From NCBI RefSeq assembly GCF_028553725.1, contig NZ_CP067124.1, positions 1,622,001 to 1,686,000 on the forward strand: a stretch of DNA of 64,000 nucleotides, in the 5' to 3' direction. Positions 1-64,000 of this stretch are shown here, piece by piece. Position 1 is the first letter of the stretch; the number at the start of each line of letters is the position of its first letter. Origin of the DNA: Paracoccus alcaliphilus (lineage in GTDB: Bacteria > Pseudomonadota > Alphaproteobacteria > Rhodobacterales > Rhodobacteraceae). The notes beneath the pieces were generated by a model. That model did not search any database. It saw only the letters and a program-made list of their open reading frames with translations, and had not been told where the DNA came from. A program made the position numbers and the translations under genes.

Positions 1-30
1 CTGTTCCCTTGACCTGTCGAAAGCCGCGCT

Positions 31-738
31 GTGAACCTCAGGCCAGCCCATATCCTTCTGATCGAAGACGAGCCAGTCACGCGAATGACGCTGGCCACCT
101 ATCTCGAGTCGTTCGGCTATCGCGTTTCGGAATGTGATACGGCAGCCGAAGCCGAAAAGCTGTTGTCGGAACAGGAAGCGGATCTGCTGATCGTCGATAT
201 CAATCTGGCGGGCAAGGACGGGCTGGAGATTACGCGCGAACAGCGTGCGCGCTCGGAGATCGGCATCATCCTGCTCAGCGGGCGAACGGATGATGTTGAC
301 CGGATCGTCGGGCTGGAACTGGGGGCGGACGATTATGTCTGCAAGCCCTTCAACCGCCGCGAGCTGCTGGCGCGCGTCAAGAATTTACTGCGCCGCACAT
401 TGGCGATGAAGCATCTCAGCCGACGTGTCTTCCTTTTCAGCGGCTTCAGTTTCGACGTTCCGCAGCGCAGCCTTGTGGGGCCGGATGGCGAAGCGATCGC
501 GCTGACCCGGGCCGAGTTCGAACTGTTGCGGGTTTTCGTCGTCAATCCCGGCGTGGTCATGGATCGCGAGCGGCTGACGCAGGCGATCACCCATCGCAAC
601 GGCGCCGCCGCAAATCCGCGAACCATAGATGTTCTGGTGCGCCGGTTGCGCCGCAAGCTGGGGGATGATTCACGGCAGAAGCGTATTTTTTCGACATCGC
701 ACGGCGAAGGATATGTATTCACTGCGATGCTGGAATAA
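31..738 (+). CDS. torR: Two-component response regulator, TorR type (OmpR family)
   Basis: This 235-residue protein is a cytoplasmic transcription factor that should respond to the hybrid kinase encoded next to it. The receiver domain (about residues 6-120) has the acidic pair E12/D13, phospho-acceptor D56, S83 and K105 in a C-K-P motif. An OmpR-type winged helix follows (about 135-230, ending HGEGYVF). The start is GTG at 31, with only a weak ribosome site in the 30 bases available. Its 3' end overlaps the 3' end of the convergent kinase gene by 20 bp. Tor/Dor regulators activate TMAO or DMSO reductase genes; the name rests on similarity and on the torT and torS neighbours. The reductase genes are not in this window. 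Confidence 0.85.
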   Translation: MNLRPAHILLIEDEPVTRMTLATYLESFGYRVSECDTAAEAEKLLSEQEADLLIVDINLAGKDGLEITREQRARSEIGIILLSGRTDDVDRIVGLELGADDYVCKPFNRRELLARVKNLLRRTLAMKHLSRRVFLFSGFSFDVPQRSLVGPDGEAIALTRAEFELLRVFVVNPGVVMDRERLTQAITHRNGAAANPRTIDVLVRRLRRKLGDDSRQKRIFSTSHGEGYVFTAMLE

Positions 739-3586
739 CCTCGCTTTCCTCGATCACCGCCAGCGCGGCGGCCAGATCTTCGCGCGCGACAGCCGCAATC
801 TTCTCCAGTCGCGAGATGTCCCGACAGCACGCCGCCCGGTCCTGCCGGTCAGCCGCAACCTCAAGGCTGCGCAGGCAAGAGACCAGCGAAGCCAGATCAA
901 GGTTCCCGGCGGCGCCTTTCATCCGGTGGGCGGCCCGATGCGTGGCTTGAAAATCATGCGAGGCATGGGCCTGGGTGATCTCTGCCAGATCGGTCTGCAT
1001 CTGCTGCATGAAGATGCGCCCGATGGCGAGGCCGCGCTCGGCGCCGATATCGGCCAGCATGGATCGCAGCGGATTGCGTGCTTCAGGCCGGGCGGGCAGC
1101 GTTGACAATGCGGAACTCAGGCGTTCGGGGGTCAGGGGCTTGGCCAGCACCACGGACATGCCCGCATTCAGGTTTTCAGCGACATGCGTTTCCTGCACAT
1201 GGGCGGAAATGCCGATAATCGGCACCGATGCCTGTTGCCTGTCGGGCAGGTTGCGAATCTGGCGGGTGGCCTCTGTTCCCGACAATCCGGGCAGGTTCAC
1301 ATCCATCAGGACGACATCGAAATTCCCTGCCGCCACCTTCGCCACTGCGGCTTCTCCCGTTTCTGCGATCTGCCAGTTGTGACCCGCATGTTCCAGATAG
1401 GATTCAACCACCATACGGTTGATCGCGTGATCCTCGACGATCAGAACCGAAAGAGGGCGGACCGGCCCAAGGTCATCGACCCCTGACCCCGGCAGATCTT
1501 CGACCCGACCGGGTCTGAAACTGATGGCCAGCGTGAATACCGAACCGATTCCGGGCCTGCTTTCAACGCTGAGGTCGGCGCCCAGCACCGCCGCGAAACC
1601 ACGGCAGATCGCCAGTCCCAACCCGGTGCCGCCATATTGGCGGGCGGTGGCGGGGCTTTCCTGTTCGAAAACCTCGAAGATGCGTTCGCGTGCCTGTTCG
1701 GAAATTCCCCTGCCTGTATCCTGAACGCTGATGTTGAAAGGATACCCGCCATCTTGCATCGATCCGGCCTCGACGCGCAAAACCACCTCGCCTATGGCGG
1801 TGAATTTCAGCGCATTCCCCACAAGGTTGAACAGGATCTGACGCAGCTTGGCCATATCGCCCTGAACAGCCGGGGGTAGATCGTCGGGAAGGTCGAGACG
1901 AAAGGCCAGACCCTTTTCGTGGGCGATGGGCGACATGAGAAAGCCGATATCCTGTATCAGCCCGGCCAGAGAAAACGTGGTGACGGTATTCACGATCCGC
2001 CCGGATTCGCTCAGCGGAAAAAAGAGGATGTCGTTCAGGATCGCCATCAGCCCATTGCCCGAGGTCTGCGCTGCCCGCAGGCAGGATCGCTGACGCTCGG
2101 TCAGGTCGTCGCGCTCCAGACTGCGCAGCATCCCCAGCACCCCGTTCATCGGTGTGCGCAACTCATGGCTCATCATCGCCAGAAATTCGGACTTCGCATG
2201 ATCGGCGGCTTCGGCGCGGCTGCGGGCCTCGGCATGGGCCGCCACTTCGCCGCGAAGTTGTTCGGTCTGATCGTCCACAAGTTGCTGCAGCTGATTGCGA
2301 TGCTGGCTGAGTTCTTCCAGATGACGGGTGCGCTCTTGCTCAAGCTGGCGGTTCTCGATGGCCTGCTGGCGGAATATCTCGACCGCGCTTTCCATGCGTG
2401 CGATTTCGTCATTGCCTGTCGGAAGGACGGGTTCCTGAGTGTCTCCCCCCGCCAGCCGGGCCATGGTTACGGACAGCGCATCCAGCCGCCGCGTGATATT
2501 GCCACGAACGTAAAACCACAGAACGGCCAGAGAAATGACAAGCGCCGCCACGACCCCAAGTGTTGTCAGCTGCCGGGCAAACCGGATGGTTGCGCTGCCT
2601 TCGGCGCCCGAAACCACGGCACTGGCATGGATCTCGTTGGCAAGGGCTTCGGCTTCCCTGTCCATCTGCGTGGCGGCGACCCGGACGGCGGCCTCGACCG
2701 AGGCGATCCTTGCATTCATCTCCAATACGCGCGCCGACACGGCATACAGATCGTTGCCCGCATCGGATACCGGCGCAATCAGGTTCAGCAGACGCAGGGC
2801 ATGCTGTGCGCGGACGGGATCCTGAACCGAACGGATGCGGCGGGCGATGATATTGCTGCGGCGTTCCAGATCCTGCTGCGCCGATTGCAGCACCTCTGCG
2901 GATTCCGCCGCTGCCATGCGCGACAGGGTCAGCCCGATTTCGGCCGTATGGGCGCGAAGCTCGAACATCAGCCCCAGTTGGAACAGATCCACCTCCAGAA
3001 GTTTGTCGAGGGCTTCGAACCGCTCTTGCCGGGACGCCGGTTCGGTTCCGAAATCGTAAAGATTGGTGATGACGGCCGAGGTCCCCATTTCCGCGTTGGC
3101 GACCAGCGTGTCGGCGATATCCAGCAACTCGGCCGTCGCCGCCAATCCCGCCTCATGCTGGCGCCGCCGATCGTTCAGCGCCATGATCCGCCGCTGGACC
3201 AGCACATCCAGCACGCCGATATTGTTGCGCATATCCATCAGGGTGCGCGACAGTCCATAGGGTGGGCTGTTGTCGTGCTGACGGTGCCGTTCCAGCCGCT
3301 GGTGAAGGGTATCGACCTGCCCCAACAGAAAGGCGGCGCGGCGGGCGCGGTCAGGCTCTCGCGTGACGGCGGCGAATTCCGGGGCCATGGCGGCCACGCG
3401 GCTGCTGACTTCCGTAAAGCCGCGCACGTCGATGATCGCGGGCAGCGTCCGGTTGATCAGCCCATCCTGATTGCGCGCGACGTCGGCAAGTTTGACCCAT
3501 CCCCACAGCCCGGTCAGCGCGGGAAGTCCCGCGATGACCAGAAAGGCCAGCAGAAGCCTGCGCCCGAGGCTGGAGCCATATGCCAT
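719..3586 (-). CDS. torS: Tripartite hybrid sensor histidine kinase, TorS type
   Basis: A 955-residue inner-membrane kinase, near the usual TorS length. A first membrane segment lies near residues 10-30, then a periplasmic helical sensor, a second membrane segment near 347-365 and a HAMP linker. The catalytic parts follow: HisKA with H474 in SHELRTP, an HATPase domain, a receiver with phospho-acceptor D762 in LMDVNLPG, and a C-terminal Hpt domain with H887 in AHRMKGAAGN. The phosphorelay is His-Asp-His-Asp, ending on the TorR next door. An ATG further upstream (3715) is possible, but the ATG at 3586 has an AGGA ribosome site and starts a normal N-terminus. It is divergent from torT, whose product should present TMAO to the sensor. 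Confidence 0.87.
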   Translation of the reverse strand: MAYGSSLGRRLLLAFLVIAGLPALTGLWGWVKLADVARNQDGLINRTLPAIIDVRGFTEVSSRVAAMAPEFAAVTREPDRARRAAFLLGQVDTLHQRLERHRQHDNSPPYGLSRTLMDMRNNIGVLDVLVQRRIMALNDRRRQHEAGLAATAELLDIADTLVANAEMGTSAVITNLYDFGTEPASRQERFEALDKLLEVDLFQLGLMFELRAHTAEIGLTLSRMAAAESAEVLQSAQQDLERRSNIIARRIRSVQDPVRAQHALRLLNLIAPVSDAGNDLYAVSARVLEMNARIASVEAAVRVAATQMDREAEALANEIHASAVVSGAEGSATIRFARQLTTLGVVAALVISLAVLWFYVRGNITRRLDALSVTMARLAGGDTQEPVLPTGNDEIARMESAVEIFRQQAIENRQLEQERTRHLEELSQHRNQLQQLVDDQTEQLRGEVAAHAEARSRAEAADHAKSEFLAMMSHELRTPMNGVLGMLRSLERDDLTERQRSCLRAAQTSGNGLMAILNDILFFPLSESGRIVNTVTTFSLAGLIQDIGFLMSPIAHEKGLAFRLDLPDDLPPAVQGDMAKLRQILFNLVGNALKFTAIGEVVLRVEAGSMQDGGYPFNISVQDTGRGISEQARERIFEVFEQESPATARQYGGTGLGLAICRGFAAVLGADLSVESRPGIGSVFTLAISFRPGRVEDLPGSGVDDLGPVRPLSVLIVEDHAINRMVVESYLEHAGHNWQIAETGEAAVAKVAAGNFDVVLMDVNLPGLSGTEATRQIRNLPDRQQASVPIIGISAHVQETHVAENLNAGMSVVLAKPLTPERLSSALSTLPARPEARNPLRSMLADIGAERGLAIGRIFMQQMQTDLAEITQAHASHDFQATHRAAHRMKGAAGNLDLASLVSCLRSLEVAADRQDRAACCRDISRLEKIAAVAREDLAAALAVIEESEVIPASQ

Positions 3587-3663
3587 ATCCTGCTTGCCCT
3601 TCCCCCTCGTCTGGCGCCAGATTGATCTACCTATAGCCGAGTCGAGGAGGCAGCGGAACGCGG

Positions 3664-4725
3664 ATGAACACGCTGACGGGATTGCTGCGGGCCATTGCGC
3701 TGATCCTGGCAGCATCGCCTGCCATGGCCGAGGAATGGTTGCTTGAAAAGCACAGCCAACCCTTTGACGACAGCAGCCCGACCGAAACGATCACCTATCG
3801 TCCTGTTGACCACGCCAGCCGCCCGCTGCGGTTCTGCGTGCTCTATCCCCATCTCAAGGACGCTTACTGGCTCAGCGTCAATTACGGCATGGTCGAGGAG
3901 GCGCACCGGCTGGGGGTGGGGTTCGAACTGTTCGAGGCAGGCGGCTATCCCAATCAATCCCGGCAGGCGGAACAGATCGAAAGTTGTGGTGAGGGCGGTT
4001 TCGACGCCATGATCATCGGCACGGTCTCTTACGACGGATTGACCCCGTTGATCCGCAAGGTGGCGAAAAACATCCCGGTTATCGCGGTGGTGAACGACAT
4101 CCACCCCGATGGCATCACCGCGAAGGCCAGCGTATCCTGGCGCAACATGGCGGCGGATGCCGGTCGTTTTCTTGCCGAACGGCACCCAAAAGGCAGTCCG
4201 CCTGTAAAGGTGGCGTGGTTTCCCGGCCCGGAAAACGCGGGATGGGTCAGTTTTGTTGAAGACGGTTTCCAAGAGGCCATCCGCGACAGTTCCGCCGAAA
4301 TCGTTGTGACAAGATATGGGGATACGGGCCGCGAAGAGCAGGTACTGCTGATCGAGGAGGTCCTGGACGAGTTCGAGGATATCGACTATTTCGTCGGCAA
4401 TGGTCCAATGGCCGAGGCTGCCGTATCCATCACGCGTGCGCACGGACTGACAGACCGGATCGGCGTGATTTCGACCTATATGACGCACGGCGTCTTTCGC
4501 GGAATCTGGCGCGGGCGCATCCTTGCCGCCCCCAATGATTTCCCGGTCCTGCAGGGAAGGCTGGCGATAGAGCAGGCAGTGCGGGCGGTCGAGGGGCAAT
4601 TGGACATACCACATGCCGGTCCGATGGTTGTCGTCATGACGCCAAAGACCATCGGGCGCTATGGTGTCAGTAATTCGCTGACACCTGCCAGTTTCATCCC
4701 GTACTTTGAGGTCTCCGGGAAATAG
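3664..4725 (+). CDS. torT: Periplasmic TMAO-binding protein TorT
   Basis: A 353-residue periplasmic binding protein of the TorT/LacI-like fold. A signal peptide ends near residue 22 (SPAMA-EE). The body has the two-lobe pattern of sugar-binding-type proteins, with FCVLYPHLKDAYW near residue 58 and a hinge region around residue 120. TorT binds TMAO and docks on the TorS periplasmic domain, so this gene completes the sensor. It is transcribed divergently from torS across 77 bp that must hold both promoters. The ATG at 3664 follows a GAGGAGG sequence about 12 bases upstream. The order torR-torS-torT differs from E. coli, but the components are the same. Confidence 0.83.
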   Translation: MNTLTGLLRAIALILAASPAMAEEWLLEKHSQPFDDSSPTETITYRPVDHASRPLRFCVLYPHLKDAYWLSVNYGMVEEAHRLGVGFELFEAGGYPNQSRQAEQIESCGEGGFDAMIIGTVSYDGLTPLIRKVAKNIPVIAVVNDIHPDGITAKASVSWRNMAADAGRFLAERHPKGSPPVKVAWFPGPENAGWVSFVEDGFQEAIRDSSAEIVVTRYGDTGREEQVLLIEEVLDEFEDIDYFVGNGPMAEAAVSITRAHGLTDRIGVISTYMTHGVFRGIWRGRILAAPNDFPVLQGRLAIEQAVRAVEGQLDIPHAGPMVVVMTPKTIGRYGVSNSLTPASFIPYFEVSGK

Positions 4726-4775
4726 TTTCCCTATGGAAGAACGTAGAGTCAGTTCCTATAAGTTTCTGTTTTATG

Positions 4776-4801
4776 CCAGCGTGTTGAGTATTTCACGCTG
4801 G
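4776..4801. terminator. Stem-loop downstream of torT
   Basis: An inverted repeat CCAGCGTG / CACGCTGG with a 10-base loop lies 50 bp after the torT stop. There is no strong T-run on either side, so it may be a weak terminator or part of the end of the neighbouring decayed IS5-type element. Confidence 0.35.
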
Positions 4802-5186
4802 TCATGAGCATGAGAGACCAGCGACCCTTCCGGCTGAGTGCGCGACAGATGCAACGACTTCGGCCTTTCTTTCCCAAGGTGCTGGGCTGAGCGCGATCCG
4901 ACGACTGCAAGGTGCTGAGCGGGATCATCTGGGTCAAGCGCCATTGGCTGCGATGGCAGGATGCGCTTTCTGTCAAGACGCTCTATAACCGGTTTGCCCG
5001 CTGGTCCTGGCTGGGCAATTTCGCCCGGATATTTCAGGAGCTGACACAGCCCGGCGGCCAGGGCGACACGCTGATGATCGACATCGAGCCGATCCTGCCC
5101 CATCGGTTCGAGCAGGACCGGCGAGGGTTCATGAAAACGCAACGCAGCAAGCCTTTGAGAGTCCGAGCATCAGGAAACGATCCGGT

Positions 5187-6673
5187 GGGGGCTGTTGAAA
5201 AAGTTGTTTCAGGCTGCCGCCGGGTTTGGTCGGACTGCGCGGATTTCGATGATCGAACAGAGCAACAGCATCATTGCGGCTGCCAGTTTCTTGAGGTTCA
5301 TGGCGATGGCCGTCAGAAGGGCCTGCATCCTCATGTTCTCGAGCCCCCTGCGGATGGCTCTGGCAAGTTCGTGGAGCGTCTTGGCGGTGCCGTGGGTGCC
5401 TTCGACGCGCCAGCGATGCCGGGTGTATATCGCATGGCCGTCCTTTCCCCATGCCAGGCGTTTGCGTCGAGCGCGCAAGATGGCCGCGTGGTTTGTCACG
5501 ATATGCACCCTGCGGGATGGCGCGCCCCGGGGCAGGCATTGCGCCTTGAGAGGACAGCGCGCGCAGTCATGCCGGTCGGCGCGATACCATTGCCCGGATT
5601 TTGTGACGTTTCTCGGGGTCAGCCGCCTCCTCGCCGGACAGCGGACCACATCATGATGGGGATCGAACTTGAACCGCTCGGTCGGAAAGCCCTGCGCCCC
5701 CTTGCGACGGGGGGCACGAAGAGGCGGGATGACGGCTGCTATCCTGCGGTCTTCAAGGGCGGCGTAAATCCGGCCAATGCCATAGAGCCTGTCCGCCGTG
5801 ATCCGGCCCGGGGTAACCCCAGGGGTCGCTTCGATCGCTTCCAGGCGCTCGTCGAACCGGCCCGTGTCATGTTCTTCGCCGGTCACAATCTCCACATCGA
5901 CGACGACGCCCGCAAAATCGTCAACGGCCGTGTGCTGCTTGTAGGCCGGGCGCAGCGGCGCCCTGGAGGATGTCGCGTCGCCAGCGGTGCTCGAACCGAT
6001 GGCGCATCCGCTGGCAACTCGCGTCCGGGTCTGTGCGGCAGAGCTTCTTGAACTTGCCGCTCGTGCGCGCGTCCCGCTCGGCGCCATTGGCGTCGTCGTG
6101 GGCGGCCTCGACCGCATCCAGATGGCGCGAAACCAGTGCGTCCATGCTGACATTCGCCCGGATCAGGCTGGCGTCAATGTGGACGGTGTCAGTCGAAACC
6201 AGGCCCGCCGCCTGGCACTGTCGCACGACATGTATGAAGATCTGGCGGAAAACATCTGCGCCCCAACGCTGCCGGATGCGCGTCAGCGAGGAGTGATCCG
6301 GCAAGGCCTCGTGCAAGGCGTAACCGACGAACCAGCGGATCGCGAGATTGACCTGCGCTTCACGCATCAGCCGCCGGTCTTGAACGATCCCAAGCGAGGC
6401 AAACCCGCCAGCATCAGCCGCATGGCTACCTCGGGATCGATACCGGGACGGCCATTGTCGGCACAATAGAGATCGGCCACTTCAGCGCGCAGCCACCCAA
6501 GATCAAGAACCTGATCGACCCTCACCAGCACATGGTCATCAGGGATCAGCCCCCGCAGCGACCCCGTGATGAAAAGCTCCAGTTGCCCGCGTTCTTTCCG
6601 ACCCAGCATCGCTGCCCCAATATCTCTGTTCAGCCAAGTGAATCAGAGACATCGGACTTCTTCAACAGCCCCC
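5187..6673. mobile_element. IS1182-family insertion sequence nested in an IS5 remnant
   Basis: The element is bounded by inverted repeats: GGGGGCTGTTGAAAAAGT on the left (from 5187) and its near-perfect reverse complement on the right, ending at 6673. Its transposase fills almost the whole length on the minus strand but is frameshifted. The exact end may be one base inside the C/G run, and no clear target duplication can be assigned. Confidence 0.75.
5209..6609 (-). pseudogene. Frameshifted IS1182-family DDE transposase
   Basis: Three overlapping reading frames together give a full IS1182-type transposase. 6609 to about 6390 holds the N-terminus (LFITGSLRGLIPDDHVLVRVD). About 6466-5960 holds the DUF772-like part and the first catalytic Asp (HIDASLIRANVS). 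6153-5209 holds the second Asp (ITADRLYG), the cysteine cluster and the Glu (RWRVEGTHGTAK). The shift goes from one frame to another and back, so at least two frameshifts inactivate it. Sequencing errors in a recent copy could give the same picture. Confidence 0.75.
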
Positions 6674-7197
6674 AGTGGACGGTTTCGCCCGGGAACGAAT
6701 TCCAGGCTGCACATGCTCAGCGACGGCAAAGGGCGACCGCTGGAGGTCTTTCTCTCCCCCGGCTAGATGGCCGACAGTCGGGGTGCCTCGTGCGGCTGCG
6801 CCGTCTGCCGAAAGCGAAGCGCTTCCTGGGTGACAAGGCTTATGGTGCCGACTGGCTGCGCGACGGCCTCAAGGACCGCAGTATTCGCCCCTGCATCCCG
6901 TCCGAGGCAAGAAGCGCAGAAAACCCGCCAGATACAACAAGTGCCTCAATCGCAAGCGCTACCGCATCGAGAATGCCCTTCGGTCGTCTGAAGGACGGGT
7001 CAATCGTCGGGAAAACAGTCCCCGGACTGTTTTCTGATCCTCCTCATGCGTCGCAAACCGCTATGAGAGGTGCGGGGACACCTTCCTCAACGCCATCATC
7101 CTGGCCGCCATCATCATCTGCTGGATCTGAAATTTATAGCGATGGGCCCCAGGCCGCCGCGTGGCTGCATTTGGAGCGTCGTTGACACTTGCGTATT

Positions 7198-7700
7198 TCA
7201 GACGCGCTCTGCACGTGCGCTTGCCAGAGGTGAACGACTGGCAAGATTGGCGGCGAGCCGCTCGGCGACCAGTTCGGCATGAGCTGTCACTTCGGGGATG
7301 CCCATCAGTTCGCCGACATGTCCTCGTGCCAGGGGGCCCGCGATCCACAACCCACCGACGGGCCAGCCAGATCCGCCCACCGCGCGACAGTCATCCGCCA
7401 CCGAAAGGCTGAGGCCAAGCTGGTCGGCAGCCAATAGCCCTGCCTGCCGAGCCGAGGAAAGCAGGGGCGATCCGACAATGATCCGGTCATGGGCCGGACC
7501 CGTGGTCAGGATCACGCGGTCGAAGGCATCGGTGCGCAACGGCTGCCGACGCGGCGACCAGATGACGGTGATGCCTGTCGGATCTGCGGCCGCATGCTGC
7601 AACCGTCCGGCCCGGATGCGCAAGCGACCCTCGGCGATCAGGCGATCGAGAACTGTCTCGACCTGTGGAGCGATACGGAACCGGTAAACCCGGGGCGTGT
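7198..7700 (-). pseudogene. C-terminal remnant of a YdhS-type FAD/NAD(P)-binding protein
   Basis: About 165 residues match the C-terminal half of the FAD-NAD(P)-binding family that includes E. coli YdhS: RFRIAPQVETVLDRLIAEGRL, then VILTTGPAHDRII, and WIAGPLARGHVGELMGIPEV near the end. The N-terminal FAD-binding half is missing. Upstream of about 7700 the frame runs into the end of the IS110-type element, so that insertion or a linked deletion removed the 5' part. The decayed IS5 element lies just beyond the 3' end. Confidence 0.65.
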
Positions 7701-7704
7701 GTGG

Positions 7705-7977
7705 ATACCCCCGGTTTGGCAAGCTAAATCTTCGGTTTGTCGGCGGGGTCTTCGATCGGACGTGTGTCAGGCCTCTCAGCGTGGCCTTCCACGACGCCAC
7801 GGGCCGGTATGCTGTTCGGAAGGCTGGGTTCACATCGGTTCAGAGAGCTGCATGCGCTCGAGCCCCGGGACTGAATCTTCCTGCCTTGAACTTCGAAGTC
7901 CGTGTCGCCTACTCCTCGTCGATCGCTCACCCCGGCCTTTCGGCCATGCCGTGCCGTCGCCCCTTTCCGGGCTCGGG
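7705..7977 (-). ncRNA. Candidate bridge-RNA region of the IS110/IS1111 element
   Basis: About 270 bp lie between the transposase stop and the element end with no supportable reading frame. In IS1111-group elements the bridge (seeker) RNA that pairs with donor and target DNA is encoded downstream of the transposase. Placement is by position only; I did not derive the fold or the guide loops. Confidence 0.3.
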
Positions 7978-8994
7978 TCACGCCATTCTGTAATCCTGTT
8001 CTTTTGTCGTCAGCGCCCAGATCATCCGGGCCATCTTGTTCGCCAGCGCAACGGCCGCGACCATCTTCGGTTTGCGCATCACCAGCGCGGCCAGCCAACG
8101 GTTCGCGCTGCCCCCCTTGCGGACAACCCAGCGGATCACACTCATGGCACCGACGATCAGCAGGCGGCGGATATCGGTCTGCCCCATTTTGCTGACCGAA
8201 CCCAGTCTGGTTTTTCCACCCGTCGACCTCTGTTTCGGCACCAGGCCGAGCCAAGCGGCAAAATTGCGCCCACTGTCGAACGTGGCAAGATCCGGTGCGA
8301 ATGCCGCAACAGCTCCGGCGGTGACCGGGCCGATCCCGGGGATGGTGCACAGCCGACGAAGTTGCGTATCTGTCCTTGATGCGGCCTCGAGTTCTTCCGC
8401 CAGTCGTCCGATCACCTCTGTCAACCTCGCGATCTGCTCGACGTAGATCGCGCCCATCTCCCGAACATGGCCTGGCACATCGCTGGCCGGATCTGCCAGT
8501 GCATTCTCCAGAACCTTCAGGCTCGCGGGCCCCTTCGGCGCCACCAGCCCGAACTCGGCCAGATGTCCGCGGAGGGCGTTGATGAGCTGCGTGCGCTGCC
8601 GCACCAGACATTGATGCGTCCGAAACGCCACTGCGCGGCCCTGCGTCTCGGCACTCTTCACGGCCACGAACCGCATGGTCGGGCGCGACGCGGCCTCGGC
8701 GATGGCTTCGGCATCCGCCTTGTCGTTTTTCTGTCGTTTCACGAACGGTTTCACATACACCGCTGGCACCAGACGCACCTCGTGACCGTGGGACTGCGCC
8801 ACCCGGCCCCAGTAATGCGACGTGGCGCAGGCCTCCATCGCCACCACGCAGGCCGACTGTTCGGCAAGGAGATTCGTCAGACGGGTCCGCGACAGCACAC
8901 GGTTATATAGAACCGCCCCGTCCAGCCCGATCGCGCAGACCTGGAAACTGCCCTTCGCCAAGTCGATCGCCAACATGCTGATCGTTGTCATCAT
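7978..8994 (-). CDS. IS110-family transposase, probably IS1111 group, intact
   Basis: A 338-residue DEDD transposase. Near the N-terminus are the RuvC-like residues D11 (AIDLAKGSF), E54 (MEACATSHYW) and D91/D94 (KNDKADAEA). The C-terminal Tnp_20 domain starts near LCTIPGIGPVTAGA and contains the conserved serine region (STGGKTRLGSVSKMGQ). The start is ATG at 8994, behind GGAGGG; the longer frame from 9024 lacks such a site. These enzymes move DNA with a structured RNA guide. About 270 bp of non-coding sequence follows the gene and only about 80 bp precedes it, which fits the IS1111 arrangement. Confidence 0.88.
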   Translation of the reverse strand: MMTTISMLAIDLAKGSFQVCAIGLDGAVLYNRVLSRTRLTNLLAEQSACVVAMEACATSHYWGRVAQSHGHEVRLVPAVYVKPFVKRQKNDKADAEAIAEAASRPTMRFVAVKSAETQGRAVAFRTHQCLVRQRTQLINALRGHLAEFGLVAPKGPASLKVLENALADPASDVPGHVREMGAIYVEQIARLTEVIGRLAEELEAASRTDTQLRRLCTIPGIGPVTAGAVAAFAPDLATFDSGRNFAAWLGLVPKQRSTGGKTRLGSVSKMGQTDIRRLLIVGAMSVIRWVVRKGGSANRWLAALVMRKPKMVAAVALANKMARMIWALTTKEQDYRMA

Positions 8995-9072
8995 TGATGT
9001 GCCCTCCGTTCGGTTTCGATGCAACCATCATGGCATAAGAGATGCCGATGGGTGGGGGCATCCACCGCATCA

Positions 9073-10300
9073 GTTCATCCCGTCTATCTTCGGCAAGGTC
9101 ACCCGTAGCCCCGCACCGTAGGAAAGGGTGAGCGCAGCACGATATTTGAGCCCGGGCCCGGGTGGAGGACATGTCCGGAGAGGAGCATCTTCTGTGGCCA
9201 GTGCTGCGACCGCTGCTCTCTGTCCACGAACATGTCTGTGGCGAGCTGGATGGGCTGGACCGGCGGGTTCGCCAACTCGCCAGGGAGGACGAGACCACCC
9301 GCCGACTGATGACGGTGCCGGGGATCGGCGTGGTAACGGCGCTCACCTTCCGCCACACGATCGACGATCCCTCGCGGTTCCGCAACGCGGCGACGGTCGG
9401 CGCCTATCTCGGGTTGACCCCGCGCCGCAGGCAATCCGGCGAAACCGACACCAACGGCCATGTGTCGCGATGGGGCGACCGGCTGCTGCGAACCTATCTG
9501 TTCGAGGCGGCCAGTGTCCTGCTGCATCGTACCAGGAGATGGTGCGCGCTGAAGGCATGGGGCCTGCGCCTTGCCAAGCGTAACGGGATGAAGAAGGCCC
9601 AGGTCGCGGTGGCCCGGAAGCTGGCCGTGATCCTCCATTGCATCTGGGTCGACGGCACGGTCTTCGAATGGGGGAAAGAAATGACGGTTCATCCCGTCTA
9701 TCTTCGGCAAGGTCACCCGTAGCCCCGCACCGTAGGAAAGGGTGAGCGCAGCACGATATTTGAGCCCGGGCCCGGGTGGAGGACATGTCCGGAGAGGAGC
9801 ATCTTCTGTGGCCAGTGCTGCGACCGCTGCTCTCTGTCCACGAACATGTCTGTGGCGAGCTGGATGGGCTGGACCGGCGGGTTCGCCAACTCGCCAGGGA
9901 GGACGAGACCACCCGCCGACTGATGACGGTGCCGGGGATCGGCGTGGTAACGGCGCTCACCTTCCGCCACACGATCGACGATCCCTCGCGGTTCCGCAAC
10001 GCGGCGACGGTCGGCGCCTATCTCGGGTTGACCCCGCGCCGCAGGCAATCCGGCGAAACCGACACCAACGGCCATGTGTCGCGATGGGGCGACCGGCTGC
10101 TGCGAACCTATCTGTTCGAGGCGGCCAGTGTCCTGCTGCATCGTACCAGGAGATGGTGCGCGCTGAAGGCATGGGGCCTGCGCCTTGCCAAGCGTAACGG
10201 GATGAAGAAGGCCCAGGTCGCGGTGGCCCGGAAGCTGGCCGTGATCCTCCATTGCATCTGGGTCGACGGCACGGTCTTCGAATGGGGGAAAGAAATGACG
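9073..10300 (+). repeat. Perfect 614-bp tandem direct duplication
   Basis: Bases 9073-9686 and 9687-10300 are two head-to-tail copies of one unit. Every frame translated through them is the same in both copies, from GTTCATCCCGTCTATC at the start to GAAAGAAATGACG at the end. The outer flanks differ: the first copy abuts the IS110 element, and the second continues into the natural 3' region of a different IS110-type element. Perfect identity implies a very recent duplication or an assembly artefact. Confidence 0.9.
9162..9722 (+). pseudogene. IS110 transposase 3' fragment, copy 1
   Basis: This encodes only the C-terminal Tnp_20 half of an IS110-family transposase: [31 protein letters not shown] and [15 protein letters not shown]. 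The N-terminal DEDD catalytic half is absent and a TGA lies just upstream at 9147-9149, so it cannot be active. The last few residues are replaced by sequence of the second repeat unit. It belongs to a different IS110 subgroup from the intact transposase at 7978-8994. Confidence 0.75.
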
Positions 10301-10342
10301 GCATCACCTCCGCCTGATCCGACCCCGAGATTGCAGGCCTGA
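9776..10342 (+). pseudogene. IS110 transposase 3' fragment, copy 2
   Basis: Identical to copy 1 through GKEMT. After that it reads into what is probably the native 3' end of the element (a short tail ending at 10342). It likewise lacks the catalytic half. Because its downstream sequence looks undisturbed, this is probably the original remnant and copy 1 the duplicate. Confidence 0.75.
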
Positions 10343-10558
10343 CGCCAGACCTGTGATGTCCCGCCGGGACGGTGGTCGCGGTGACCTCGTTCAATCGGCT
10401 GCAGGCCCGCAAGGCACCTGCGATGCGTACGTTGAGGCCCCGACCCGGACATCAACATGAGGCCATGACCCCGGCACGGACAGAGAAAGTCGCTTGACGA
10501 AGACCCGCAATTAAAGGGCCGATTGACACTCTCAGCCACAATCCGCGCCTTCACCGCG
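10301..10558. other. Non-coding tail of the second IS110 remnant
   Basis: About 260 bp between the transposase fragment and the NTF2-like remnant hold no supportable gene. By position this may be the non-coding end of the IS110-type element, ending near AATTAAAGGGCCGATTGACA. Confidence 0.35.
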
Positions 10559-10765
10559 TCAGGCCAGCGCCGGTTTGGTGCAGAGTTCGGGGCCGCCCTC
10601 GCGCGCTATCAGGTCGCGGGCAAAATCAACTGGTTCCCAGCCCAGCTGACGCACGATGGCGCCCTGGTCGCGGACCAGCCATTCATCAGTGATCTGATCG
10701 GCCTGCACGAAGCAGTCGGCGATGATGCGATAGGTCAGTTTCTTGCCCGTCGGCTGCCCGCAAAC
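10559..10765 (-). pseudogene. Fragment of a SnoaL/NTF2-like protein
   Basis: About 60 residues (KKLTYRIIADCFVQADQ, then ITDEWLVRDQGAIVRQLGW and ARDLIAREGGPELC) match the C-terminal part of SnoaL-like ester-cyclase proteins common in Rhodobacterales. The N-terminal portion and a start site are missing and the end runs into IS-derived sequence. It is another host gene broken in this IS-rich stretch. Confidence 0.55.
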
Positions 10766-11023
10766 GCTGGGACGGCGGTGCGTTGCTGTCGACCGCACGC
10801 GGTGTGACGACAGCAGGCCCTCATCGTTGCCTTGGCATCTTGCTCCGAGTGCGAGCAGTCAGACTGCATACAGCCATGGCAATGGTGAGCTGGACACGGA
10901 TGCGTTTCATGTTGGGCAGCATCGTCTGGGGCGAGAGGCAAAGGCCTCGATGCTTGCCTGCGACGTCGAAGGCCGTGTAGTATCACGGCATTCAAGAAAG
11001 ATTTAATCAACCACCGCGCGAAT

Positions 11024-12052
11024 TTGATTCCGACCATGCTTATCGATAACGATGATCCTTGGCTTCTCCGATTCAGTCTGGAAGAGAAATCCCCAGCGAA
11101 TTCAGCGCCGGTAATGACGTTGTTCGAGGGGGTTGCACCCTTGGATGCCCAGTTCGGTCAATGGCCGCGCAAATCGATCCCGGACGTGCTGCACGAACAT
11201 GTGCTGGGTGCGGACGGCTTGCAGGGCTATGCGCTTGTCGATGCAGCATTGCTCCCCGATCTGGAGGTTCGCCTGGCGAGAAGCGGCCTGCCCGGCAGTT
11301 GCCTGTTCGACGGTGCGGCCTCGGGGCAGCTTGGTGCCGTCGCTCCCTGGCTGGTATCGCTGGGGGAAGACGATGAACTGACCCGAAGCCTGTTCACCCG
11401 CGGCCGACCCAACCAGTCGCTATGGGATGCAGGGGCAGCGGTGTTCATCCGCTCGGACATGTCGCTCGACGATGTGCGGCATCAGCTTCGCAAGCTCACT
11501 CAGGTGCCGGACAAGGACGGTCACTGGATGTTCTTGCGGTTCTGGAATCCGCTTTTCGCCCGATATCTGCTGACATACGGATCGCCCTACACAAGAATGC
11601 GGCTTTTGGCGGCCGGCCCGATGATGATGCGCGGTGCGGATCCAGACAGTTTCCTGATCTGGTCGCTTCCCGAAGAGGCGCACGGGCGAAAACCGCCCAG
11701 TCCGTTCGTTCTGCAGCCAGAGGATCACCATGCCTTGCGGCTGGCGACGATGGATGCATTCGCCGGCCGTGTTCTCGACTGGCTGAATTCGGCATATGGG
11801 TTTCTGCCGGGATCTCTTGACGCGCAGCGTTTCGTTCTGGAACTTTGCCACCATGCAAGGGCGCGGCTTGGTCTTCGTTCCGAACGCGAGGTCAGCGATT
11901 ACATCGCCGCATCCTGGCTGCTGCGCGAACCCGCCGAACGCCGGCAGGATTGCAGACCGCTAGCCCACGAAATTCCCCAGGCGACATGGGCAAGGATTCA
12001 CGATACGGCATTCGAGATCGCCCGAAACCAGCACCCGGAGGCGGCTGAATGA
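11024..12052 (+). CDS. DUF4123 protein, probable type VI secretion effector adaptor
   Basis: A 342-residue protein whose first 150 residues match DUF4123: YALVDAALLPDL near residue 65, then WLVSLG and a W-G/D-A-A-type motif at SLWDAGAAVFIRSDMSLDDVRHQLRK, followed by FLRFWNPLFARYLL. DUF4123 proteins (Tap/Tec) load a specific toxic cargo onto the VgrG tip of a type VI secretion system. The gene overlaps the next by 4 bp, as adaptor and cargo genes usually do. TTG at 11024 and ATG at 11036 are both possible starts; neither has a good ribosome site. No VgrG, PAAR or structural T6SS gene is in the window. Confidence 0.72.
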   Translation: MIPTMLIDNDDPWLLRFSLEEKSPANSAPVMTLFEGVAPLDAQFGQWPRKSIPDVLHEHVLGADGLQGYALVDAALLPDLEVRLARSGLPGSCLFDGAASGQLGAVAPWLVSLGEDDELTRSLFTRGRPNQSLWDAGAAVFIRSDMSLDDVRHQLRKLTQVPDKDGHWMFLRFWNPLFARYLLTYGSPYTRMRLLAAGPMMMRGADPDSFLIWSLPEEAHGRKPPSPFVLQPEDHHALRLATMDAFAGRVLDWLNSAYGFLPGSLDAQRFVLELCHHARARLGLRSEREVSDYIAASWLLREPAERRQDCRPLAHEIPQATWARIHDTAFEIARNQHPEAAE

Positions 12053-13425
12053 TTTTTTCCTTCCTTGATCAGCATGGGAAAATACTCAGGCAAATCGCCG
12101 AACCGACCGGCCGGGCCCAGAACAGCTTCTCAACCCGGCGTGCTGCTGGCGGCGCAGAACCCCTGGAATGCCACCGCTGCGAGTGTGAACAGCTCTACGA
12201 TGAGATCATGCGGCGTGTTCTGCGGGTCAAGAACCTCTGTTCGGATGCAGGAAGCAGCTGCTCGGTCGAGAATTTCGCGGCTTTTCGGCGCCGGAACAGG
12301 GCGATCTCGGCGGATTATGCCCGGATCTACATGCGGCCGACCGGCGAAGCCAAGCGCCTGAAATTCGCAGGCGGTGCCGCGCTGGGATCGACGCATATCG
12401 GGTACGCATTGGATGCCGCGGCAGACGCGCTGAAGGGATGGGGGAGCCGCGCCGCACCGGGACAGCCGGCCGATCTGGTGCTGGAGGACGGCCGCGGAAT
12501 CGTCAATGATGGTAATCTGGCCAATCTGCTCGACTGGCAGGAAATCGTCTCACGCCTGTGGATCGACGTCGGCTATGAAGAAACCCGCATTGGTCTGCGG
12601 CGGCTGGTTTACGGCAATCTGGCGATCTACATGGATCTTGGTGCGGTGCTGCATTTTTGCCAGATGCACGAGGAGCGCTTCAATTTCTTCAAGCAGGGCA
12701 AGGTCGAGGAATTCATCGAATGCTTCGACCGCTTTGTCGAACATGTCAAGGATCGCCATGCGCAGGAGCATGCAGTCTATGGTCCGCAAGGAACCTTCGG
12801 ATCCTTCGACGCGGGTTATCTGCGCAACGGATTGCGGGCGATTGCCCGAAACGACATCGAAAGCGCATTGACCATCATTGATCACGAGCAACGCCATATC
12901 CTCGAGAACTACATGTACCGGCTGCGTCCCAACTTCGTTCCCGAGCCGGACTTCAGCGCGCTTGGCGGTCAGGCTGGCGATGCAGCATTTCGCCGCTTCA
13001 TCAATGCCCTGGAAAGGGTGATCGAGCGTATCGGAAACCGCAATGGCCCGACGACTTCGCTGTCGGGAATAAGGGCGCTGCTTTCGGCAACAAAGCTGCC
13101 CTACATGGTGCAGGCGATGTCGCGCAGTGCCCCGATACCGGTTCCGGTCGCGGGTCCCGGCATGGCGCAACCCTTCGTCTTTCACTTTACAGGCGGGGAT
13201 TTCACCGATCCGAATGTCAGGACGCCATGGTTCAAGGAGGTTGTCCGGCATTTCATCCGTGCGGAGAAGGAAGAGTTCGACTGGCCGAGTGGAAACAGCC
13301 TCATCTCTTATGTTTTCAGCAAGCCGGGAGAGTGGCGGTCGGGTGAGATGATTTCCGCGGCGACCCCCCCGAAACTGAAGCCTCTGCTGTATGCCGAGAT
13401 AACAAGCGTGATGGGTGCAGGTTGA
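12049..13425 (+). CDS. Unrecognised protein, candidate T6SS cargo effector
   Basis: A 458-residue protein that I cannot assign to a family with confidence. It starts at ATG 12049, inside the stop of the DUF4123 gene. Near residues 42-47 is a small Cys cluster (CHRCEC). The central part is helical, with FAGGAALGSTHIGYALDAA and GNLAIYMDLGAVLHF, loosely recalling DUF2515-type proteins. No signal peptide or membrane segment is visible, as expected for cargo delivered by T6SS. Its place between a DUF4123 adaptor and a membrane-anchored partner is the main reason to call it an effector candidate; the toxic activity is unknown. Confidence 0.5.
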   Translation: MIFSFLDQHGKILRQIAEPTGRAQNSFSTRRAAGGAEPLECHRCECEQLYDEIMRRVLRVKNLCSDAGSSCSVENFAAFRRRNRAISADYARIYMRPTGEAKRLKFAGGAALGSTHIGYALDAAADALKGWGSRAAPGQPADLVLEDGRGIVNDGNLANLLDWQEIVSRLWIDVGYEETRIGLRRLVYGNLAIYMDLGAVLHFCQMHEERFNFFKQGKVEEFIECFDRFVEHVKDRHAQEHAVYGPQGTFGSFDAGYLRNGLRAIARNDIESALTIIDHEQRHILENYMYRLRPNFVPEPDFSALGGQAGDAAFRRFINALERVIERIGNRNGPTTSLSGIRALLSATKLPYMVQAMSRSAPIPVPVAGPGMAQPFVFHFTGGDFTDPNVRTPWFKEVVRHFIRAEKEEFDWPSGNSLISYVFSKPGEWRSGEMISAATPPKLKPLLYAEITSVMGAG

Positions 13426-14534
13426 AGAAAGCAGCTGTCATCGCAACGGTTGCGCTGGTCGCCGTGGCGGCCATGATACATGGCATGTCGTGGGGTCGAG
13501 GGCAGGAGCGGGATGTGCTGGAACTTGACATACAGGCCGGCGAGCCTTTCGGCGACGCCATGGCGCGGTCCTCGCTGAAACACGATGTCGGCATTCCCCT
13601 GGACATGCAACGATTGGGCTTGCCGCGTGACGACACATGGAATGGCGAACGTTTTCAGGTCGCGCTGCGAGGCTCGGAAGAACGGCGCGCGGTCATTCCC
13701 TGGACCCCGGCCCAGGGCGTGCTGTGGATGAATGCGGGGGTCGTCGACGAGATCAGCCTGGAGTTCGTCAACTTCCACAGAACACGGGCCGACAGTCCCG
13801 ACTGGACCCCGCCCGAGATGACACATGACGCTCCGCCGGGCCCCCTGGACGATGAGATCGAGGCGATCGTCGAGATATACGAGAGCGTTCTTTCGCTGGC
13901 GCATCAGCCAGCCGAGCCCGTCAATTGCTATCGCAACAGTCTGGAGATCCCGCGCGGTGCCTGCGAGCGCGTGACGATGGCGCCCGGCCGCCTCTCACCG
14001 GACGAATTGCGCGCCACCCTGCGGAGATTCCATGCCAAATTCACCCATGATTGGCAGAACGACCCGGCAGAGCGCAACAAGGTCGCGCAGACCCTGAATC
14101 TTGGCCAATGGTGGCTGCCGAACGGCAGCCTGATGATGCTGATCGTGATGCCGAACCGTAATTTCGGCCTCGGCGAGGATTCCGACCGTCATCCTCCGGG
14201 TCTTGCGCTTTCCCTGAATGTCGCCGAGTTCTTCCGTGCCGGCCTGTCGCGACTGATCCCGGCCTGCTACGACCAGCAAGCGATATTCCCGGACAGGATG
14301 GTCTATTCGCAGGCGCAGGCGGCGGATATCTTCCACGGTCTCTACGACGACTTCTATCCGCCGACGGTGGACGGCAGGACCATGACCGACCCGATCGAGC
14401 TTGCCCGGCTGGACTGGGGCCAGTTCTCCGCCGGTTACTGGAGCGACCCTGCGACGCGGCGCGGCTTCTGCGAACTCCTGCGAGAACTGGAGCTGGAAGC
14501 AGGTTATGAGGGACCTTTCGCACCGTTCCGGTAG
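13422..14534 (+). CDS. Membrane-anchored or exported protein, candidate immunity partner
   Basis: A 370-residue protein with an N-terminal hydrophobic segment (KAAVIATVALVAVAAMI) serving as signal peptide or anchor, so the remainder should sit in the periplasm. It has two Cys residues near 169-182 (NCYRNSLEIPRGAC) that could form a disulphide. It starts with TTG at 13422, overlapping the stop of the preceding gene by 4 bp, so the two are coupled in translation. I recognise no family. Last position in an adaptor-cargo-partner operon, and periplasmic location, are typical of immunity proteins, but this is inference from context. Confidence 0.5.
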   Translation: MKKAAVIATVALVAVAAMIHGMSWGRGQERDVLELDIQAGEPFGDAMARSSLKHDVGIPLDMQRLGLPRDDTWNGERFQVALRGSEERRAVIPWTPAQGVLWMNAGVVDEISLEFVNFHRTRADSPDWTPPEMTHDAPPGPLDDEIEAIVEIYESVLSLAHQPAEPVNCYRNSLEIPRGACERVTMAPGRLSPDELRATLRRFHAKFTHDWQNDPAERNKVAQTLNLGQWWLPNGSLMMLIVMPNRNFGLGEDSDRHPPGLALSLNVAEFFRAGLSRLIPACYDQQAIFPDRMVYSQAQAADIFHGLYDDFYPPTVDGRTMTDPIELARLDWGQFSAGYWSDPATRRGFCELLRELELEAGYEGPFAPFR

Positions 14535-14631
14535 CTGCCTGTGAGGAACACACGGTCAGTGGCATTCCCCGTCGGTGCGATGGAGCATATCGGAGAAGGC
14601 GTTCACATCCTCACGGTGATATGCGGATCGC

Positions 14632-15445
14632 CTAGTAGAAGCAGGGTAGGGGGAGTTTGAGCGCGCTCGACATTGCGAAGCAGTGTCCAATTCGAGCCCC
14701 CGCAACCAACACTAATTCTTCAATATTATCAATGGCCTCGTGGTTTCCGCCCGAGGCCGCGTTCGCATGTCCGCCCTTCGCGGCCGCATGCGCGGGCCGA
14801 CCGGTCGCCAGCCGCAGCAACCCGGCCAGGGCGCCATGCAGGTCGATCACCAGGCCCTCGCCATCCGGCTTTGGCGACAGCACGATCATTTCGACCAGCG
14901 CCCGAAGTGCCTCCTTGGCCTCATCGATTTCTCCGGCATGCGACATGCCGCGGATCAACTGGCCGATGCGGTCGCGATAGGTCTTGGCCATGCTCGGGTG
15001 AAACCGGACCGGGTCCGGGGCTGGGGAGGCCGACAGCTGTCGTTCCAGGTCTTTCCGGCGGTTGTCCAACTCGATCATCCGGTCCTTGACCTGGTCGGCC
15101 GGGACCCCGGCGATGATCGCATCGACCAGCTTCTTGTGGTCGCCCGTGACCTGACGCAGCTCCTTTTCCAACCCGGTGCGACCGGCATTGGCCTGGGCCT
15201 GCAGGCGATTGCGTTCCGCCGCATATTCCTCGCAGAAGATCTGTACCACCTCCGGATCCATCAGGTGATGTTCGAGGGCGTTCAGCACCGCGCCATCCAG
15301 GTCTTCGCGACGGATCACCGCCATGTTCGTGCAGACCGCCGGGCCCTTCTTGCGCGCCGCCGAGCAGCCGAAGGTACGGTCCTTTGCCGCCGACTGGGTC
15401 GAATGGGGTATTGCAACGCAGCACTTGAACCGGCCATTCGTGCCT
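14632..15445 (-). pseudogene. C-terminal remnant of a serine site-specific recombinase
   Basis: About 270 residues match the C-terminal part of large serine recombinases: the end of the zinc-ribbon (FGCSAARKKGPAVCTNMAVI), then REDLDGAVLNALEHHLMDP and a long coiled-coil of QANAGRTGLEKELRQVTG type. The N-terminal resolvase domain with the catalytic Ser is missing; upstream, the frame gives way to the TauE/SafE gene. Its last residues are encoded by a 39-bp sequence repeated at 43.7 kb, so this end looks like an integrase beside its attachment site. Confidence 0.7.
14671..14709 (+). repeat. 39-bp direct repeat, left copy (att-like, tRNA 3'-end-like)
   Basis: This 39-bp sequence recurs without a mismatch at 43744-43782 in the same orientation, with weaker similarity for about 20 bp further left. 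Its last part (GAGCCCCCGCAACCA) matches the 3' acceptor end of bacterial initiator tRNA; over 24 bases I count about 20 matches to the E. coli T-arm and acceptor. It lies inside the tail of the recombinase remnant. This is what an attachment site made by integration into a tRNA-fMet gene would look like. Confidence 0.65.
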
Positions 15446-15498
15446 GTAGCGGCATCTCGCCCTGATCCGCGTCTCATCAACTTGCTGCTTACGCCGTT

Positions 15499-16236
15499 TC
15501 ACACCACGCCACGCAACAGCATCTCCCCTCCCAGCAGAGCGAGCATGATCAGGAACCAGCGCCGGAAGGCCGCCGGGCTGACGGCCCGGCGCAGGACCTG
15601 CCCCGCCCACATGCCGATCAGCGCTGGGGCGACGGCCAGCACGGGAAGCCCAAGCTGATCGATCTGCCAGATCTGATGCGAGGCCAGACCAAGCGCCAGA
15701 GCGATGGTCGATGTCGTGAACGACATGCCGAGCGCCTGGACCAGGTCGTCCTTTTCCAGGCCAAGTGCCTGCAGGTAAGGAACGGCCGGAATGACGAATA
15801 CGCCGGTCGCTCCCGCAATCATTCCGGTGATCAGGCCGATCAGGGGCGACAGCCAGCCTTCGCTGGCCTGCGGCACCCGAAACGGCGGCGCGAACAGGGT
15901 ATAAAGCGCATAGGCGATCAGGGTGGCGCCGAGTGCCGTCGTCGCTCCACTCTTCCCGCCGGTCAGCAGCGGGGCGGCAACCAGTGTGCCGACCACGCTG
16001 GCCGCCATCATCGACCAGAGCCGCCGGGCCAATACGCCGATGCGGGGACCGGCCAGAAGCTGCCAGAGATTGGTGACCATGGAGGGCACGATCAGCAGGC
16101 TCGCAGCAGCCAGAGGCGACAGCAGCGCGCCAAGAACACCCATGGCGAGTGTGGGCAGGCCCATGCCGGTGACGCCCTTGACGATCCCGGCGGCAAGGAA
16201 GGTAAAGGCGATCAGTGGAATGGTCAAATCTGTCAT
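15499..16236 (-). CDS. TauE/SafE-family membrane transporter
   Basis: A 245-residue integral membrane protein with about seven or eight hydrophobic segments and the family N-terminus FLAAGIVKGVTGMGLPTLAMGVL, plus the repeated pattern GLITGMIAGATGVFVIPAVPYLQ in the second half. The family exports sulphite, sulphoacetate or related organosulphur anions; the substrate here is unknown. ATG at 16236 is preferred over the one at 16263 because of an AGGA upstream and the normal family N-terminus. It is divergent from a LysR gene that probably regulates it. Confidence 0.85.
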   Translation of the reverse strand: MTDLTIPLIAFTFLAAGIVKGVTGMGLPTLAMGVLGALLSPLAAASLLIVPSMVTNLWQLLAGPRIGVLARRLWSMMAASVVGTLVAAPLLTGGKSGATTALGATLIAYALYTLFAPPFRVPQASEGWLSPLIGLITGMIAGATGVFVIPAVPYLQALGLEKDDLVQALGMSFTTSTIALALGLASHQIWQIDQLGLPVLAVAPALIGMWAGQVLRRAVSPAAFRRWFLIMLALLGGEMLLRGVV

Positions 16237-16333
16237 CGGTCCTGCATAGAGGAAGAGCAGCACCCGGCAATGCGGAACTGCCGCAGTCAGGCTTCGGCTG
16301 TTCCGAAGGCTGGTTCTGCGTTACGCTGTGCAT

Positions 16334-17227
16334 ATGCGCTTCGATCTGACCGACCTTCGCCTGTTTCTTGCCGTGGCCGACGCCGGCAGCATCACCCATG
16401 GCGCTGCAGATGCCGGACTGTCGCTGCCCGCCGCCAGCGAGCGGCTGCGGGACATGGAACTGTCCGGCGGCGTCAGGCTGCTGGAACGCGGGCGGCGCGG
16501 CGTGACACTGACCGAGGCGGGCGAGGCGCTGGTCCATCATGCGCGGCTGATCACCCGCCAGATGGCCATGATGCGCGGGGAACTCGGCGAATATGCGACC
16601 GGCCTGCGCTCGACCGTCCGGCTGTTGGCGAATACCGCCACCATGGCCGAACTGCTGCCGCAGCGACTTGCCGGGTGGATGGGGGCCAATCCGCGCGTGG
16701 ATCTCGATCTGAAGGAGCGCCAGAGCACCGAGATCGCCCGCAGCGTGGCGGCGGGCTTTGCCGATATCGGCATCCTGTCAGACAGGGCGGCACAGGACGG
16801 ATTGGTCCTGCGCCCCTTTGCCCAGGACCGGCTGGTCGTCGTCACGGCGCAGGATGATGCGCTGGCGGGGTCGCGGCAGGTTCGCCTTGCCGATCTCGCC
16901 GGGCGCTATTTCATCGGGCTGTCCGGCAGCGCGCTTCAGGATCACATCGCGGCGCAGGCGGCGGCGATGGGATGGCAGTTGCGCTATCGCGTCAGGTTGC
17001 GGAGCTTCGAGGCCATCTGCCGCATGGCCGGTGCGGGCACCGGCATCGGCATCGTGCCCCAGACCGCCGCCCGGCGCATGAAGCGGAGCTCGGGCATCGC
17101 GATCATCCGGCTGGCTGACGGTTGGGCGCTGCGGCGCCTGTCGGTCTGCATCAGGGCCGGCACCGAGCTTTCCGCTCCGGCGCAGAGCCTGTTTCGCCAT
17201 CTGACCGAGACCCCACCCGCAGCGTGA
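16334..17227 (+). CDS. LysR-family transcriptional regulator
   Basis: A 297-residue regulator with a LysR-type winged helix at the N-terminus (DLRLFLAVADAGSITHGAADAGLS, then LLERGRRGVTLTEAG) and a periplasmic-binding-like effector domain (about residues 90-295). ATG at 16334 is chosen over GTG at 16328, as it gives the standard N-terminus. It is divergent from the TauE/SafE gene with about 100 bp between, the classic arrangement of LysR regulators and their targets. The effector is unknown. Confidence 0.88.
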   Translation: MRFDLTDLRLFLAVADAGSITHGAADAGLSLPAASERLRDMELSGGVRLLERGRRGVTLTEAGEALVHHARLITRQMAMMRGELGEYATGLRSTVRLLANTATMAELLPQRLAGWMGANPRVDLDLKERQSTEIARSVAAGFADIGILSDRAAQDGLVLRPFAQDRLVVVTAQDDALAGSRQVRLADLAGRYFIGLSGSALQDHIAAQAAAMGWQLRYRVRLRSFEAICRMAGAGTGIGIVPQTAARRMKRSSGIAIIRLADGWALRRLSVCIRAGTELSAPAQSLFRHLTETPPAA

Positions 17228-17475
17228 CGTGATGCGGCCAGGGGTTGCGCCCGTCCCGCAACCAGATCAGCGTCTCGCGCCAAAAGCCCTGTGCATGGCT
17301 GTCGTGGAACAGGCTGAAATGGCCGATCGCCTGCCGCCCGTAATCGGCGGGACGCAGCAGCACAGTGGTGCGCTCCGCGCCGGTATAATAGCCAAGCGTG
17401 CGGCGGATCGCAGGCATGGTCGCCAACTCGTCATCCGCAACCACGACCGCAAGGACAGCAAAGCCACAGGCCTGA
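17151..17475 (-). pseudogene. C-terminal fragment of an alpha/beta hydrolase
   Basis: About 85 residues (VVADDELATMPAIRRTLGYYTGAE, then GHFSLFHDSHAQGFWRETLIWLRDGRNPW) match the end of alpha/beta-fold hydrolases, including the late Asp and the His region (IGHFSLF). The nucleophile half is missing. It converges on the LysR gene and its tail overlaps it. Upstream sequence passes directly into the promoter of the catabolic locus, suggesting a breakpoint here. Confidence 0.5.
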
Positions 17476-17515
17476 AAGCTGTTGGCGCAGCGATTCTGCC
17501 GTAATGACAAAAATC

Positions 17516-17557
17516 TTGACGTGTCGTTCTCTCATATGTAACCAGCTAGATAGTTAC
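17516..17557 (+). promoter_or_regulatory. Promoter with TetR-type operator, SDR-TRAP operon
   Basis: TTGACG (17516-17521) is followed after 17 bp by TAACCA (17539-17544). The palindrome GTAACCAGCTAGATAGTTAC (17538-17557) covers the -10 and start region. Its half-sites GTAAC and GTTAC match those at the other operators of the locus but are set four bases further apart. A bound repressor would block RNA polymerase. Confidence 0.6.
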
Positions 17558-17573
17558 TTATGGGGAGGGATCA

Positions 17574-17621
17574 ATGAGTGGCTTATCCAACCGATCGCGC
17601 TTGGTTGTGAAGCAGAGGTAA
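17574..17621 (+). CDS. Possible 15-residue leader peptide
   Basis: ATG at 17574 has a strong ribosome site (GGGGAGGG) six bases upstream and is followed by 15 codons and TAA at 17619-17621, only five bases before the SDR start. The peptide (MSGLSNRSRLVVKQR) resembles nothing I know. It could be a leader that couples translation to the SDR, or a chance frame left by a rearrangement. Confidence 0.35.
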   Translation: MSGLSNRSRLVVKQR

Positions 17622-17625
17622 TCGG

Positions 17626-18411
17626 ATGGGGAGGAGTGAGGCGCACCCAGGCGCAGTCTTGGTGACCGGATCGACGCGAGGGATCGGATTCGCGATCGCT
17701 TTGAAGCTGGCTGCCCGCGGCTTTGCTGTTGCGATTAACGGGCGTGAGCAGGGGACCAGCATGTCCCGCGCGCTTGAAGCCGTCCGCGCAACCGGCGCCA
17801 GCGCAATCTCCGTTGCGGGAGACATGGCGAGGCCTGAAAACCACCGACCCGTTCTGGATCAGGTCGAGATGCAGCTTGGGCCGATTGTCTCTCTTGTCTG
17901 CAACGCCGGTGTGGGCCCGCTTCGCAGGTCCGATATTTTGGATGTCGAACCGGACAGCTTCGATCACTGCATGGCGGCGAATGCGCGTGGCCCGTTCTTC
18001 CTTGCGCAGGAATTTGCCCGGCGGCTTGCCGGTCGCGACGACGAGGGGCGGCATCGCTCGCTGATCTTCATCTCCTCGGCCAATGCCGAGGCGGCATCGC
18101 TGAACAAGGCGGAATATTGCGTCTCGAAAGCGGCCGTCGCGATGGTCGCCAAGGCCTTCGCGCTGAAGCTGTCGTCCTTGGGGGTGCAGGTCGCCGATAT
18201 CCGGCCGGGCATTATCGAGACCGACCTTTCCGCGCCGGTCATCGAGGAATACGCGCGCCGCATCCGGGAGGAGGGCCTGACCCTGTCGCCCCGCGTGGGC
18301 CGGCCCGATGATGTTGCCCATGCGGTCGCGGCGATTGCTGCGGGCGATCTGCCCTATGTGACCGGCGCCGTCCTGCCGGTCGATGGCGGATTGTCCATGG
18401 CGAGGCTGTAG
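17626..18411 (+). CDS. SDR-family oxidoreductase (FabG-like)
   Basis: A 261-residue short-chain dehydrogenase. The NAD(P)-binding motif TGSTRGIG is near residue 15, NAG near residue 93, the catalytic Ser near SSANAEA, and the Tyr-Lys pair in YCVSK. It resembles 3-oxoacyl-ACP reductases and the second SDR of the locus at 39.2 kb, with which it shares EYCVSKAA and LTLSPRVG-type segments. It heads the operon with the shikimate-dehydrogenase-like and TRAP genes. A likely role is oxidation or reduction of a hydroxyl group on the imported compound; the substrate cannot be read from the sequence. Confidence 0.85.
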   Translation: MGRSEAHPGAVLVTGSTRGIGFAIALKLAARGFAVAINGREQGTSMSRALEAVRATGASAISVAGDMARPENHRPVLDQVEMQLGPIVSLVCNAGVGPLRRSDILDVEPDSFDHCMAANARGPFFLAQEFARRLAGRDDEGRHRSLIFISSANAEAASLNKAEYCVSKAAVAMVAKAFALKLSSLGVQVADIRPGIIETDLSAPVIEEYARRIREEGLTLSPRVGRPDDVAHAVAAIAAGDLPYVTGAVLPVDGGLSMARL

Positions 18412-18412
18412 C

Positions 18413-19204
18413 ATGAAAATCGATGGAAAAACCGCGCTGTATCTGGTCGCCGGCGATCCGATCGCGCAGGTCAAGTCGCCGGGGCTCTATACGGAGTGGT
18501 GCGTGGCGCATGGCGTGAACGCGGTCTTTGTCCCGTTCCATATCGACGCCGCCGAGGGGGCGCCTGTCCTCGACGCCCTGCGGCATGTCCCGAACCTTGC
18601 CGGCCTGATCGTCACTATCCCGTTCAAGCCTCTGGCCGCCGATCATTGCCAGATGCTGTCGCCGCGTGCCCGCGCGGCGGGCGCAGTGAATGTCGTCCGT
18701 CCCATCGGGGGCGGGCAATGGGCCGGGGATGCGCTGGACGGCATCGGCTGCGTGGCCGCCCTGCGGGCGCGCGGAATCGCGGTTTCCGGCGCGACGGTCC
18801 AGCTTGTCGGGGCAGGGGGCGCGGGCGCCTCGGTCGCGGCGGCGCTGGCCGAGGCGGGGGCCGCGCGCCTGTCGGTCGATGATCTGGACCCCGGCCGCGC
18901 CGCCGATCTGGCCGGCCGGCTGCGGCGCGAGTTTCCCGGGGTCGAGACCGGCATCGGGCGGATCGACCCGCAGGAGGTGACGATCTTCGTCAACGCCTCG
19001 CCGGCCGGAATGGCCGAGGGCGATCCGCTGCCTATCGACCCCGGCGATCTTGGTCCCGGCAAGCTGCTGGTCGAGATGATCATGCAACCTGCGCGCACAC
19101 GGTTGCTTGCGGCGGCCGAGGCGGCGGGCTGCGTCGTCGTGCCCGGACGCGAGGTCCTTGACGGGCAAGTCACCGAAACCTTGAGGTTTTTCGATCTGAA
19201 CTGA
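18413..19204 (+). CDS. Shikimate/quinate dehydrogenase-like protein
   Basis: A 263-residue AroE-fold protein with the N-terminal substrate domain (AGDPIAQVKSPGLYTEW), the catalytic-type Lys in TIPFKP, and a C-terminal NAD(P) domain with QLVGAGGAGASVAAAL. The usual SxS/NPx substrate signature is altered (VKSPGLYTEWC), so the substrate is probably a related cyclic or polyhydroxy acid, not shikimate itself. ATG at 18413 lies one base after the SDR stop, so the two genes are coupled. As part of a catabolic operon it is unlikely to be the biosynthetic aroE. Confidence 0.8.
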   Translation: MKIDGKTALYLVAGDPIAQVKSPGLYTEWCVAHGVNAVFVPFHIDAAEGAPVLDALRHVPNLAGLIVTIPFKPLAADHCQMLSPRARAAGAVNVVRPIGGGQWAGDALDGIGCVAALRARGIAVSGATVQLVGAGGAGASVAAALAEAGAARLSVDDLDPGRAADLAGRLRREFPGVETGIGRIDPQEVTIFVNASPAGMAEGDPLPIDPGDLGPGKLLVEMIMQPARTRLLAAAEAAGCVVVPGREVLDGQVTETLRFFDLN

Positions 19205-19241
19205 AGCAACCCCCGCGTGGCGGGATGGGAGGAGGACGACC

Positions 19242-20210
19242 ATGATGCACACGAAACTGGCTGCCGTTGGCTTGACGCTGGCGCTGAGCACGACCCATGC
19301 GACGGCGCTTGAACTGACCGCCGCGCATGTGAACCCGCCGGGCGAGCCCTCGAATGTCGCGTTCCAGGAACTGGCGAAACGGCTGAACGAGGGCGAAACC
19401 GGCATCACCCTGCAGGTTTTCCCGCAAGGCCAGATCGGCGGCGAGACGGACGCGCTTGAACAGGTGCGCTTCGGCGCGCTGTCGATGACGACTCTGGCGA
19501 CGGCTTCGCTGTCGTCCTTTGCGCCTTCTGCCGGCATTTACGATCTGCCCTATCTGTTCCGCGATGGCGACGAACATCCCTGGATCGTCGCGGATGGCGA
19601 GATCGGTCAGGAGATCCAGGCGAAGATCGAGGCCGAAACCGGGCTTGAGGTCCTCGGCTGGTGGAGCGGCGGCTTGCGCCATGTTTTTACCCGTGGAACG
19701 CCCGTCACCTCGCCCGACGACATCGCCGGGCGCAAGCTGCGCGTGATCGGCAGCCAGGTCTATCTGGACAGTTTCAACGCGATGGGTGCGCTGGCCACGG
19801 CCATGCCCTATGGCGAGGTCTATACATCGCTGGCGACCGGCGCGATCGACGGGGCCGAGAACGACACCTCGGGCTATCGCAACGTCAAGTTCTACGAACA
19901 GGCGCCCAATCTCAGCCTGACGGGGCATTTCTTCCTGTTCAAGCCGGTTATGGCCAATCGCCGCGCGATGGAGGCCCTGTCGCCCGAGCAGCGCGAGGAA
20001 TTCGACCGGATCTTCGCCGAAGTGTCCGAGATGCAGCGCGACCTGTTCCGGACCAATTTCGAAGGCGACATCGAATATCTGAAAGAGAACGGCGTCAACG
20101 TGGTCGAAGTCGACCGCGACGCCTTCGCGGCCAAGGTTCAGCCGGTCGTGGACAGGCTGTCCGAGACCTATGGCGTCGATCTCGTCCAGCGGATCCGCGA
20201 TGCGCAGTAA
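19242..20210 (+). CDS. TRAP transporter substrate-binding protein, DctP type
   Basis: A 322-residue periplasmic protein. The signal peptide ends near residue 23 (THATA-LE). DctP-family features are visible, including the Arg that binds a carboxylate in GRKLRVIGSQVYLD and the segment SLATGAIDGAEN. It captures an organic acid for the membrane subunits encoded next. That the locus has a carboxylate-type TRAP binding protein as well as a sugar-type ABC system suggests both a sugar-like compound and its acid are taken up. A strong hairpin separates it from the DctQ gene. Confidence 0.9.
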   Translation: MMHTKLAAVGLTLALSTTHATALELTAAHVNPPGEPSNVAFQELAKRLNEGETGITLQVFPQGQIGGETDALEQVRFGALSMTTLATASLSSFAPSAGIYDLPYLFRDGDEHPWIVADGEIGQEIQAKIEAETGLEVLGWWSGGLRHVFTRGTPVTSPDDIAGRKLRVIGSQVYLDSFNAMGALATAMPYGEVYTSLATGAIDGAENDTSGYRNVKFYEQAPNLSLTGHFFLFKPVMANRRAMEALSPEQREEFDRIFAEVSEMQRDLFRTNFEGDIEYLKENGVNVVEVDRDAFAAKVQPVVDRLSETYGVDLVQRIRDAQ

Positions 20211-20234
20211 TCCCGAACGCGCAAATGGCCAGAT

Positions 20235-20257
20235 GACGACCGCCTTGTGCGGTCGTC
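20235..20257 (+). promoter_or_regulatory. Intercistronic hairpin between DctP and DctQ
   Basis: A perfect 9-bp stem (GACGACCGC / GCGGTCGTC) with a 5-base loop and no T-run lies between the two genes. Such hairpins after binding-protein genes usually protect the upstream mRNA or reduce read-through, giving more binding protein than permease. Confidence 0.55.
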
Positions 20258-20273
20258 GGAAAGCGGGGGTCTG

Positions 20274-20774
20274 ATGTCGAAAACCATTGGCGAAATCGAG
20301 GATTGGGTGGTCCGCCTTGAAGGACTGATCCTGTTCTGCGCGCTTTTCGGGCTGATCGCGATGCTGGCGATGCAGGTTCTGTTCCGCTTCGTGTTGCAGG
20401 CCCCGCTGGCATTTACCGAAGAGGCCGGAAGGTTGCTGTTCGCGTGGCTGATCTTCGTCGGCGCGGCGCGGGCCTTGTATGTCTCGCAGCATTTCATGGT
20501 GGATATCCTTTACAACCATGTGCCTGCGCCGCTGCAGAAGCTGTTCGGCTATGTCTCGGACGTGGCCTCGATCGGGCTTGCCGTCATCCTTGCCTATGCG
20601 GGGTTCAAGATGATGTCGCATGGCGGGCAGATCCTGCCGGTGCTGGGCATTCCCGCCTGGACCCAGATGGCGGCGCTGCCGGTCGGCATGACGCTTCTGG
20701 CCTTCCATGCGATGTGCTTCGTTCTGCGCGGGCAGCATGTCGGCGACGGCGCGCAACCTGATTTTGAAGAGTAG
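20274..20774 (+). CDS. TRAP transporter small permease, DctQ type
   Basis: A 166-residue inner-membrane protein with four hydrophobic segments, typical of the DctQ subunit (ALFGLIAMLAMQVLFRFVLQ; LLFAWLIFVGAARAL). ATG at 20274 follows a GGGGG stretch and gives the normal N-terminus; the upstream frame start at 20247 lies inside the intergenic hairpin region. It pairs with the large permease encoded 9 bp downstream. Confidence 0.88.
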   Translation: MSKTIGEIEDWVVRLEGLILFCALFGLIAMLAMQVLFRFVLQAPLAFTEEAGRLLFAWLIFVGAARALYVSQHFMVDILYNHVPAPLQKLFGYVSDVASIGLAVILAYAGFKMMSHGGQILPVLGIPAWTQMAALPVGMTLLAFHAMCFVLRGQHVGDGAQPDFEE

Positions 20775-20783
20775 GAGCGGGAT

Positions 20784-22052
20784 ATGATCAGTTGGGTCCT
20801 GTTGGCGATCCTCGTCCTTATCGTCATTCGTGCCCCCATCTTCGTGGCGCTTGGCGCGCCGGCGGTGGCCTATCTGTGGCTGCGCGGCATACCGCTGGAA
20901 CTGGCGCCGCAGCGGATGCTGGGCACCGTGAACGAATCCATCCTGCTGGCGGTGCCGATGTTCCTGCTGGCGGGCGCGCTGATGAACCGTTACGGGGCCA
21001 CGGCGCGGATCTTCGATTTCGCGCAGGCGGTGATCGGGCATGTCAGGGGCGGCCTTGGTTATGTGGCGGTGCTGGCCTCGATGGTCTTTTCGGCCATGTC
21101 GGGTTCGGCCGCCGCCGATGCGGTCGGGGTCGGAAAGATGACCGTTTCCGCGATGCGCGAGCGGGGCTATGACGCGAATTTCGCCGCTGCCGTCACGCTG
21201 AGTTCGGCGACGATGGCACCCGTCATCCCGCCCTCGATCATCATGATCATCTATGGGGCGACGGCCAATGTCTCGATCGGCAAGATGTTTCTGGGCGGGG
21301 TGGTGCCGGGTCTTCTCATGGCCGCTTCGCTGATGATCACGGTGGGCTGGCTGAGTGCGCGCCGGGGCTATGGCCGGGGCGAGCCGTTCTCGTTTCACCG
21401 GATGCTGACGACCTTCTGGCGCGCCTCGCTGGTGATGCTGACCCCGGTTCTGGTGATCGGCGGCATCTTCTCGGGCGCGCTGACACCGACCGAGGCGAGC
21501 GCCATCGCCGTCGTCTATGTCATCTTTCTTGGCATCGTCTATCGCAAGCTGAACTTCGGCGATTTCTATCGCAGTCTGGTCCATACCGCCACCGCCGTCG
21601 GGGCGCTGATGCTGGTGGTTTCGGTTTCGGGGCTGGATGCCTGGATCATCGCGCGCGAGCAGATTCCGATGATGCTGGCGCAGAACGTCTCGGACATGGT
21701 GTCAAGCCCGATGCTGGTGTTCATTGCCATTCTGCTGGTGGTGCTGGTGCTGGGACTGTTCATGGACGCCACGCCGATCATCCTGATGCTGGTTCCGGCC
21801 ATTACCCCGCTGGTTGCTGCCTTCGGAATCGATCCTCTGCATCTGGGTGTGCTGTTCTGCATCGTTTGCGTGCTGGGCCTGATTACCCCGCCCGTCGGCG
21901 TGGCCCTGTATGGCGTGGCGCTGGTGTCGCGGTTGCCGATGGAACGGGTCTTTATGGCGACCATCCCCTTCTTCATCATGCTTCTGGTGCTGGTGGCGAT
22001 CATGGTCGTGTTTCCGCCGATCATCACCTGGCTTCCCAGCAAATGGGGCTAG
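20784..22052 (+). CDS. TRAP transporter large permease, DctM type
   Basis: A 422-residue membrane protein with about twelve hydrophobic segments and DctM signatures: VPMFLLAGALMNRYG, SAMSGSAAADAVGVG and PVIPPSIIMIIYG. It forms the Na+-coupled translocation pathway with DctQ. The length is normal for the family. The next gene begins within a few bases of its stop. Confidence 0.92.
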   Translation: MISWVLLAILVLIVIRAPIFVALGAPAVAYLWLRGIPLELAPQRMLGTVNESILLAVPMFLLAGALMNRYGATARIFDFAQAVIGHVRGGLGYVAVLASMVFSAMSGSAAADAVGVGKMTVSAMRERGYDANFAAAVTLSSATMAPVIPPSIIMIIYGATANVSIGKMFLGGVVPGLLMAASLMITVGWLSARRGYGRGEPFSFHRMLTTFWRASLVMLTPVLVIGGIFSGALTPTEASAIAVVYVIFLGIVYRKLNFGDFYRSLVHTATAVGALMLVVSVSGLDAWIIAREQIPMMLAQNVSDMVSSPMLVFIAILLVVLVLGLFMDATPIILMLVPAITPLVAAFGIDPLHLGVLFCIVCVLGLITPPVGVALYGVALVSRLPMERVFMATIPFFIMLLVLVAIMVVFPPIITWLPSKWG

Positions 22053-22054
22053 GC

Positions 22055-22501
22055 GTGGAGGGCAACGCGAGCCTGATCGAGATGAAGCCGGTGCTGAGAT
22101 CGGCACCGGCTTTGCAACTGGTTCATCATGTGCTCGACCATGCCGCGTCCCGCGGCTGGTCGGTGGCCGTGGTCGTAGCCGATCCCGGCGGAGAGGTGCT
22201 GGCCTCGGCGCGCATGGACGGGGTGGCGCCTGCGACGCTGGGTTTCGCGGCCGACAAGGCGTTCACGGCCGCCACGATGCGACGCTCGACGCGGGATTTC
22301 TTCACGCGGATGAATGGCACCGACGAGCTTCGGGTGGGGCTGGCGAACCGGCCCCGGCTGATCACCTGGCAGGGCGGCCTGCCCATCTGTCACGAGAAGG
22401 CCGTCATCGGTGGGATCGGTGTGTCGGGGGCGCAGGGACACGAGGATGCGGAATGCGCCGAGGCGGCGCTTCGCAGCCTCGGCCTGTCCAGCGGAATCTG
22501 A
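22055..22501 (+). CDS. GlcG/HbpS-family protein
   Basis: A roughly 148-residue protein of the GlcG/HbpS (DUF336) fold: VAVVVADPGGEVLASARMDGV near the N-terminus, then FAADKAFTAATM and GGIGVSGAQGHEDAECAEAA near the end. Members occur in glycolate, glycerol and diol catabolic operons, as small accessory or cofactor-binding proteins. Possible starts are ATG 22043 (overlapping dctM), GTG 22055 and ATG 22082; 22055 is a compromise. It is the last gene of the first operon, converging on the TetR gene. Confidence 0.75.
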   Translation: MEGNASLIEMKPVLRSAPALQLVHHVLDHAASRGWSVAVVVADPGGEVLASARMDGVAPATLGFAADKAFTAATMRRSTRDFFTRMNGTDELRVGLANRPRLITWQGGLPICHEKAVIGGIGVSGAQGHEDAECAEAALRSLGLSSGI

Positions 22502-22507
22502 AGCCGG

Positions 22508-23161
22508 TCAGGCGCTGACCAGGCGCAGGATCGTGTCGATATTGAAGCGGAGGCGCTCCTCGAGCGCCTCTTTCGCCATCAGGTCGCGCTCGAAGATGAT
22601 CGAGCCGGTGTAGCGGTTGGTCAGATAATAATAACCGATGGCGGCGATGGTGATGTTCAACTGAACCGGATCGATGCCGGACCTGAACTCACCACTGGCG
22701 ATCCCGCGCTTCAGGATCGTATCGACCATCGACACGAAGCGGCGGCTGTAGATCTTGACGATCTCGGATTTCTTCAGGTGCTTGGCCCGGTGCAGGTTCT
22801 CGCTGTTGACCAGCGTGATGAATTCGGGGTGTTTCAGGTAATATTCCCAGGTGAAGCGGACAAGCCGTTCCAGCGCCTCTTTCGGGGGCAGGTGGTCCAG
22901 ATCCAGCTTCTGCTCGGCGTCGCGGATGGCGATATAGGCGTTTTCCAGCACGGTCTGGAACAACTCTTCCTTGCTGCCGAAATAGTGATACAGCATCCGC
23001 TTGTTCGCGCTTGCCTTGTCGGCGATCACGTCCACCCGCGCACCACCCAGGCCATTGCGGGAAAACTCGTTCAGCGCGGCCTTGAGGATTCGCGCCTTGG
23101 TCGCTTCGGCGTCGCGGATGCGGGGCTTGGTGCGCTGTTGCGGCTTGGCTTCTGCGGTCAC
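22508..23161 (-). CDS. TetR-family repressor, probable regulator of the whole catabolic locus
   Basis: A 217-residue regulator. The N-terminal TetR helix-turn-helix runs from about residue 20 to 65 (RILKAALNEFSRNGLGGARVDVIA, then YHYFGSKEELF); the rest is the ligand-binding helical domain. GTG at 23161 is chosen because GGAG lies eight bases upstream; the ATG at 23224 would add a poorly conserved tail. Its own promoter region contains two copies of the palindrome also found before the other five transcription units between 17.5 and 38.0 kb. It is therefore probably an autoregulated repressor released by a pathway intermediate. It lies centrally in the locus. Confidence 0.85.
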   Translation of the reverse strand: MTAEAKPQQRTKPRIRDAEATKARILKAALNEFSRNGLGGARVDVIADKASANKRMLYHYFGSKEELFQTVLENAYIAIRDAEQKLDLDHLPPKEALERLVRFTWEYYLKHPEFITLVNSENLHRAKHLKKSEIVKIYSRRFVSMVDTILKRGIASGEFRSGIDPVQLNITIAAIGYYYLTNRYTGSIIFERDLMAKEALEERLRFNIDTILRLVSA

Positions 23162-23254
23162 GCTGCGTCTCCGATAATTCTTTGCTCGTCCAATGTCGTC
23201 CCTGCGAAAGTTATAGCAGTCCATGCCCGGTGCAAGGCGTTGGCGCCAAATTAA

Positions 23255-23270
23255 TGCACTATCCGGTTAA
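23255..23270 (-). promoter_or_regulatory. TetR-type operator before the tetR-family gene
   Basis: Read on the minus strand this is TTAACCGGATAGTGCA. It agrees with GTAACYRRWTAGTTAC at most core positions and shares the degenerate GTGCA half with the site 33 bp to the right. It lies about 95 bp upstream of the repressor start, suited to autoregulation. Confidence 0.5.
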
Positions 23271-23279
23271 TGATTTTTC

Positions 23280-23318
23280 TTGACTCGCGTTGCGAATAAC
23301 AAGTAACCAGTTAGTGCA
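23280..23318 (+). promoter_or_regulatory. Promoter with TetR-type operator, ABC-transporter operon
   Basis: TTGACT (23280-23285) is followed after 18 bp by TAACCA (23304-23309), inside the operator GTAACCAGTTAGTGCA (23303-23318). The spacing from TTGAC to the operator is nearly the same as at 17516-17557, supporting a shared promoter design. Confidence 0.55.
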
Positions 23319-23387
23319 TAGATTGGTCGTGTCTGCCATCCGTGGGTCTGAGGAGAGACCTTGGCGGCGCTTTAGGGGAGGCTGGGA

Positions 23388-24500
23388 ATGTCCACGTTCA
23401 TCAAGGATTTTATCGACCATGAGGTCATGAGCCGTCGCAAGCTGTTGTTGGCCGGTGCGGCTGGCATGGCGACGATGGCGGTTCCAGGCGCATTCGGCCG
23501 CGGTCAGGCGCGCGCCGCGCTGACCGATCCGACCATCGCCTGGAGCTATCGCGACCGTGCATCCGCATATTGGAACTCGGTCCTGTCGGGCGGCGAAGCC
23601 TTCGTCGAGTCCATCGGGCGCAGCAAGTCCGATCTGGTCAGCCTGATCAGCGAAGGATCATCCGAGAAGTCGCTGTCCGACATCCGGACCTTCCTGGCCC
23701 GCACGAACGGCAACTGCGCCATCGCCTGCGATCCGAACGACAGCCCGAACGCGCGCCCGATCGTCGAATCCGTGGCGGCGGCGGGGGCCTATATCTCGAC
23801 CATCTGGAACAAGACCGACGATCTGCACCCCTGGGATTTCGGCGACAACTATGTCAGCCACATGACCTGGTCGGACGAGCAGCCGGCCGAGCAGACCGCC
23901 CGCATCCTGTTCGAGGCAATGGGCGGCAGCGGCGGCGTCGTGCATCTGGGCGGCATCGCCGCCAACAACCCGGCGGTCGAGCGGCTGGCCGGGCTGCATA
24001 ACGCGCTGGCGGACTTCCCCGAGATCGAACTTCTGGACGCCCAGCCCGCAGATTGGGACACCACCAAGGCCGCGCAACTGATGTCGTCCTTCCTGACTCG
24101 CTATGGCGACCGGATCACCGGGGTTCATTGCGCCGCCGACAACATCGCCTATGGCGTGATCGAGGCGCTGCGGGCCGAAGGCATCACCGATATGCCTATC
24201 GTCGCTTATGACGGGAACCCCGAGGCGGTGAAGCTGGTGATGGACGGTCAGCTTCTGGCGACGGTCTTTACCAATCCCTTCTGGGGCGGCGGTATCTCGG
24301 CGGCGCTGGCCTATCATGCGGCCATCGGCACGTTCAAGCCGTCCGAGGAACCGCAGGAACATCGCGAATTCTATGGTCCGACGGTGCTGATCACGCAAGC
24401 CGACGCGGCAGAGTTCCAGGCGCAATATCTGGATTCCACGCCGGAATATGACTGGGAAGACTTCTGGGGCCCCAGCAACGGCCAGATCCAGTATCGCTGA
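23388..24500 (+). CDS. Sugar ABC transporter substrate-binding protein, Tat-exported
   Basis: A 370-residue periplasmic binding protein of the ribose/RbsB-like type. The N-terminus has a twin-arginine signal (S15-R16-R17-K18-L19-L20, then a hydrophobic stretch), so it is probably exported folded. The body shows the pattern TNGNCAIACDPNDSPNA, GVHCAADNIAYGVIEAL and IVAYDGNPEAVKLV. It delivers the substrate to the two permeases and the ATPase encoded downstream. RbsB-like members bind pentoses, hexoses, inositols or related polyols; the ligand here cannot be named. Confidence 0.88.
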   Translation: MSTFIKDFIDHEVMSRRKLLLAGAAGMATMAVPGAFGRGQARAALTDPTIAWSYRDRASAYWNSVLSGGEAFVESIGRSKSDLVSLISEGSSEKSLSDIRTFLARTNGNCAIACDPNDSPNARPIVESVAAAGAYISTIWNKTDDLHPWDFGDNYVSHMTWSDEQPAEQTARILFEAMGGSGGVVHLGGIAANNPAVERLAGLHNALADFPEIELLDAQPADWDTTKAAQLMSSFLTRYGDRITGVHCAADNIAYGVIEALRAEGITDMPIVAYDGNPEAVKLVMDGQLLATVFTNPFWGGGISAALAYHAAIGTFKPSEEPQEHREFYGPTVLITQADAAEFQAQYLDSTPEYDWEDFWGPSNGQIQYR

Positions 24501-24533
24501 TATCTGAAAACCCATGGGTCGACCGCGTGCCGG

Positions 24534-24570
24534 TCTTCCCCGCCGCCCTGTCCGGGCGCGCGGCAGGGCA
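24534..24570 (+). promoter_or_regulatory. Hairpin between binding protein and first permease gene
   Basis: GC-rich sequence with the pairing GCCCTG / CAGGGC around a GC-rich loop lies in the gap after the binding-protein gene. By analogy with other ABC operons it may stabilise the upstream message. No T-run follows. Confidence 0.4.
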
Positions 24571-24588
24571 GTGTTGAGGAGAACTGCG

Positions 24589-25554
24589 TTGAATAGCAAG
24601 CTCACCCGCGAGAATGTCATCCGATGGGCGCCGGCGCTGGTATTGCTGGGGCTGGTCGTCCTGTTCACGGCGATCAACCCGGCCTTTCTGACGCAGCGCA
24701 ACCTTGCCCGGATCGCGCTGGCCGCGACGCCGCCGATGATGGTGGCGCTTGGCGTGACCTTCATCATCGTCATGGGTTCCATCGACCTGTCGATGGAGGG
24801 GGCGGTGTCGCTGTGCGCGGTGCTGTTCTGCCTGATCTTCCTGAAACTGGGCGGATCCCTGGGCGCGGGCGCGTGGCTGGCCATTCCGGCGATCCTGATC
24901 TGCGGGGCCCTATACGGCTTGCTGACGGGCTATGTGCATGTGCGGCTGCAAATCCCGTCCTTCATGGCCAGTCTGGCGATGGGTTTTGTCGGCACTGGCG
25001 CGGCAGTGCTGGTCACAGGGGGCGATATTGTGCGCATCAATGACGATGTGTTCCGCGCCCTGCTGACCTGGCGGATCCTTGGCTTTCCGCTGATGGTCCA
25101 TATCGCCATCCTGCTGATCCTGCTGGCATGGTTCATCCAGAACCACACGACGCTTGGCCGCAATTTCTATGCCGTCGGCGGCGGCGAGGAACTGGCCCAT
25201 GCCTCGGGCGTGAATGTCCGCCGGGTGCGTCTTGCGGGCTTTGCGCTGGCCGGGGTCTTCTATGCCATCGCGGCGATTTTCCAGGTGGCGCGGCTGGGAC
25301 AGGCGGAATCGGTGACCGGCGCGAACCTGATGTTCATCGCCATCACCTCGGTCGTCGTGGGCGGCGTCGCGCTGTGGGGCGGGATCGGCGGCGTCCTGAA
25401 CGCGGTCGTCGGCGTGCTGATCGTCAATGTCATCGGCAACGGCATGGTCGTGATCGGCCTGCCCAGCTACCTGCAGGACGGCTTGCTGGGCGTCCTTGTC
25501 ATCATCGCGGTCGTGCTGTCCACCGACCGTCGCCTTGTCAGTTTCGCGAAGTGA
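24589..25554 (+). CDS. Ribose-type ABC transporter permease 1
   Basis: A 321-residue inner-membrane permease of the RbsC family with about eight to ten hydrophobic segments and the motifs GSIDLSMEGAVSL, NHTTLGRNFYAVGGGEELAHASGVNVRRVR and GGVALWGGIGG. The start is taken as TTG at 24589 because GAGGAGAA lies just upstream. The motif following TLGR is the usual docking loop for the ATPase. It forms the channel with the second permease at 27.1 kb. Confidence 0.87.
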   Translation: MNSKLTRENVIRWAPALVLLGLVVLFTAINPAFLTQRNLARIALAATPPMMVALGVTFIIVMGSIDLSMEGAVSLCAVLFCLIFLKLGGSLGAGAWLAIPAILICGALYGLLTGYVHVRLQIPSFMASLAMGFVGTGAAVLVTGGDIVRINDDVFRALLTWRILGFPLMVHIAILLILLAWFIQNHTTLGRNFYAVGGGEELAHASGVNVRRVRLAGFALAGVFYAIAAIFQVARLGQAESVTGANLMFIAITSVVVGGVALWGGIGGVLNAVVGVLIVNVIGNGMVVIGLPSYLQDGLLGVLVIIAVVLSTDRRLVSFAK

Positions 25555-25561
25555 GGCCGCC

Positions 25562-27070
25562 ATGTATCAGCTGAGCTCGGTCGACAAGAAATTCCCCGGC
25601 GTCCACGCGTTGAAATCCATCGACTTCCACATCAAGCGCGGCGAGATCGTCGGGCTGGTGGGCGAGAACGGCGCCGGGAAATCGACGCTGATGAAGGTGA
25701 TCTACGGCGCCTATCAGCCCGATGGCGGCCAGATCCTGATCGACGGCAAGCCGGTGCATTTCGCCAATCCCCGTCAGGCGATGAAGCGCGGCATCGGCAT
25801 GGTGTTTCAGGAGCAATCCCTGATCCCGAACCTGACGGTGATGGAGAACATCTTTCTGGGTTACGAGGCGCAGTTCACCCGTCTTGGCGTGGTGAACTGG
25901 AAGGCGATGGCCGAGGCGGCGAAGAAGCAGCTGGCCAAGGTGCGGCTGGACATCGACCCGGCCATGACCACCTCGGCCCTGTCCTTCGCGCAGCGGCAAC
26001 TGGTGGAACTGGCCAAGGTGCTGACGCTGGAGGAACGGGTCGAGGGCGATCTGGTCATCCTGCTGGACGAGCCGACCTCGGTCCTGTCCGAGGAAGAGGT
26101 GAAGCTGCTGTTCAAGCTGGTCCGCGAACTGACCAGCCGGGCGTCCTTCATCTTCGTCAGCCACCGCATGGACGAGGTGATGGAGTTGTCCGACCGCATC
26201 TATGTGATGAAGGACGGGCAGGTGATGGATGTCGTCGGCAAGGCAGAGGCCAGTGCCGAGGCGATCCAGCACAAGATGGTCGGCCGCCATGTGGATCGCG
26301 AATATTACCGTGAACAGCGCCAGAAGCCCTATGACGCTGCACGCAAGCTGTTCGATATGCGCGATGTCGTCTTGCCGGGTGGCCGTCCGCACAAACTGAA
26401 CCTGACGTTGCACGCAGGCGAGGTGTTGTGTCTGGTCGGCACCGAAGGCTCGGGCCGCGAGGCGATCCTGCGCACGATCTATGGGATGCTGACGCCGGTT
26501 TCGGGCCGTTTCGAGATGAAAGGGCAGGCGCTTCGCGGCTTCAACCCCCGCCGCTCGGTCGCGATGGGCGTGGGCTATGTGCCGCGCGAACGCAAGGTCG
26601 AGGGCATCGTGGCGGGCATGAACGTCTATGAGAACATGACCCTGTCTCAGCTTGGCCGCTATTCCAAGGCGGGCGTGATCGATGTCGGGCGCGAAAAGGC
26701 GCTGGCGCGGGACTGGATCGGCAAGCTGTCGATCAAGGCGCATTCCGAATTCGCCGATTGTGGCAATCTGTCGGGCGGCAACCAGCAGAAGGTGGTGCTG
26801 TCGAAATGGCGCTCGGGTGGGTCCGATATCATGCTGCTGGATCACCCGACGCGGGGTCTGGATATCGGCGCCAAGGAAGACGTCTATGACATGATCCGCG
26901 ACATGAGCGACGACGGCGTCGGTATCGTGCTGGTGGCCGACACGCTGGAAGAGGCCATAGGCCTGTCCCACACCATCGTTGTCCTGAAGGATGGCGAGAT
27001 CCAGCAGCGTTTCGACTGTCAACCGGGCGCCAAGCCGTCGCTTTTCGACCTTCTCCATCACATGATCTGA
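25562..27070 (+). CDS. Ribose-type ABC transporter ATP-binding protein (two ABC domains)
   Basis: A 502-residue cytoplasmic ATPase with duplicated ABC domains, as in RbsA. The first has Walker A GENGAGKST (residues 34-42), signature LSFAQRQLVELAK (degenerate) and Walker B VILLDEPTS. The second has a degenerate Walker A (GTEGSGREA), signature LSGGNQQKVVLSKW and Walker B IMLLDHPTRGLD. Asymmetric degeneracy is normal for the family, although the Walker B Glu-to-His change in the second domain is less usual. ATG at 25562 is nine bases after the permease stop. Confidence 0.9.
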   Translation: MYQLSSVDKKFPGVHALKSIDFHIKRGEIVGLVGENGAGKSTLMKVIYGAYQPDGGQILIDGKPVHFANPRQAMKRGIGMVFQEQSLIPNLTVMENIFLGYEAQFTRLGVVNWKAMAEAAKKQLAKVRLDIDPAMTTSALSFAQRQLVELAKVLTLEERVEGDLVILLDEPTSVLSEEEVKLLFKLVRELTSRASFIFVSHRMDEVMELSDRIYVMKDGQVMDVVGKAEASAEAIQHKMVGRHVDREYYREQRQKPYDAARKLFDMRDVVLPGGRPHKLNLTLHAGEVLCLVGTEGSGREAILRTIYGMLTPVSGRFEMKGQALRGFNPRRSVAMGVGYVPRERKVEGIVAGMNVYENMTLSQLGRYSKAGVIDVGREKALARDWIGKLSIKAHSEFADCGNLSGGNQQKVVLSKWRSGGSDIMLLDHPTRGLDIGAKEDVYDMIRDMSDDGVGIVLVADTLEEAIGLSHTIVVLKDGEIQQRFDCQPGAKPSLFDLLHHMI

Positions 27071-27077
27071 GGCGCAG

Positions 27078-28019
27078 ATGACCATGCAACGCATCAAACC
27101 GCATCTTCCCTGGATCACCCTTCTGGTCCTGACCGCCATCGTCGGCATCGTCGATCCGAACTTCCTCCGCCCGGTGAACCTGCTGAACCTCGCAGGCGAT
27201 ATCGTGCCCCTGTTCATCATGGCGCTGGGGCTGACCTTCGCGATCTATATCGGCGGGATCGACCTGTCGGTGCAGTCGATGGCCAACATGATCACGGTCA
27301 TCGCCTCGGTCTATCTGGCCTCGATGGGCGCATGGGTGGCGGTGCTGTGCATCGCGGCGGGTTTCGGGCTTGGCATGTTGTCGGGCTTCCTGACCACGCG
27401 GATGTTCGTGCCGTCCTTCATCTCGACGCTGGCCGTGGGCGGGATCTGCTTTTCGGTGGCGCAATGGCTGTCGGGCAACCGGGCGCTGAACATGGATGCC
27501 GAGCAGCGCAATGCCGTTTTCGGCTGGATGATCGGCCGCACCGGCATCGTCCCGAACGAGCTGCTTCTGGCCGCCGCCCTGCTGGCATTGTGCCTGTTCA
27601 TCGAACGCCGCACCATCCTTGGCCGGGTGCTGAAGGCCGTCGGCGCGGGCGAGCCTGCGGCGAAGGCTTCGGGGATCAATGTCGGGCGCTACAAGATGCT
27701 GGCCTTCGCGATTTCCGGGGCGCTGGCGGCGATTGCGGGGCTGCTGTTCTCGGTCAAGCTGTCGGGCGGCGCGCCGACCATCGCCAACGGCTTCCTTCTG
27801 CCTGCCATCGTTGCGGTTCTGGTCGGCGGCACGCCCCTGACCGGCGGCGTCGGCGGGGTGCTGAACACGCTGATCGGCACGCTGATCGTGGCGGTGATCC
27901 GGGCCTCGATGCTCTATCTGGGGATCGAGGCGACCCAGCAGCAGATGCTGTTCGGGCTGGTCCTGATCGCGGCCATCGCGCTGACCATCGACCGATCCAA
28001 GCTGCGCACGGCGAAATGA
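27078..28019 (+). CDS. Ribose-type ABC transporter permease 2
   Basis: A 313-residue RbsC-family permease with the motifs GGIDLSVQSMANM, FIERRTILGRVLKAVGAGEPAAKASGIN and GGTPLTGGVGGVLNTLIG. It differs enough from permease 1 to be a distinct subunit, so the transporter is a heterodimer. ATG at 27078 or 27084 could be the start. It ends one base before the alcohol dehydrogenase gene, so uptake and first oxidation are tightly linked. Confidence 0.88.
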   Translation: MTMQRIKPHLPWITLLVLTAIVGIVDPNFLRPVNLLNLAGDIVPLFIMALGLTFAIYIGGIDLSVQSMANMITVIASVYLASMGAWVAVLCIAAGFGLGMLSGFLTTRMFVPSFISTLAVGGICFSVAQWLSGNRALNMDAEQRNAVFGWMIGRTGIVPNELLLAAALLALCLFIERRTILGRVLKAVGAGEPAAKASGINVGRYKMLAFAISGALAAIAGLLFSVKLSGGAPTIANGFLLPAIVAVLVGGTPLTGGVGGVLNTLIGTLIVAVIRASMLYLGIEATQQQMLFGLVLIAAIALTIDRSKLRTAK

Positions 28020-28020
28020 G

Positions 28021-29058
28021 ATGACCATGATGCAAGCCGCCGTCCTTGTCGCCCCGCACCGTTTCGAGCTGCGCGAGGTGCCGCGCCCGCAGATCGGCCC
28101 CGACGAGGTGCTGATCCGCGTGACCCGGACCGGCATCTGTGGCACCGACCTGCACATGTTCCATGGCCGTTACGCGGCGGACGACCTGCCGATCATTCCC
28201 GGCCATGAATTCTGCGGCACCATCGAACAGGTCGGCGCGAACCAGCGCCACCTGACCCCCGGCCAGATGGTGGTGGCCGACATCAATATCGGCTGCGGGC
28301 ACTGCTACTGGTGCCGTCGCAACGAGGTGCTGAACTGCCCGGACATGGCGCAGCTTGGCATCACCCGCGATGGCGCCTTCGCCGAATTCGTGGCGCTGCC
28401 GGGGCGGCTGGTCATTCCGGCCCCGGAAGATGTCGCGCCCGAAATCCTCGCCCTGACCGAGCCGGTCGCCTGCGTCGTCCGCGCCGCCCGCAAGGCGGGC
28501 GCGGGTATCGCGCAATCGGTCGTGGTGCTGGGCGCGGGGCCGGTCGGCAACCTGCATGTGCAGATGATGCGGCTGGTCGGCGCCGCGCCGATCATCGTGG
28601 CCGACCTGTCGTCTGAGCGCTGCGCGATGGCGCTTGAGGCCGGCGCGGATGCCGCGATCAGCGATCCCGCGCAACTGAAACCCGCCGTTCTGGACCTGAC
28701 CGATGGAAGGGGCGCGGATCTGGTGATCGAAAGCGTCGGCCACCCGGCGCTTTACGCCACCGCCTTCGATCTGATCCGCAAGGGCGGCCATGTCGCCTTC
28801 TTCGGTCTGACCGGTCCCGAGGCCGCCGTTCCGGTGCCGATCCTGCGCACGATTCTTGAGGAAAACAGCCTCAAGGGCTCGGTCGCGGGGATGGGGCAGG
28901 ACATGCATGATGCGCTGGCGCTGCTGGCGCATGGGCGCTTCCGCACCGATGCCTTCACCACCGCATCCTATCCGCTGGACCGCATTCAGGAGGCGTTCGA
29001 GACCCTGGCCGACCGGCCCGCCGACCTGAAGACCCAGATCGTCATTTCGCAAGACTGA
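28021..29058 (+). CDS. Zinc-dependent alcohol/polyol dehydrogenase (MDR family)
   Basis: A 345-residue medium-chain dehydrogenase. The catalytic zinc ligands C40 (TGICGTD) and H62-E63 (PGHEF) are present. The structural zinc loop has four cysteines (CGHCYWCRRNEVLNC). The NAD-binding motif is VVLGAGPVGNLHVQMM. The closest well-known relatives are sorbitol and threonine dehydrogenases. Following directly after the ABC genes, it is a good candidate for the first or second oxidation of the imported polyol. Confidence 0.87.
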   Translation: MTMMQAAVLVAPHRFELREVPRPQIGPDEVLIRVTRTGICGTDLHMFHGRYAADDLPIIPGHEFCGTIEQVGANQRHLTPGQMVVADINIGCGHCYWCRRNEVLNCPDMAQLGITRDGAFAEFVALPGRLVIPAPEDVAPEILALTEPVACVVRAARKAGAGIAQSVVVLGAGPVGNLHVQMMRLVGAAPIIVADLSSERCAMALEAGADAAISDPAQLKPAVLDLTDGRGADLVIESVGHPALYATAFDLIRKGGHVAFFGLTGPEAAVPVPILRTILEENSLKGSVAGMGQDMHDALALLAHGRFRTDAFTTASYPLDRIQEAFETLADRPADLKTQIVISQD

Positions 29059-29088
29059 CACCGCAGCATTCCCGAGGAACCTGAAACG

Positions 29089-30585
29089 ATGGACCAGATC
29101 GCCCGCACCCTTTCCCTGCCCGAGACCCCGCGCGAGTTCGGCTTTTTCATCGACGGCGAATGGCGCCACGGCCGCGAATTGGCCGAACAACGCTCGCCCG
29201 CGCATGGCGTGCCGGTGACGCGGGTGGCGCGCTGCACCACCGACGACCTGAACGATGCCGTTGCCGCCGCGCGTCGCGCCTTCGAGGATCGCAGCTGGGC
29301 CGGGATCTCGGGCGGCGAACGCGCGGGCGTGCTGCTGCGCGCGGCCGAAATCCTGCGCCGGCGCCGCGACGAGGTCGCCTATTGGGAGGTGCTGGAAAAC
29401 GGCAAGCCCATCGCCCAGGCCCGCGCCGAGATCGAAGGCTGCATCGCCTGTTTCGAGACCGCCGCCGGTGCCGCCCGCCTGCTGCATGGCGACAGCTTCA
29501 ACTCGCTGGGGGACGGGCTCTTCGGCATGGTCCTGCGCGAGCCCATCGGCGTCGTCGGTCTGATCACGCCGTGGAACTTCCCCTTCCTGATCCTGTGCGA
29601 GCGGGTGCCCTTCATCCTCGCCTCGGGCTGCACGATGGTGGTGAAGCCGTCCGAGGTGACCAGCGCCACCACGCTGATCCTTGCCGAGATCCTGACCGAG
29701 GTCGGGTTGCCGAAGGGCGTCTACAACGTCGTCACCGGACCCGGCCGCAGCGTCGGGCAGGCGATGGCCGAGCACGCGGATATCGACATGCTGTCCTTCA
29801 CCGGCTCGACCGGGATGGGGCGGTCCTGCGTCCATGCCGCCGCCGACAGCAATTTCAAGAAGCTGGGGCTGGAACTGGGCGGCAAGAACCCGATCATCGT
29901 CTTTGCCGACAGCGATCTTGAGGACGCCGCCGACGCCGCCGCCTTCGGGATCAGCTTCAATACCGGGCAATGCTGCGTCTCCTCCAGCCGGCTGATCGTC
30001 GAGGCCTCGGTCGCCGATGAATTCGAGCGCCTGCTGGTCGAGAAGATGGCCCGCATCCGCATCGGCGATCCGCTGGATGAGGCCACCCAGGTCGGCGCCA
30101 TCACCACCGAGGCGCAGAACCGCACGATCCTCGATTATATCGCCAAGGGCCGCGACGAGGGTGCGCGCCTGCTGACCGGCGGCGAGGTGCTGGAGATCGG
30201 CGCGGGCCGCTTCATCGCGCCGACGCTGTTTTCCGGCGTGCGCCGCGACATGGCCATCGCGCGGGACGAGATCTTCGGCCCGGTCCTGTCGTCCTTCCGC
30301 TTCGAGACGGTGGACGAGGCCATCGCCATCGCCAATGATACGGTCTACGGGCTGGCGGCCTCGCTGTGGACCAAGGATCTGGACAAGGCGCTGGTGGTGA
30401 CGCGGCGGGTCAGCGCCGGGCGGTTCTGGGTCAACACGATCATGGCGGGCGGCCCGGAAATGCCCTTGGGCGGGTTCAAGCAATCGGGCTGGGGCCGCGA
30501 GGCCGGGGTTTACGGCGTCGAGGAATATACGCAGATCAAGTCGGTCCATGTCGAGATCGGCAAGCGCAAGCACTGGATCGGATGA
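29089..30585 (+). CDS. NAD(P)-dependent aldehyde dehydrogenase
   Basis: A 498-residue aldehyde dehydrogenase with all catalytic features: Asn in TPWNFPF, Glu in LELGGKNP and the nucleophilic Cys in FNTGQCCVSSSR. C-terminal EIFGPVLSSFRFE matches the family. It would convert an aldehyde made by the alcohol dehydrogenase or the GMC enzyme to the carboxylic acid later activated by the CoA-transferase. It is co-transcribed with both neighbours, and the GMC start overlaps its stop by 4 bp. Confidence 0.92.
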   Translation: MDQIARTLSLPETPREFGFFIDGEWRHGRELAEQRSPAHGVPVTRVARCTTDDLNDAVAAARRAFEDRSWAGISGGERAGVLLRAAEILRRRRDEVAYWEVLENGKPIAQARAEIEGCIACFETAAGAARLLHGDSFNSLGDGLFGMVLREPIGVVGLITPWNFPFLILCERVPFILASGCTMVVKPSEVTSATTLILAEILTEVGLPKGVYNVVTGPGRSVGQAMAEHADIDMLSFTGSTGMGRSCVHAAADSNFKKLGLELGGKNPIIVFADSDLEDAADAAAFGISFNTGQCCVSSSRLIVEASVADEFERLLVEKMARIRIGDPLDEATQVGAITTEAQNRTILDYIAKGRDEGARLLTGGEVLEIGAGRFIAPTLFSGVRRDMAIARDEIFGPVLSSFRFETVDEAIAIANDTVYGLAASLWTKDLDKALVVTRRVSAGRFWVNTIMAGGPEMPLGGFKQSGWGREAGVYGVEEYTQIKSVHVEIGKRKHWIG

Positions 30586-32186
30586 TGGAGACGGGCTTTG
30601 ACTATGTGATCGTCGGCGGCGGCTCGGCCGGTTGCGTCATGGCGGCGCGGCTGTCAGAAAACCCCGAGGCGCGGGTCTGCCTGATCGAGGCCGGGGGCCG
30701 TGACAGCCATCCGCTGATCCACATGCCGGTGGGCTTTGCCAAGATGACCACCGGGCCGCTGACCTGGGGGCTGACCACCGCGCCGCAGCGCCACGCCAAC
30801 AACCGCGAAATCCCCTATGCGCAGGCGCGGGTTCTGGGTGGCGGCTCGTCGATCAATGCCGAGGTGTTCACGCGCGGCCATCCTTCGGATTACGACCGCT
30901 GGGTCGAGGAAGGGGCCGAGGGCTGGGGCGCGGAAGAAGTCCGGCACTATTTCCGCAAGTCCGAGGGCAATTCGATCCTGTCGGGCGAATGGCACGGCAC
31001 GGACGGGCCCCTGGGCGTGTCGAACCTGCCGCATCCGAACGTGCTCAGCCGGGCTTTCGTGCAAAGCTGTCAGGAAATCGGCATCCCCCATAATCCCGAT
31101 TTCAACGGCCCGCATCAGGAAGGGGCGGGGCTCTATCAGACGACGACGCGCGACAACCGCCGCTGCTCGACCGCGGTGGGCTATCTGCGCCCCGCGCTGT
31201 CGCGCCCCAACCTGACGCTGCTGATCGGGGCGGCGGTGCTGCGGCTGGTCTTCGAGGGGCGGCGCGCGGTCGGCGTCGAATATGTGCTGGGCAAGGGCCG
31301 CCAGCCGGTGGTGGCGCGCGCGGCGCAAGAGGTTCTCGTGACCTCGGGCGCCATCGGCACGCCCAAGCTGATGATGCTGTCGGGGATCGGGCCCGCCGAT
31401 CACCTGCGCAGCCACGGGATCGAGGTGATGCAGGACCTGCCCGGCGTGGGTCAGAACCTTCAGGATCATTTCGGCATCGACATCGTGGCGGAACTGAAGG
31501 GGCACGAAAGCCTCGACCGCTATGGCAAGCCGCATTGGATGCTGTGGGCGGGGCTGCAATATGCGCTTTTCAGATCCGGGCCGGTGACCTCGAACGTGGT
31601 CGAGGCGGGGGCCTTCTGGTATGCCGACCGCGACGCGCCTTGCCCGGACCTGCAATTCCATTTCCTTGCCGGGGCGGGGGCCGAGGCCGGCGTGCCCTCG
31701 GTGCCGAAGGGGTCTTCGGGGATCACGCTGAACAGCTATACGCTGCGGCCGAAATCGCGGGGGACGGTGACGCTGCGGTCTTCCGATCCGCGCGATGCGC
31801 CGGTGGTCGATCCGAACTTCCTGGCCGAGCCAGAGGATCTGCGCATCTCGACCGAGGGTATCAGGATCAGCCGCGAGATCTTCAGCCAGCATTCGCTGGG
31901 GAAATACATCCGCGAGACCCGCTTTCCCGCTGCAAATGTGCGCACGCAGGCGGATTACGAGGCCTATGCCCGCCAATATGGCCGCACCTCCTATCACCCG
32001 ACCTGCACCTGCAAGATGGGGCGCGACGAGATGGCGGTGGTCGATCCGCAGCTGCGGGTCCACGGGCTGGACGGGCTGCGGATCTGCGACAGTTCGGTCA
32101 TGCCGTCGCTGGTCGGATCGAATACCAACGCGCCGACGATCATGATCGCGGAACGCGCCTCGGACCTGATCCGGGGCAATCGCTGA
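30582..32186 (+). CDS. GMC-family FAD oxidoreductase (choline dehydrogenase-like)
   Basis: A 534-residue flavoprotein. The FAD motif VIVGGGSAGCVMA is near residue 8, the GMC signature GGGSSINAEVFTRG near residue 88, and the catalytic His in the C-terminal HPTCTCKMG, followed by NTNAPTIMIAERASDLI. GMC enzymes oxidise primary alcohols such as choline, polyols and alkanols. Here it is translationally coupled to an aldehyde dehydrogenase, so the pair likely converts R-CH2OH to R-COOH. ATG at 30582 overlaps the preceding stop. Confidence 0.9.
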   Translation: MMETGFDYVIVGGGSAGCVMAARLSENPEARVCLIEAGGRDSHPLIHMPVGFAKMTTGPLTWGLTTAPQRHANNREIPYAQARVLGGGSSINAEVFTRGHPSDYDRWVEEGAEGWGAEEVRHYFRKSEGNSILSGEWHGTDGPLGVSNLPHPNVLSRAFVQSCQEIGIPHNPDFNGPHQEGAGLYQTTTRDNRRCSTAVGYLRPALSRPNLTLLIGAAVLRLVFEGRRAVGVEYVLGKGRQPVVARAAQEVLVTSGAIGTPKLMMLSGIGPADHLRSHGIEVMQDLPGVGQNLQDHFGIDIVAELKGHESLDRYGKPHWMLWAGLQYALFRSGPVTSNVVEAGAFWYADRDAPCPDLQFHFLAGAGAEAGVPSVPKGSSGITLNSYTLRPKSRGTVTLRSSDPRDAPVVDPNFLAEPEDLRISTEGIRISREIFSQHSLGKYIRETRFPAANVRTQADYEAYARQYGRTSYHPTCTCKMGRDEMAVVDPQLRVHGLDGLRICDSSVMPSLVGSNTNAPTIMIAERASDLIRGNR

Positions 32187-32214
32187 CAGGGGCGCGGCTG
32201 CCGTCGCGCCCCTG
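32187..32214. terminator. Convergent terminator between GMC gene and AKR gene
   Basis: A perfect 10-bp stem CAGGGGCGCG / CGCGCCCCTG with an 8-base loop fills the 33-bp gap between two convergent genes. T-runs are poor, but its place and strength suggest a bidirectional terminator. Confidence 0.6.
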
Positions 32215-32219
32215 TCGTG

Positions 32220-33041
32220 TCAGTCCCATTCGGGCGCGAAGGGCACCCGGTCACGGTCCACGATCCGGTAGTTTGTCGCCCCCAGCGCGTCGATCCGCGC
32301 CATGTCCTCCGCCGACAGCGTGAAATCCAGGATGTCGAAATTCGCCCGGATGTTTTCCGGCTTGGTGGACATGGTATTCATCGCCAGCCCCTTCTGCGCG
32401 ATCCAGCGCAGCGCGACCTGAGCGGCGGATTTGCCATATGCAGCGCCGATTTTGGCCATCAGCGGGTATTTGAAGATCTCGCCCCGCGCCAGCGAGCAAT
32501 AGGAAGACAGCGGGATGCCCGTATCTTTCGCCGCCGCCAGCAGCCGCGACTGATCCAGCAGCGGGTGAAACTCGACCTGATTCGTGACCAGCGGCGCGTC
32601 GACCAGCGCCTTCGCCGCGCGCATCATGGCTGCGGTATAGTTCGACACGCCGATATGGGCGGCCAGCCCGGCCTCGCGGGCCTTTTGCAGCAACCGCAGC
32701 GACGGCGCGATATCGCCGCCCGCCGGCGGCCAGTGCAGCAGCAGGAGATCGACCCGCTCGACCCGCAAGGCCCGCAGGCTGTCCTCGACAGAAGGCAGAA
32801 AGCCCGATTCGTCGAAATTCTCGGGCCGCACCTTGGTGGTGATGCAAAGCTGGTCGCGCGGAATGCCGCAATCGGCCAGCGCGGCGCCGGTATCGGCTTC
32901 GTTCGCGTAACTTTGCGCGGTGTCGAAGGCGCGATAGCCGACCTCGATGGCGGCATGGACCGCCTCGCGCAGCGCGCCGCCGGTCAACGGATAGGTGCCG
33001 AATCCGCGCTGGAATTCGGGCCGCATCAGGATGTTCGTCAC
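32220..33041 (-). CDS. Aldo/keto reductase, DkgB-like
   Basis: A 273-residue AKR with the full catalytic tetrad: D40, Y45 (SYANE), K70 (TTKV) and H103 (LLLHWPP). The VTNQVEFHPLLDQ segment matches 2,5-diketogluconate reductases. It begins with GTG at 33041 behind a perfect GGAGG. It is divergent from the CoA-transferase gene, with a shared operator in the gap (33119-33134), so it belongs to the regulon as a single-gene unit. It probably reduces or oxidises a carbonyl of a pathway intermediate. Confidence 0.85.
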   Translation of the reverse strand: MTNILMRPEFQRGFGTYPLTGGALREAVHAAIEVGYRAFDTAQSYANEADTGAALADCGIPRDQLCITTKVRPENFDESGFLPSVEDSLRALRVERVDLLLLHWPPAGGDIAPSLRLLQKAREAGLAAHIGVSNYTAAMMRAAKALVDAPLVTNQVEFHPLLDQSRLLAAAKDTGIPLSSYCSLARGEIFKYPLMAKIGAAYGKSAAQVALRWIAQKGLAMNTMSTKPENIRANFDILDFTLSAEDMARIDALGATNYRIVDRDRVPFAPEWD

Positions 33042-33089
33042 GTTTTTCCTCCCATGTTTTCGAGCTCTCCGGACCGGGACAGTTTACCC

Positions 33090-33134
33090 TTGCCGGATGG
33101 CTCCGCCATAGCTATGTTTATAACTGGATAGTTA
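33090..33134 (+). promoter_or_regulatory. Promoter with TetR-type operator, CoA-transferase operon
   Basis: TTGCCG (33090-33095) and TATGTT (33113-33118) are spaced by 17 bp. The operator ATAACTGGATAGTTAC (33119-33134) starts directly after the -10 box and so covers the transcription start. It is nearly identical to the site at 37996-38011. It could also repress the divergent AKR gene. Confidence 0.65.
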
Positions 33135-33164
33135 CTTAAGATGCAATTGCGAAGGAGGAGCGCA

Positions 33165-34736
33165 ATGTCCAAGATCCGAACCGCCCGCGAGGCTGCGGGG
33201 CTGGTCCGCGATGGGGCGACGGTGGCGGTCAACTCGTCTTCGGGGCTGCTTTGCCCCGACCATGTGCTGAAAGCCCTGGGCGAACGGTTCGAGGACGAGG
33301 GCGCCCCCCGGAACCTGACCACCATTCACCCGATTGCGGCGGGCGACATGTTCGGCACGCCCGGCGTGGATCACATCGCCCATCCGGGGATGATCACCCG
33401 CATCATCGGCGGGTCCTACCCGTCGGGTCCGTCGAACGCCGAGCCGCCGAAAATCTGGCAGCGCATCCTGGCCGAGGAGGTCGCGGCCTATAACGTGCCC
33501 TCGGGGATCGTCTTCGACATGCTGCGCGAAGGCGCGGCGCAGCGCCCCGGCGTACTGACCAAGGTCGGCATGGAGACCTTCGCCGATCCCGAGCTTGAAG
33601 GCTGCGCGATGAACGACAGTGCCCGCGCCGCGCCCATCGTCCGGCGGGTGGAGTTCGACGGTGACACATGGCTGCACTTCCCGGCGCTGCGTCCCGACGT
33701 GGCGCTGATCCGGGCCACCACGGCGGATGAAAACGGCAACCTGACCTTCGAGGACGAGGGCGCGACCCTTGGTGCCATGGAAATGGCACTGGCGGCGCAT
33801 AACTGCGGCGGCATCGTCATCGCTCAGGTCCGGCGCGTGGCAGCACAGGGCACGCTGAAGCCGCATGACGTCAAGGTTCCGGGGATCTTGGTCGACGTGA
33901 TCGTCGAGGCGCCGGACCAGTTGCAGACCACCGCGACCCCGCATGACCCGGCGATCTCGGGCGAGGTGTTCCGGCCGCTGTCCAGTTTCAGCCTTGCCGC
34001 CTTCAACCCCGGCAAGATCATGGCGCGCCGCGTGGCGCAGGAATTGCGCCAGGGCTGGGCGGTCAATATCGGCTTTGGCATCTCGGCCAATGTGCCGCGC
34101 ATCCTGATCGAGGAAGGGCAGCACGGCGCCGTCACCTGGGTGATCGAACAGGGGCCGGTGGGCGGCGTGCCGCTCTTGGATTTCAAGTTCGGCTGCGCCA
34201 GCAATGCCGAGGCCTTCGTCGCCTCGCCGCATCAGTTCAGCTATTTCCAGGCGGGCGGGTTCGATTGCTCGCTGCTGTCCTTCCTCGAAATCGACGCCGA
34301 AGGTTCGGTCAATGTCAGCCGTCTGGCCGCGACGCCGCACCGGACAGCGGGGGCGGGGGGCTTCGTGGACATCACGGCGCGCGCGAAGAAGATCGTGTTC
34401 TCGGGCAATTTCAACGCCGGCGCGAAGATGCGGATCGAGGATGGCAGGCTGGTCATCGACCGCGAGGGCAAGGTGGCCAAGATCGTGCCGAAGGTCGATC
34501 AGGTCAGCTTCTCGGGTCCCCGCGCCATCGCGCAGGGGCAGGAGATCACCTATGTGACCGAGCGTTGCGTGCTGCGGCTGCTGCCCGAGGGGCTGACCGT
34601 GACCGAGATCGCGCCGGGCATCGATCTGCAGCGCGACGTGCTGGATCAGGCGGCGACGCCATTGCGGGTGGCCGACGACCTGAAGGTGATGGACGCGGCG
34701 CTGTTCCGCGACACGCCGATGGGGCTGGCGTTGTGA
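33165..34736 (+). CDS. Acetate/propionate CoA-transferase-like protein (family I, YdiF type)
   Basis: A 523-residue protein in which the alpha and beta CoA-transferase subunits are fused, as in YdiF and propionate CoA-transferase. Visible are the N-terminal IGGSYPSGPSNAEPPKIW region and the C-terminal part around SLLSFLEIDAEGSVNVS, where the active-site Glu of the family is expected. It would load CoA from acetyl-CoA or similar onto the acid produced by the upstream oxidations. The ATG at 33165 has AAGGAGGAG directly upstream. It heads an operon with the enoyl-CoA hydratase and glycerate kinase. Confidence 0.85.
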   Translation: MSKIRTAREAAGLVRDGATVAVNSSSGLLCPDHVLKALGERFEDEGAPRNLTTIHPIAAGDMFGTPGVDHIAHPGMITRIIGGSYPSGPSNAEPPKIWQRILAEEVAAYNVPSGIVFDMLREGAAQRPGVLTKVGMETFADPELEGCAMNDSARAAPIVRRVEFDGDTWLHFPALRPDVALIRATTADENGNLTFEDEGATLGAMEMALAAHNCGGIVIAQVRRVAAQGTLKPHDVKVPGILVDVIVEAPDQLQTTATPHDPAISGEVFRPLSSFSLAAFNPGKIMARRVAQELRQGWAVNIGFGISANVPRILIEEGQHGAVTWVIEQGPVGGVPLLDFKFGCASNAEAFVASPHQFSYFQAGGFDCSLLSFLEIDAEGSVNVSRLAATPHRTAGAGGFVDITARAKKIVFSGNFNAGAKMRIEDGRLVIDREGKVAKIVPKVDQVSFSGPRAIAQGQEITYVTERCVLRLLPEGLTVTEIAPGIDLQRDVLDQAATPLRVADDLKVMDAALFRDTPMGLAL

Positions 34737-35527
34737 GCGCGGATCCGCGTCTCGATCTGCGGATCGAGGCTGGTATCGCGCGACTGACGATCCGCCGCCC
34801 GGACAAGCTGAACGCGCTGGATGCGGAGATGGTGGAGGCGCTGCTGCCGCTCTGCCGCCGGATCGAGCGATCCGATGCGCGGGTGGTGATCCTGACCGGC
34901 GAGGGTGGGCGGTCCTTTTGCGCCGGTGGCGACATTGCCGCATGGTCGCAACTGTCGCCCGAGGATTTCAGCCGCCGCTGGCTGCGAGATGGTCATGCGG
35001 CTTTCGACGCGCTGACGCGGCTTGCGCAGCCGGTGATCGCGGTGCTGAATGGCCATTGTCTGGGCGGTGGGCTGGAACTGGCCGCTTGCGCCGATTACCG
35101 GCTGGCCGAGGCGCATGTGCGGATCGGATTGCCCGAAACCTCGCTTGGCATCATCCCCGGCTGGTCGGGCACGCAACGGGCGGTGCGCCGCTTCGGTGCC
35201 GGGCCGGTGCGCCGGATGGCGCTGTTCGGCGAGGTTTTCGGCGCCGATGAGGCGCAGCGCCTTGGGCTGGTGGATCGCGTCGTTCCGACCGGCGAAGGCA
35301 TGGCCGCCGCCAAGGCGCTGGCCGCGCAGGTGATCGCCCGCGCCCCGCGCGCGACCGAGATCACCAAGATGCTGATCAATGCCGCCGAGGGCGAGGAACG
35401 CGAGCGTGTGCTGGAGGCGCTGGCCGGAAGCGTGGCCGCCGCATCCGACGACCTGCGCGAAGGGCTTGCGGCGTTCCGCGAAAAACGCTCTGCAAGGTTC
35501 GGGGAAATGGGCTCGTCGCGGGCCTGA
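34733..35527 (+). CDS. Enoyl-CoA hydratase/isomerase-family protein
   Basis: A 264-residue crotonase-fold protein. GTG at 34733 overlaps the CoA-transferase stop (GTGA). It has the oxyanion-hole segments FCAGGDIAAW and NGHCLGGGLELAACADYR, and the Glu-containing loop GLPETSLGIIPGWSGTQR. It probably hydrates an enoyl-CoA made by the acyl-CoA dehydrogenase at 38.0 kb, or removes water from a hydroxyacyl-CoA. No thiolase gene is found in the locus, so the chain is not shortened by classical thiolysis here. Confidence 0.87.
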   Translation: MSADPRLDLRIEAGIARLTIRRPDKLNALDAEMVEALLPLCRRIERSDARVVILTGEGGRSFCAGGDIAAWSQLSPEDFSRRWLRDGHAAFDALTRLAQPVIAVLNGHCLGGGLELAACADYRLAEAHVRIGLPETSLGIIPGWSGTQRAVRRFGAGPVRRMALFGEVFGADEAQRLGLVDRVVPTGEGMAAAKALAAQVIARAPRATEITKMLINAAEGEERERVLEALAGSVAAASDDLREGLAAFREKRSARFGEMGSSRA

Positions 35528-35551
35528 GGGGACAGTTTGGAAGGGGACAGG

Positions 35552-36811
35552 ATGACGGCTGAGGATCGCGATTTCCTCACGGCGCTTTTCGATGCGGCGG
35601 TGGCTGCCGCCGATCCCGAGATCGCGCTGCGGGCCTGCCTGCCGGCGCGTCCCAAGGGGCGCACGGTGGTGATCGGCGCGGGCAAGGGGGCCGCGCAACT
35701 GGCGGCGGCGTTTGAACGGCTTTGGGACGGGCCGGTCGAGGGCGTGGTGGTCACGCGCTATGGCTATGGCTGCGAAACACGCAGCATCCGCGTGCTGGAG
35801 GCGGCCCATCCGGTGCCCGATGCGGCGGGGCTTGCGGCGACCGAGGCGCTGTTCGAGGCCGTCGGCGGCTTGACCGAGGACGATCTGGTCGTCGCGCTGG
35901 TCTGCGGCGGTGGTTCGGCCCTGCTGCCGGCGCCGCCCGAGGGACTGGCGCTGGAGGACGAGATCGAGCTGAACCGCATCCTGCTGGCCAGCGGCGCGCC
36001 GATCTCGGTCATGAACGCGATCCGCAAGCAGGTCTCGCGCATCAAGGGTGGCAGGCTGGCCGCTGCTGCCCATCCCGCGCGGGTGGTGTCGCTGGTCGTG
36101 TCGGACGTGCCGGGCGATGATCCGGCGCAGGTGGCGTCGGGTCCGACGGTACCGGATGCGGCGACGCGCGAGGATGCGCGCCGCCTGCTGGACAACTGGC
36201 GGATCGAATTGCCCGCGTCCCTGCGCGACTGGTTCGCGGGCGACGACGGCCAGCCGCCGCAGCCCGATGATCCGGTCTTCGCCCGCCATGAGGTGCGGCT
36301 GATCGCATCGGCCCGGCTGTCGCTTGAGGCCGCTGCCGCCAGGGCCGAAGCCGCAGGCATCCCGGCCGTCATCTTGTCGGATGCGATCGAGGGCGAGGCT
36401 CGCGATGTGGCCCATGTCCATGCCGCCATCGCGCGCGAGATCGCGACGCGCGACCGCCCCTTTGCCCGGCCCGTGGTGATCCTGTCAGGGGGCGAGACCA
36501 CCGTGACCCTTCGCGGCAAGGGTCGCGGCGGGCGCAACAGCGAGTTCCTTCTGGGGCTGGCTCTGGGCATCGAGGGGCTGCCGGTCTCGGCGCTGGCTGC
36601 CGATACCGATGGCATCGACGGCTCCGAGGACAATGCCGGCGCCTTCGCCGATGGCAACAGCATGGCGCGGCTGCGGGCACTGGGTAGCGATCCGATGGCG
36701 ATGCTGGCCGGAAACGACGCCTGGTCGGCCTTCGAGAAACTGGGTGATCTGTTCAGCCCCGGCCCGACCGGTACGAATGTGAATGACTTCCGCGCCATCC
36801 TGATCCGCTGA
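35552..36811 (+). CDS. Glycerate 2-kinase (MOFRL family)
   Basis: A 419-residue protein with a DUF4147 N-terminal domain ([36 protein letters not shown]) and a C-terminal MOFRL domain ([44 protein letters not shown]). These ATP-dependent kinases make 2-phosphoglycerate from glycerate; the family was earlier annotated as hydroxypyruvate reductase. Its inclusion in the operon suggests that glycerate is a product of the pathway and enters lower glycolysis. ATG at 35552 follows AAGGGGACAGG. Confidence 0.87.
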
Positions 36812-36821
36812 GGTCGAAGAA

Positions 36822-36848
36822 AAGGCGGCAGGGTCATCTCGCCGCCTT
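36822..36848 (-). terminator. Terminator between glycerate kinase and second AKR gene
   Basis: A stem AAGGCGGC / GCCGCCTT lies between two convergent genes. On the minus strand it is followed by TTTTCTTC, so it fits a rho-independent terminator for the AKR gene; it may stop the rightward transcript as well. Confidence 0.65.
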
Positions 36849-36856
36849 GGTCGTGT

Positions 36857-37873
36857 TTACGCAGGCACCGGCGCGTCCCCGCGCAGCAGGCCCTTGTCCT
36901 TTAGCGCCTGCCAGAACGCGGCCGGGATCGGGTGATTCATCCATGCAAGGTTCTGCTCCAACTGCTGAACGGTCCGCGTGCCTGCGCAGAAGGACGGCAC
37001 CGCCGGATGCGCCACGACGAATTGCAGCGCCGCAGCGGGCAGCGGCACCTCGTATTCGGCGCAGACTGCCTCGATCTTCGTCACCCGATCCATGATCTCG
37101 GCCGGGGCGGGGACATAGTTGTATTTCGCCCCCGGCTTCGCGCCCGTCGCCAGAATGCCCGAGTTGAAGCCGCCGCCGACGACCACCGCCGCGCCGCGTT
37201 CCTCGCAAAGCGGCAGGAACTCGTCCAGCGCATCCTGCTCCAGCAGGGTATAGCGCCCGGCCAGCAGGAAGCAGTCGAAATCGCGCTGTTTCAGCGCCTC
37301 ATGGCAGACCTGCCATTCGTTCACGCCGACGCCGATGGCCGCGACCACCCTTTCGTCGCGCAGCCGTTCCAGCGCCTTCCAGCAGCCATCCATCGCCTGC
37401 CGGAAGACCTCGGGCTGTTCGGCGCCGCGCGTATAGACGTCGATGTCGTGGATGAACAGGATGTCGATCCGCTCCAGCGCCAGCCGTTGCAGGCTGTCCT
37501 CGAAGGCGCGCATGGTGCCGTCATAGCTATAGTCGAATTCGGACCGGAAGGGCGCCGCATTGACCCAGGGCGCAAAGTCGATGCTGTCGCGCCGCGCCGG
37601 GCGCAGCAGGCGGCCCACCTTTGAGGACAGCACGAAATCGTCGCGGTTGCGCCAGCGCAACGCCTCGGACGTGCGCAGCTCGGACAGGCCGTGGCCATAC
37701 ATCGGCGCGGTGTCGAAATAGCGCACGCCCGCATCCCAGGCATGATCGAACATCGCGCGCGAGGTCTGGTCGTCGATTTCGCGGAAAATATTGCCGACGG
37801 GCGCGGTGCCGAAGGCGAAGCCGGTCACCTCCAGATCCGTGCGACCGAACTTGCGTTTTTCGGATGGTTTCAT
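36857..37873 (-). CDS. Aldo/keto reductase, D-threo-aldose 1-dehydrogenase-like
   Basis: A 338-residue AKR with D54 (YFDTAP), Y59 (MYGHG), a Lys in SSKVGRLL and a His in LFIHDID. This subgroup includes L-fucose/D-threo-aldose 1-dehydrogenases, which oxidise the anomeric carbon of a sugar to a lactone. ATG at 37873 follows GAGGGGGAA; the longer frame from 37915 would read through the operator and is unlikely. It is a single-gene unit of the regulon. A sugar dehydrogenase here argues that the substrate or an intermediate is an aldose. Confidence 0.82.
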   Translation of the reverse strand: MKPSEKRKFGRTDLEVTGFAFGTAPVGNIFREIDDQTSRAMFDHAWDAGVRYFDTAPMYGHGLSELRTSEALRWRNRDDFVLSSKVGRLLRPARRDSIDFAPWVNAAPFRSEFDYSYDGTMRAFEDSLQRLALERIDILFIHDIDVYTRGAEQPEVFRQAMDGCWKALERLRDERVVAAIGVGVNEWQVCHEALKQRDFDCFLLAGRYTLLEQDALDEFLPLCEERGAAVVVGGGFNSGILATGAKPGAKYNYVPAPAEIMDRVTKIEAVCAEYEVPLPAAALQFVVAHPAVPSFCAGTRTVQQLEQNLAWMNHPIPAAFWQALKDKGLLRGDAPVPA

Positions 37874-37890
37874 CGGTTCCCCCTCCTTAA

Positions 37891-37906
37891 GTAACCAATT
37901 AGTTAT
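37891..37906 (-). promoter_or_regulatory. TetR-type operator before the second AKR gene
   Basis: GTAACCAATTAGTTAT, an almost perfect palindrome of the regulon consensus, lies 18 bp upstream of the AKR start codon. It should overlap the promoter or early transcribed region. Confidence 0.6.
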
Positions 37907-37967
37907 GATTGGCACGATTCCACATCGCCTATCAAGCAGATTCCCGCAGGGTCCGCGGTTTTCCGGC

Positions 37968-38011
37968 TTGACGGCCGAAAGCCGTTTCGATTAAAGTAAC
38001 TGGATAGTTAC
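37968..38011 (+). promoter_or_regulatory. Promoter with TetR-type operator, acyl-CoA dehydrogenase operon
   Basis: TTGACG (37968-37973) and TTAAAG (37991-37996) are 17 bp apart. The operator GTAACTGGATAGTTAC (37996-38011) begins on the last base of the -10 box. This is the best match to a symmetric 16-bp operator in the locus. Confidence 0.68.
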
Positions 38012-38031
38012 ATGCCGGGAGGGGATTCGAG

Positions 38032-39174
38032 ATGTATCTGAACGAGACCCAGCTGCAGGTGCGCGACATGGCCCGCGCATTCGCCGATGAGGTCATCCGG
38101 CCCGCAGCCGAGGCGCTGGACCGCGAAGAACGTTTTGCCGCCGAGATCTTTGACGAGATGGCGAAGCTGGGCCTGTTCGGCATCGGCGTGCCGGATGAGA
38201 TGGGCGGGCCGGGCTTCGACACGCTGACCTATGCCGTGGTGATGGAGGAATTGTCGCGCGGCTATGCCAGCGTCGCCGACCAATGTGGGCTGCTGGAGCT
38301 GATCTCGTCCCTGCTGGTGCGCCACGGCACGGATGCGCAGCGCAAGCTGCTGCCCGAGATCCTGGCGATGCGCCAGAAGGTCGCCTATTGCATCACCGAA
38401 CCCGACGCGGGGACCGATGTGTCCGGCATCCGCACCACGGCGGTGCGCGATGGCGACGGCTGGGTGCTGAACGGCGGCAAGATCTGGATCCACAATGCGC
38501 CGGTCGCGGATCTAGGCTTCGTGCTGGCCCGCACCGACAAGGAAGCAGGCAATCGCGGCATGTCGATCTTCATCGTCGATCTGCACGCGGCGGGGGTCGA
38601 GCGCGGCCCCAAGGAACACAAGATGGGCCAGCGCGCCAGCCAGGTGGGCGCGCTGAACTTCACCGATGTGCGGCTGGGTGCCGACGCATTGCTGGGCGAC
38701 CAGAATCGCGGCTTCCACATGATGATGAGCGTGCTGGACAAGGGGCGCGTCGGCATTGCCGCGCTGGCGGTCGGTATCGGGCAGGCGGGGCTGGAGGCCG
38801 CGCTGGAATATGCCGGGACGCGCAAGCAGTTCGGCAAGCAGATCGCCGAGTTCCAGGGCGTGCAGTGGCTGCTGGCCGACATGGCCAAGGATATCGAGGC
38901 CGCGCGGCTGCTGGTTCATTCCGCCGCTAGCAAGATCGACAACGGGCAGGATGCCACCAAGGCCTGCTCGATGGCGAAATGCTTTGCCGGCGACATGGCG
39001 GTGGCGCGCACGGCGGATGCGGTGCAGGTCTTTGGCGGCTCGGGCTATATCCGGGGCTTCGAGGTCGAGCGGCTGTATCGCGACGCCAAGATCACCCAGA
39101 TCTATGAGGGCACGAACCAGATCCAGCGCATGATCATTGCCCGCGAATTGCTGAAGAAAGGCGCGCAGGCATGA
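38032..39174 (+). CDS. Acyl-CoA dehydrogenase
   Basis: A 380-residue flavoprotein of usual length. The FAD and substrate segments YCITEPDAGTDVSGIRT and WIHNAPVADLGFVLART are present, as is the catalytic Glu in the C-terminal IYEGTNQIQRMIIAREL. It introduces a double bond into an acyl-CoA and passes electrons to ETF, which is encoded in the same direction 2.8 kb downstream. Together with the CoA-transferase and the hydratase it forms a partial beta-oxidation module. Its start lies 20 bp after the operator. Confidence 0.9.
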   Translation: MYLNETQLQVRDMARAFADEVIRPAAEALDREERFAAEIFDEMAKLGLFGIGVPDEMGGPGFDTLTYAVVMEELSRGYASVADQCGLLELISSLLVRHGTDAQRKLLPEILAMRQKVAYCITEPDAGTDVSGIRTTAVRDGDGWVLNGGKIWIHNAPVADLGFVLARTDKEAGNRGMSIFIVDLHAAGVERGPKEHKMGQRASQVGALNFTDVRLGADALLGDQNRGFHMMMSVLDKGRVGIAALAVGIGQAGLEAALEYAGTRKQFGKQIAEFQGVQWLLADMAKDIEAARLLVHSAASKIDNGQDATKACSMAKCFAGDMAVARTADAVQVFGGSGYIRGFEVERLYRDAKITQIYEGTNQIQRMIIARELLKKGAQA

Positions 39175-39938
39175 GACAGGTCGCCCTTGTCACTGGCTCG
39201 TCCCGAGGGATCGGCCTGGCCGCCGCCGAGGCGCTGGCCCGCGAAGGTTTCGCCATTGCCGTGAATGGTCCCGCCGATGACGCGGAATTGCGCGCGGTGG
39301 TCGAACACATCGCCGCGCTTGGCGTGCCGGTCGTCGCTGCGCCCTTCGACGTGACCGACATCGCCGGCCATGACGCGGCCCTGCAACGGATCGAGGATGC
39401 GATTGGCCCCCTGACCACGCTGGTCAACAACGCGGGCGTGGGTGTGTTGCAACGCGGCGACCTGCTGGAAGTCAGCGAAGCAAGCTGGGACCGCTGCCTG
39501 ACCGTCAACAGCAAGGCGATGTTCTTCCTGTCGCAAGCCTTCGCCCGCCGCCTGCTGGCGCGGGACCGCGCCCCGACGCTGTTCCACGCCATCGTCAACG
39601 TCACCTCGTCCAACGCGGTGGCGGTGGCGGTGCAGCGGTCGGAATATTGCGCCTCCAAGGCCGCCGCCGCGATGGTGTCCAAGGCCTTGGCCGTCAGGCT
39701 CGGGCCGGAGAACATCGCCGTCTATGACGTGCAGCCCGGCCTGATCGCGACCGAGATGACCGCTCCCGTGATCGACGCCTATCGCCAGCGCGCGGAAGAA
39801 GGGCTGACCCTGTTCCCCCGCGTCGGCCAGCCCGCCGACATGGGCGCCATCATCGCATCGCTGGCCTCGGGCCGGCTTCCCTATACCACGGGACAGGCGA
39901 TCTCGGCCGATGCCGGGATGCTGGTTCCGCGTTTCTGA
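39171..39938 (+). CDS. SDR-family oxidoreductase (second of the locus)
   Basis: A 255-residue short-chain dehydrogenase with TGSSRGIG near residue 8, NNAGVG near residue 86, a Ser in NVTSSNAVA and the Tyr-Lys pair in YCASK. ATG at 39171 overlaps the acyl-CoA dehydrogenase stop. It resembles the SDR at 17.6 kb, with the same EYC(V/A)SKAA and GLTL(S/F)PRVG(R/Q)P segments, so the two are probably diverged paralogues acting on related intermediates. Next to acyl-CoA enzymes, it could oxidise a 3-hydroxyacyl-CoA. Confidence 0.86.
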   Translation: MRQVALVTGSSRGIGLAAAEALAREGFAIAVNGPADDAELRAVVEHIAALGVPVVAAPFDVTDIAGHDAALQRIEDAIGPLTTLVNNAGVGVLQRGDLLEVSEASWDRCLTVNSKAMFFLSQAFARRLLARDRAPTLFHAIVNVTSSNAVAVAVQRSEYCASKAAAAMVSKALAVRLGPENIAVYDVQPGLIATEMTAPVIDAYRQRAEEGLTLFPRVGQPADMGAIIASLASGRLPYTTGQAISADAGMLVPRF

Positions 39939-39949
39939 AAGCTGCTGTC

Positions 39950-41098
39950 ATGAAAATCGCACTTCCCGACACGCAAGGCCGCATGGCCGACTATACGCTG
40001 ACCGGCACCCCCATCGCGCAGGCCGTGCTGCCCGCGAACCCGGCCCGCATCGTCTATTCCGCCGCCCATGTGGTGGCCGATCCCTTCACTGACAACGACC
40101 CTTCGGGGCGCGCGGCGGTGGACTGGGACAAGACGATGGAGTTCCGCCGCTATCTGGCCAGCCTTGGCCTTGGCATCGCCGAGGCGATGGATACCGCGCA
40201 ACGCGGCATGGGGCTCGACTGGCCCGGCGCGCTGGAGCTGATCCGCCGGACCAGGGCCGAACTGCCCGACGCGCTGGTCGGCAATGGCTGCGGCACCGAT
40301 CATCTGGATCCCGCCGATGCGAAGACGCTGGACGACGTGATCCGCGCCTATCTGGAGCAGGTCGAGGCGATCCAGGCCGTCGGCGGCCGCATCGTGCTGA
40401 TGGCCAGCCGCGCGCTGGCCCGCGTCGCGACCCGCCCCGAGGATTACCTGCATGTCTACGCACAGGTGCTGTCGGCCTGCGACCAGCCGGTGATCCTGCA
40501 CTGGCTGGGCGAGATGTTCGACCCCGCGCTGGCCGGTTACTGGGGCAGCTCGGATTTCGACGCCACGCTGGAGACCGTGCTGGCGGTGATCGAACAGAAC
40601 ATCGCCAAGGTGGACGGCATCAAGATGTCGCTTCTGGACAAGGACAAGGAGATCACCCTGCGCCGCCGCCTGCCTGCGGGCGTGAAGATGTATACCGGCG
40701 ACGATTTCAACTATCCCGAACTGATCGAGGGCGACGATCAGGGCTACAGCCACGCCCTGCTGGGTATCTTCGATCCGCTGGCCCCCGCCGCCGCCTTTGC
40801 GGTGAACAAGCTGGCCGAGGGCGACAATGCCGCCTTCCGCGCCACGCTGGACCCGACCGTGCCGCTGGCGCGCACGATCTTTCGCGCGCCGACGCAGTAT
40901 TACAAGACCGGCGTGGTGTTCCTGGCCTGGCTCAACGGCTTCCAGGATCATTTCATCATGCTGAACGGCCATCACGCCATGCGGCCCTTGCCCTACTTCA
41001 CCGAGGTCTTCCGCCAGTCGGATGCCTGCGGGTTGCTGCGCGATCCCGAACTGGCGGTGCGGCGGATGAAATCGCTGCTGGCCGTCTACGGCGCCTGA
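39950..41098 (+). CDS. DUF993 family protein, dihydrodipicolinate synthase-like aldolase
   Basis: A 382-residue protein of the DUF993 family, related to the dihydrodipicolinate synthase/N-acetylneuraminate lyase barrel. Recognisable segments are PARIVYSAAHVVADPF, LVGNGCGTDHLDP and KVDGIKMSLLDKDKE, where the Lys is a candidate Schiff-base residue. Function in the family is poorly known. Given the lack of a thiolase, a retro-aldol cleavage of the oxidised CoA or free-acid intermediate is a reasonable guess. It is followed after three bases by a TIM-barrel isomerase-like gene, a pairing that suggests consecutive steps. Confidence 0.75.
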   Translation: MKIALPDTQGRMADYTLTGTPIAQAVLPANPARIVYSAAHVVADPFTDNDPSGRAAVDWDKTMEFRRYLASLGLGIAEAMDTAQRGMGLDWPGALELIRRTRAELPDALVGNGCGTDHLDPADAKTLDDVIRAYLEQVEAIQAVGGRIVLMASRALARVATRPEDYLHVYAQVLSACDQPVILHWLGEMFDPALAGYWGSSDFDATLETVLAVIEQNIAKVDGIKMSLLDKDKEITLRRRLPAGVKMYTGDDFNYPELIEGDDQGYSHALLGIFDPLAPAAAFAVNKLAEGDNAAFRATLDPTVPLARTIFRAPTQYYKTGVVFLAWLNGFQDHFIMLNGHHAMRPLPYFTEVFRQSDACGLLRDPELAVRRMKSLLAVYGA

Positions 41099-41101
41099 CC
41101 C

Positions 41102-41959
41102 ATGCGCGACTTCAGCCGTGACATCTCCGCGCTGGCGCTGAACACCGCGACCCTCGGCCATAATGTCGAGGGCGCCGGCGCCGGCTGGTCGCCCGAGCGC
41201 ACCATCGACGCCTGCGCCGAGCGCGGCTATGGCGGCATCGTCTTCTGGCGGCGCGAGATCGGCGCGCGGGCGGCCCGGATTGCCGCCCATGCCCGCGCCG
41301 CCGGGCTGACGGTGGCGGGCCTCTGCCGGACGCCCTTCCTCGTCGGCCCGCTGGCGCCGCAGGGCAGGCAGGCGGTGATGGACGATGTACATGCCTTGAT
41401 CGACATGGCGGCGGAACTGGGCGCGCCGGTCCTGACCATCGTCACCGGCGGGGTTCAGCCCGGAACGCGCGGCGTCACCGACAGCCTGCGCCTGGTGACC
41501 GACCGTGTGGCCGAGGCCGCCCCCTACGCCGCCTCGCGCGGCGTCAGGCTGGCGCTCGAGCCGCTGAACCCGGTCTATGGCGGCGACCGCTCCTGCCTGA
41601 CCACCCTGCGCGACGCGCTGGACATCTGCGATGCCGTCGGCGCGCCCAATCTCGGCGTGGCGGTCGATGTCTATCATGTCTGGTGGGACACCGACCTGCC
41701 GCGCCAGCTGGCCCGCGCGGGCGACCGTATCCTCGGCTATCATCTCTGCGACTGGCTGGCCGATACCTCGGATGTGCTGCTGGATCGCGGCATGATGGGC
41801 GACGGCGTGGCCGATCTGAAGGCCATCCGCTCCGCGGTCGAGGCGGCGGGCTATGAAGGTCTCTGCGAGGTTGAAATCTTCTCGGCAGACGATTGGTGGA
41901 AGCGCGATCCAGCCGAGGTGCTGGATATGATCGTCACGCGTTTTCGGTCAGTTTGCTGA
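41102..41959 (+). CDS. Sugar phosphate isomerase/epimerase-like TIM-barrel protein
   Basis: A 285-residue protein of the xylose isomerase-like TIM-barrel (AP_endonuc_2) family. Metal-binding residues of the type E, D, H, E are visible in LALEPLNPVYG, NLGVAVDVYHVWWD, YHLCDWL and CEVEIFS. Members isomerise or epimerise free sugars, keto acids and inositol derivatives, and some are decarboxylases or lyases. The gene is coupled to the DUF993 gene and separated from etfB by only 19 bp. Confidence 0.8.
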   Translation: MRDFSRDISALALNTATLGHNVEGAGAGWSPERTIDACAERGYGGIVFWRREIGARAARIAAHARAAGLTVAGLCRTPFLVGPLAPQGRQAVMDDVHALIDMAAELGAPVLTIVTGGVQPGTRGVTDSLRLVTDRVAEAAPYAASRGVRLALEPLNPVYGGDRSCLTTLRDALDICDAVGAPNLGVAVDVYHVWWDTDLPRQLARAGDRILGYHLCDWLADTSDVLLDRGMMGDGVADLKAIRSAVEAAGYEGLCEVEIFSADDWWKRDPAEVLDMIVTRFRSVC

Positions 41960-41978
41960 TCTGTAACTGGAGGAAATC

Positions 41979-42737
41979 ATGAAGGTTCTCGTGCCGGTCA
42001 AGCGAGTGATCGACTACAACGTTAAGGCTCGGGTCAAGGCTGATGGGTCCGGTGTCGATCTTGCGAACGTCAAGATGTCGATGAACCCGTTTGACGAGAT
42101 CGCGGTGGAAGAGGCGATCCGGCTGAAGGAAAAGGGCGTCGCGGAAGAGGTGATCGCGGTTTCCATCGGTGTCAAACAGGCGGCCGAGACGCTGCGCACG
42201 GCGCTGGCGATGGGCGCGGACCGGGCGATTCTGGTCGTGGCTGCCGATGACGTACATCAGGATATCGAGCCGCTGGCGGTGGCCAAGATCCTCGCCAAGG
42301 TCGTGGAAGCCGAAGCCCCGGGCCTCGTGATCGCCGGCAAGCAGGCGATCGACAACGACATGAACGCCACCGGCCAGATGCTCTCGGCGCTGCTGGGCTG
42401 GAGCCAGGCGGCCTTTGCCAGCAAGATCGAGATCGAGGGCGAGGCGGCGAAAGTCACCCGCGAGGTCGATGGCGGGTTGCAGACCATCGAGGTGAAACTG
42501 CCCGCCATCGTCACCGCCGATCTGCGCCTGAACGAGCCGCGCTATGCCAGCCTGCCCAACATCATGAAGGCGAAGAAGAAGCCGCTCGATGAAAAGACCG
42601 CCGCCGATTACGGCGTCGATGTAAGCCCGCGTCTGGAGATCGTCTCCACCCGCGAGCCCGAGGGCCGCAAGGCCGGCATCAAGGTCGGCTCGGTGGATGA
42701 ACTGGTCGGCAAACTGAAAGAAGCGGGGGTGATCTGA
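41979..42737 (+). CDS. etfB: Electron transfer flavoprotein subunit beta
   Basis: A 252-residue EtfB of normal length: [16 protein letters not shown] at the N-terminus, then [18 protein letters not shown], and the signature region [25 protein letters not shown]. It binds AMP and, with EtfA, carries electrons from acyl-CoA dehydrogenases to ETF-ubiquinone oxidoreductase. ATG at 41979 follows GGAGGAAATC. Its place behind the acyl-CoA dehydrogenase operon suggests co-transcription. Confidence 0.95.
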
Positions 42738-43663
42738 TGGCTGTTCTGCTGCTTGGAGAAGTCACGAATGGCGTGCTGAACCGCGACGCCACGGCGAAGA
42801 CGGTAGCTGCGGTGACGGCGCTTGGCGAGGTGACGGTGCTCTGCGCCGGGGCCTCGGCGCGCGATGCCGCCACCGAGGCCGCGACGATCGAGGGCGTCGC
42901 GAAGGTGCTGGTGGCCGAGGATGCGCGCTATGGCCACCGTCTGGCCGAACCCACAGCCGCGCTGCTGGTCAGCCTTGCGGGCGATTACGACCACATCGTC
43001 GCCCCCGCCACGACCGATGCGAAAAACGTCATGCCGCGTGTGGCGGCGCTGCTGGATGCGATGATCATCTCGGACGCCTCGAAAATCGTCGATGCCGAGA
43101 CGTTCGAGCGCCCGGTCTATGCCGGCAACGCCATCCAGGTGGTGAAATCGCGCGATGCCAAGAAGGTGCTGACCATCCGCGTGGCCAGCTTCGACGCGGC
43201 CCCCGATGGCGGCAACGCCCCGGTCTCGGATGCCGCACTGGCCGATGACCCCGCCCTGTCGAAATGGGTGGGCGACGAGGTCGCGGCCTCGGACCGCCCC
43301 GAACTGACCTCGGCGGGCCGGGTGGTCTCGGGCGGTCGCGGTGTAGGTTCCAAGGAACAGTTCGCGATCATCGAGGCTTTGGCCGACAAGCTGGGTGCCG
43401 CGGTCGGCGCCTCCCGCGCGGCGGTGGACAGCGGTTACGCCCCGAACGACTGGCAGGTCGGCCAGACCGGCAAGGTGGTCGCTCCCGAGCTTTACGTGGC
43501 GGTGGGCATCTCTGGCGCCATCCAGCACCTCGCCGGCATGAAGGACAGCAAGGTGATCGTCGCCATCAACAAGGACGAGGAAGCCCCCATCTTCCAGATC
43601 GCCGATTACGGCCTCGTCGGTGACCTCTTCACAACCGTCCCGGAACTCACCGAAAAACTCTGA
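42737..43663 (+). CDS. etfA: Electron transfer flavoprotein subunit alpha
   Basis: A 308-residue EtfA with the C-terminal FAD-binding domain: [21 protein letters not shown], then [22 protein letters not shown], then [23 protein letters not shown] at 42737 overlaps the etfB stop by one base. The protein holds the FAD of the heterodimer. Whether this is the only ETF of the genome or a dedicated extra copy cannot be decided from the window; its place within a possible island makes the latter possible. Confidence 0.95.
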
Positions 43664-43743
43664 CGGCTTCTTCATTGAACATTTTCTGCAGGGCCTTGGT
43701 GCGTTGTTAATCCGCCGCTATAGGGGAGATTGAGCGCACTGGT

Positions 43744-43782
43744 CATTGCGAAGCAGTGTCCAATTCGAGCCCCCGCAACCAA
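43744..43782 (+). repeat. 39-bp direct repeat, right copy (att-like, tRNA 3'-end-like)
   Basis: Identical over 39 bp to 14671-14709 and in the same orientation, with partly conserved flank GAGATTGAGCGC to its left (left copy: GAGTTTGAGCGC). Sequence diverges completely after the CCA-like end. With the left copy it brackets 29.1 kb. Confidence 0.65.
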
Positions 43783-43854
43783 TCACGACCTCAACTGCCG
43801 AGGAGGAAGCCGCCACGATGATGGTTCTCCGCTGACCTGGCAGCAGGCGATGGT

Positions 43855-44139
43855 GACCTTTGGCTGTTCCTTGGCATCGCGCTGTTCGGGCTGGGCATCG
43901 GCAACGCCACATCCTTGCCGCCGCTGATCGCGCAGCAGGAGTTTTCTCCGTCTGCGACCGCCCGCGTGGTGCCGCTGATCGTCGCCATCGGTCAGGCGGG
44001 CTATGCCTTTGCACCAGCGGCGTTCGACTTGCTGCGTACCAATGGAGGTGCCGATGTTGGCGGAACCGAAACGCTGTTCCTCTGTGCCGCCGCCATTCAG
44101 ATGGCTGCGATCGGTTGCATGCTTGCCGGGCGAGGCTGA
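43855..44139 (+). pseudogene. C-terminal fragment of an MFS transporter
   Basis: About 95 residues (LGIALFGLGIGNATSLPPLIAQ, then VVPLIVAIGQAGYAFAPAAFDLLR, then a last hydrophobic segment ending MLAGRG) match the last three membrane segments of Major Facilitator proteins. The rest of the gene is missing; upstream is the direct repeat. This suggests the chromosomal gene was broken when the neighbouring island was inserted or rearranged. Confidence 0.6.
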
Positions 44140-44429
44140 TGTCGGGTTGTCCAGGACCAAAGGTAAACAGGGTCGGGGACGTATGGGGATGCAGCGCGAG
44201 GCCCGGCCCAGAACCGCTCGTCGGACGCACCCCATGCTGCGTGGCCGCATTCTCCGAAGCTGCCATTCGACTGGCGCCGCGGCGAAATCCTGACCGGAAT
44301 CGCCGCTCTATGGGACGGAACGGGCCTTCAATGGCTGGTCTTGGCAACCCTTTATCGGCGTCCGGCACCTGCCTGCTGTCATTCAGCGTGATGGTGTCGT
44401 AGTGATGGCAAAACGATTCAGGTCAGGCA

Positions 44430-44708
44430 ATGCGAACTCATTTTGCTGCTCTTCTCGCTCTCATGGTCGCCACCGGATGCGCGGTCGGTTCTGGTGCAGT
44501 GGTCAAGGGCGTCGGGCCAGATGATCTCCTGAAGCTTCGCGAAGGCCCTGGCCTCAACCACAACATCATCATCGGCCTGCCCGACGGAACGCGCCTCACC
44601 CGTCAGAACTGCGTGGCGAATAACGGCAAGGTTTGGTGCAGAGTCTCGCTCACCGACAGGCCTGGCATTTCGGGTTACGTTTCAGCGGATTATCTGGCGC
44701 ATCGCTGA
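44430..44708 (+). CDS. Small SH3-domain lipoprotein
   Basis: A 92-residue protein with a lipoprotein signal (hydrophobic stretch ending VATG-C17) and a bacterial SH3-like domain (LLKLREGPGLNHNIIIGLPDGTRL, then WCRVSLTDRPGISGYVSADYLA). Such proteins are anchored to the envelope and may contact peptidoglycan. Cysteines near residues 61 and 70 could form a disulphide. It stands alone, with unassigned sequence on both sides. Confidence 0.72.
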   Translation: MRTHFAALLALMVATGCAVGSGAVVKGVGPDDLLKLREGPGLNHNIIIGLPDGTRLTRQNCVANNGKVWCRVSLTDRPGISGYVSADYLAHR

Positions 44709-44942
44709 CAGCAATATGGTCGACCCGAAGCTGCCAGTCAGGTGCAAACTTCGCTGCGATGCCGCGTTCCATGAGGCTGCCGCTCAAGCGCCGTGCAGCG
44801 ACGTTCTCGCCGAGCTGGTAGCGATGCGGTCAAAGCGGCCAATAGGCAGACTATGGGCAACGTGGACGACAAGGCGTGGCAGGCTGTTAATATCAGAATG
44901 ATTTTTACGCCCTGCGCGTAATAAATCCGATGGAGACCCACC

Positions 44943-45215
44943 GTGACCCTCTACCAGAAGGCGTGGCTTTTTGCCGGCTGGACTGTTCTGTTCCTGTTGG
45001 TCATTGCCGCTCTTCCATCTTCGATAGGCTCCGGCTCGATTACTGCACTGGCAATAATCTGGCTGGCCCATGGCGGGGTCGCGCTATTCGTATTCGTGTG
45101 CCCGGACTGTGGTCTTTCGTTGTTCCGCGGCGGGTTCGGCTTGCTAGCGACGAACCAGCCTTGGCCCCGTCGGTGCTGCGGTGCGTGCGGCAGGGATCAT
45201 GGTCGCAAGGCGTAG
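44943..45215 (+). CDS. Small membrane protein with zinc-ribbon-like cysteines
   Basis: A 90-residue protein starting at GTG 44943 behind GGAGACCCACC. Two hydrophobic segments (WLFAGWTVLFLLVIAAL and ITALAIIWLAHGGVALFVFV) are followed by two cysteine pairs, CPDCG and CCGACG, spaced like a zinc ribbon. I do not recognise the family. The gaps on both sides (234 and 162 bp) show nothing else. Confidence 0.55.
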   Translation: MTLYQKAWLFAGWTVLFLLVIAALPSSIGSGSITALAIIWLAHGGVALFVFVCPDCGLSLFRGGFGLLATNQPWPRRCCGACGRDHGRKA

Positions 45216-45377
45216 GGCTCTTCGCGTCAATCTGCGGGCAACATCTGGGGGCTGCTGAATTCGAGCCTGGGGCCGCCCACAGGTGAGGCGCGGACCGCGT
45301 GGCGAGGCCACCATTGGCAGTCGGAGATCATTGGCGTAACAGGCACACGGAACCCGCTGGCAACAGGATCAATAATA

Positions 45378-45806
45378 ATGAAAATCTACGCATCCGCAGG
45401 ATCCTTGTCGCGCGTACACCGTGCAACCTTGGGCATTTTCGCCAGTCTATGTCCCATTGTCGCCTCTCCGGCTCATGGGGACGTTATTTCTACGATCCAG
45501 ACGCCGCCAAGCCAGGTCATTGAAGACCTGTCCACGTCTGAAACCCTGTACGAGCTTTCGCTGGCGAATCTCATTGCCACCAACTGCGAAATCGAAGGCG
45601 TGAAGGCCGGGGACGCCGCGCTGATCGCTGGTACGGCTCAAACCGTTGCCAGTCACATGGGCCTGAGCGTCGACGATTACTTTTCGACCTATCTTCAGCC
45701 TGCGCTGCAGGAAATCAGTGCGCCTGATGCCTGTGAAAAACATGCTGAGACAACGCGGGACATTGCCCTGAAGCTCCAGGAACTTGGCGGATCTGTCATC
45801 GAGTAG
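45378..45806 (+). CDS. Hypothetical exported protein
   Basis: A 142-residue protein with a probable signal peptide (ATLGIFASLCPIVASPAHG) and a mature, mostly helical domain with two cysteines (TNCEIEGV and PDACEKHAE) that could pair. It is not recognised. The ATG at 45378 has no strong ribosome site, so confidence in the start is moderate. Confidence 0.5.
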   Translation: MKIYASAGSLSRVHRATLGIFASLCPIVASPAHGDVISTIQTPPSQVIEDLSTSETLYELSLANLIATNCEIEGVKAGDAALIAGTAQTVASHMGLSVDDYFSTYLQPALQEISAPDACEKHAETTRDIALKLQELGGSVIE

Positions 45807-45991
45807 TGACCGGCCGCTCGGGACTCGAAATGTTACGCTGCAGATCACCGACATCACCACATCGCTGGCGAATCACGTGGGTTTGCCTCATGGCGAGGTT
45901 TGCCCGAACCGGTCATCCATGCTTGTTGCAGCGTGACATGTGAGGCACTGTCGGCGCCGCAGCACAGGAACCAGGCTCAGATACCACGACA

Positions 45992-47428
45992 ATGTCCAGA
46001 AAGACCCTGAACAAGGCGAACCTCGAAAAGCTGGGGGCGGAAAAGCTCGCGGCTCTGGTCATCGACCTGGTGCAGGGCAGTGCAGCCCTGCAGCGTCGTG
46101 CGCGGATGGAACTCAGCGCCGCCCAGGGCCCGAAGGAGGTCGCCGCCGATATCCGCAAGCGGTTCGCTTCGCTCCGACGCTCATCCAGCTTCGTCGACTG
46201 GAGCAAGCAGCGGGCGCTGGTCAAGGACCTCAACGGCTTGCTGGGGATGATCGAGGCCACGATCGCGCCGCATGATGCCGATGAGGCATTCGAACTGCTC
46301 TGGTCCTTCCTGCAACTGGCCCCGTCTATTCATGAGCGCACGGATGACAGCAACGGATCGGTCGGCGATGTCATGGGAGAGGCCGTGGACATCATCTCGA
46401 AGCTGTCGCCCAGGATCTCCGTGAACCCCAGCGTGCTGGCGGAGAGGATCCTCGATGCCGTCGCCGAGGCAGGCTATGGCGAGTTCGACGGCATCATTCC
46501 GGTGATGGCGGACGCGCTCGGCCCGGAGGGCCTCGAACATCTCAAGCGGATCACCGAGGCATGGGCGGCGACGCCCGCCAGCGAACATGAGCTGGCGAGA
46601 TATCAGGGCTTCGGCCTTTCGTTCTCTCCCGAAGACAGCGTTCAGCGCAGCAAGCAAAGCACAAGGTCGATCGTCCTCGCGGATGTCGCCGACGCACAGG
46701 GCGATGTCGACGCCTATATGGCCCGGTATTCTGCGGAACAGCTGACTTACGGCACCATCGCGCCCGATGTTGCCCGCAGATTGCTTGATGCGAGCCGCGT
46801 CGACGAGGCCTTCGATATCGTCAATCGCGCCCGCGCTGCCGAAGACGGCAAAGCGTTCAGGATGTTCCGCTATGACCTCGATGAGGTCTATGAGGAATGC
46901 CTCGAGAAATTGGGCAGGTTTGATGAGCTCAAGGCACATCTGTGGGACACGTTCGAACAGATCCTGAGCGAGCGCAGTTTGCGGAAATACCTGCAATTAC
47001 TGCCGGACTTCGACGACATCGAGGCCGAAGAAAAGGCGCTCGGGCTTGCTGAAACCCACCCCCATCTCGGCGCTGCGATCGGCTTTCTGGTCGGCTGGCC
47101 CAGCCATGAGCGCGCGGCGCGGGTCGTGACGGCACGGGCGGACGAACTGGACGGAAATGCCTACCATATGCTCTCGACGGCAGCTGACGCTCTTCAGGCC
47201 AGATACCCGCTTGCGGCCACGCTGATGCGCCGGGCAATGATTCAGGACAGCCTGGATGGCGGGAAAGCCAAGCGGTACCGCTACGCCGCCCGCCACCTTG
47301 CCGAATGCCGGGCAAGCGAGCAGGTCATCGACGATCACGGGGGTTTCCCCACACATGAACAATTCGTCGCCGCACTCAGGCAGAAGCACGGGCGGAAGTA
47401 TGGGTTTTGGCAATTGGTCGATGGGTGA
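45992..47428 (+). CDS. DUF6880 family protein
   Basis: A 478-residue cytoplasmic protein. The N-terminus MSRKTLNKANLEKLGAEKLAALVIDL and the segment RKRFASLRRSSSFVDWSKQRALVKDL are characteristic of the DUF6880 family, common in alphaproteobacteria. The whole protein is alpha-helical with TPR-like repeats (for example VDEAFDIVNRARAAEDG) and no membrane segment. A function is not known. It stands alone, with a convergent SDR gene downstream. Confidence 0.75.
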   Translation: MSRKTLNKANLEKLGAEKLAALVIDLVQGSAALQRRARMELSAAQGPKEVAADIRKRFASLRRSSSFVDWSKQRALVKDLNGLLGMIEATIAPHDADEAFELLWSFLQLAPSIHERTDDSNGSVGDVMGEAVDIISKLSPRISVNPSVLAERILDAVAEAGYGEFDGIIPVMADALGPEGLEHLKRITEAWAATPASEHELARYQGFGLSFSPEDSVQRSKQSTRSIVLADVADAQGDVDAYMARYSAEQLTYGTIAPDVARRLLDASRVDEAFDIVNRARAAEDGKAFRMFRYDLDEVYEECLEKLGRFDELKAHLWDTFEQILSERSLRKYLQLLPDFDDIEAEEKALGLAETHPHLGAAIGFLVGWPSHERAARVVTARADELDGNAYHMLSTAADALQARYPLAATLMRRAMIQDSLDGGKAKRYRYAARHLAECRASEQVIDDHGGFPTHEQFVAALRQKHGRKYGFWQLVDG

Positions 47429-47534
47429 GGAGCGGCCCTAAGCGGCCGGTCCGCGTTGATGCAGCCCTACTGTGCGGTTTCTGCGAAGCAGCCAATCCGA
47501 CTCGGCGCGGCCTTTCCGGTTCGGCCTCCCTGGA

Positions 47535-48314
47535 TCACGCTGTCGGCACGGTTCCTCCATCGATCACATATTCCGTTCCGGTGATGGTGGTTGCGCGATC
47601 CGACGCCAGAAAGGCGATCAGATCGGCGATCTCGGCCGGTTTCGCGGGGCGGCCGAGGGGAATGCCGCCAAGGGCGTCCATGATGATGCGCTTGCCGCCC
47701 TCATAGTCGGTGCCCGCCTCCTGCGCCAGCCGTTCGGCCAGTCGGACCGAAGCCTCGGTTTCGATCCAGCCGGGGGCGACGCGGACCACACGTACGCCCT
47801 TGGGCGAAACCTCCTTTGACAGGCTCTTGCTGTAGACCGACAGCGCCGCCTTGGCGGCGGCATAACCCGTCGTTGCTTCGGGCAACGGCAGCAGGTGCTG
47901 GATCGAGGTGACATGGATCACCACGCCCGATCCCTGCGCGACCATCCCCGGAACAAGCGCGCGGTCCAGCCGGACGGCGGGCAGAAGGTTCAGGTTCAGC
48001 TCGGCCTGCCATTCCGCCTCACCCAGGGCCGCAACGCCGCCGCCGGGCGCAGAGGAGCCGCCCAGCATATGAACGATGACATCTACGCCGCCCAAACGGT
48101 TGCGCGCGGCCTCGGCCAGGATGTCGCATCCCTGCAGAGTGGTCAGGTCGGCGGCGACGAACATGTCATTGGGCAGGCTTTCGGGGCGGCTGCGGGCCGT
48201 GGTCAGCACCTGCGCGCCAAGGTCGCGGAACAGCGCCACGGTGGCCGCGCCCGCGCCCTGCGTGCCGCCGGTGATCAGGGCACGCTTGCCGTTCAGCGTC
48301 AGGAAGCCCGTCAT
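47535..48314 (-). CDS. SDR-family oxidoreductase
   Basis: A 259-residue short-chain dehydrogenase with [15 protein letters not shown] near residue 14, the catalytic Ser in HVTSIQHLL and Tyr-Lys in GYAAAK, plus YVIDGG near the C-terminus. Its ATG overlaps the stop of the NTF2-like gene. Both may be targets of the divergent LysR regulator. Substrate unknown. Confidence 0.86.
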
Positions 48315-48634
48315 CAGCCGATCTCCAGATCGGTGATCCGATCGCCCGCCAGCCCGAAGGTGAAGGTCAGGACAGCCGGGCTGCCGGGGAAATCGCCGCT
48401 GACCCTTGCGCGGATCACCGCCTTGCCGGCCGTGTCGGTCAGGTCCAGGGGTTCGGCCCTGTGGCGATACTTCGCCCTGGCGGCCTGCCACCAGGCGCGG
48501 ATCTCGTCCGGGCCGCGATGGATGTGGCCCTCGTCATGGACGGTGGCCTCCGGCGCGAAGGCCGCGGCGAAGGCTTCCGCATCCTGCGGAGGTTCGGCGC
48601 TGAAATAGGTCTGGATCGGTGCGGGAAGCTTCAT
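48314..48634 (-). CDS. SnoaL/NTF2-like protein
   Basis: A 106-residue protein of the NTF2/SnoaL-like fold: [22 protein letters not shown], then [25 protein letters not shown]. Such small proteins act as isomerases, cyclases or accessory factors. ATG at 48634 has a ribosome site about 12 bases upstream. It is co-transcribed with the SDR gene and divergent from the LysR gene about 100 bp away. Confidence 0.8.
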
Positions 48635-48735
48635 GGGGAGCAGTCCTTTCCTTGCTGCCCCGGAACATAGCGCTCGACCGCCGCAATAATAATCGGGATA
48701 AACTGGCATCTGAGGATGACGGAATCGGGACAATT

Positions 48736-49641
48736 ATGGATACGGGACTGAAAGGACTGGAGGCGGTGCTGGCCATCGCCCGCCGGGGTTCGTTCCGGGC
48801 GGCGGCGATCGAGCTTGGCATGTCGACGACCGCGCTGTCGCATACCATCGGCCGGCTGGAGGCCGGCCTGGGCGTGCGGCTGTTCAACCGGACGACGCGC
48901 AGCGTGTCGCTCAGCGATGCCGGGCGGGATTTCGTCGAACGGATCGGCCCGGCGCTGGCCGAGATCCGTGGCGCGATGGACAGTGCGCGTTCGCAGCGCG
49001 AGACGCCATCGGGCTTGCTGCGCATCAACGCCTCGGTCCAGGCGGGGCGCGAGATCGCGCCGGTGGTGCTGGCCTTCCTGCGCCGCTATCCCGAGATGCA
49101 GGTTGATCTGGTGACCGAGGGACGGCTGGTCGATATCGTGGCCGAGGGCTTCGATCTGGGCATCCGTCCCGCCGATCTGGTGCCGCGCGACATGATCGCG
49201 CTGCCCTTGGGCAAGCCGCAACGATATGCCGTTGTCGCCTCGCCGACCTGGCTGGCGGCAAACCCGGTGCCGCTGACCCCCGCCGATCTGCCCGCGCAGG
49301 ACTGCATCCGCGTGCGCCTGCCGAACGGGGCGCTGTTTCGCTGGCCGTTCGAGCGGGATGGCGAGCAGGTTCTGGTCGACGCCAGGGGCCGCCTGACGCT
49401 GGACGAGGCCGCCATCGCCCGCGCCGCCGTGCTGGACGGGGCGGGCATCGGCTTCTTCATCGAACAGGATGTCGCCGACGACATCGCCGCCGGCCGCCTG
49501 ATCCGTTTGCTGGAAGACTGGACTCCGCCGCGCCCCGGCTTCTGCCTCTACTATCCCGGTCGGCGAAACCCGTCGGCGGGGTTCGCGGCCTTCCTCGCAA
49601 TGGTGCGAGAAAGGGCCGCGCGGATGGAGGTACGCGGGTAA
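48736..49641 (+). CDS. LysR-family transcriptional regulator
   Basis: A 301-residue regulator with an N-terminal helix-turn-helix ([24 protein letters not shown], then [15 protein letters not shown]) and a LysR substrate-binding domain. It belongs to the group that often controls a neighbouring oxidoreductase. ATG at 48736 gives the standard start. It is divergent from the NTF2-like/SDR pair. Confidence 0.9.
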
Positions 49642-49656
49642 CCCCCAGCTGACAGG

Positions 49657-50394
49657 TCATCCTGCCCGGGCCAGCGCGACGGCATCCGGCCCGGCCGGAT
49701 AATGCAGCCGGTCGGAAGCGTCATTCGCCGCCAGCCAGACCGCCTCGGCCACATCGCTTTCCTTCGTGGTCAAGGACGGGCTGGCGAAGGCCTCGAAGAT
49801 CGGGCGGGCGAAATCGGCATAGGGCTCGGGGATCATCTCCTCGATGGAGAAGTCGATGTTCTGCGCGAAGCGCGTGGTCGGGGCATAGCCGGGCTCTACC
49901 AGTTTCACCCGCACGTCAAACGCCCCCAATTCATGCGTCAGCGATCCGGTGAAACCTTCGACCGCCTGCTTGCTGGCGGTATAGGCGGCGGCCAGCGGCA
50001 TCGGCGCCAGCGTCACGCTGGAGGTGACGTTGACGATCACGCCCGAACGCCGCGCCCGCATCTGCGGGATTACCGCCTGCACCATCGCCATGGTGCCGAA
50101 GGTATTGGTCTCGAAAATCTTGCGAACGTAATCCATCGGCGCAGCCTCGAAGGCGCCGACCAACCCGATGCCGGCGTTGTTGACCAGCACGTCTATGGGG
50201 CCGGCGGCCTCGATGGCGGCGGTGATGCTGGCCGGGTCAGTGACGTCCAGCGTCAGCAGCCGCACGCCCTCGGGCAGCAGCCCCTCGCGCGGGGTCCGCA
50301 TGGTGGCGATGACATCCCAGCCCTGCGCGTGGAAATGGCGGGCGGTCTCGAACCCGTAGCCCGACGAGCTGCCGGTGATGAGGACGGTTTTCAT
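49657..50394 (-). CDS. SDR-family oxidoreductase
   Basis: A 245-residue classical SDR with TGSSSGYGFETARHF near the N-terminus, NNAGIGLVGAFE, Ser in NVTSSVTLA and Tyr-Lys in YTASK. It is about 100 bp from, and divergent to, an AraC-type regulator, a frequent pairing in which the regulator activates the SDR gene. The start ATG at 50394 is clear. Confidence 0.88.
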   Translation of the reverse strand: MKTVLITGSSSGYGFETARHFHAQGWDVIATMRTPREGLLPEGVRLLTLDVTDPASITAAIEAAGPIDVLVNNAGIGLVGAFEAAPMDYVRKIFETNTFGTMAMVQAVIPQMRARRSGVIVNVTSSVTLAPMPLAAAYTASKQAVEGFTGSLTHELGAFDVRVKLVEPGYAPTTRFAQNIDFSIEEMIPEPYADFARPIFEAFASPSLTTKESDVAEAVWLAANDASDRLHYPAGPDAVALARAG

Positions 50395-50493
50395 GGCGGT
50401 CTCCTGTGTGTTCTGGTTGACACGAGGGATGTAGCGCGCATGATCAGGACGATCATCAATCCTGAGTCTCAAATGAGTTTGCGATAGTCCTGA

Positions 50494-51399
50494 ATGCCTG
50501 ATCCGCTGACCCAGGTGATCGAACTGCTGCGCCCGCAGGCGGTGTTCTCGAAAGGGATCAGCGGCGCCGGGGCTTGGGCGGTGCGATATGTCGATTTCGG
50601 CCGCCCCGCCTTTGCCGCGATGACCCTCGGCAGTTGCCGCCTTGCTGTCGAAGGCGAAGACCCGGTGGTGGTCGAGGAGGGCGATTTCGTCCTGCTGCCC
50701 GCCACGCCGACCTTCAGCATGTCCAGCCTCGCGCCCGCGCCGGTGCAGCGCATCAACGCCAGGTCCGCGCCACCGCAGCACGAGGTTCGCCATGGTCGCC
50801 AGGACGGCCCGCCCGAGATGCGGCAGGTCGGCGGCTGGTTCACCTTCGGCATGCCCGACGCGGCGCTGTTGGTGACGCTGCTGGCCCGGATGATCCATAT
50901 CCGCGGCGTCCCCCGACTGACGCAATTGGTGCGGATGCTGGGCGACGAGGCCGCCCGGGATGAGGTTGGCAGCGAACTGATCCTGGAACGGCTGGTCGAG
51001 ATCCTGCTGATCGAGGCCTTGCGCGCCGCCCCCGCCCGCGCGACGCATCCGGGCCTCTTGCGCGGGCTTGCCGATCCGCGCATCGCCAGCGCCCTGCGCG
51101 GCCTGCATGGCGATATCACCCGGCCCTGGACCATCCCCGATCTTGCAGGCGAAGCAAGCATGTCCCGTTCGGCCTTCATCGCGCGGTTCACCCGGATGGT
51201 CGGCTCGCGACCGATCGAATACCTGACCGCCTGGCGCATGGCCGTCGCCAGGGACCTGCTGCGCCGCGGCGGCATCGCGCTGAACGAGGTGGCGGCGAAG
51301 GTCGGCTACGGCTCCGCCAGCACCTTCAGCACCGCCTTCAGCCGCCATACCGGCCAGCCGCCGGGGCGGTTCATGAAGGCAGCGGTCGGGGAAGAATAG
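50494..51399 (+). CDS. AraC-family transcriptional regulator
   Basis: A 301-residue regulator with an N-terminal cupin domain of the AraC_N/cupin_6 type (RYVDFGRPAFAAMTLGSCRL; EEGDFVLLPATPTFSMSS) and a C-terminal double helix-turn-helix (WTIPDLAGEASMSRSAFIARF, then EVAAKVGYGSASTFSTAF). It probably controls the adjacent SDR gene; the effector is unknown. Confidence 0.9.
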   Translation: MPDPLTQVIELLRPQAVFSKGISGAGAWAVRYVDFGRPAFAAMTLGSCRLAVEGEDPVVVEEGDFVLLPATPTFSMSSLAPAPVQRINARSAPPQHEVRHGRQDGPPEMRQVGGWFTFGMPDAALLVTLLARMIHIRGVPRLTQLVRMLGDEAARDEVGSELILERLVEILLIEALRAAPARATHPGLLRGLADPRIASALRGLHGDITRPWTIPDLAGEASMSRSAFIARFTRMVGSRPIEYLTAWRMAVARDLLRRGGIALNEVAAKVGYGSASTFSTAFSRHTGQPPGRFMKAAVGEE

Positions 51400-51619
51400 G
51401 AAAATCGGCCCTTTGTGGACGGTCGACCTCCCTCCATGCTTCTAGATGGAGTTCTTCGAATCAGCCGTTCAGGCGGTCCCGCAGCGAAGTCTTCACTATT
51501 ATGGCACCAAAGATCTCGCTTGACGTGAAGACCAACGTTTCCGGGACACAATGAAATTTCTATGGACAACGCCTGCCTATTCTAAGAAAAACTTCCACCT
51601 TCTCTGCATTGCCGAACCC

Positions 51620-53503
51620 GTGTCTAAACTGTTCCCACGACTTCGCCCTGTCGATCGAGAGACGCTGCCCTCCTTGCTGTCGCGTCTGGCGGCAAGCAAG
51701 GGCGTGAAGGCCCCCGATCTGGCGCTGGACATGGGGTTCTCCTTCAAACGGTTGCTGACCCAGGATGATGAGGCGCTGGAGCGCCTGCAAGGTTGGGGCA
51801 AGCTGTCCGATGACGAACTCGCCCAGCTTCGCTCCTGGACAGGTGCGCATGCCGGTAAGGTCACGACGCTGTTTCGTGGTGAGGTCTTCGGATCCCGGGC
51901 CCTGTGCAGCCCGGTGGTGCGTGGCTGTCCGATCTGCCTGCAAGAGGATTCGGCGGCGCATCCGGGTGATCCGCTGGCGGCCATGGCCATGCGCGGGCAT
52001 TGGCAGTTGCGCGAGGTGACCATCTGCCTGCGGCATCTTCACCCGCTGGTTGCCCTCTGGGAGGAGGATGATCCGGTGAAGCGGCTGGATATCCAGTCGC
52101 AACTCGGCAGGATTGCCGATTATATCCTCGACGGCTCGCTCCGGCAGTCGCAGCTGATACCGTCAACTTATGATGTCTGGCTGGATCATCGGCTGGAAAC
52201 CGGTGAGGATCCGACCCGGCTTGCCCGGCACACGCTCTATGCCGCCACGGTTTTCTGTCGGTTGTTCGGTGGTGAGCTGCTGCGCCCGCGGGACATCGGC
52301 TATCGGCAGGCCGAGGTGGATCTTCGCGCCGCGCAGGCGGCGGGCTTTGAACAAGCACGGCAGGGCGAGGCCGCGATCCGTCAGGCGCTGGAGGAACTGG
52401 CGGTGACGGCCAGCCGGGCACTCGTCGAGGCGCCGACAGCCTTCGGATGGCTCTTCGTCAAACTGAGCCATGATTATCGTGATCTACGCGAATTCGACAT
52501 CTTCCGGGATATCCTGCGCGAGGTCATCCTCTCGGTCTGGCCGGTCGCTGCCGGTGAATTTCTGCTGTGTCGCGAGGTGTCCGAGCGGCGCCTGCACTCG
52601 GTCAGAACCGCCTCTCTGGAAACCGGTGTCGGGGAAGTGGCGCTGGAACAGTTCCTGACCGAGGCAGGCGCTTTCACCCCGGGCGATGACCGACCGCGCA
52701 GCCGCAGGACCTTTCCCGCCAACATCTACGCGCCATTGCTGGCCGAGGTTGCGTCGCTGGTCACCGCCATCAGCTTGGCACAGGCCATGGGCGCGAGCAA
52801 GGGCGAGGTCGAGGCGCTGATCCGGGGAGGGGTTCTGACACCGCGAACACAAAACGCGTCGATCAAGCTGAAATGGCGGATCCAGGATGGTCTGGCCCTG
52901 AACGCCGAGTTGCAGGCGCTGGCGGTGCCGATCCCCTCAGGCGGGCAGGGATGGGAGCGCCTGCAGGCGGCGAGCGCCCGGGCGCATATGCCGGTCGGCG
53001 ACATCATCTCGGCCATCCGTGCGGGCGAGCTGCAGGTCGGCCGGGTGGCGGCAGACGAGGGCTATCACGGGTTCTCGGTCCTGAAGTCGTCGGTGGATCG
53101 TTGGCGGAAAGCCCGTGCCGATCACGCGATGCGCGCGGTTGACGCCTTGCCCGGCGTCATGTCCGCGGCGGAATTCGCACGCTCCATAGGCTTTCGGGAC
53201 AAGGGCCGGATTGAGGCGCTGATCGAGGCCGGCCATGCGGAGGCGCTGGAGACGCTGCATCCCGTCACCCGGCGGACACAGCTTCGGATGACGGAGGCGC
53301 ATATCGCCTCGTTCCACGAAAAATTCCTGACCCTGACCACCATGCAGACAGAAACCGGCCTTCACCGGAACTCGATTCTGTCGCTGTTGAGGACAGCCAG
53401 CGTCGGGGTGTTCGCTCCGGAGGGGCTCGATTTCGGCCCCATCTATCTGCGCCAGGAGGCGATGCCGGTCCTCCTCACGGCGTCTGGTAGGGAAAAGCGG
53501 TGA
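51620..53503 (+). CDS. tniQ: TniQ-family protein, orphan
   Basis: A 627-residue protein of the TniQ/TnsD family. The N-terminal segment LFPRLRPVDRETLPSLLSRLAASKG is typical, and a zinc-finger-like part follows (GCPICLQED about 35 residues ahead of ICLRHLHPLV). The C-terminal two-thirds contain helix-turn-helix-like segments (SAEFARSIGFRDKGRIEALIEAG; METETGL-type TMQTETGLHRNSILSLLRT). TniQ proteins choose target sites for Tn7-like or Tn5053-like transposons, but tniA/tnsB and tniB/tnsC are absent here. GTG at 51620 gives the family N-terminus; ATG at 51551 is possible. It ends 177 bp from the tRNA-Arg fragment. Confidence 0.72.
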   Translation: MSKLFPRLRPVDRETLPSLLSRLAASKGVKAPDLALDMGFSFKRLLTQDDEALERLQGWGKLSDDELAQLRSWTGAHAGKVTTLFRGEVFGSRALCSPVVRGCPICLQEDSAAHPGDPLAAMAMRGHWQLREVTICLRHLHPLVALWEEDDPVKRLDIQSQLGRIADYILDGSLRQSQLIPSTYDVWLDHRLETGEDPTRLARHTLYAATVFCRLFGGELLRPRDIGYRQAEVDLRAAQAAGFEQARQGEAAIRQALEELAVTASRALVEAPTAFGWLFVKLSHDYRDLREFDIFRDILREVILSVWPVAAGEFLLCREVSERRLHSVRTASLETGVGEVALEQFLTEAGAFTPGDDRPRSRRTFPANIYAPLLAEVASLVTAISLAQAMGASKGEVEALIRGGVLTPRTQNASIKLKWRIQDGLALNAELQALAVPIPSGGQGWERLQAASARAHMPVGDIISAIRAGELQVGRVAADEGYHGFSVLKSSVDRWRKARADHAMRAVDALPGVMSAAEFARSIGFRDKGRIEALIEAGHAEALETLHPVTRRTQLRMTEAHIASFHEKFLTLTTMQTETGLHRNSILSLLRTASVGVFAPEGLDFGPIYLRQEAMPVLLTASGREKR

Positions 53504-53679
53504 AATGACCGTGGCAGGCTTGAAATCCGGACACCAGCCAACTCACATAAAAATATCACTATAAATCAACGCAATATTCTGATCGATTCGTCGTTCTGGG
53601 GTTCGCGCTTGACAGGGGTGTGCACGAAAAACCCCGGAATCGTGCACTCTTATGCCTCGTTAGCAGCAGTTTGATTTTA
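53504..53679. other. Non-coding stretch between tniQ and the tRNA fragment
   Basis: This AT-richer stretch has no gene. It contains TTGACA (53610-53615) followed by an 8-bp inverted repeat, GTGCACGA (53620-53627) and TCGTGCAC (53640-53647), around ACCCCGG. This could be a promoter/operator or a transposon end. Nothing else is seen. Confidence 0.45.
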
Positions 53680-53726
53680 TGGTGACCCCGGCAGGATTCG
53701 AACCTGCAACCTGCCCCTTAGGAGGG
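53680..53726 (-). other. 3' fragment of tRNA-Arg(CCT), prophage attachment site
   Basis: On the minus strand these 47 bases read as the anticodon loop (CTCCTAA, anticodon CCT), the T-arm (GCAGGTTCGAATCCTGC) and the acceptor end with encoded CCA (GGGGTCACCA) of tRNA-Arg. The 5' half (acceptor, D-arm) is replaced by unrelated sequence to the right. This is the left-over half-tRNA made when a phage integrates into a tRNA gene; the restored full tRNA should lie at the other prophage end, right of the window. Confidence 0.78.
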
Positions 53727-53778
53727 ACTGGCACCCCGCGCAGATACTGAGAATCTGTGCAAATAAGCAGCCCCTAAA

Positions 53779-53818
53779 GCAGGCGCGTTCCCGGTTTGTG
53801 CAGTCAGAACGCGCCTGC
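53779..53818. repeat. 11-bp perfect inverted repeat next to the attachment site
   Basis: GCAGGCGCGTT (53779-53789) and AACGCGCCTGC (53808-53818) are perfect reverse complements with an 18-base spacer. They lie about 50 bp inside the prophage from the tRNA fragment, where arm-type integrase or excisionase sites occur. A transcript hairpin is the alternative. Confidence 0.55.
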
Positions 53819-53886
53819 GCAGGTTCAGCGAACCAAAGAGCAAACCCCAAGAATTGGATAGGGCAGGGCTCTTCAGAATAAGGCAA

Positions 53887-53915
53887 GGCAGCGGCGATTG
53901 CGTGACGCCGCTGCC
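53887..53915 (-). terminator. Terminator of the Hint-protein gene
   Basis: A 10-bp perfect stem GGCAGCGGCG / CGCCGCTGCC with a 9-base loop starts 9 bp after the stop of the leftward gene. On the minus strand TTGCCTTATT follows, a modest T-rich tail, consistent with a rho-independent terminator. Confidence 0.65.
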
Positions 53916-53923
53916 GACGGTAG

Positions 53924-55219
53924 TTACATCACAAGGTCTTGGCCGTTCTGCACATGGCGAACCGCAAGTTTTCGTCCCTGACGGCCTGAAAGCAGCGGGC
54001 GGGCAGGCTCAGAAATGTAATCTCGTTGACGCAGTTCCGGGAAGAGTATGAATATCTCCTGAACCGCCTGACGGCCCACTGACTTGAGCGCCTCAGGGCC
54101 CGTATAGAGCGATTCGGTTTCGGCCCCGTTCGAAATGACCACTTCATGCTGTTCAAACAGCATGTGGAAATACTCTACCTCGGTCAGGTCCGTCGCGATA
54201 TCGATCCCGTCCACTTGAAGCAATTGCTTGGCCGCGACCAGGACTTCAGTTGTGCCGAACATGCGCTGAGCGATGCGCGAACGTACGAGCACACGGTGCT
54301 GCGGGGATACGATCAAATCCTGCTTGGGCGAGTTCTTGCCAAGAGAACCTGCGGAAATACGGATGGGGCGAAGATTGTCGGGGATGCTAATGTTGGGGGA
54401 TCCAATCCGTGTGGAGCCGATCCAGCGAATGGGCTGCTCACCGTTGTCACGGGTAATGACCATGTCACCTTCCCTCAAGTCTTCGACGGCAACCTCTCCG
54501 CGATTGGTAAGAAGACGGGTTCCACGCGCAAAGCAAACAATTTCGCCCGGAAATGTGAAAGTGCCGCCGCTGAGATAGTCGCCTTGGTTCGCAAGAAAGA
54601 GGTCGAATTGGTTCTGAGACATGGGGACTTCGACATGGACTTTCGGGGTCAGTACGCCGCCACCGGTTTCAAGATGCAAGACGCCGTTCCTATAGGCCGT
54701 TGCAGGACCGCCAAGGAATGTCGTGTCAAGGGAAAGTGTCTTTCCATCGACTATAAACTGATCGGTAGCTTCCATGCCCGTGGTGTTGAAAGTGATGGGA
54801 TTAAGGGCGCTCAGTAGAGAAACGGTGGGCGGATCGTAGAAGAAAGTACCGGTGTGATTTTCACCAGAAAATTCAACGTTATGATCCGCATTCAGCAACG
54901 TGCCAAGCGCACCCAGATCGATACCGGAAGCGTCAACATTGACGGTACTGTTATCTCCGACCTTGTAAGTCGTTGAGGTCAATGCGCTGACCGCGAGAAG
55001 ACCTTGGTCGACGTTGAGTGTACCACCGTTTTCAGCTGCAAATGTTGCGTTAGCACCAGCTGAAACACCGGCAACGCTGTTAATCGTCGCTTCGACACCG
55101 TCGACGGTTAGGGTGCTATTGCCCAAGCCGGATATGTTCACGACGTTTGTTTCGTCGGCATTACTTGCATTAATAACTACGTCGTTATTATTCAGCAAAT
55201 CAAGGTTCAGGATAGCCAT
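53924..55219 (-). CDS. Hint-domain protein
   Basis: A 431-residue protein. The first 230 residues are rich in Asn, Thr, Val and Gly with repeated beta-strand-like text (NVVNISGLGNSTLTVDGVEA; GTLNVDQGLLAV), as in secreted or surface proteins. A Hint (hedgehog/intein) domain follows: CFARGTRLLTNRGEVAVEDLREGD with the Cys that starts the reaction, and VSPQHRVLV with the conserved His. Such domains cleave or modify their own chain. The base composition is lower in GC than the surroundings. It lies just inside the prophage attachment site, so it is probably cargo. No classical signal peptide is seen; similar proteins in Rhodobacterales probably leave by type I secretion. Confidence 0.78.
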   Translation of the reverse strand: MAILNLDLLNNNDVVINASNADETNVVNISGLGNSTLTVDGVEATINSVAGVSAGANATFAAENGGTLNVDQGLLAVSALTSTTYKVGDNSTVNVDASGIDLGALGTLLNADHNVEFSGENHTGTFFYDPPTVSLLSALNPITFNTTGMEATDQFIVDGKTLSLDTTFLGGPATAYRNGVLHLETGGGVLTPKVHVEVPMSQNQFDLFLANQGDYLSGGTFTFPGEIVCFARGTRLLTNRGEVAVEDLREGDMVITRDNGEQPIRWIGSTRIGSPNISIPDNLRPIRISAGSLGKNSPKQDLIVSPQHRVLVRSRIAQRMFGTTEVLVAAKQLLQVDGIDIATDLTEVEYFHMLFEQHEVVISNGAETESLYTGPEALKSVGRQAVQEIFILFPELRQRDYISEPARPLLSGRQGRKLAVRHVQNGQDLVM

Positions 55220-55435
55220 AAAGTCCCTCGTACATGATCAACGCCAGAATTTTCTGGCCGCTACGCGTACCGACGTGCGTAAATTTATGTACCAGGGAAA
55301 AAACAGACAGCTTCCGCACATCGCACCGAATCAGCGGATAACCGCGATATGATCGGCATTTTCTTGCTTACAAAGTAAAAGTTGAGCTTGCAACTCATAG
55401 TTGCCTAGAGATGCTCCTATTTCGCCTAGTTGAGT
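55220..55435. other. Upstream region of the Hint-protein gene
   Basis: About 215 bp of AT-richer sequence without a gene. It should carry the promoter for the leftward Hint gene. A small inverted repeat GCAACT / AGTTGC at 55389-55403 is the only structure I see. Confidence 0.4.
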
Positions 55436-55597
55436 TCACCCTTCATGCCACGCCACCAGACACCGCAGCGCGATCCCCGGCAGCGCCTCGCGCGGGATGA
55501 CCAGCACGGCTTTGCCGACGTGCCAGACTGTCATCCCCTCGCGCGTGATCGAGTAGGTCGCGGGAGGGGCAACCGGCGCTTCACCGCGCGATGGCAT
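55436..55597 (-). CDS. Small phage protein (53 residues)
   Basis: ATG at 55597 opens a 53-residue frame (N-terminus MPSRGEAPVAPPATYSITRE, C-terminus ending CLVAWHEG) that stops at 55436-55438. It overlaps the end of the upstream 119-residue gene by 17 bp, as is common in compact phage operons. Not recognised; the frame position and coupling are the main support. Confidence 0.45.
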   Translation of the reverse strand: MPSRGEAPVAPPATYSITREGMTVWHVGKAVLVIPREALPGIALRCLVAWHEG

Positions 55598-55940
55598 TGT
55601 GCAGCGCGCCCGTCAGCATGTCCTGCGCGTCCTTCAGCTTCGCCTCGGCGAGGTTCTGAAGCACCGCCGGGTTCGGCTTAAGCGCCCCGATCGCATCCGG
55701 CACGCTGCTGCGCACATAGCCGAGGACCAGATCCAGCGCCGCCCGGCCGGTAAGCTCACGGGCAATGGCCAGCTGCGCACCTGTCATCAGAGCGGAATGC
55801 AGCGCGTCACGATGGCGGGCGGCGATGTCGATGCCCCATTTCTGGCGCGCCGTGGTGGCGGCCCAGCCGATGATGCCGGTCAGCGCGAGGCCGAGGATCT
55901 CGAGCAGGTGCGGCATCGCCGCGTTGATGATGGTTTGCAT
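55581..55940 (-). CDS. Phage membrane protein, putative holin-like
   Basis: A 119-residue protein with one N-terminal hydrophobic segment (LLEILGLALTGIIGWAATTA) followed by a long helical region, as in holins of the LLH type. It lies directly downstream of the endolysin gene, which supports a lysis role. A structural or unknown membrane role cannot be excluded. Confidence 0.55.
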   Translation of the reverse strand: MQTIINAAMPHLLEILGLALTGIIGWAATTARQKWGIDIAARHRDALHSALMTGAQLAIARELTGRAALDLVLGYVRSSVPDAIGALKPNPAVLQNLAEAKLKDAQDMLTGALHNAIAR

Positions 55941-55967
55941 TTTCAGGCTCCTTTATTCAGTTTCTAT

Positions 55968-56636
55968 TCAGCCCAGCAGCACGGCCCAGCTTTTCGGGCC
56001 GATGATGCCGTCGGCGCTCAGGCCGTTGGCGCGCTGGAATTGGCGGGTGGCGGCCTCGGTCTGCGGACCGAAGATGCCGTCGGGGGCCACGTCATAGCCC
56101 CGGGCCTGCATGCGGCGCTGCGCGGTAATGACGTGCTGGCCGCGCGAGCTGCGCCGGATCGTCGGCGGAATCTCGGGGGTGGTGACGGTGCTGGCGCTGC
56201 CGGTATCGACCGAGGCCCACCAGCTGCGCACATCGAAGCCGGGGCATAGCGTCGGGGCGAGATCGCGGTGACCGACCACCTGGGCGCCGGGGTGTGTGGC
56301 CAGCAGATCGCGCACCAGCCGGATCGTCGCGGCCTTCTGTGCATCCGTGCGATTATCGACGCCGACATTCGGCCCGGTGGCGCGCTCCAGCCCGCCGATG
56401 CAGCAGATGCCGAGGCTGCCGGTGTTGTGGCCTGCGACATGGGCGCCGACAGCGCTATCGGCCCGGCCTTTCTGGACGGTGCCGTCGCGCTTGATGATGT
56501 AGTGGTAGCCGACGTCATTCCAGCCGCGGTCGAGATGCATCTTGCGGATGTCCTCGACGCCCAGATCCTGATCGGCATAGGTCGAACTATAGTGCAGCAC
56601 GATGAAGCGCACCGGTGCGTTGGTCATTGTCATCAC
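55968..56636 (-). CDS. Phage N-acetylmuramoyl-L-alanine amidase (endolysin)
   Basis: A 222-residue enzyme with an N-terminal amidase_2 domain and a C-terminal peptidoglycan-binding domain. Zinc ligands are H15 (VLHYSST), a His near residue 121 (VGHRDLAP) and the Cys of LCPGFD; YHYIIKRDGTVQKGR is typical of the family. The C-terminal PG_binding_1 domain is seen in RMQARGYDVAPDGIFGPQTEAATRQFQRANGL. It cuts the amide bond between muramic acid and the stem peptide to release phage. A terminator lies just upstream, so it may have its own promoter. Confidence 0.9.
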   Translation of the reverse strand: MMTMTNAPVRFIVLHYSSTYADQDLGVEDIRKMHLDRGWNDVGYHYIIKRDGTVQKGRADSAVGAHVAGHNTGSLGICCIGGLERATGPNVGVDNRTDAQKAATIRLVRDLLATHPGAQVVGHRDLAPTLCPGFDVRSWWASVDTGSASTVTTPEIPPTIRRSSRGQHVITAQRRMQARGYDVAPDGIFGPQTEAATRQFQRANGLSADGIIGPKSWAVLLG

Positions 56637-56642
56637 TCCATG

Positions 56643-56667
56643 AAAAAACCCGCCGGTGAGGGCGGGT
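56643..56667 (-). terminator. Terminator upstream of the endolysin gene
   Basis: On the minus strand the stem CCCGCC / GGCGGG is followed by six T residues. It should end the transcript of the 107-residue gene and the genes to the right. Confidence 0.75.
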
Positions 56668-56699
56668 TGGGTTGGGTCAGCGTGGCGGCGGCTGTCTGG

Positions 56700-57023
56700 T
56701 CAGGCCTCGGCCCTCGCAATCGCCGCCTGCGCCTCTGCCCGCATGGCAGCTCGGCCCCCCTCATCAGGGATTTCCTGCGCGTAGGCCACGAACGCGAAAC
56801 GAACGTCATAATTGTCTCCGATGAGCGCAACGGTTGAGAGATTGTCCAATCCCTCGGGGTCCATCTCGGGGTAGTCGTTAAGATCGTGAACGATATCGTT
56901 ACCGTCCCCGCGCATCGTTATAACGGTTCCCTCGACCATGAGTTCGACCACATGCCATCCCTCTGTATTAGGTGCTGACTGTGCTACCAATTCCGCCAAT
57001 GGCCACGGTGCCCCGACAAGCAT
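56700..57023 (-). CDS. Hypothetical phage protein, possibly the tail of a gene cut by IS256
   Basis: A 107-residue frame beginning at ATG 57023. The frame stays open upstream to the IS256 end at 57056 (reading RYLHGWIAGV before the ATG), so it may be the C-terminal part of the tail gene on the other side of the insertion, not a separate gene. The C-terminus is Ala-rich (AAMRAEAQAAIARAEA). No family is recognised. Confidence 0.5.
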   Translation of the reverse strand: MLVGAPWPLAELVAQSAPNTEGWHVVELMVEGTVITMRGDGNDIVHDLNDYPEMDPEGLDNLSTVALIGDNYDVRFAFVAYAQEIPDEGGRAAMRAEAQAAIARAEA

Positions 57024-57055
57024 AACCCCTGCGATCCAGCCATGGAGATATCGCC

Positions 57056-58409
57056 GAAAGTTGGTGACGCCGGATCAGGCGGCGTTTTGAAGTTGGCGCA
57101 GGCCGTCGCGGAACTCAACCCCTTGGATGATCTCGGGCAACCGGTTCCGGCCATCGAGCTTGCGCCATTTGCCCTGCGCGGCGATCATCAGCTTGAACGC
57201 CATGGCGAGGCCGGTCTGGCGGCTTAGGCACCCCTTGGTGCGTTTCGTCCGGTGGCGGACCGTGGCGAAGGTGCTTTCGATCGGGTTTGATGTCCGGATG
57301 TGCTTCCAGTGTTCGGCCGGGTAGTCGTAAAAAGTCAGCAGCGCGCTGCGATCCTTGACCAACTTGTCGACCGCCTTGTCCCATTTGACGCCGTAGGTTT
57401 CGACGAAGAAATCGAAGGCCGCCTCCGCCTCGGCGCGGGTCCCGGCCTGCCAGATGTCGTGCAGATGACCCTTCGCCTTGGCCTGCACCGATTGCGGCAA
57501 CGCATTGAGAACGTTCATCGTTTTATGGACCCAGCACCGTTGTTCCCGCGTCGAGGCGAAGACCTCCCGCAGGGCCGCCCAAAACCCCAGGGCGCCGTCG
57601 CCGATGGCCAGTTTCGGATCCTGTTTCAGACCACGCCGCCTCAGATCCAGCAGCACCTCGCGCCAGCTTTGCGTGCTTTCACGAAAGCCGTCTGTCATCG
57701 CCAGCAGCTCCTTGCGGCCATATTCATCGGCGCCCACGATCACCAGAACGCATTGTTTTTCCTCAGCCATCCGCGGCTTGAAGTAGACGCCGTCGGCCCA
57801 GATGTAGAGGAAACGACGCGCATCAAGGTCGCGTTTCTGCCAGGCCTCGTAGTCGTGCCACCAGTCGGCCTTCAGCCGCGTGATCGTCGTGGCCGACAGC
57901 CCCTTGGCGTTCGGTCCCAAGAGCGCCGCCAGCGCCTCGGTGAAATCGCCCGTGGAGACGCCCTTGAGGTAAAGCCATGGCAACAACTCCTCGACCGATT
58001 TCGCCTTGCGAAGGTAGCGCGGCAGGATGCTGGGGGTGAAACTGATCTTGTCCTCGCCGGGACCCCGGTCGCGCAGGCGCGGCACCTTCACCGCAACCGG
58101 TCCGATCCCGGTCAGCACCTCGCGCTCGGGCAAGGTTCCGTGGCGCACCAGCCGGGCTCGGCCATCGCCGAGCTTCTCGTCTGAAAAGGTGGCCAAGAGC
58201 GCCGCCATTTCCGCCTCGATCGCCTGCTCAATGAGTTTGCGCGCGCCAGCCCTGATCACTTCGGTCAGCGCGTCTGCCGCGAAACCCGATGGATCGGGCA
58301 GTCGGGTGATGGTATCGTCGTGCATGTGGCATATCCCTTTCTCCGCTGAGAATTGACGGCGTCTGAACACCGCCATGATATGCCGCCCCTCCGGGCATCA
58401 CCAACTTTC
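57056..58409. mobile_element. IS256-family insertion sequence in the prophage
   Basis: The 1,354-bp element is bounded by inverted repeats: GAAAGTTGGTGACGCC at 57056 and the reverse complement of GAAAGTTGGTGATGCC ending at 58409. It contains one intact transposase on the minus strand. The 8-9 bases outside each end (ATATCGCC and GCGCGTTT) do not match, so no target duplication is visible; a deletion or recombination may have followed insertion. Confidence 0.82.
57075..58325 (-). CDS. IS256-family transposase
   Basis: A 416-residue DDE transposase of normal length. The first Asp is in YIWADGVYFK, the second in LAIGDGALGFWAAL and the Glu in SNPIESTFATVR. The N-terminus MHDDTITRLPDP and ATG at 58325 with AAAGGGA upstream fix the start. 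No stops or frameshifts are seen, so the element is probably active. Confidence 0.92.
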   Translation of the reverse strand: MHDDTITRLPDPSGFAADALTEVIRAGARKLIEQAIEAEMAALLATFSDEKLGDGRARLVRHGTLPEREVLTGIGPVAVKVPRLRDRGPGEDKISFTPSILPRYLRKAKSVEELLPWLYLKGVSTGDFTEALAALLGPNAKGLSATTITRLKADWWHDYEAWQKRDLDARRFLYIWADGVYFKPRMAEEKQCVLVIVGADEYGRKELLAMTDGFRESTQSWREVLLDLRRRGLKQDPKLAIGDGALGFWAALREVFASTREQRCWVHKTMNVLNALPQSVQAKAKGHLHDIWQAGTRAEAEAAFDFFVETYGVKWDKAVDKLVKDRSALLTFYDYPAEHWKHIRTSNPIESTFATVRHRTKRTKGCLSRQTGLAMAFKLMIAAQGKWRKLDGRNRLPEIIQGVEFRDGLRQLQNAA

Positions 58410-60091
58410 GCGCGTTTCTCCCAGCCATGCACCACAGTGTTGTATTCAATATCCATGCGGGGGTTGGTCCACATCCCCGCACCAGTCCTGCGGATTTGCA
58501 GAGCGCCGAATCCATCAGCATCATCGGCAATGGCCCCATTCCACACAGCTACACATATGTAATTCGTGCCGCTCTCATTAGGGGCGGCAATCGTCGTGTC
58601 GCTGGTGAATGTGTAGGCACCATCAACCAGTGATGGGAGTGCCGTCGATGGCGTTGGGCCGTCATACCCAGAGCCGTCATTGTTCAGAATAAACACCGTA
58701 TCCGGCATTTCACCCGGCTCGGGTTCCGGGTCTGGGTCAGGGTTCGGGTCGGTATCCGGGTCGGCCAGCGTCCAGTTCGGCATTGGGTCGCCATCGGATG
58801 GTTGCCACCGCAACGCCGCGCCCTCAGTTCCGCCCATCCCGACAGGTTCATATGCGGTCGCAATTTCCCATGCGATCTGCCAGAAATACTCAGCCAGAGC
58901 CTGCGGCACGGCAGGGTGTGGCCCATCGTGGTTTTCCCATTCTGGGGTGATATAGACGTTTTCAGCCTCGGTCAGATTGACCTGATACAGGCAGGTCGCC
59001 ACGAGGCACGACAGGCCATAACATGCGGTAGTGTCGGGATGAATACCATCCCCGAACAGTTCCTGAATATCCGTGATGCCCGGCACCAGCTCATTCTGAA
59101 TGTCGTCGTAAACACGTTCCATCCATTTGTGGCCGGGGAACAGCCAGACGCGCCAATCCTCGGGCAGCGACGGGTAAAGCTGGTGCATTTTCCACGTCGC
59201 ATAATCTGCCATGTATTTGAAACTGTTTTCATATTCAGGCAGACCGGTGCGGAATGTGAACCCCGTCCATTCAGCGGGAGGTTCTGCGCCACCGGGGCCA
59301 TTCAGGTCGGGCCAGATCGACCACAGAATAACCTCGTTGCCTGCCCCATTCTCGACGGTGTTGGCAGCGAACCGGCAGAGATAATCCAGCGTGTTGACCA
59401 TACCTTCGCTGGTCGTGCGCGGGGGTGGGCCGCCCTCGGTGATCATCAGGGTGTGGAATTGGTCGATATCTTCTACAGCGCGTTCGCCCTCGCCGATCTC
59501 GTCATCGTGATCCCACCGCCAGTAAAGGGTGCTACCGGGGATCGTTGACTTGATAACATTGCCCCACGTATCCATATAGCCGATAGACTCCAGGATAGCC
59601 CTCATATTGCCGGGGAATGGTCCGATATGCACATAGGAGTCGGTCAGGCTGTGGCCGCTGTGGATCGAGCGAGTGGAATTGGTGGAAGCGGTGCGGGCGA
59701 AGTCGCCGGGTTCGACAGGCTCATCCGCCGCGACGACCGGCCCGAGCGCCACACCCCGCACCCATCCGCTCTGCCCGGCCGCGTTCTGGGCGCGGACGTT
59801 CGGCGCGATCAGCCGCCCGATATCATCCTCATCCAGCGTGATGCTGGCGGTGCCGCGGGCGGGCGGGTAGCCGGTCCATGTCTCGCCGTCATCCGACCAC
59901 AGCCACCGCTGCGTCACCTCGATGGGCGCCGTGCCCGACCACAGGCCAGCCGTGGCCGTCAGCGCCTCGCCCACCTGCGGGGTGCCGGTCGCGACAGGGG
60001 GCGCGGTATTGACCGGCGGCTGCGCAGGCACGGGATCGCCATTGAGGCCGACGCGGATCCGGAAGGGTGGCCAGAAGCTGTTCATCATCAA
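58410..60091 (-). pseudogene. Phage tail protein with SGNH-hydrolase domain, 3' end cut by IS256
   Basis: About 560 residues precede the IS256 end. The N-terminal 140 residues look like Ig-like/fibronectin-type virion modules (GEALTATAGLWSGTAP; APNVRAQNAAGQSGW). A hydrolase domain of the SGNH type follows, with a block-I-like SIHSGHSLTDSYV and a block-V-like GDGIHPDTTACYG. A Pro/Asp/Glu linker (DPNPDPDPEPEP) leads into a lectin-like C-terminal part that ends at HGWEKR where the IS begins. Tail proteins with esterase domains deacetylate surface glycans. The missing end may be the frame at 56700-57055. Confidence 0.68.
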
Positions 60092-60324
60092 AACCCCCTC
60101 ACAACGGTCAGCGCACTGCTGCCATGAAATGTACTGCGGGCGACAATCGTCACCGCATCATCGACCTGAAACGCGCCGGCGTAGCCCGGCAGCCGCAGCC
60201 GGTTCGCCTCGTCCGGCTCGCCCGGGCAGATGTCGATCGGGTGCGGGCTGTGATTCTGGACGATGTCCCCCGCTTGCAGCGAGATCGGGTCGGACCAGCT
60301 GTCGGTGATCGGATAGACGGGCAT
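60088..60324 (-). CDS. Small phage virion-associated protein
   Basis: A 78-residue protein (N-terminus MPVYPITDSWSDPISLQAGD) of beta-rich character. ATG at 60324 follows GGAGG. Its stop overlaps the start of the tail gene by 4 bp, so they are translated together. Not recognised beyond its place in the tail region. Confidence 0.6.
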   Translation of the reverse strand: MPVYPITDSWSDPISLQAGDIVQNHSPHPIDICPGEPDEANRLRLPGYAGAFQVDDAVTIVARSTFHGSSALTVVRGF

Positions 60325-60340
60325 GTGAGCCTCCATGTGA

Positions 60341-60358
60341 AAAAGCCCGCGCGAGGCG
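60341..60358 (-). terminator. Phage terminator before the tail operon
   Basis: GCCCGC / GCGGGC stem followed on the minus strand by five T residues. It lies just upstream of the small gene at 60088-60324 and would end leftward transcripts coming from the holin-like genes. Confidence 0.6.
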
Positions 60359-60602
60359 GGCGATGATTGAACGGCTGATATTTCGTGCTATGGATGTGAT
60401 GCCTCGCGCGCGCACATTTTTTTGCGAGGCCGGGCCAAGGTCACATTGAGCTTTTTGCGGCATCAGGGATCTTGGCCCAACCCTCGGGCAGACGCGGCAT
60501 GGCGATGACGTTCGCCCTATCCACAAACCGCCAGACAACCAGATGTGATGGGACACAGCCGGGCATCTGAAATAAAGCTTGCCGGAAATCAGGAGGGTGA
60601 GG
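60359..60602. other. Non-coding stretch between tail operon and RcnB-like gene
   Basis: About 240 bp with no convincing gene. A 41-codon leftward frame (starting at 60566) exists but has no ribosome site. An imperfect GCCTCGC / GCGAGGC repeat with a T-run lies near 60402-60432. The divergent promoters of the tail genes and the RcnB-like gene should be here. Confidence 0.4.
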
Positions 60603-60986
60603 ATGTCTCTCATTTCGAAAGTTGCGGTTCATGTCGGGATTATCGGCGTCTTATTCGCAACCTCCGCAGTTGCGGAGCCGGGTCGGGGCCACGGGCATCA
60701 GCGGGCGCAATCCCATATTGGGCACTGCCCGCCTGGCCTCGCGAAGAAGAACCCACCTTGCGTCCCCCCTGGTCAGGCGAGGAAAAACGGTTTCCACTAC
60801 GGAAATCGCGTTGGCGAAATCCTCCGGGCCGGCGACTATGTGTTGATCCGAGATCCGCGCCGATATGATCTTCAACGCCGTCAAGGTTGGAGCTACTATC
60901 GTGACGGCAACAGGGCATATCGCGTGGACAGCGAAACTCGTCAAATCTTGGCCATCCTCAACCTGATCGACACATTTTCGAATTAG
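60603..60986 (+). CDS. RcnB-like periplasmic protein
   Basis: A 127-residue protein with a signal peptide ending near TSAVA-EP, a CPPGLAKKNPPCVPPGQA motif common in small Rhodobacterales envelope proteins, and an RcnB-type C-terminal domain (DYVLIRDPRRYDLQRRQGWSYYRDGNRAYRVDSET). RcnB of E. coli is linked to nickel/cobalt homeostasis; related proteins are of unknown function. ATG at 60603 has AGGAGG upstream. It is the only rightward gene among leftward late genes, so it looks like a prophage cargo (moron) gene. Confidence 0.75.
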   Translation: MSLISKVAVHVGIIGVLFATSAVAEPGRGHGHQRAQSHIGHCPPGLAKKNPPCVPPGQARKNGFHYGNRVGEILRAGDYVLIRDPRRYDLQRRQGWSYYRDGNRAYRVDSETRQILAILNLIDTFSN

Positions 60987-61025
60987 GCTGCGTATCAGAC
61001 GCGGAGTGGGTGGCAGAAGCCTCTC

Positions 61026-61469
61026 TCACTCCGGCTTCGTCACCCCCGAACAGAACGGCCCGAAATACCGCTGCCGTCCGCTGTCGCTGGCGACCGAGAA
61101 CCGCGAGCAGACCCGGTAGATATCGAGCGGCGGGCTGCACCGCACGAATGCCTGTATGCGCCACATGCGCTTGCGCTCGCCCAGCCAGCTGTTGTGATGC
61201 TCGGCCGAGCAGAGGATCGCGCCGCCCTCATCCTCGATCGTGTTGATCCGGACCCCTCTGGCCGTGCCGCGCGTCAGGGTCAGATCCTCGACTAGGATCG
61301 CGCCGGTGCTGCCCTGCATGACGGTCAGCTGATTGTCGATCCACGGCTCACCCCGGATCGTGTCCCACATGCGCGGGCCGAACACGATCATCGCGCAGAC
61401 GAGGATCACCAGCGAACCGGGCGTGCTGTGTCGTTGCACCGCCCCGCGCAGATTGGTCAGGTCACCCAT
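61026..61469 (-). CDS. Phage membrane-anchored protein of unknown function
   Basis: A 147-residue protein with one hydrophobic segment near residues 20-35 (SLVILVCAMIVFGPRMW) and a predicted outside domain of beta type with two cysteines (RCSPPLDIYRVCSRF). Its start overlaps the end of the holin-like gene by 8 bp, the spacing often seen for lysis-cassette genes; a spanin-like role is conceivable but not shown by any motif. Confidence 0.6.
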   Translation of the reverse strand: MGDLTNLRGAVQRHSTPGSLVILVCAMIVFGPRMWDTIRGEPWIDNQLTVMQGSTGAILVEDLTLTRGTARGVRINTIEDEGGAILCSAEHHNSWLGERKRMWRIQAFVRCSPPLDIYRVCSRFSVASDSGRQRYFGPFCSGVTKPE

Positions 61470-61794
61470 TCTTTCCGCCTCCCAAGCGCTTGACGAGGAT
61501 ATCCCGAAGAACCGCCCGATCGGCGACGATGGAGGTCGCCACATCGAGCAGCAGATAGCCGCAGGACGAAAGCAGGATCACGGCCAGCGCCTCGCTGATC
61601 CCGGCCCAGGCCGCTGCATCGGGACCGAAGGAATAGGCCATCATGCCGCTGATCCCCGCCTCGATCACGCGTGACAGGCGCGAGGGGTGCTGCGACTTGC
61701 GGTAGACATAGAGCGTGCCGGCGATCAGCGCGATCCAGACTTCAGGAGACCGGGCGCCCGCGATCGAGCGCCACAGGTTGGGATCGTCGGCCAT
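61462..61794 (-). CDS. Phage membrane protein, putative holin
   Basis: A 110-residue protein with two or three hydrophobic segments (VWIALIAGTLYVYRK; ISGMMAYSFGPDAAAW; ALAVILLSSCGYLLLDVAT) and a basic C-terminus (KRLGGGKNG), a layout common in holins. ATG at 61794 gives MADDPNLW, typical for the group. It is coupled to the next gene. Confidence 0.62.
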   Translation of the reverse strand: MADDPNLWRSIAGARSPEVWIALIAGTLYVYRKSQHPSRLSRVIEAGISGMMAYSFGPDAAAWAGISEALAVILLSSCGYLLLDVATSIVADRAVLRDILVKRLGGGKNG

Positions 61795-62032
61795 CGCGGC
61801 TCCTATCGATGTGCAGATATGTCGCGGCAAGACCTGCCTTTGGTCAGCTTGGAATATTCGCCACCATAGGTAAGGTTTTCCTTACCAGCGATTCGGCAAC
61901 CTTCCCGCACGGCCGCTGGCAGCCCGGCTCAGGTACCGTCAATTCTATGAGCCGGGCGCTATTTTAGGACCATGGTGCTTGTGCATTTCGGTCTGATTGG
62001 ATGGAACTCATGTGGCGCCAATATATTGACGT
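61795..62032. other. Intergenic stretch with a short perfect hairpin
   Basis: No gene is seen. GGTAAGG TTTT CCTTACC (61869-61886) is a perfect 7-bp stem with a 4-base loop. It may be an operator or terminator between the AT-rich acetyltransferase and the holin genes. GC content falls sharply at about 62,000. Confidence 0.4.
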
Positions 62033-63094
62033 CTATAAAATAATAAACTTTTCCCAATCGTTAATTTTATCAGTAAAAATTATTTTCCCGCGCGGCGTGG
62101 CGCAAACATACTTGTCGCCGACCTGAACAGAAACAGTGCCATCACCATTGCGCTGAATTTTTGCTTCATTTGACGCCAAATCAACTGGGACTCTATTTGA
62201 AAAATTCCAATAATCTTTGTCGCATGACCAAAGGCCGTCAGAATATCTTAGAACTCCTGATTGCGTGCTATATAGGCTTCCAGAATCAACCAACTTGTTG
62301 GTGGATATGGCGCGAAATGCACCATAGTCTGCATCCTCAAGATCATTAAGGCGATCTGAAAAATCTTTAACGAATTTTTCTGGATCAGAGAAATCAAGAC
62401 CAGCGGCCATCATGGATTCCAAGTCATAATTCCACCACTGTATTTCTTCTAAACCCTCCGAGACCCAAGGCGTGTATCGCGTCTTGAATACTTGAGCAGG
62501 GTTCCCACCAACCACGGTGTAAGGATCAACATTCTTTGTAACAACACTGTGTGCTGCGACGATGGCGCCGTTGCCAATTCTTACTCCGCGCGCAATTTTA
62601 ACATTGCTGCCGATCCAAACGTCATGGCCGATCTCGACATTCTTTGACCGTTGAACACTGGGCCAACTCTTTTCTACAATGGGCCGGTTCAATTTTTTCT
62701 TTTTATCGCTAAATTACGAAGCAACATATTCTCTATGATGATTGTATATGGCAGAATTTTGACAAACAAATTCTATTGGATGCCTAAATCCAGAAATCTG
62801 AACATGTGGGGCAATGCTGCAATATCGTCCAGTTCTAACATTTGCATCAAATGCGGATGCACAGGAAGTAAATGCGCCTACAGTAAACAGAGAATTTCCA
62901 TCTGCAATTGTGGAGTATTTTTCAAGGATCACGTTAGAACTTGACTTAATAATATCTCCAGTTTTCCATCTGAATTTAGGGCTCGCTGGCCTTCCCAGCA
63001 TTCCCGTTCGCCTTTCGTAGATTCTATTGTCGGACAAAATTTTTCTTACGTTCGAATCGTAAGTTAAAGAAAAATCTATTGGTTTTATTTTCAT
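62033..63094 (-). pseudogene. Hexapeptide-repeat acetyltransferase, one in-frame stop
   Basis: Two frames, 63094-62714 and 62692-62033, are in the same phase and separated only by a TAA at 62714-62716. Reading through gives one protein of about 353 residues: MKIKPIDFSLTYDSN..., IADGNSLFTVGAFTSCASAF, HHREYVAS-stop-FSDKKKKLNRP, then the left-handed beta-helix core EIGHDVWIGSNVKIARGVRIGNGAIVAAHSVV and VVGGNPAQVFK. It belongs to the xenobiotic/O-acetyltransferase type that modifies sugars. The stop splits the hexapeptide domain. The region is strongly AT-rich compared with the host and looks like recently acquired phage cargo, perhaps for surface glycan change. Confidence 0.75.
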
Positions 63095-63131
63095 AATCTT
63101 GCGTGACCTATTATATCATTTGGCTGGTTCT

Positions 63132-63842
63132 CTAACCATTTACCCACGCTCGGATGGCATTGCGATGCTCGACTGACAGCTCGCCTGTGTTACAGATGAT
63201 CATGCGTGAAACATTCTGAACGCAACTTGTGACGTTCGAGGGGTCCCCCACCACCAAGTATTCGCCAGACATCGCAGCATCCGCAAATCCGATGGCGGCC
63301 GGACCGCTACCGTTGATTGTGAGTGTGGCTGGCGCGGTACCTTGTTTTTCGAAAACAATGGTGTTCCAGCCCATCATGTCGCCGAGCGTCGATGTGATCT
63401 GTCCGGTGCTGCCTAGACCTGCCCACTGCCACCGCGGCGGCGACATGGTTGCTCTGAAATAGAACTCACCGCTGCCAGCGACGAAAACCTTCTGAAAATT
63501 GACGGATTGGTCGGCGTAATAAGCGCGGGTTGCGAATACCAAGCCGGAAAACGGCACTGACGCCCCGGTTGCATCGTTGACGAATGCCTTTGAAGTTTGA
63601 CCAAAGCGAAGGACCGGACGGCCGTCTTGGGACGCCAGAGTGGGTGCGGACCCGGCCGCCGCTGGTAGGATGGTGCCCGACCCGACGCGCGCCGCCCAGG
63701 CTCCTGACCCGCTATAATCTCTGGCATCCCATGCGCCCAGCAGTCCGGGAATTTGGGCAATGGTATCATCCAAGGACGGAAGGTCCGGAAAAAACGCGCT
63801 ATCGGGATATGCGCTCGCATCACCTGTGAAATTGATGGGCAT
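63132..63842 (-). CDS. Phage tail fibre-like protein
   Basis: A 236-residue protein with a lectin/LamG-like core: LLGAWDARDYSGSGAWAARVG near residue 34, VFATRAYYADQSVNFQKVFVAG, and a C-terminal segment LSVEHRNAIRAWVNG of a type seen in phage tail fibre and spike proteins. Its ATG at 63842 lies just after the stop of the gene to the right. It probably contributes to host binding. Confidence 0.62.
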   Translation of the reverse strand: MPINFTGDASAYPDSAFFPDLPSLDDTIAQIPGLLGAWDARDYSGSGAWAARVGSGTILPAAAGSAPTLASQDGRPVLRFGQTSKAFVNDATGASVPFSGLVFATRAYYADQSVNFQKVFVAGSGEFYFRATMSPPRWQWAGLGSTGQITSTLGDMMGWNTIVFEKQGTAPATLTINGSGPAAIGFADAAMSGEYLVVGDPSNVTSCVQNVSRMIICNTGELSVEHRNAIRAWVNG

Positions 63843-63851
63843 CTGGAATCC

Positions 63852-64000
63852 TCACAGTTGAAGGGTATAGCCGAGAGCGGGACGCAATACGCGCTTCCCG
63901 CTCAAGAACAACGATGGCGCCTCGAAACCATCGCGAATGGCGCCCGTGCTGATCGCCCAAATATCCGACACGTCCTGCGCGTCTTGTTCTCGCCACGCTT
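63852..64000 (-). CDS. Partial phage gene, C-terminal end
   Basis: An open leftward frame enters from the right window edge and stops at 63852-63854, giving 48 residues (for example DVSDIWAISTGAIRDGFEAP and RPALGYTLQL at the end). It precedes the tail fibre gene by 9 bp, so it is probably another virion protein. The rest lies outside the window. Confidence 0.5.
   Translation of the reverse strand, partial: AWREQDAQDVSDIWAISTGAIRDGFEAPSLFLSGKRVLRPALGYTLQL

Follow-up and report, generated by a model that had tools for sequence, protein, structure and literature searches.

A candidate local TetR regulon with two operator forms at a 26-kb catabolic locus of Paracoccus alcaliphilus

Each promoter-capable gap of a 26-kb catabolic locus of Paracoccus alcaliphilus contains a site built from inverted GTAAC/GTTAC half-sites, and comparative evidence supports the assignment of the locus to one TetR regulon. 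With a probability that we put at about 90%, judged from sequence comparison, the entire locus is repressed locally by the TetR-family protein encoded at 22508-23161; it would act as a dimer on inverted half-sites at the -10 or start region, in two operator forms, and be released by a ligand. Coordinates refer to the window, that is, the whole 64,000-nucleotide stretch analysed. A first-pass annotation had proposed a single TetR regulon of about 21 genes; the conservation of the sites with the units in TetR-bearing relatives supports the regulon, and the gene count on the window sequence is 24 genes under candidate operators. This candidate local TetR regulon is new and of an ordinary kind; the same operator stands at every unit and is conserved with the units in relatives.

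Unit 1 (17626-22052, plus strand), behind operator A, encodes SDR1, an AroE-like protein and the TRAP proteins DctP, DctQ and DctM; a LysR gene (16328-17227) lies directly upstream of it. The TetR gene (22508-23161, minus strand) has a GTG start. Unit 2 (23388-32186, plus strand), the ABC-oxidase operon, is assigned from domain matches and synteny and encodes a sugar-type SBP, a permease, an ATPase, a second permease, a Zn-ADH, an ALDH and a GMC oxidoreductase. The aldo/keto reductase gene AKR1 (32220-33041, minus strand) is divergent from unit 3 (33165-36811, plus strand), which comprises a CoA-transferase (CoAT), an enoyl-CoA hydratase (ECH) and a glycerate kinase. A second aldo/keto reductase gene, AKR2 (36857-37873, minus strand), starts with the ATG at 37873, preceded by GGAGGGGG, and unit 4 (38032-43663, plus strand) encodes an acyl-CoA dehydrogenase (ACAD), SDR2, a DUF993 protein, an AP_endonuc_2-type isomerase, ETF beta and ETF alpha.

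Six sites close to one palindrome had been described. The motif is present in some form at each of these places (the one given as 33119 starts at 33120), and three are simple 16-bp GTAAC-N6-GTTAC palindromes: operator D (ATAACTGGATAGTTAC, 33120-33135, plus strand) at the CoAT promoter, operator E (37891-37906, minus strand) 18 bp upstream of AKR2, and operator F (GTAACTGGATAGTTAC, 37996-38011, plus strand) in front of ACAD. The others, however, are longer composite operators, approximately GTAACYRGYTAG-N3-RTTA: operator A (GTAAC-N10-GTTAC, GTAACCAGCTAGATAGTTAC, 17538-17557, plus strand) precedes the SDR-TRAP operon, operator B (TTAACCGGATAGTGCATTAA, 23251-23270, minus strand) lies about 90-109 bp upstream of tetR, and operator C (GTAACCAGTTAGTGCATAGA, 23303-23322, plus strand) precedes the ABC-oxidase operon. 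At 23255 the minus strand reads TTAACCGGATAGTGCA, more than three mismatches away from the consensus first proposed, and at both 23255 and 23303 the second half-site is degenerate (GTGCA). P. sulfuroxidans (locus L059) has the N10 form of operator A at its orthologous promoter as well, and operator B is also found in L058, L059 and L167, the last being the same record as L058. A single 16-bp palindrome for all six sites was rejected, as relatives show an enrichment of three spacers, N2, N6 and N10 (48, 89 and 48 occurrences versus 5-11 for the other eight spacers), for which the composite form accounts. None of five scrambled control half-sites gave a sharp N6 peak; scrambled GCAAT had its maximum at N6 (71), close to N3 and N4 (65 and 64), and both CAATG and GCAAT were commoner overall than the true half-site.

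The pattern of the first-pass annotation (up to three mismatches) has eight matches in the window versus 0.36 expected and at most two in any of 100 shuffles; the eight include overlapping registers and both strands and fall at 17538/17542, 23303, 33120, 37891 and 37996. A simple-site matrix built from 77 non-Paracoccus relatives, the window and L057-L059 being left out, gives the four highest scores of the window to 37996 (29.1 bits), 33120 (28.7), 37891 (26.9) and 17538 (23.6). Operators C (23303, 11.0 bits) and B (23255, 7.2 bits) lie within the chance range of the reversed matrix, which reaches 15.7 once in the window; they are therefore not significant by matrix and depend on the composite pattern. 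Apart from the six sites, the window has one comparable match, at 55173 (16.6 bits); it lies inside the ORF 53924-55219 and was for that reason rejected as a seventh site. Nor is the motif frequent genome-wide: GTAAC-N6-GTTAC with up to one mismatch occurs at 22 places, three of them in the locus (120 for the reversed pattern), and the 13 scored among the 19 remaining places reach at most 12.1 bits. For the composite pattern (up to three mismatches) the genome has four matches, of which three are operators A, B and C.

The position of the sites relative to promoter elements follows their form. A -35-like TTGACG (17516-17521, plus strand) stands 22 bp upstream of operator A and TTGACT (23280-23285, plus strand) 23 bp upstream of operator C, the distance class of the orthologous ABC (SBP) promoters, in 63 of 64 of which the composite lies 22-23 bp downstream of TTGAC. 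Operators D, E and F are found 28-30 bp downstream of a -35: D at 33120 follows the CoAT promoter TTGCCG-N17-TATGTT (33090-33118, plus strand), F lies 28 bp downstream of TTGACG (37968-37973, plus strand), and in relatives TTGAC, where seen, is mostly 26-34 bp upstream of the simple sites. Both classes thus overlap or follow the -10, which is a repressing position. The -35/-10 spacing reported earlier fits well at 33.1 kb; at the other window promoters the -35 is good but the -10 is weak.

A TetR orthologue is present on 80 contigs of Rhodobacterales and Hyphomicrobiales, and the motif is present before the orthologous operons of relatives that keep the gene. In these 80 loci, sites precede SBP in 62/64, ACAD in 13/13, CoAT in 7/7 and AKR1 in 9/10 cases, and none of 245 operon-internal Perm1, ABC, Perm2 and ADH genes. 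Of the 157 sites, 123 fall within 200 bp in front of a locus gene, in regions that account for 7.2% of the sequence; the reversed-matrix control places 2 of 27 there (tblastn matches below 55% identity or 40% coverage and contig-edge genes excluded). The composite, within 5/19 mismatches, is found at all 64 orthologous ABC-oxidase loci (SBP matches >60% with 300 bp upstream). The motif also precedes the orthologous operons in a wider set of 83 loci (48% identity, 50% coverage), among them L167, again the L058 record, and L166, which comes from another strain of P. versutus. As the loci share descent, the counts are not independent. Across 295 genomes, exact GTAACYNNNNRGTTAC occurs in 20 of the 23 that have the TetR orthologue and in 34 of the 272 that lack it (odds ratio 47, p 7e-14); among the 23 it is absent from G209, G228 and G101, the first and last of which have near-matches. 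Many of the exact sites listed for TetR-lacking genomes are GTAACCC...GGGTTAC, which was taken as a different motif and not as counter-evidence; such sites are still counted in the 34/272 and likewise in TetR-bearing genomes. The single genome found with the ABC (SBP) operon and without a TetR orthologue has no site there.

Unit borders vary, since ALDH (12/54) and GMC (4/65) genes of some relatives have sites of their own; 10 of 79 TetR genes have no site within 200 bp, and in relatives additional genes are preceded by the site, for example one for a second GMC oxidoreductase. The earlier claim that the sites define the extent of the pathway exceeds the evidence, given these additional genes and the accessory nature of the SDR-TRAP unit. 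Of the 24 window genes, 18 recur at 61-87% identity in the orthologous locus on pSymA of Sinorhizobium meliloti 1021 (L165, NC_003037 752000-790000), where sites precede ACAD, AKR2, CoAT/AKR1 and SBP/TetR, as in the window. This locus differs in that ECH is below the cut-off and the five SDR-TRAP genes were not found in the stretch read (SDR1 matching only across to SDR2, at 46%); ALDH there has a separate site, and an additional composite is present past tetR.

The regulator belongs to the TetR family, with a TetR_N helix-turn-helix (PF00440, 48.3 bits, cut-off 24) and a C-terminal TetR_C_29 domain (PF17938, 148.2 bits, cut-off 26.2, 1.5e-43); its P. versutus orthologue is annotated at equal length. 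The segment ANKRM[IL]YH, presumably the recognition helix from its place in the TetR fold, is identical in the window protein and the 18 orthologues L028-L045 (L046, L047, L054 and L055 left out). The nearest solved structure, PDB 3npi (E 1.4e-21), bears a generic name only. RutR is a TetR-family local regulator of a catabolic operon for pyrimidine use. Its model (TIGR03613 / NF011584) is the best NCBIfam match, at 62.6 bits far below the equivalog cut-off of 368, so that the protein is not assigned to RutR; no rut-type pyrimidine genes occur among the locus genes scanned, and the RutR operator, TTGACCA-N2-TGGTCAA, differs from the window sites.

The TetR dimer is predicted to bind the inverted half-sites GTAACYR/YRGTTAC and, as the operators lie on the -10/start region, would block RNA polymerase; a pathway compound presumably frees it, so that uptake and degradation would be switched on together. 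Composite operators would cover the -10 of the transporter and regulator promoters and, in the window, of the accessory SDR-TRAP unit, and the simple GTAAC-N6-GTTAC palindrome, placed a few bases farther downstream, would act at the CoAT, AKR2 and ACAD enzyme units. QacR-type operators bind paired dimers, and the long palindrome of the composite, with outer and degenerate inner half-sites, would fit two overlapping dimers; alternatively, it may only reflect overlap with the -10. More tentatively, the two designs might set the order of induction, the composite perhaps holding two overlapping dimers over the transporter/regulator -10 and the palindrome a single dimer at the start site of the enzyme units; in a CoA-linked polyol- or sugar-like route including DUF993, uptake and degradation would then respond at different inducer levels. 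TetR may also repress its own gene, but the autoregulation proposed earlier goes beyond the evidence, as the extra site B beside tetR was found only in Paracoccus loci. In 68 of 80 loci tetR has a composite at a distance of 76-311 bp upstream, yet this is common to the SBP promoter, and in the loci inspected it has no TTGAC at 22-23 bp in the tetR direction.

Another transcription factor, for instance the LysR protein at SDR-TRAP or a regulator encoded elsewhere, might bind the sites, TetR being merely adjacent. The place of the LysR gene would suit this, TetR binding is a prediction, and strong sites adjoin two of the more distant TetR homologues (L055 at 43% and L053 at 41% identity), so that the motif does not mark orthologues alone; L048 (49% identity, nearly the same helix) has no strong site in 1.5 kb. 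The motif nevertheless follows the TetR orthologue over the 295 genomes, including loci with rearranged gene order, and at cut-offs of E 1e-15 and 40% of length the LysR protein has no match in the 80 loci, which reach up to 10 kb on each side; such a factor is improbable. Slightly more improbable still is an activating role: some TetR-family proteins are activators, but the sites overlap or follow the -10. That the sites are chance palindromes in AT-rich intergenic DNA, as the matrix scores of B and C alone would allow, has a negligible probability in view of the window and genome counts, the independent matrix, the spacer enrichment and the conservation at orthologous promoters.

The reading that deserves most weight beside repression of the whole locus, though unlikely, restricts TetR to the conserved core (ABC-oxidase, CoAT, the AKRs and ACAD), site A being incidental and SDR-TRAP part of another pathway. 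The SDR-TRAP unit is accessory: it was found near tetR in a single one of the 80 loci, that of P. sulfuroxidans, P. versutus pTAV3 has only a 115-aa TRAP fragment in its place, the P. kondratievae stretch read has none, and among the 294 other genomes of the family none gives a match to the AroE-like protein above 45% identity; site A is also offset from the N6 form. Against this, site A scores 23.6 bits and has the TTGAC-22-GTAAC geometry, and the P. sulfuroxidans promoter keeps both half-sites identical at N10, differs at 3 of the 10 bases between them and has TTGAC 23 bp before GTAAC. Downstream of site A, a 15-codon ORF was weighed as a leader peptide and set aside; judged by eye only, the P. 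sulfuroxidans leader contains no obvious counterpart.

The catabolic pathway is apparently unnamed. The names of the nearest solved structures are all generic (sugar-binding, choline-oxidase-like, isomerase, dehydrogenase), and no substrate is claimed from them; the one close structure for DUF993, 4dnh, is named uncharacterized. Literature searches returned no paper on DUF993, nothing for the combination of locus enzyme names, and, among the titles listed, no S. meliloti paper for SMa140x-143x, which we take to be the numbers of the pSymA locus. SMc04132, presumably a DUF993 protein, is mentioned in one paper. Repression by one TetR protein would place 24 genes, among them DUF993 and several poorly named oxidoreductases, in a single functional group. 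This grouping makes the catabolic pathway testable, as the regulon would be readable by reporter, and S. meliloti 1021, which serves as a genetic model, carries the orthologous locus on pSymA.

The locus comprises 24 genes, where the first-pass annotation counted about 21, and gene spacing divides them into seven putative transcription units: SDR1-AroE-like-DctPQM; the single regulator gene tetR (22508-23161, minus strand); SBP-permease-ATPase-permease-ADH-ALDH-GMC; the aldo/keto reductase gene AKR1 alone; CoA-transferase (CoAT)-ECH-glycerate kinase; AKR2 alone; and acyl-CoA dehydrogenase (ACAD)-SDR2-DUF993-isomerase-ETFb-ETFa. Room for promoters is found in three divergent gaps and in the stretch before SDR1, each holding one or two sites; all remaining intergenic gaps are at most 45 bp or lie between convergent genes. 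One of these, of 455 bp (22053-22507), separates the convergent DctM and tetR; an ORF that overlaps the end of DctM and spans this gap (21910-22518) matches no Pfam family, and P. versutus carries, close to the equivalent position, a fragment of a TRAP permease (115 aa).

All six motif places initially proposed are present in the window: predicted operators A (17538, before SDR1), B (23251-23270, on the tetR side), C (23303, before SBP), D (33120, before CoAT; not 33119 as first placed), E (37891, before AKR2) and F (37996, before ACAD). The consensus originally drawn from them gives eight window matches against 0.36 expected (at most three mismatches, both strands and overlapping registers included), but the site at 23255 is too divergent to fit it; this site is a copy of a longer composite element, with the minus-strand reading TTAACCGGATAGTGCATTAA.

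The supposition that the motif is not frequent genome-wide holds: when one mismatch is allowed, the 4.77-Mb genome contains GTAAC-N6-GTTAC at 22 places, three of them in the locus, and the same pattern read backward, as a control, at 120. With a matrix built from relatives' sites, the 13 places scored among the 19 outside the locus reach at most 12.1 bits; A, D, E and F score 23.6-29.1 bits. Besides A, B and C, the composite pattern matches a single further place in the genome. A motif-like palindrome at 55173 (16.6 bits), within a minus-strand ORF (53924-55219), is taken as chance because the reversed control matrix itself attains 15.7 bits.

This matrix derives from a contig scan with the TetR protein, in which the best 80 of 502 confirmed relatives were kept as loci (best-segment identity 69-94%); at least 64 of these loci have the ABC operon next to tetR. 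Built from 78 sites in 77 non-Paracoccus loci, it has a strong GTAAC-N6-GTTAC core, weaker A/T flanks and YR/YR inside. At 10 bits, it finds 157 sites in the 80 loci, and 123 of these lie in the 200 bp before a locus gene; the reversed matrix finds 27 sites, 2 of them in such a position. The sites do stand before the orthologous operons of relatives that keep TetR: within 200 bp upstream they are found for SBP (62/64), ACAD (13/13) and CoAT (7/7), as well as TetR (69/79), AKR1 (9/10), AKR2 (2/3), SDR1 (1/1), ALDH (12/54) and GMC (4/65), counts that are not independent events since the loci are related. None precedes Perm1, ABC, Perm2 and ADH jointly (0/245), SDR2, DUF993 and the AP_endonuc_2-type isomerase (0/33), or AroE, DctP, DctQ and DctM (0/1 each); the reversed matrix gives one site each for ADH, CoAT and AKR1 and none for all others. 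Sites accompany their units through rearrangement (e.g., L112, L118, L121), and the orthologous locus of Sinorhizobium meliloti 1021 (pSymA 752000-790000, L165) carries them at the corresponding promoters; that region comes from a plasmid collection without gene annotation there. Behind 11 of 27 sites picked for a closer look lies a second GMC oxidoreductase that shares 42-53% identity with the one in the window (L061, L064, L065, L073, L082, L086, L089, L091, L106, L114, L127), which is likely a further regulon member in relatives. Other genes behind the scanned sites are three glyoxalase-like (172-177 aa, directly behind the site; L063:12074-12592, L069:11796-12314, L082:16422-16955), two HbpS-like (L068, L129) and one weakly flavodoxin-like.

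In relatives, half-site spacers are enriched at three lengths, N2, N6 and N10; those of N2 and N10 largely stem from a single composite, TTAACGCACTAACTRGTTACTT, located between tetR and SBP. With at most 5/19 mismatches, this composite lies upstream of tetR in 68/80 loci and in 64/64 SBP promoters having full upstream sequence, 63 of which place TTGAC 22 or 23 bp ahead of it. For simple sites, TTGAC lies 20-34 bp upstream in 25/146 orientations, most commonly at 28, 29 or 34 bp, one of the 25 (L059, P. sulfuroxidans) being actually composite. The window's promoter geometry repeats this spacing: the -35 element is 22 bp from A and 23 bp from C, both composite, and for the simple sites 28 bp from F, 30 bp from D (TTGCCG) and, by eye, 29 bp from E (TTGATA). 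Tallied within 220 bp upstream, the composite form belongs to SBP (67/67) and TetR (63/82), the simple form to CoAT (10/10), ACAD (14/16), the second GMC (10/11), AKR1 (10/13) and AKR2 (4/6), and neither to Perm1 (65/65), ABC (67/67), Perm2 (64/64) and ADH (63/63). The split is not clean, as 14 SBP sites also score as simple and the composite threshold is reached by five AKR1, three CoAT, three ACAD, two second GMC, one AKR2 and 1/14 SDR2. The composite may bind either two dimers or one dimer under an added promoter constraint; the sequence would fit either.

A TetR orthologue occurs in 23 of 295 family genomes (21 at 54% identity or more, two split by contig ends), and exact GTAACYNNNNRGTTAC is found in 20 of these 23 versus 34 of the 272 others (Fisher p 7e-14). 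Among the 16 genomes with an SBP orthologue (at least 60% identity), the TetR orthologue is also present in 15, each of which has a site at the SBP locus. In the sixteenth, G109, the best TetR match is only 41%; its SBP contig retains SBP, both permeases and the ATPase, with TTGACA near SBP by eye, and shows no site in the 4.1 kb around SBP, while none of the 13 loose matches of G109 lies on that contig. This is a single natural loss, not a series, and strong sites that also adjoin two homologues of 41-43% identity (L053, L055) speak against a sharp boundary of the association. The presumed recognition helix of TetR is invariant across 18 aligned orthologues. A different-looking repeated palindrome, GTAACCC-N2-GGGTTAC, appears in G072, G001 and other genomes; 17 exact matches to the search pattern occur in G072, those listed being of this kind and some clustered.

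The SDR-AroE-TRAP unit lies near tetR in one of the 80 loci, that of P. sulfuroxidans, whose promoter reads GTAACGAACTAGACAGTTAC with TTGAC 23 bp upstream; both half-sites are identical to those of A at N10, and 3/10 middle bases differ. In P. versutus pTAV3 and P. kondratievae the locus lacks this unit but is otherwise present, and 294 other family genomes yield no match above 45% to the AroE-like protein. The unit can be read as an accessory import unit brought under the same operator. Between A and SDR1, a 15-codon ORF with a Shine-Dalgarno-like GGGGAGG (17574-17621) has no obvious counterpart, by eye, in P. sulfuroxidans.

By family, the genes of the locus encode a CUT2-like importer of the sugar type, enzymes oxidising alcohols and aldehydes, a CoA-transferase, an acyl-CoA dehydrogenase with an ETF of its own, a hydratase, an oxidising SDR and a glycerate kinase; DUF993 is annotated in relatives as dihydrodipicolinate synthase family. 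These family names support no particular substrate; together they suggest that a polyol- or sugar-like compound is oxidised by way of a CoA thioester to products that include glycerate. The locus is very probably a genuine local regulon, centred on TetR, conserved and of an ordinary kind; it is new to the literature as far as listing-level search results show, and the pathway under it appears undescribed.
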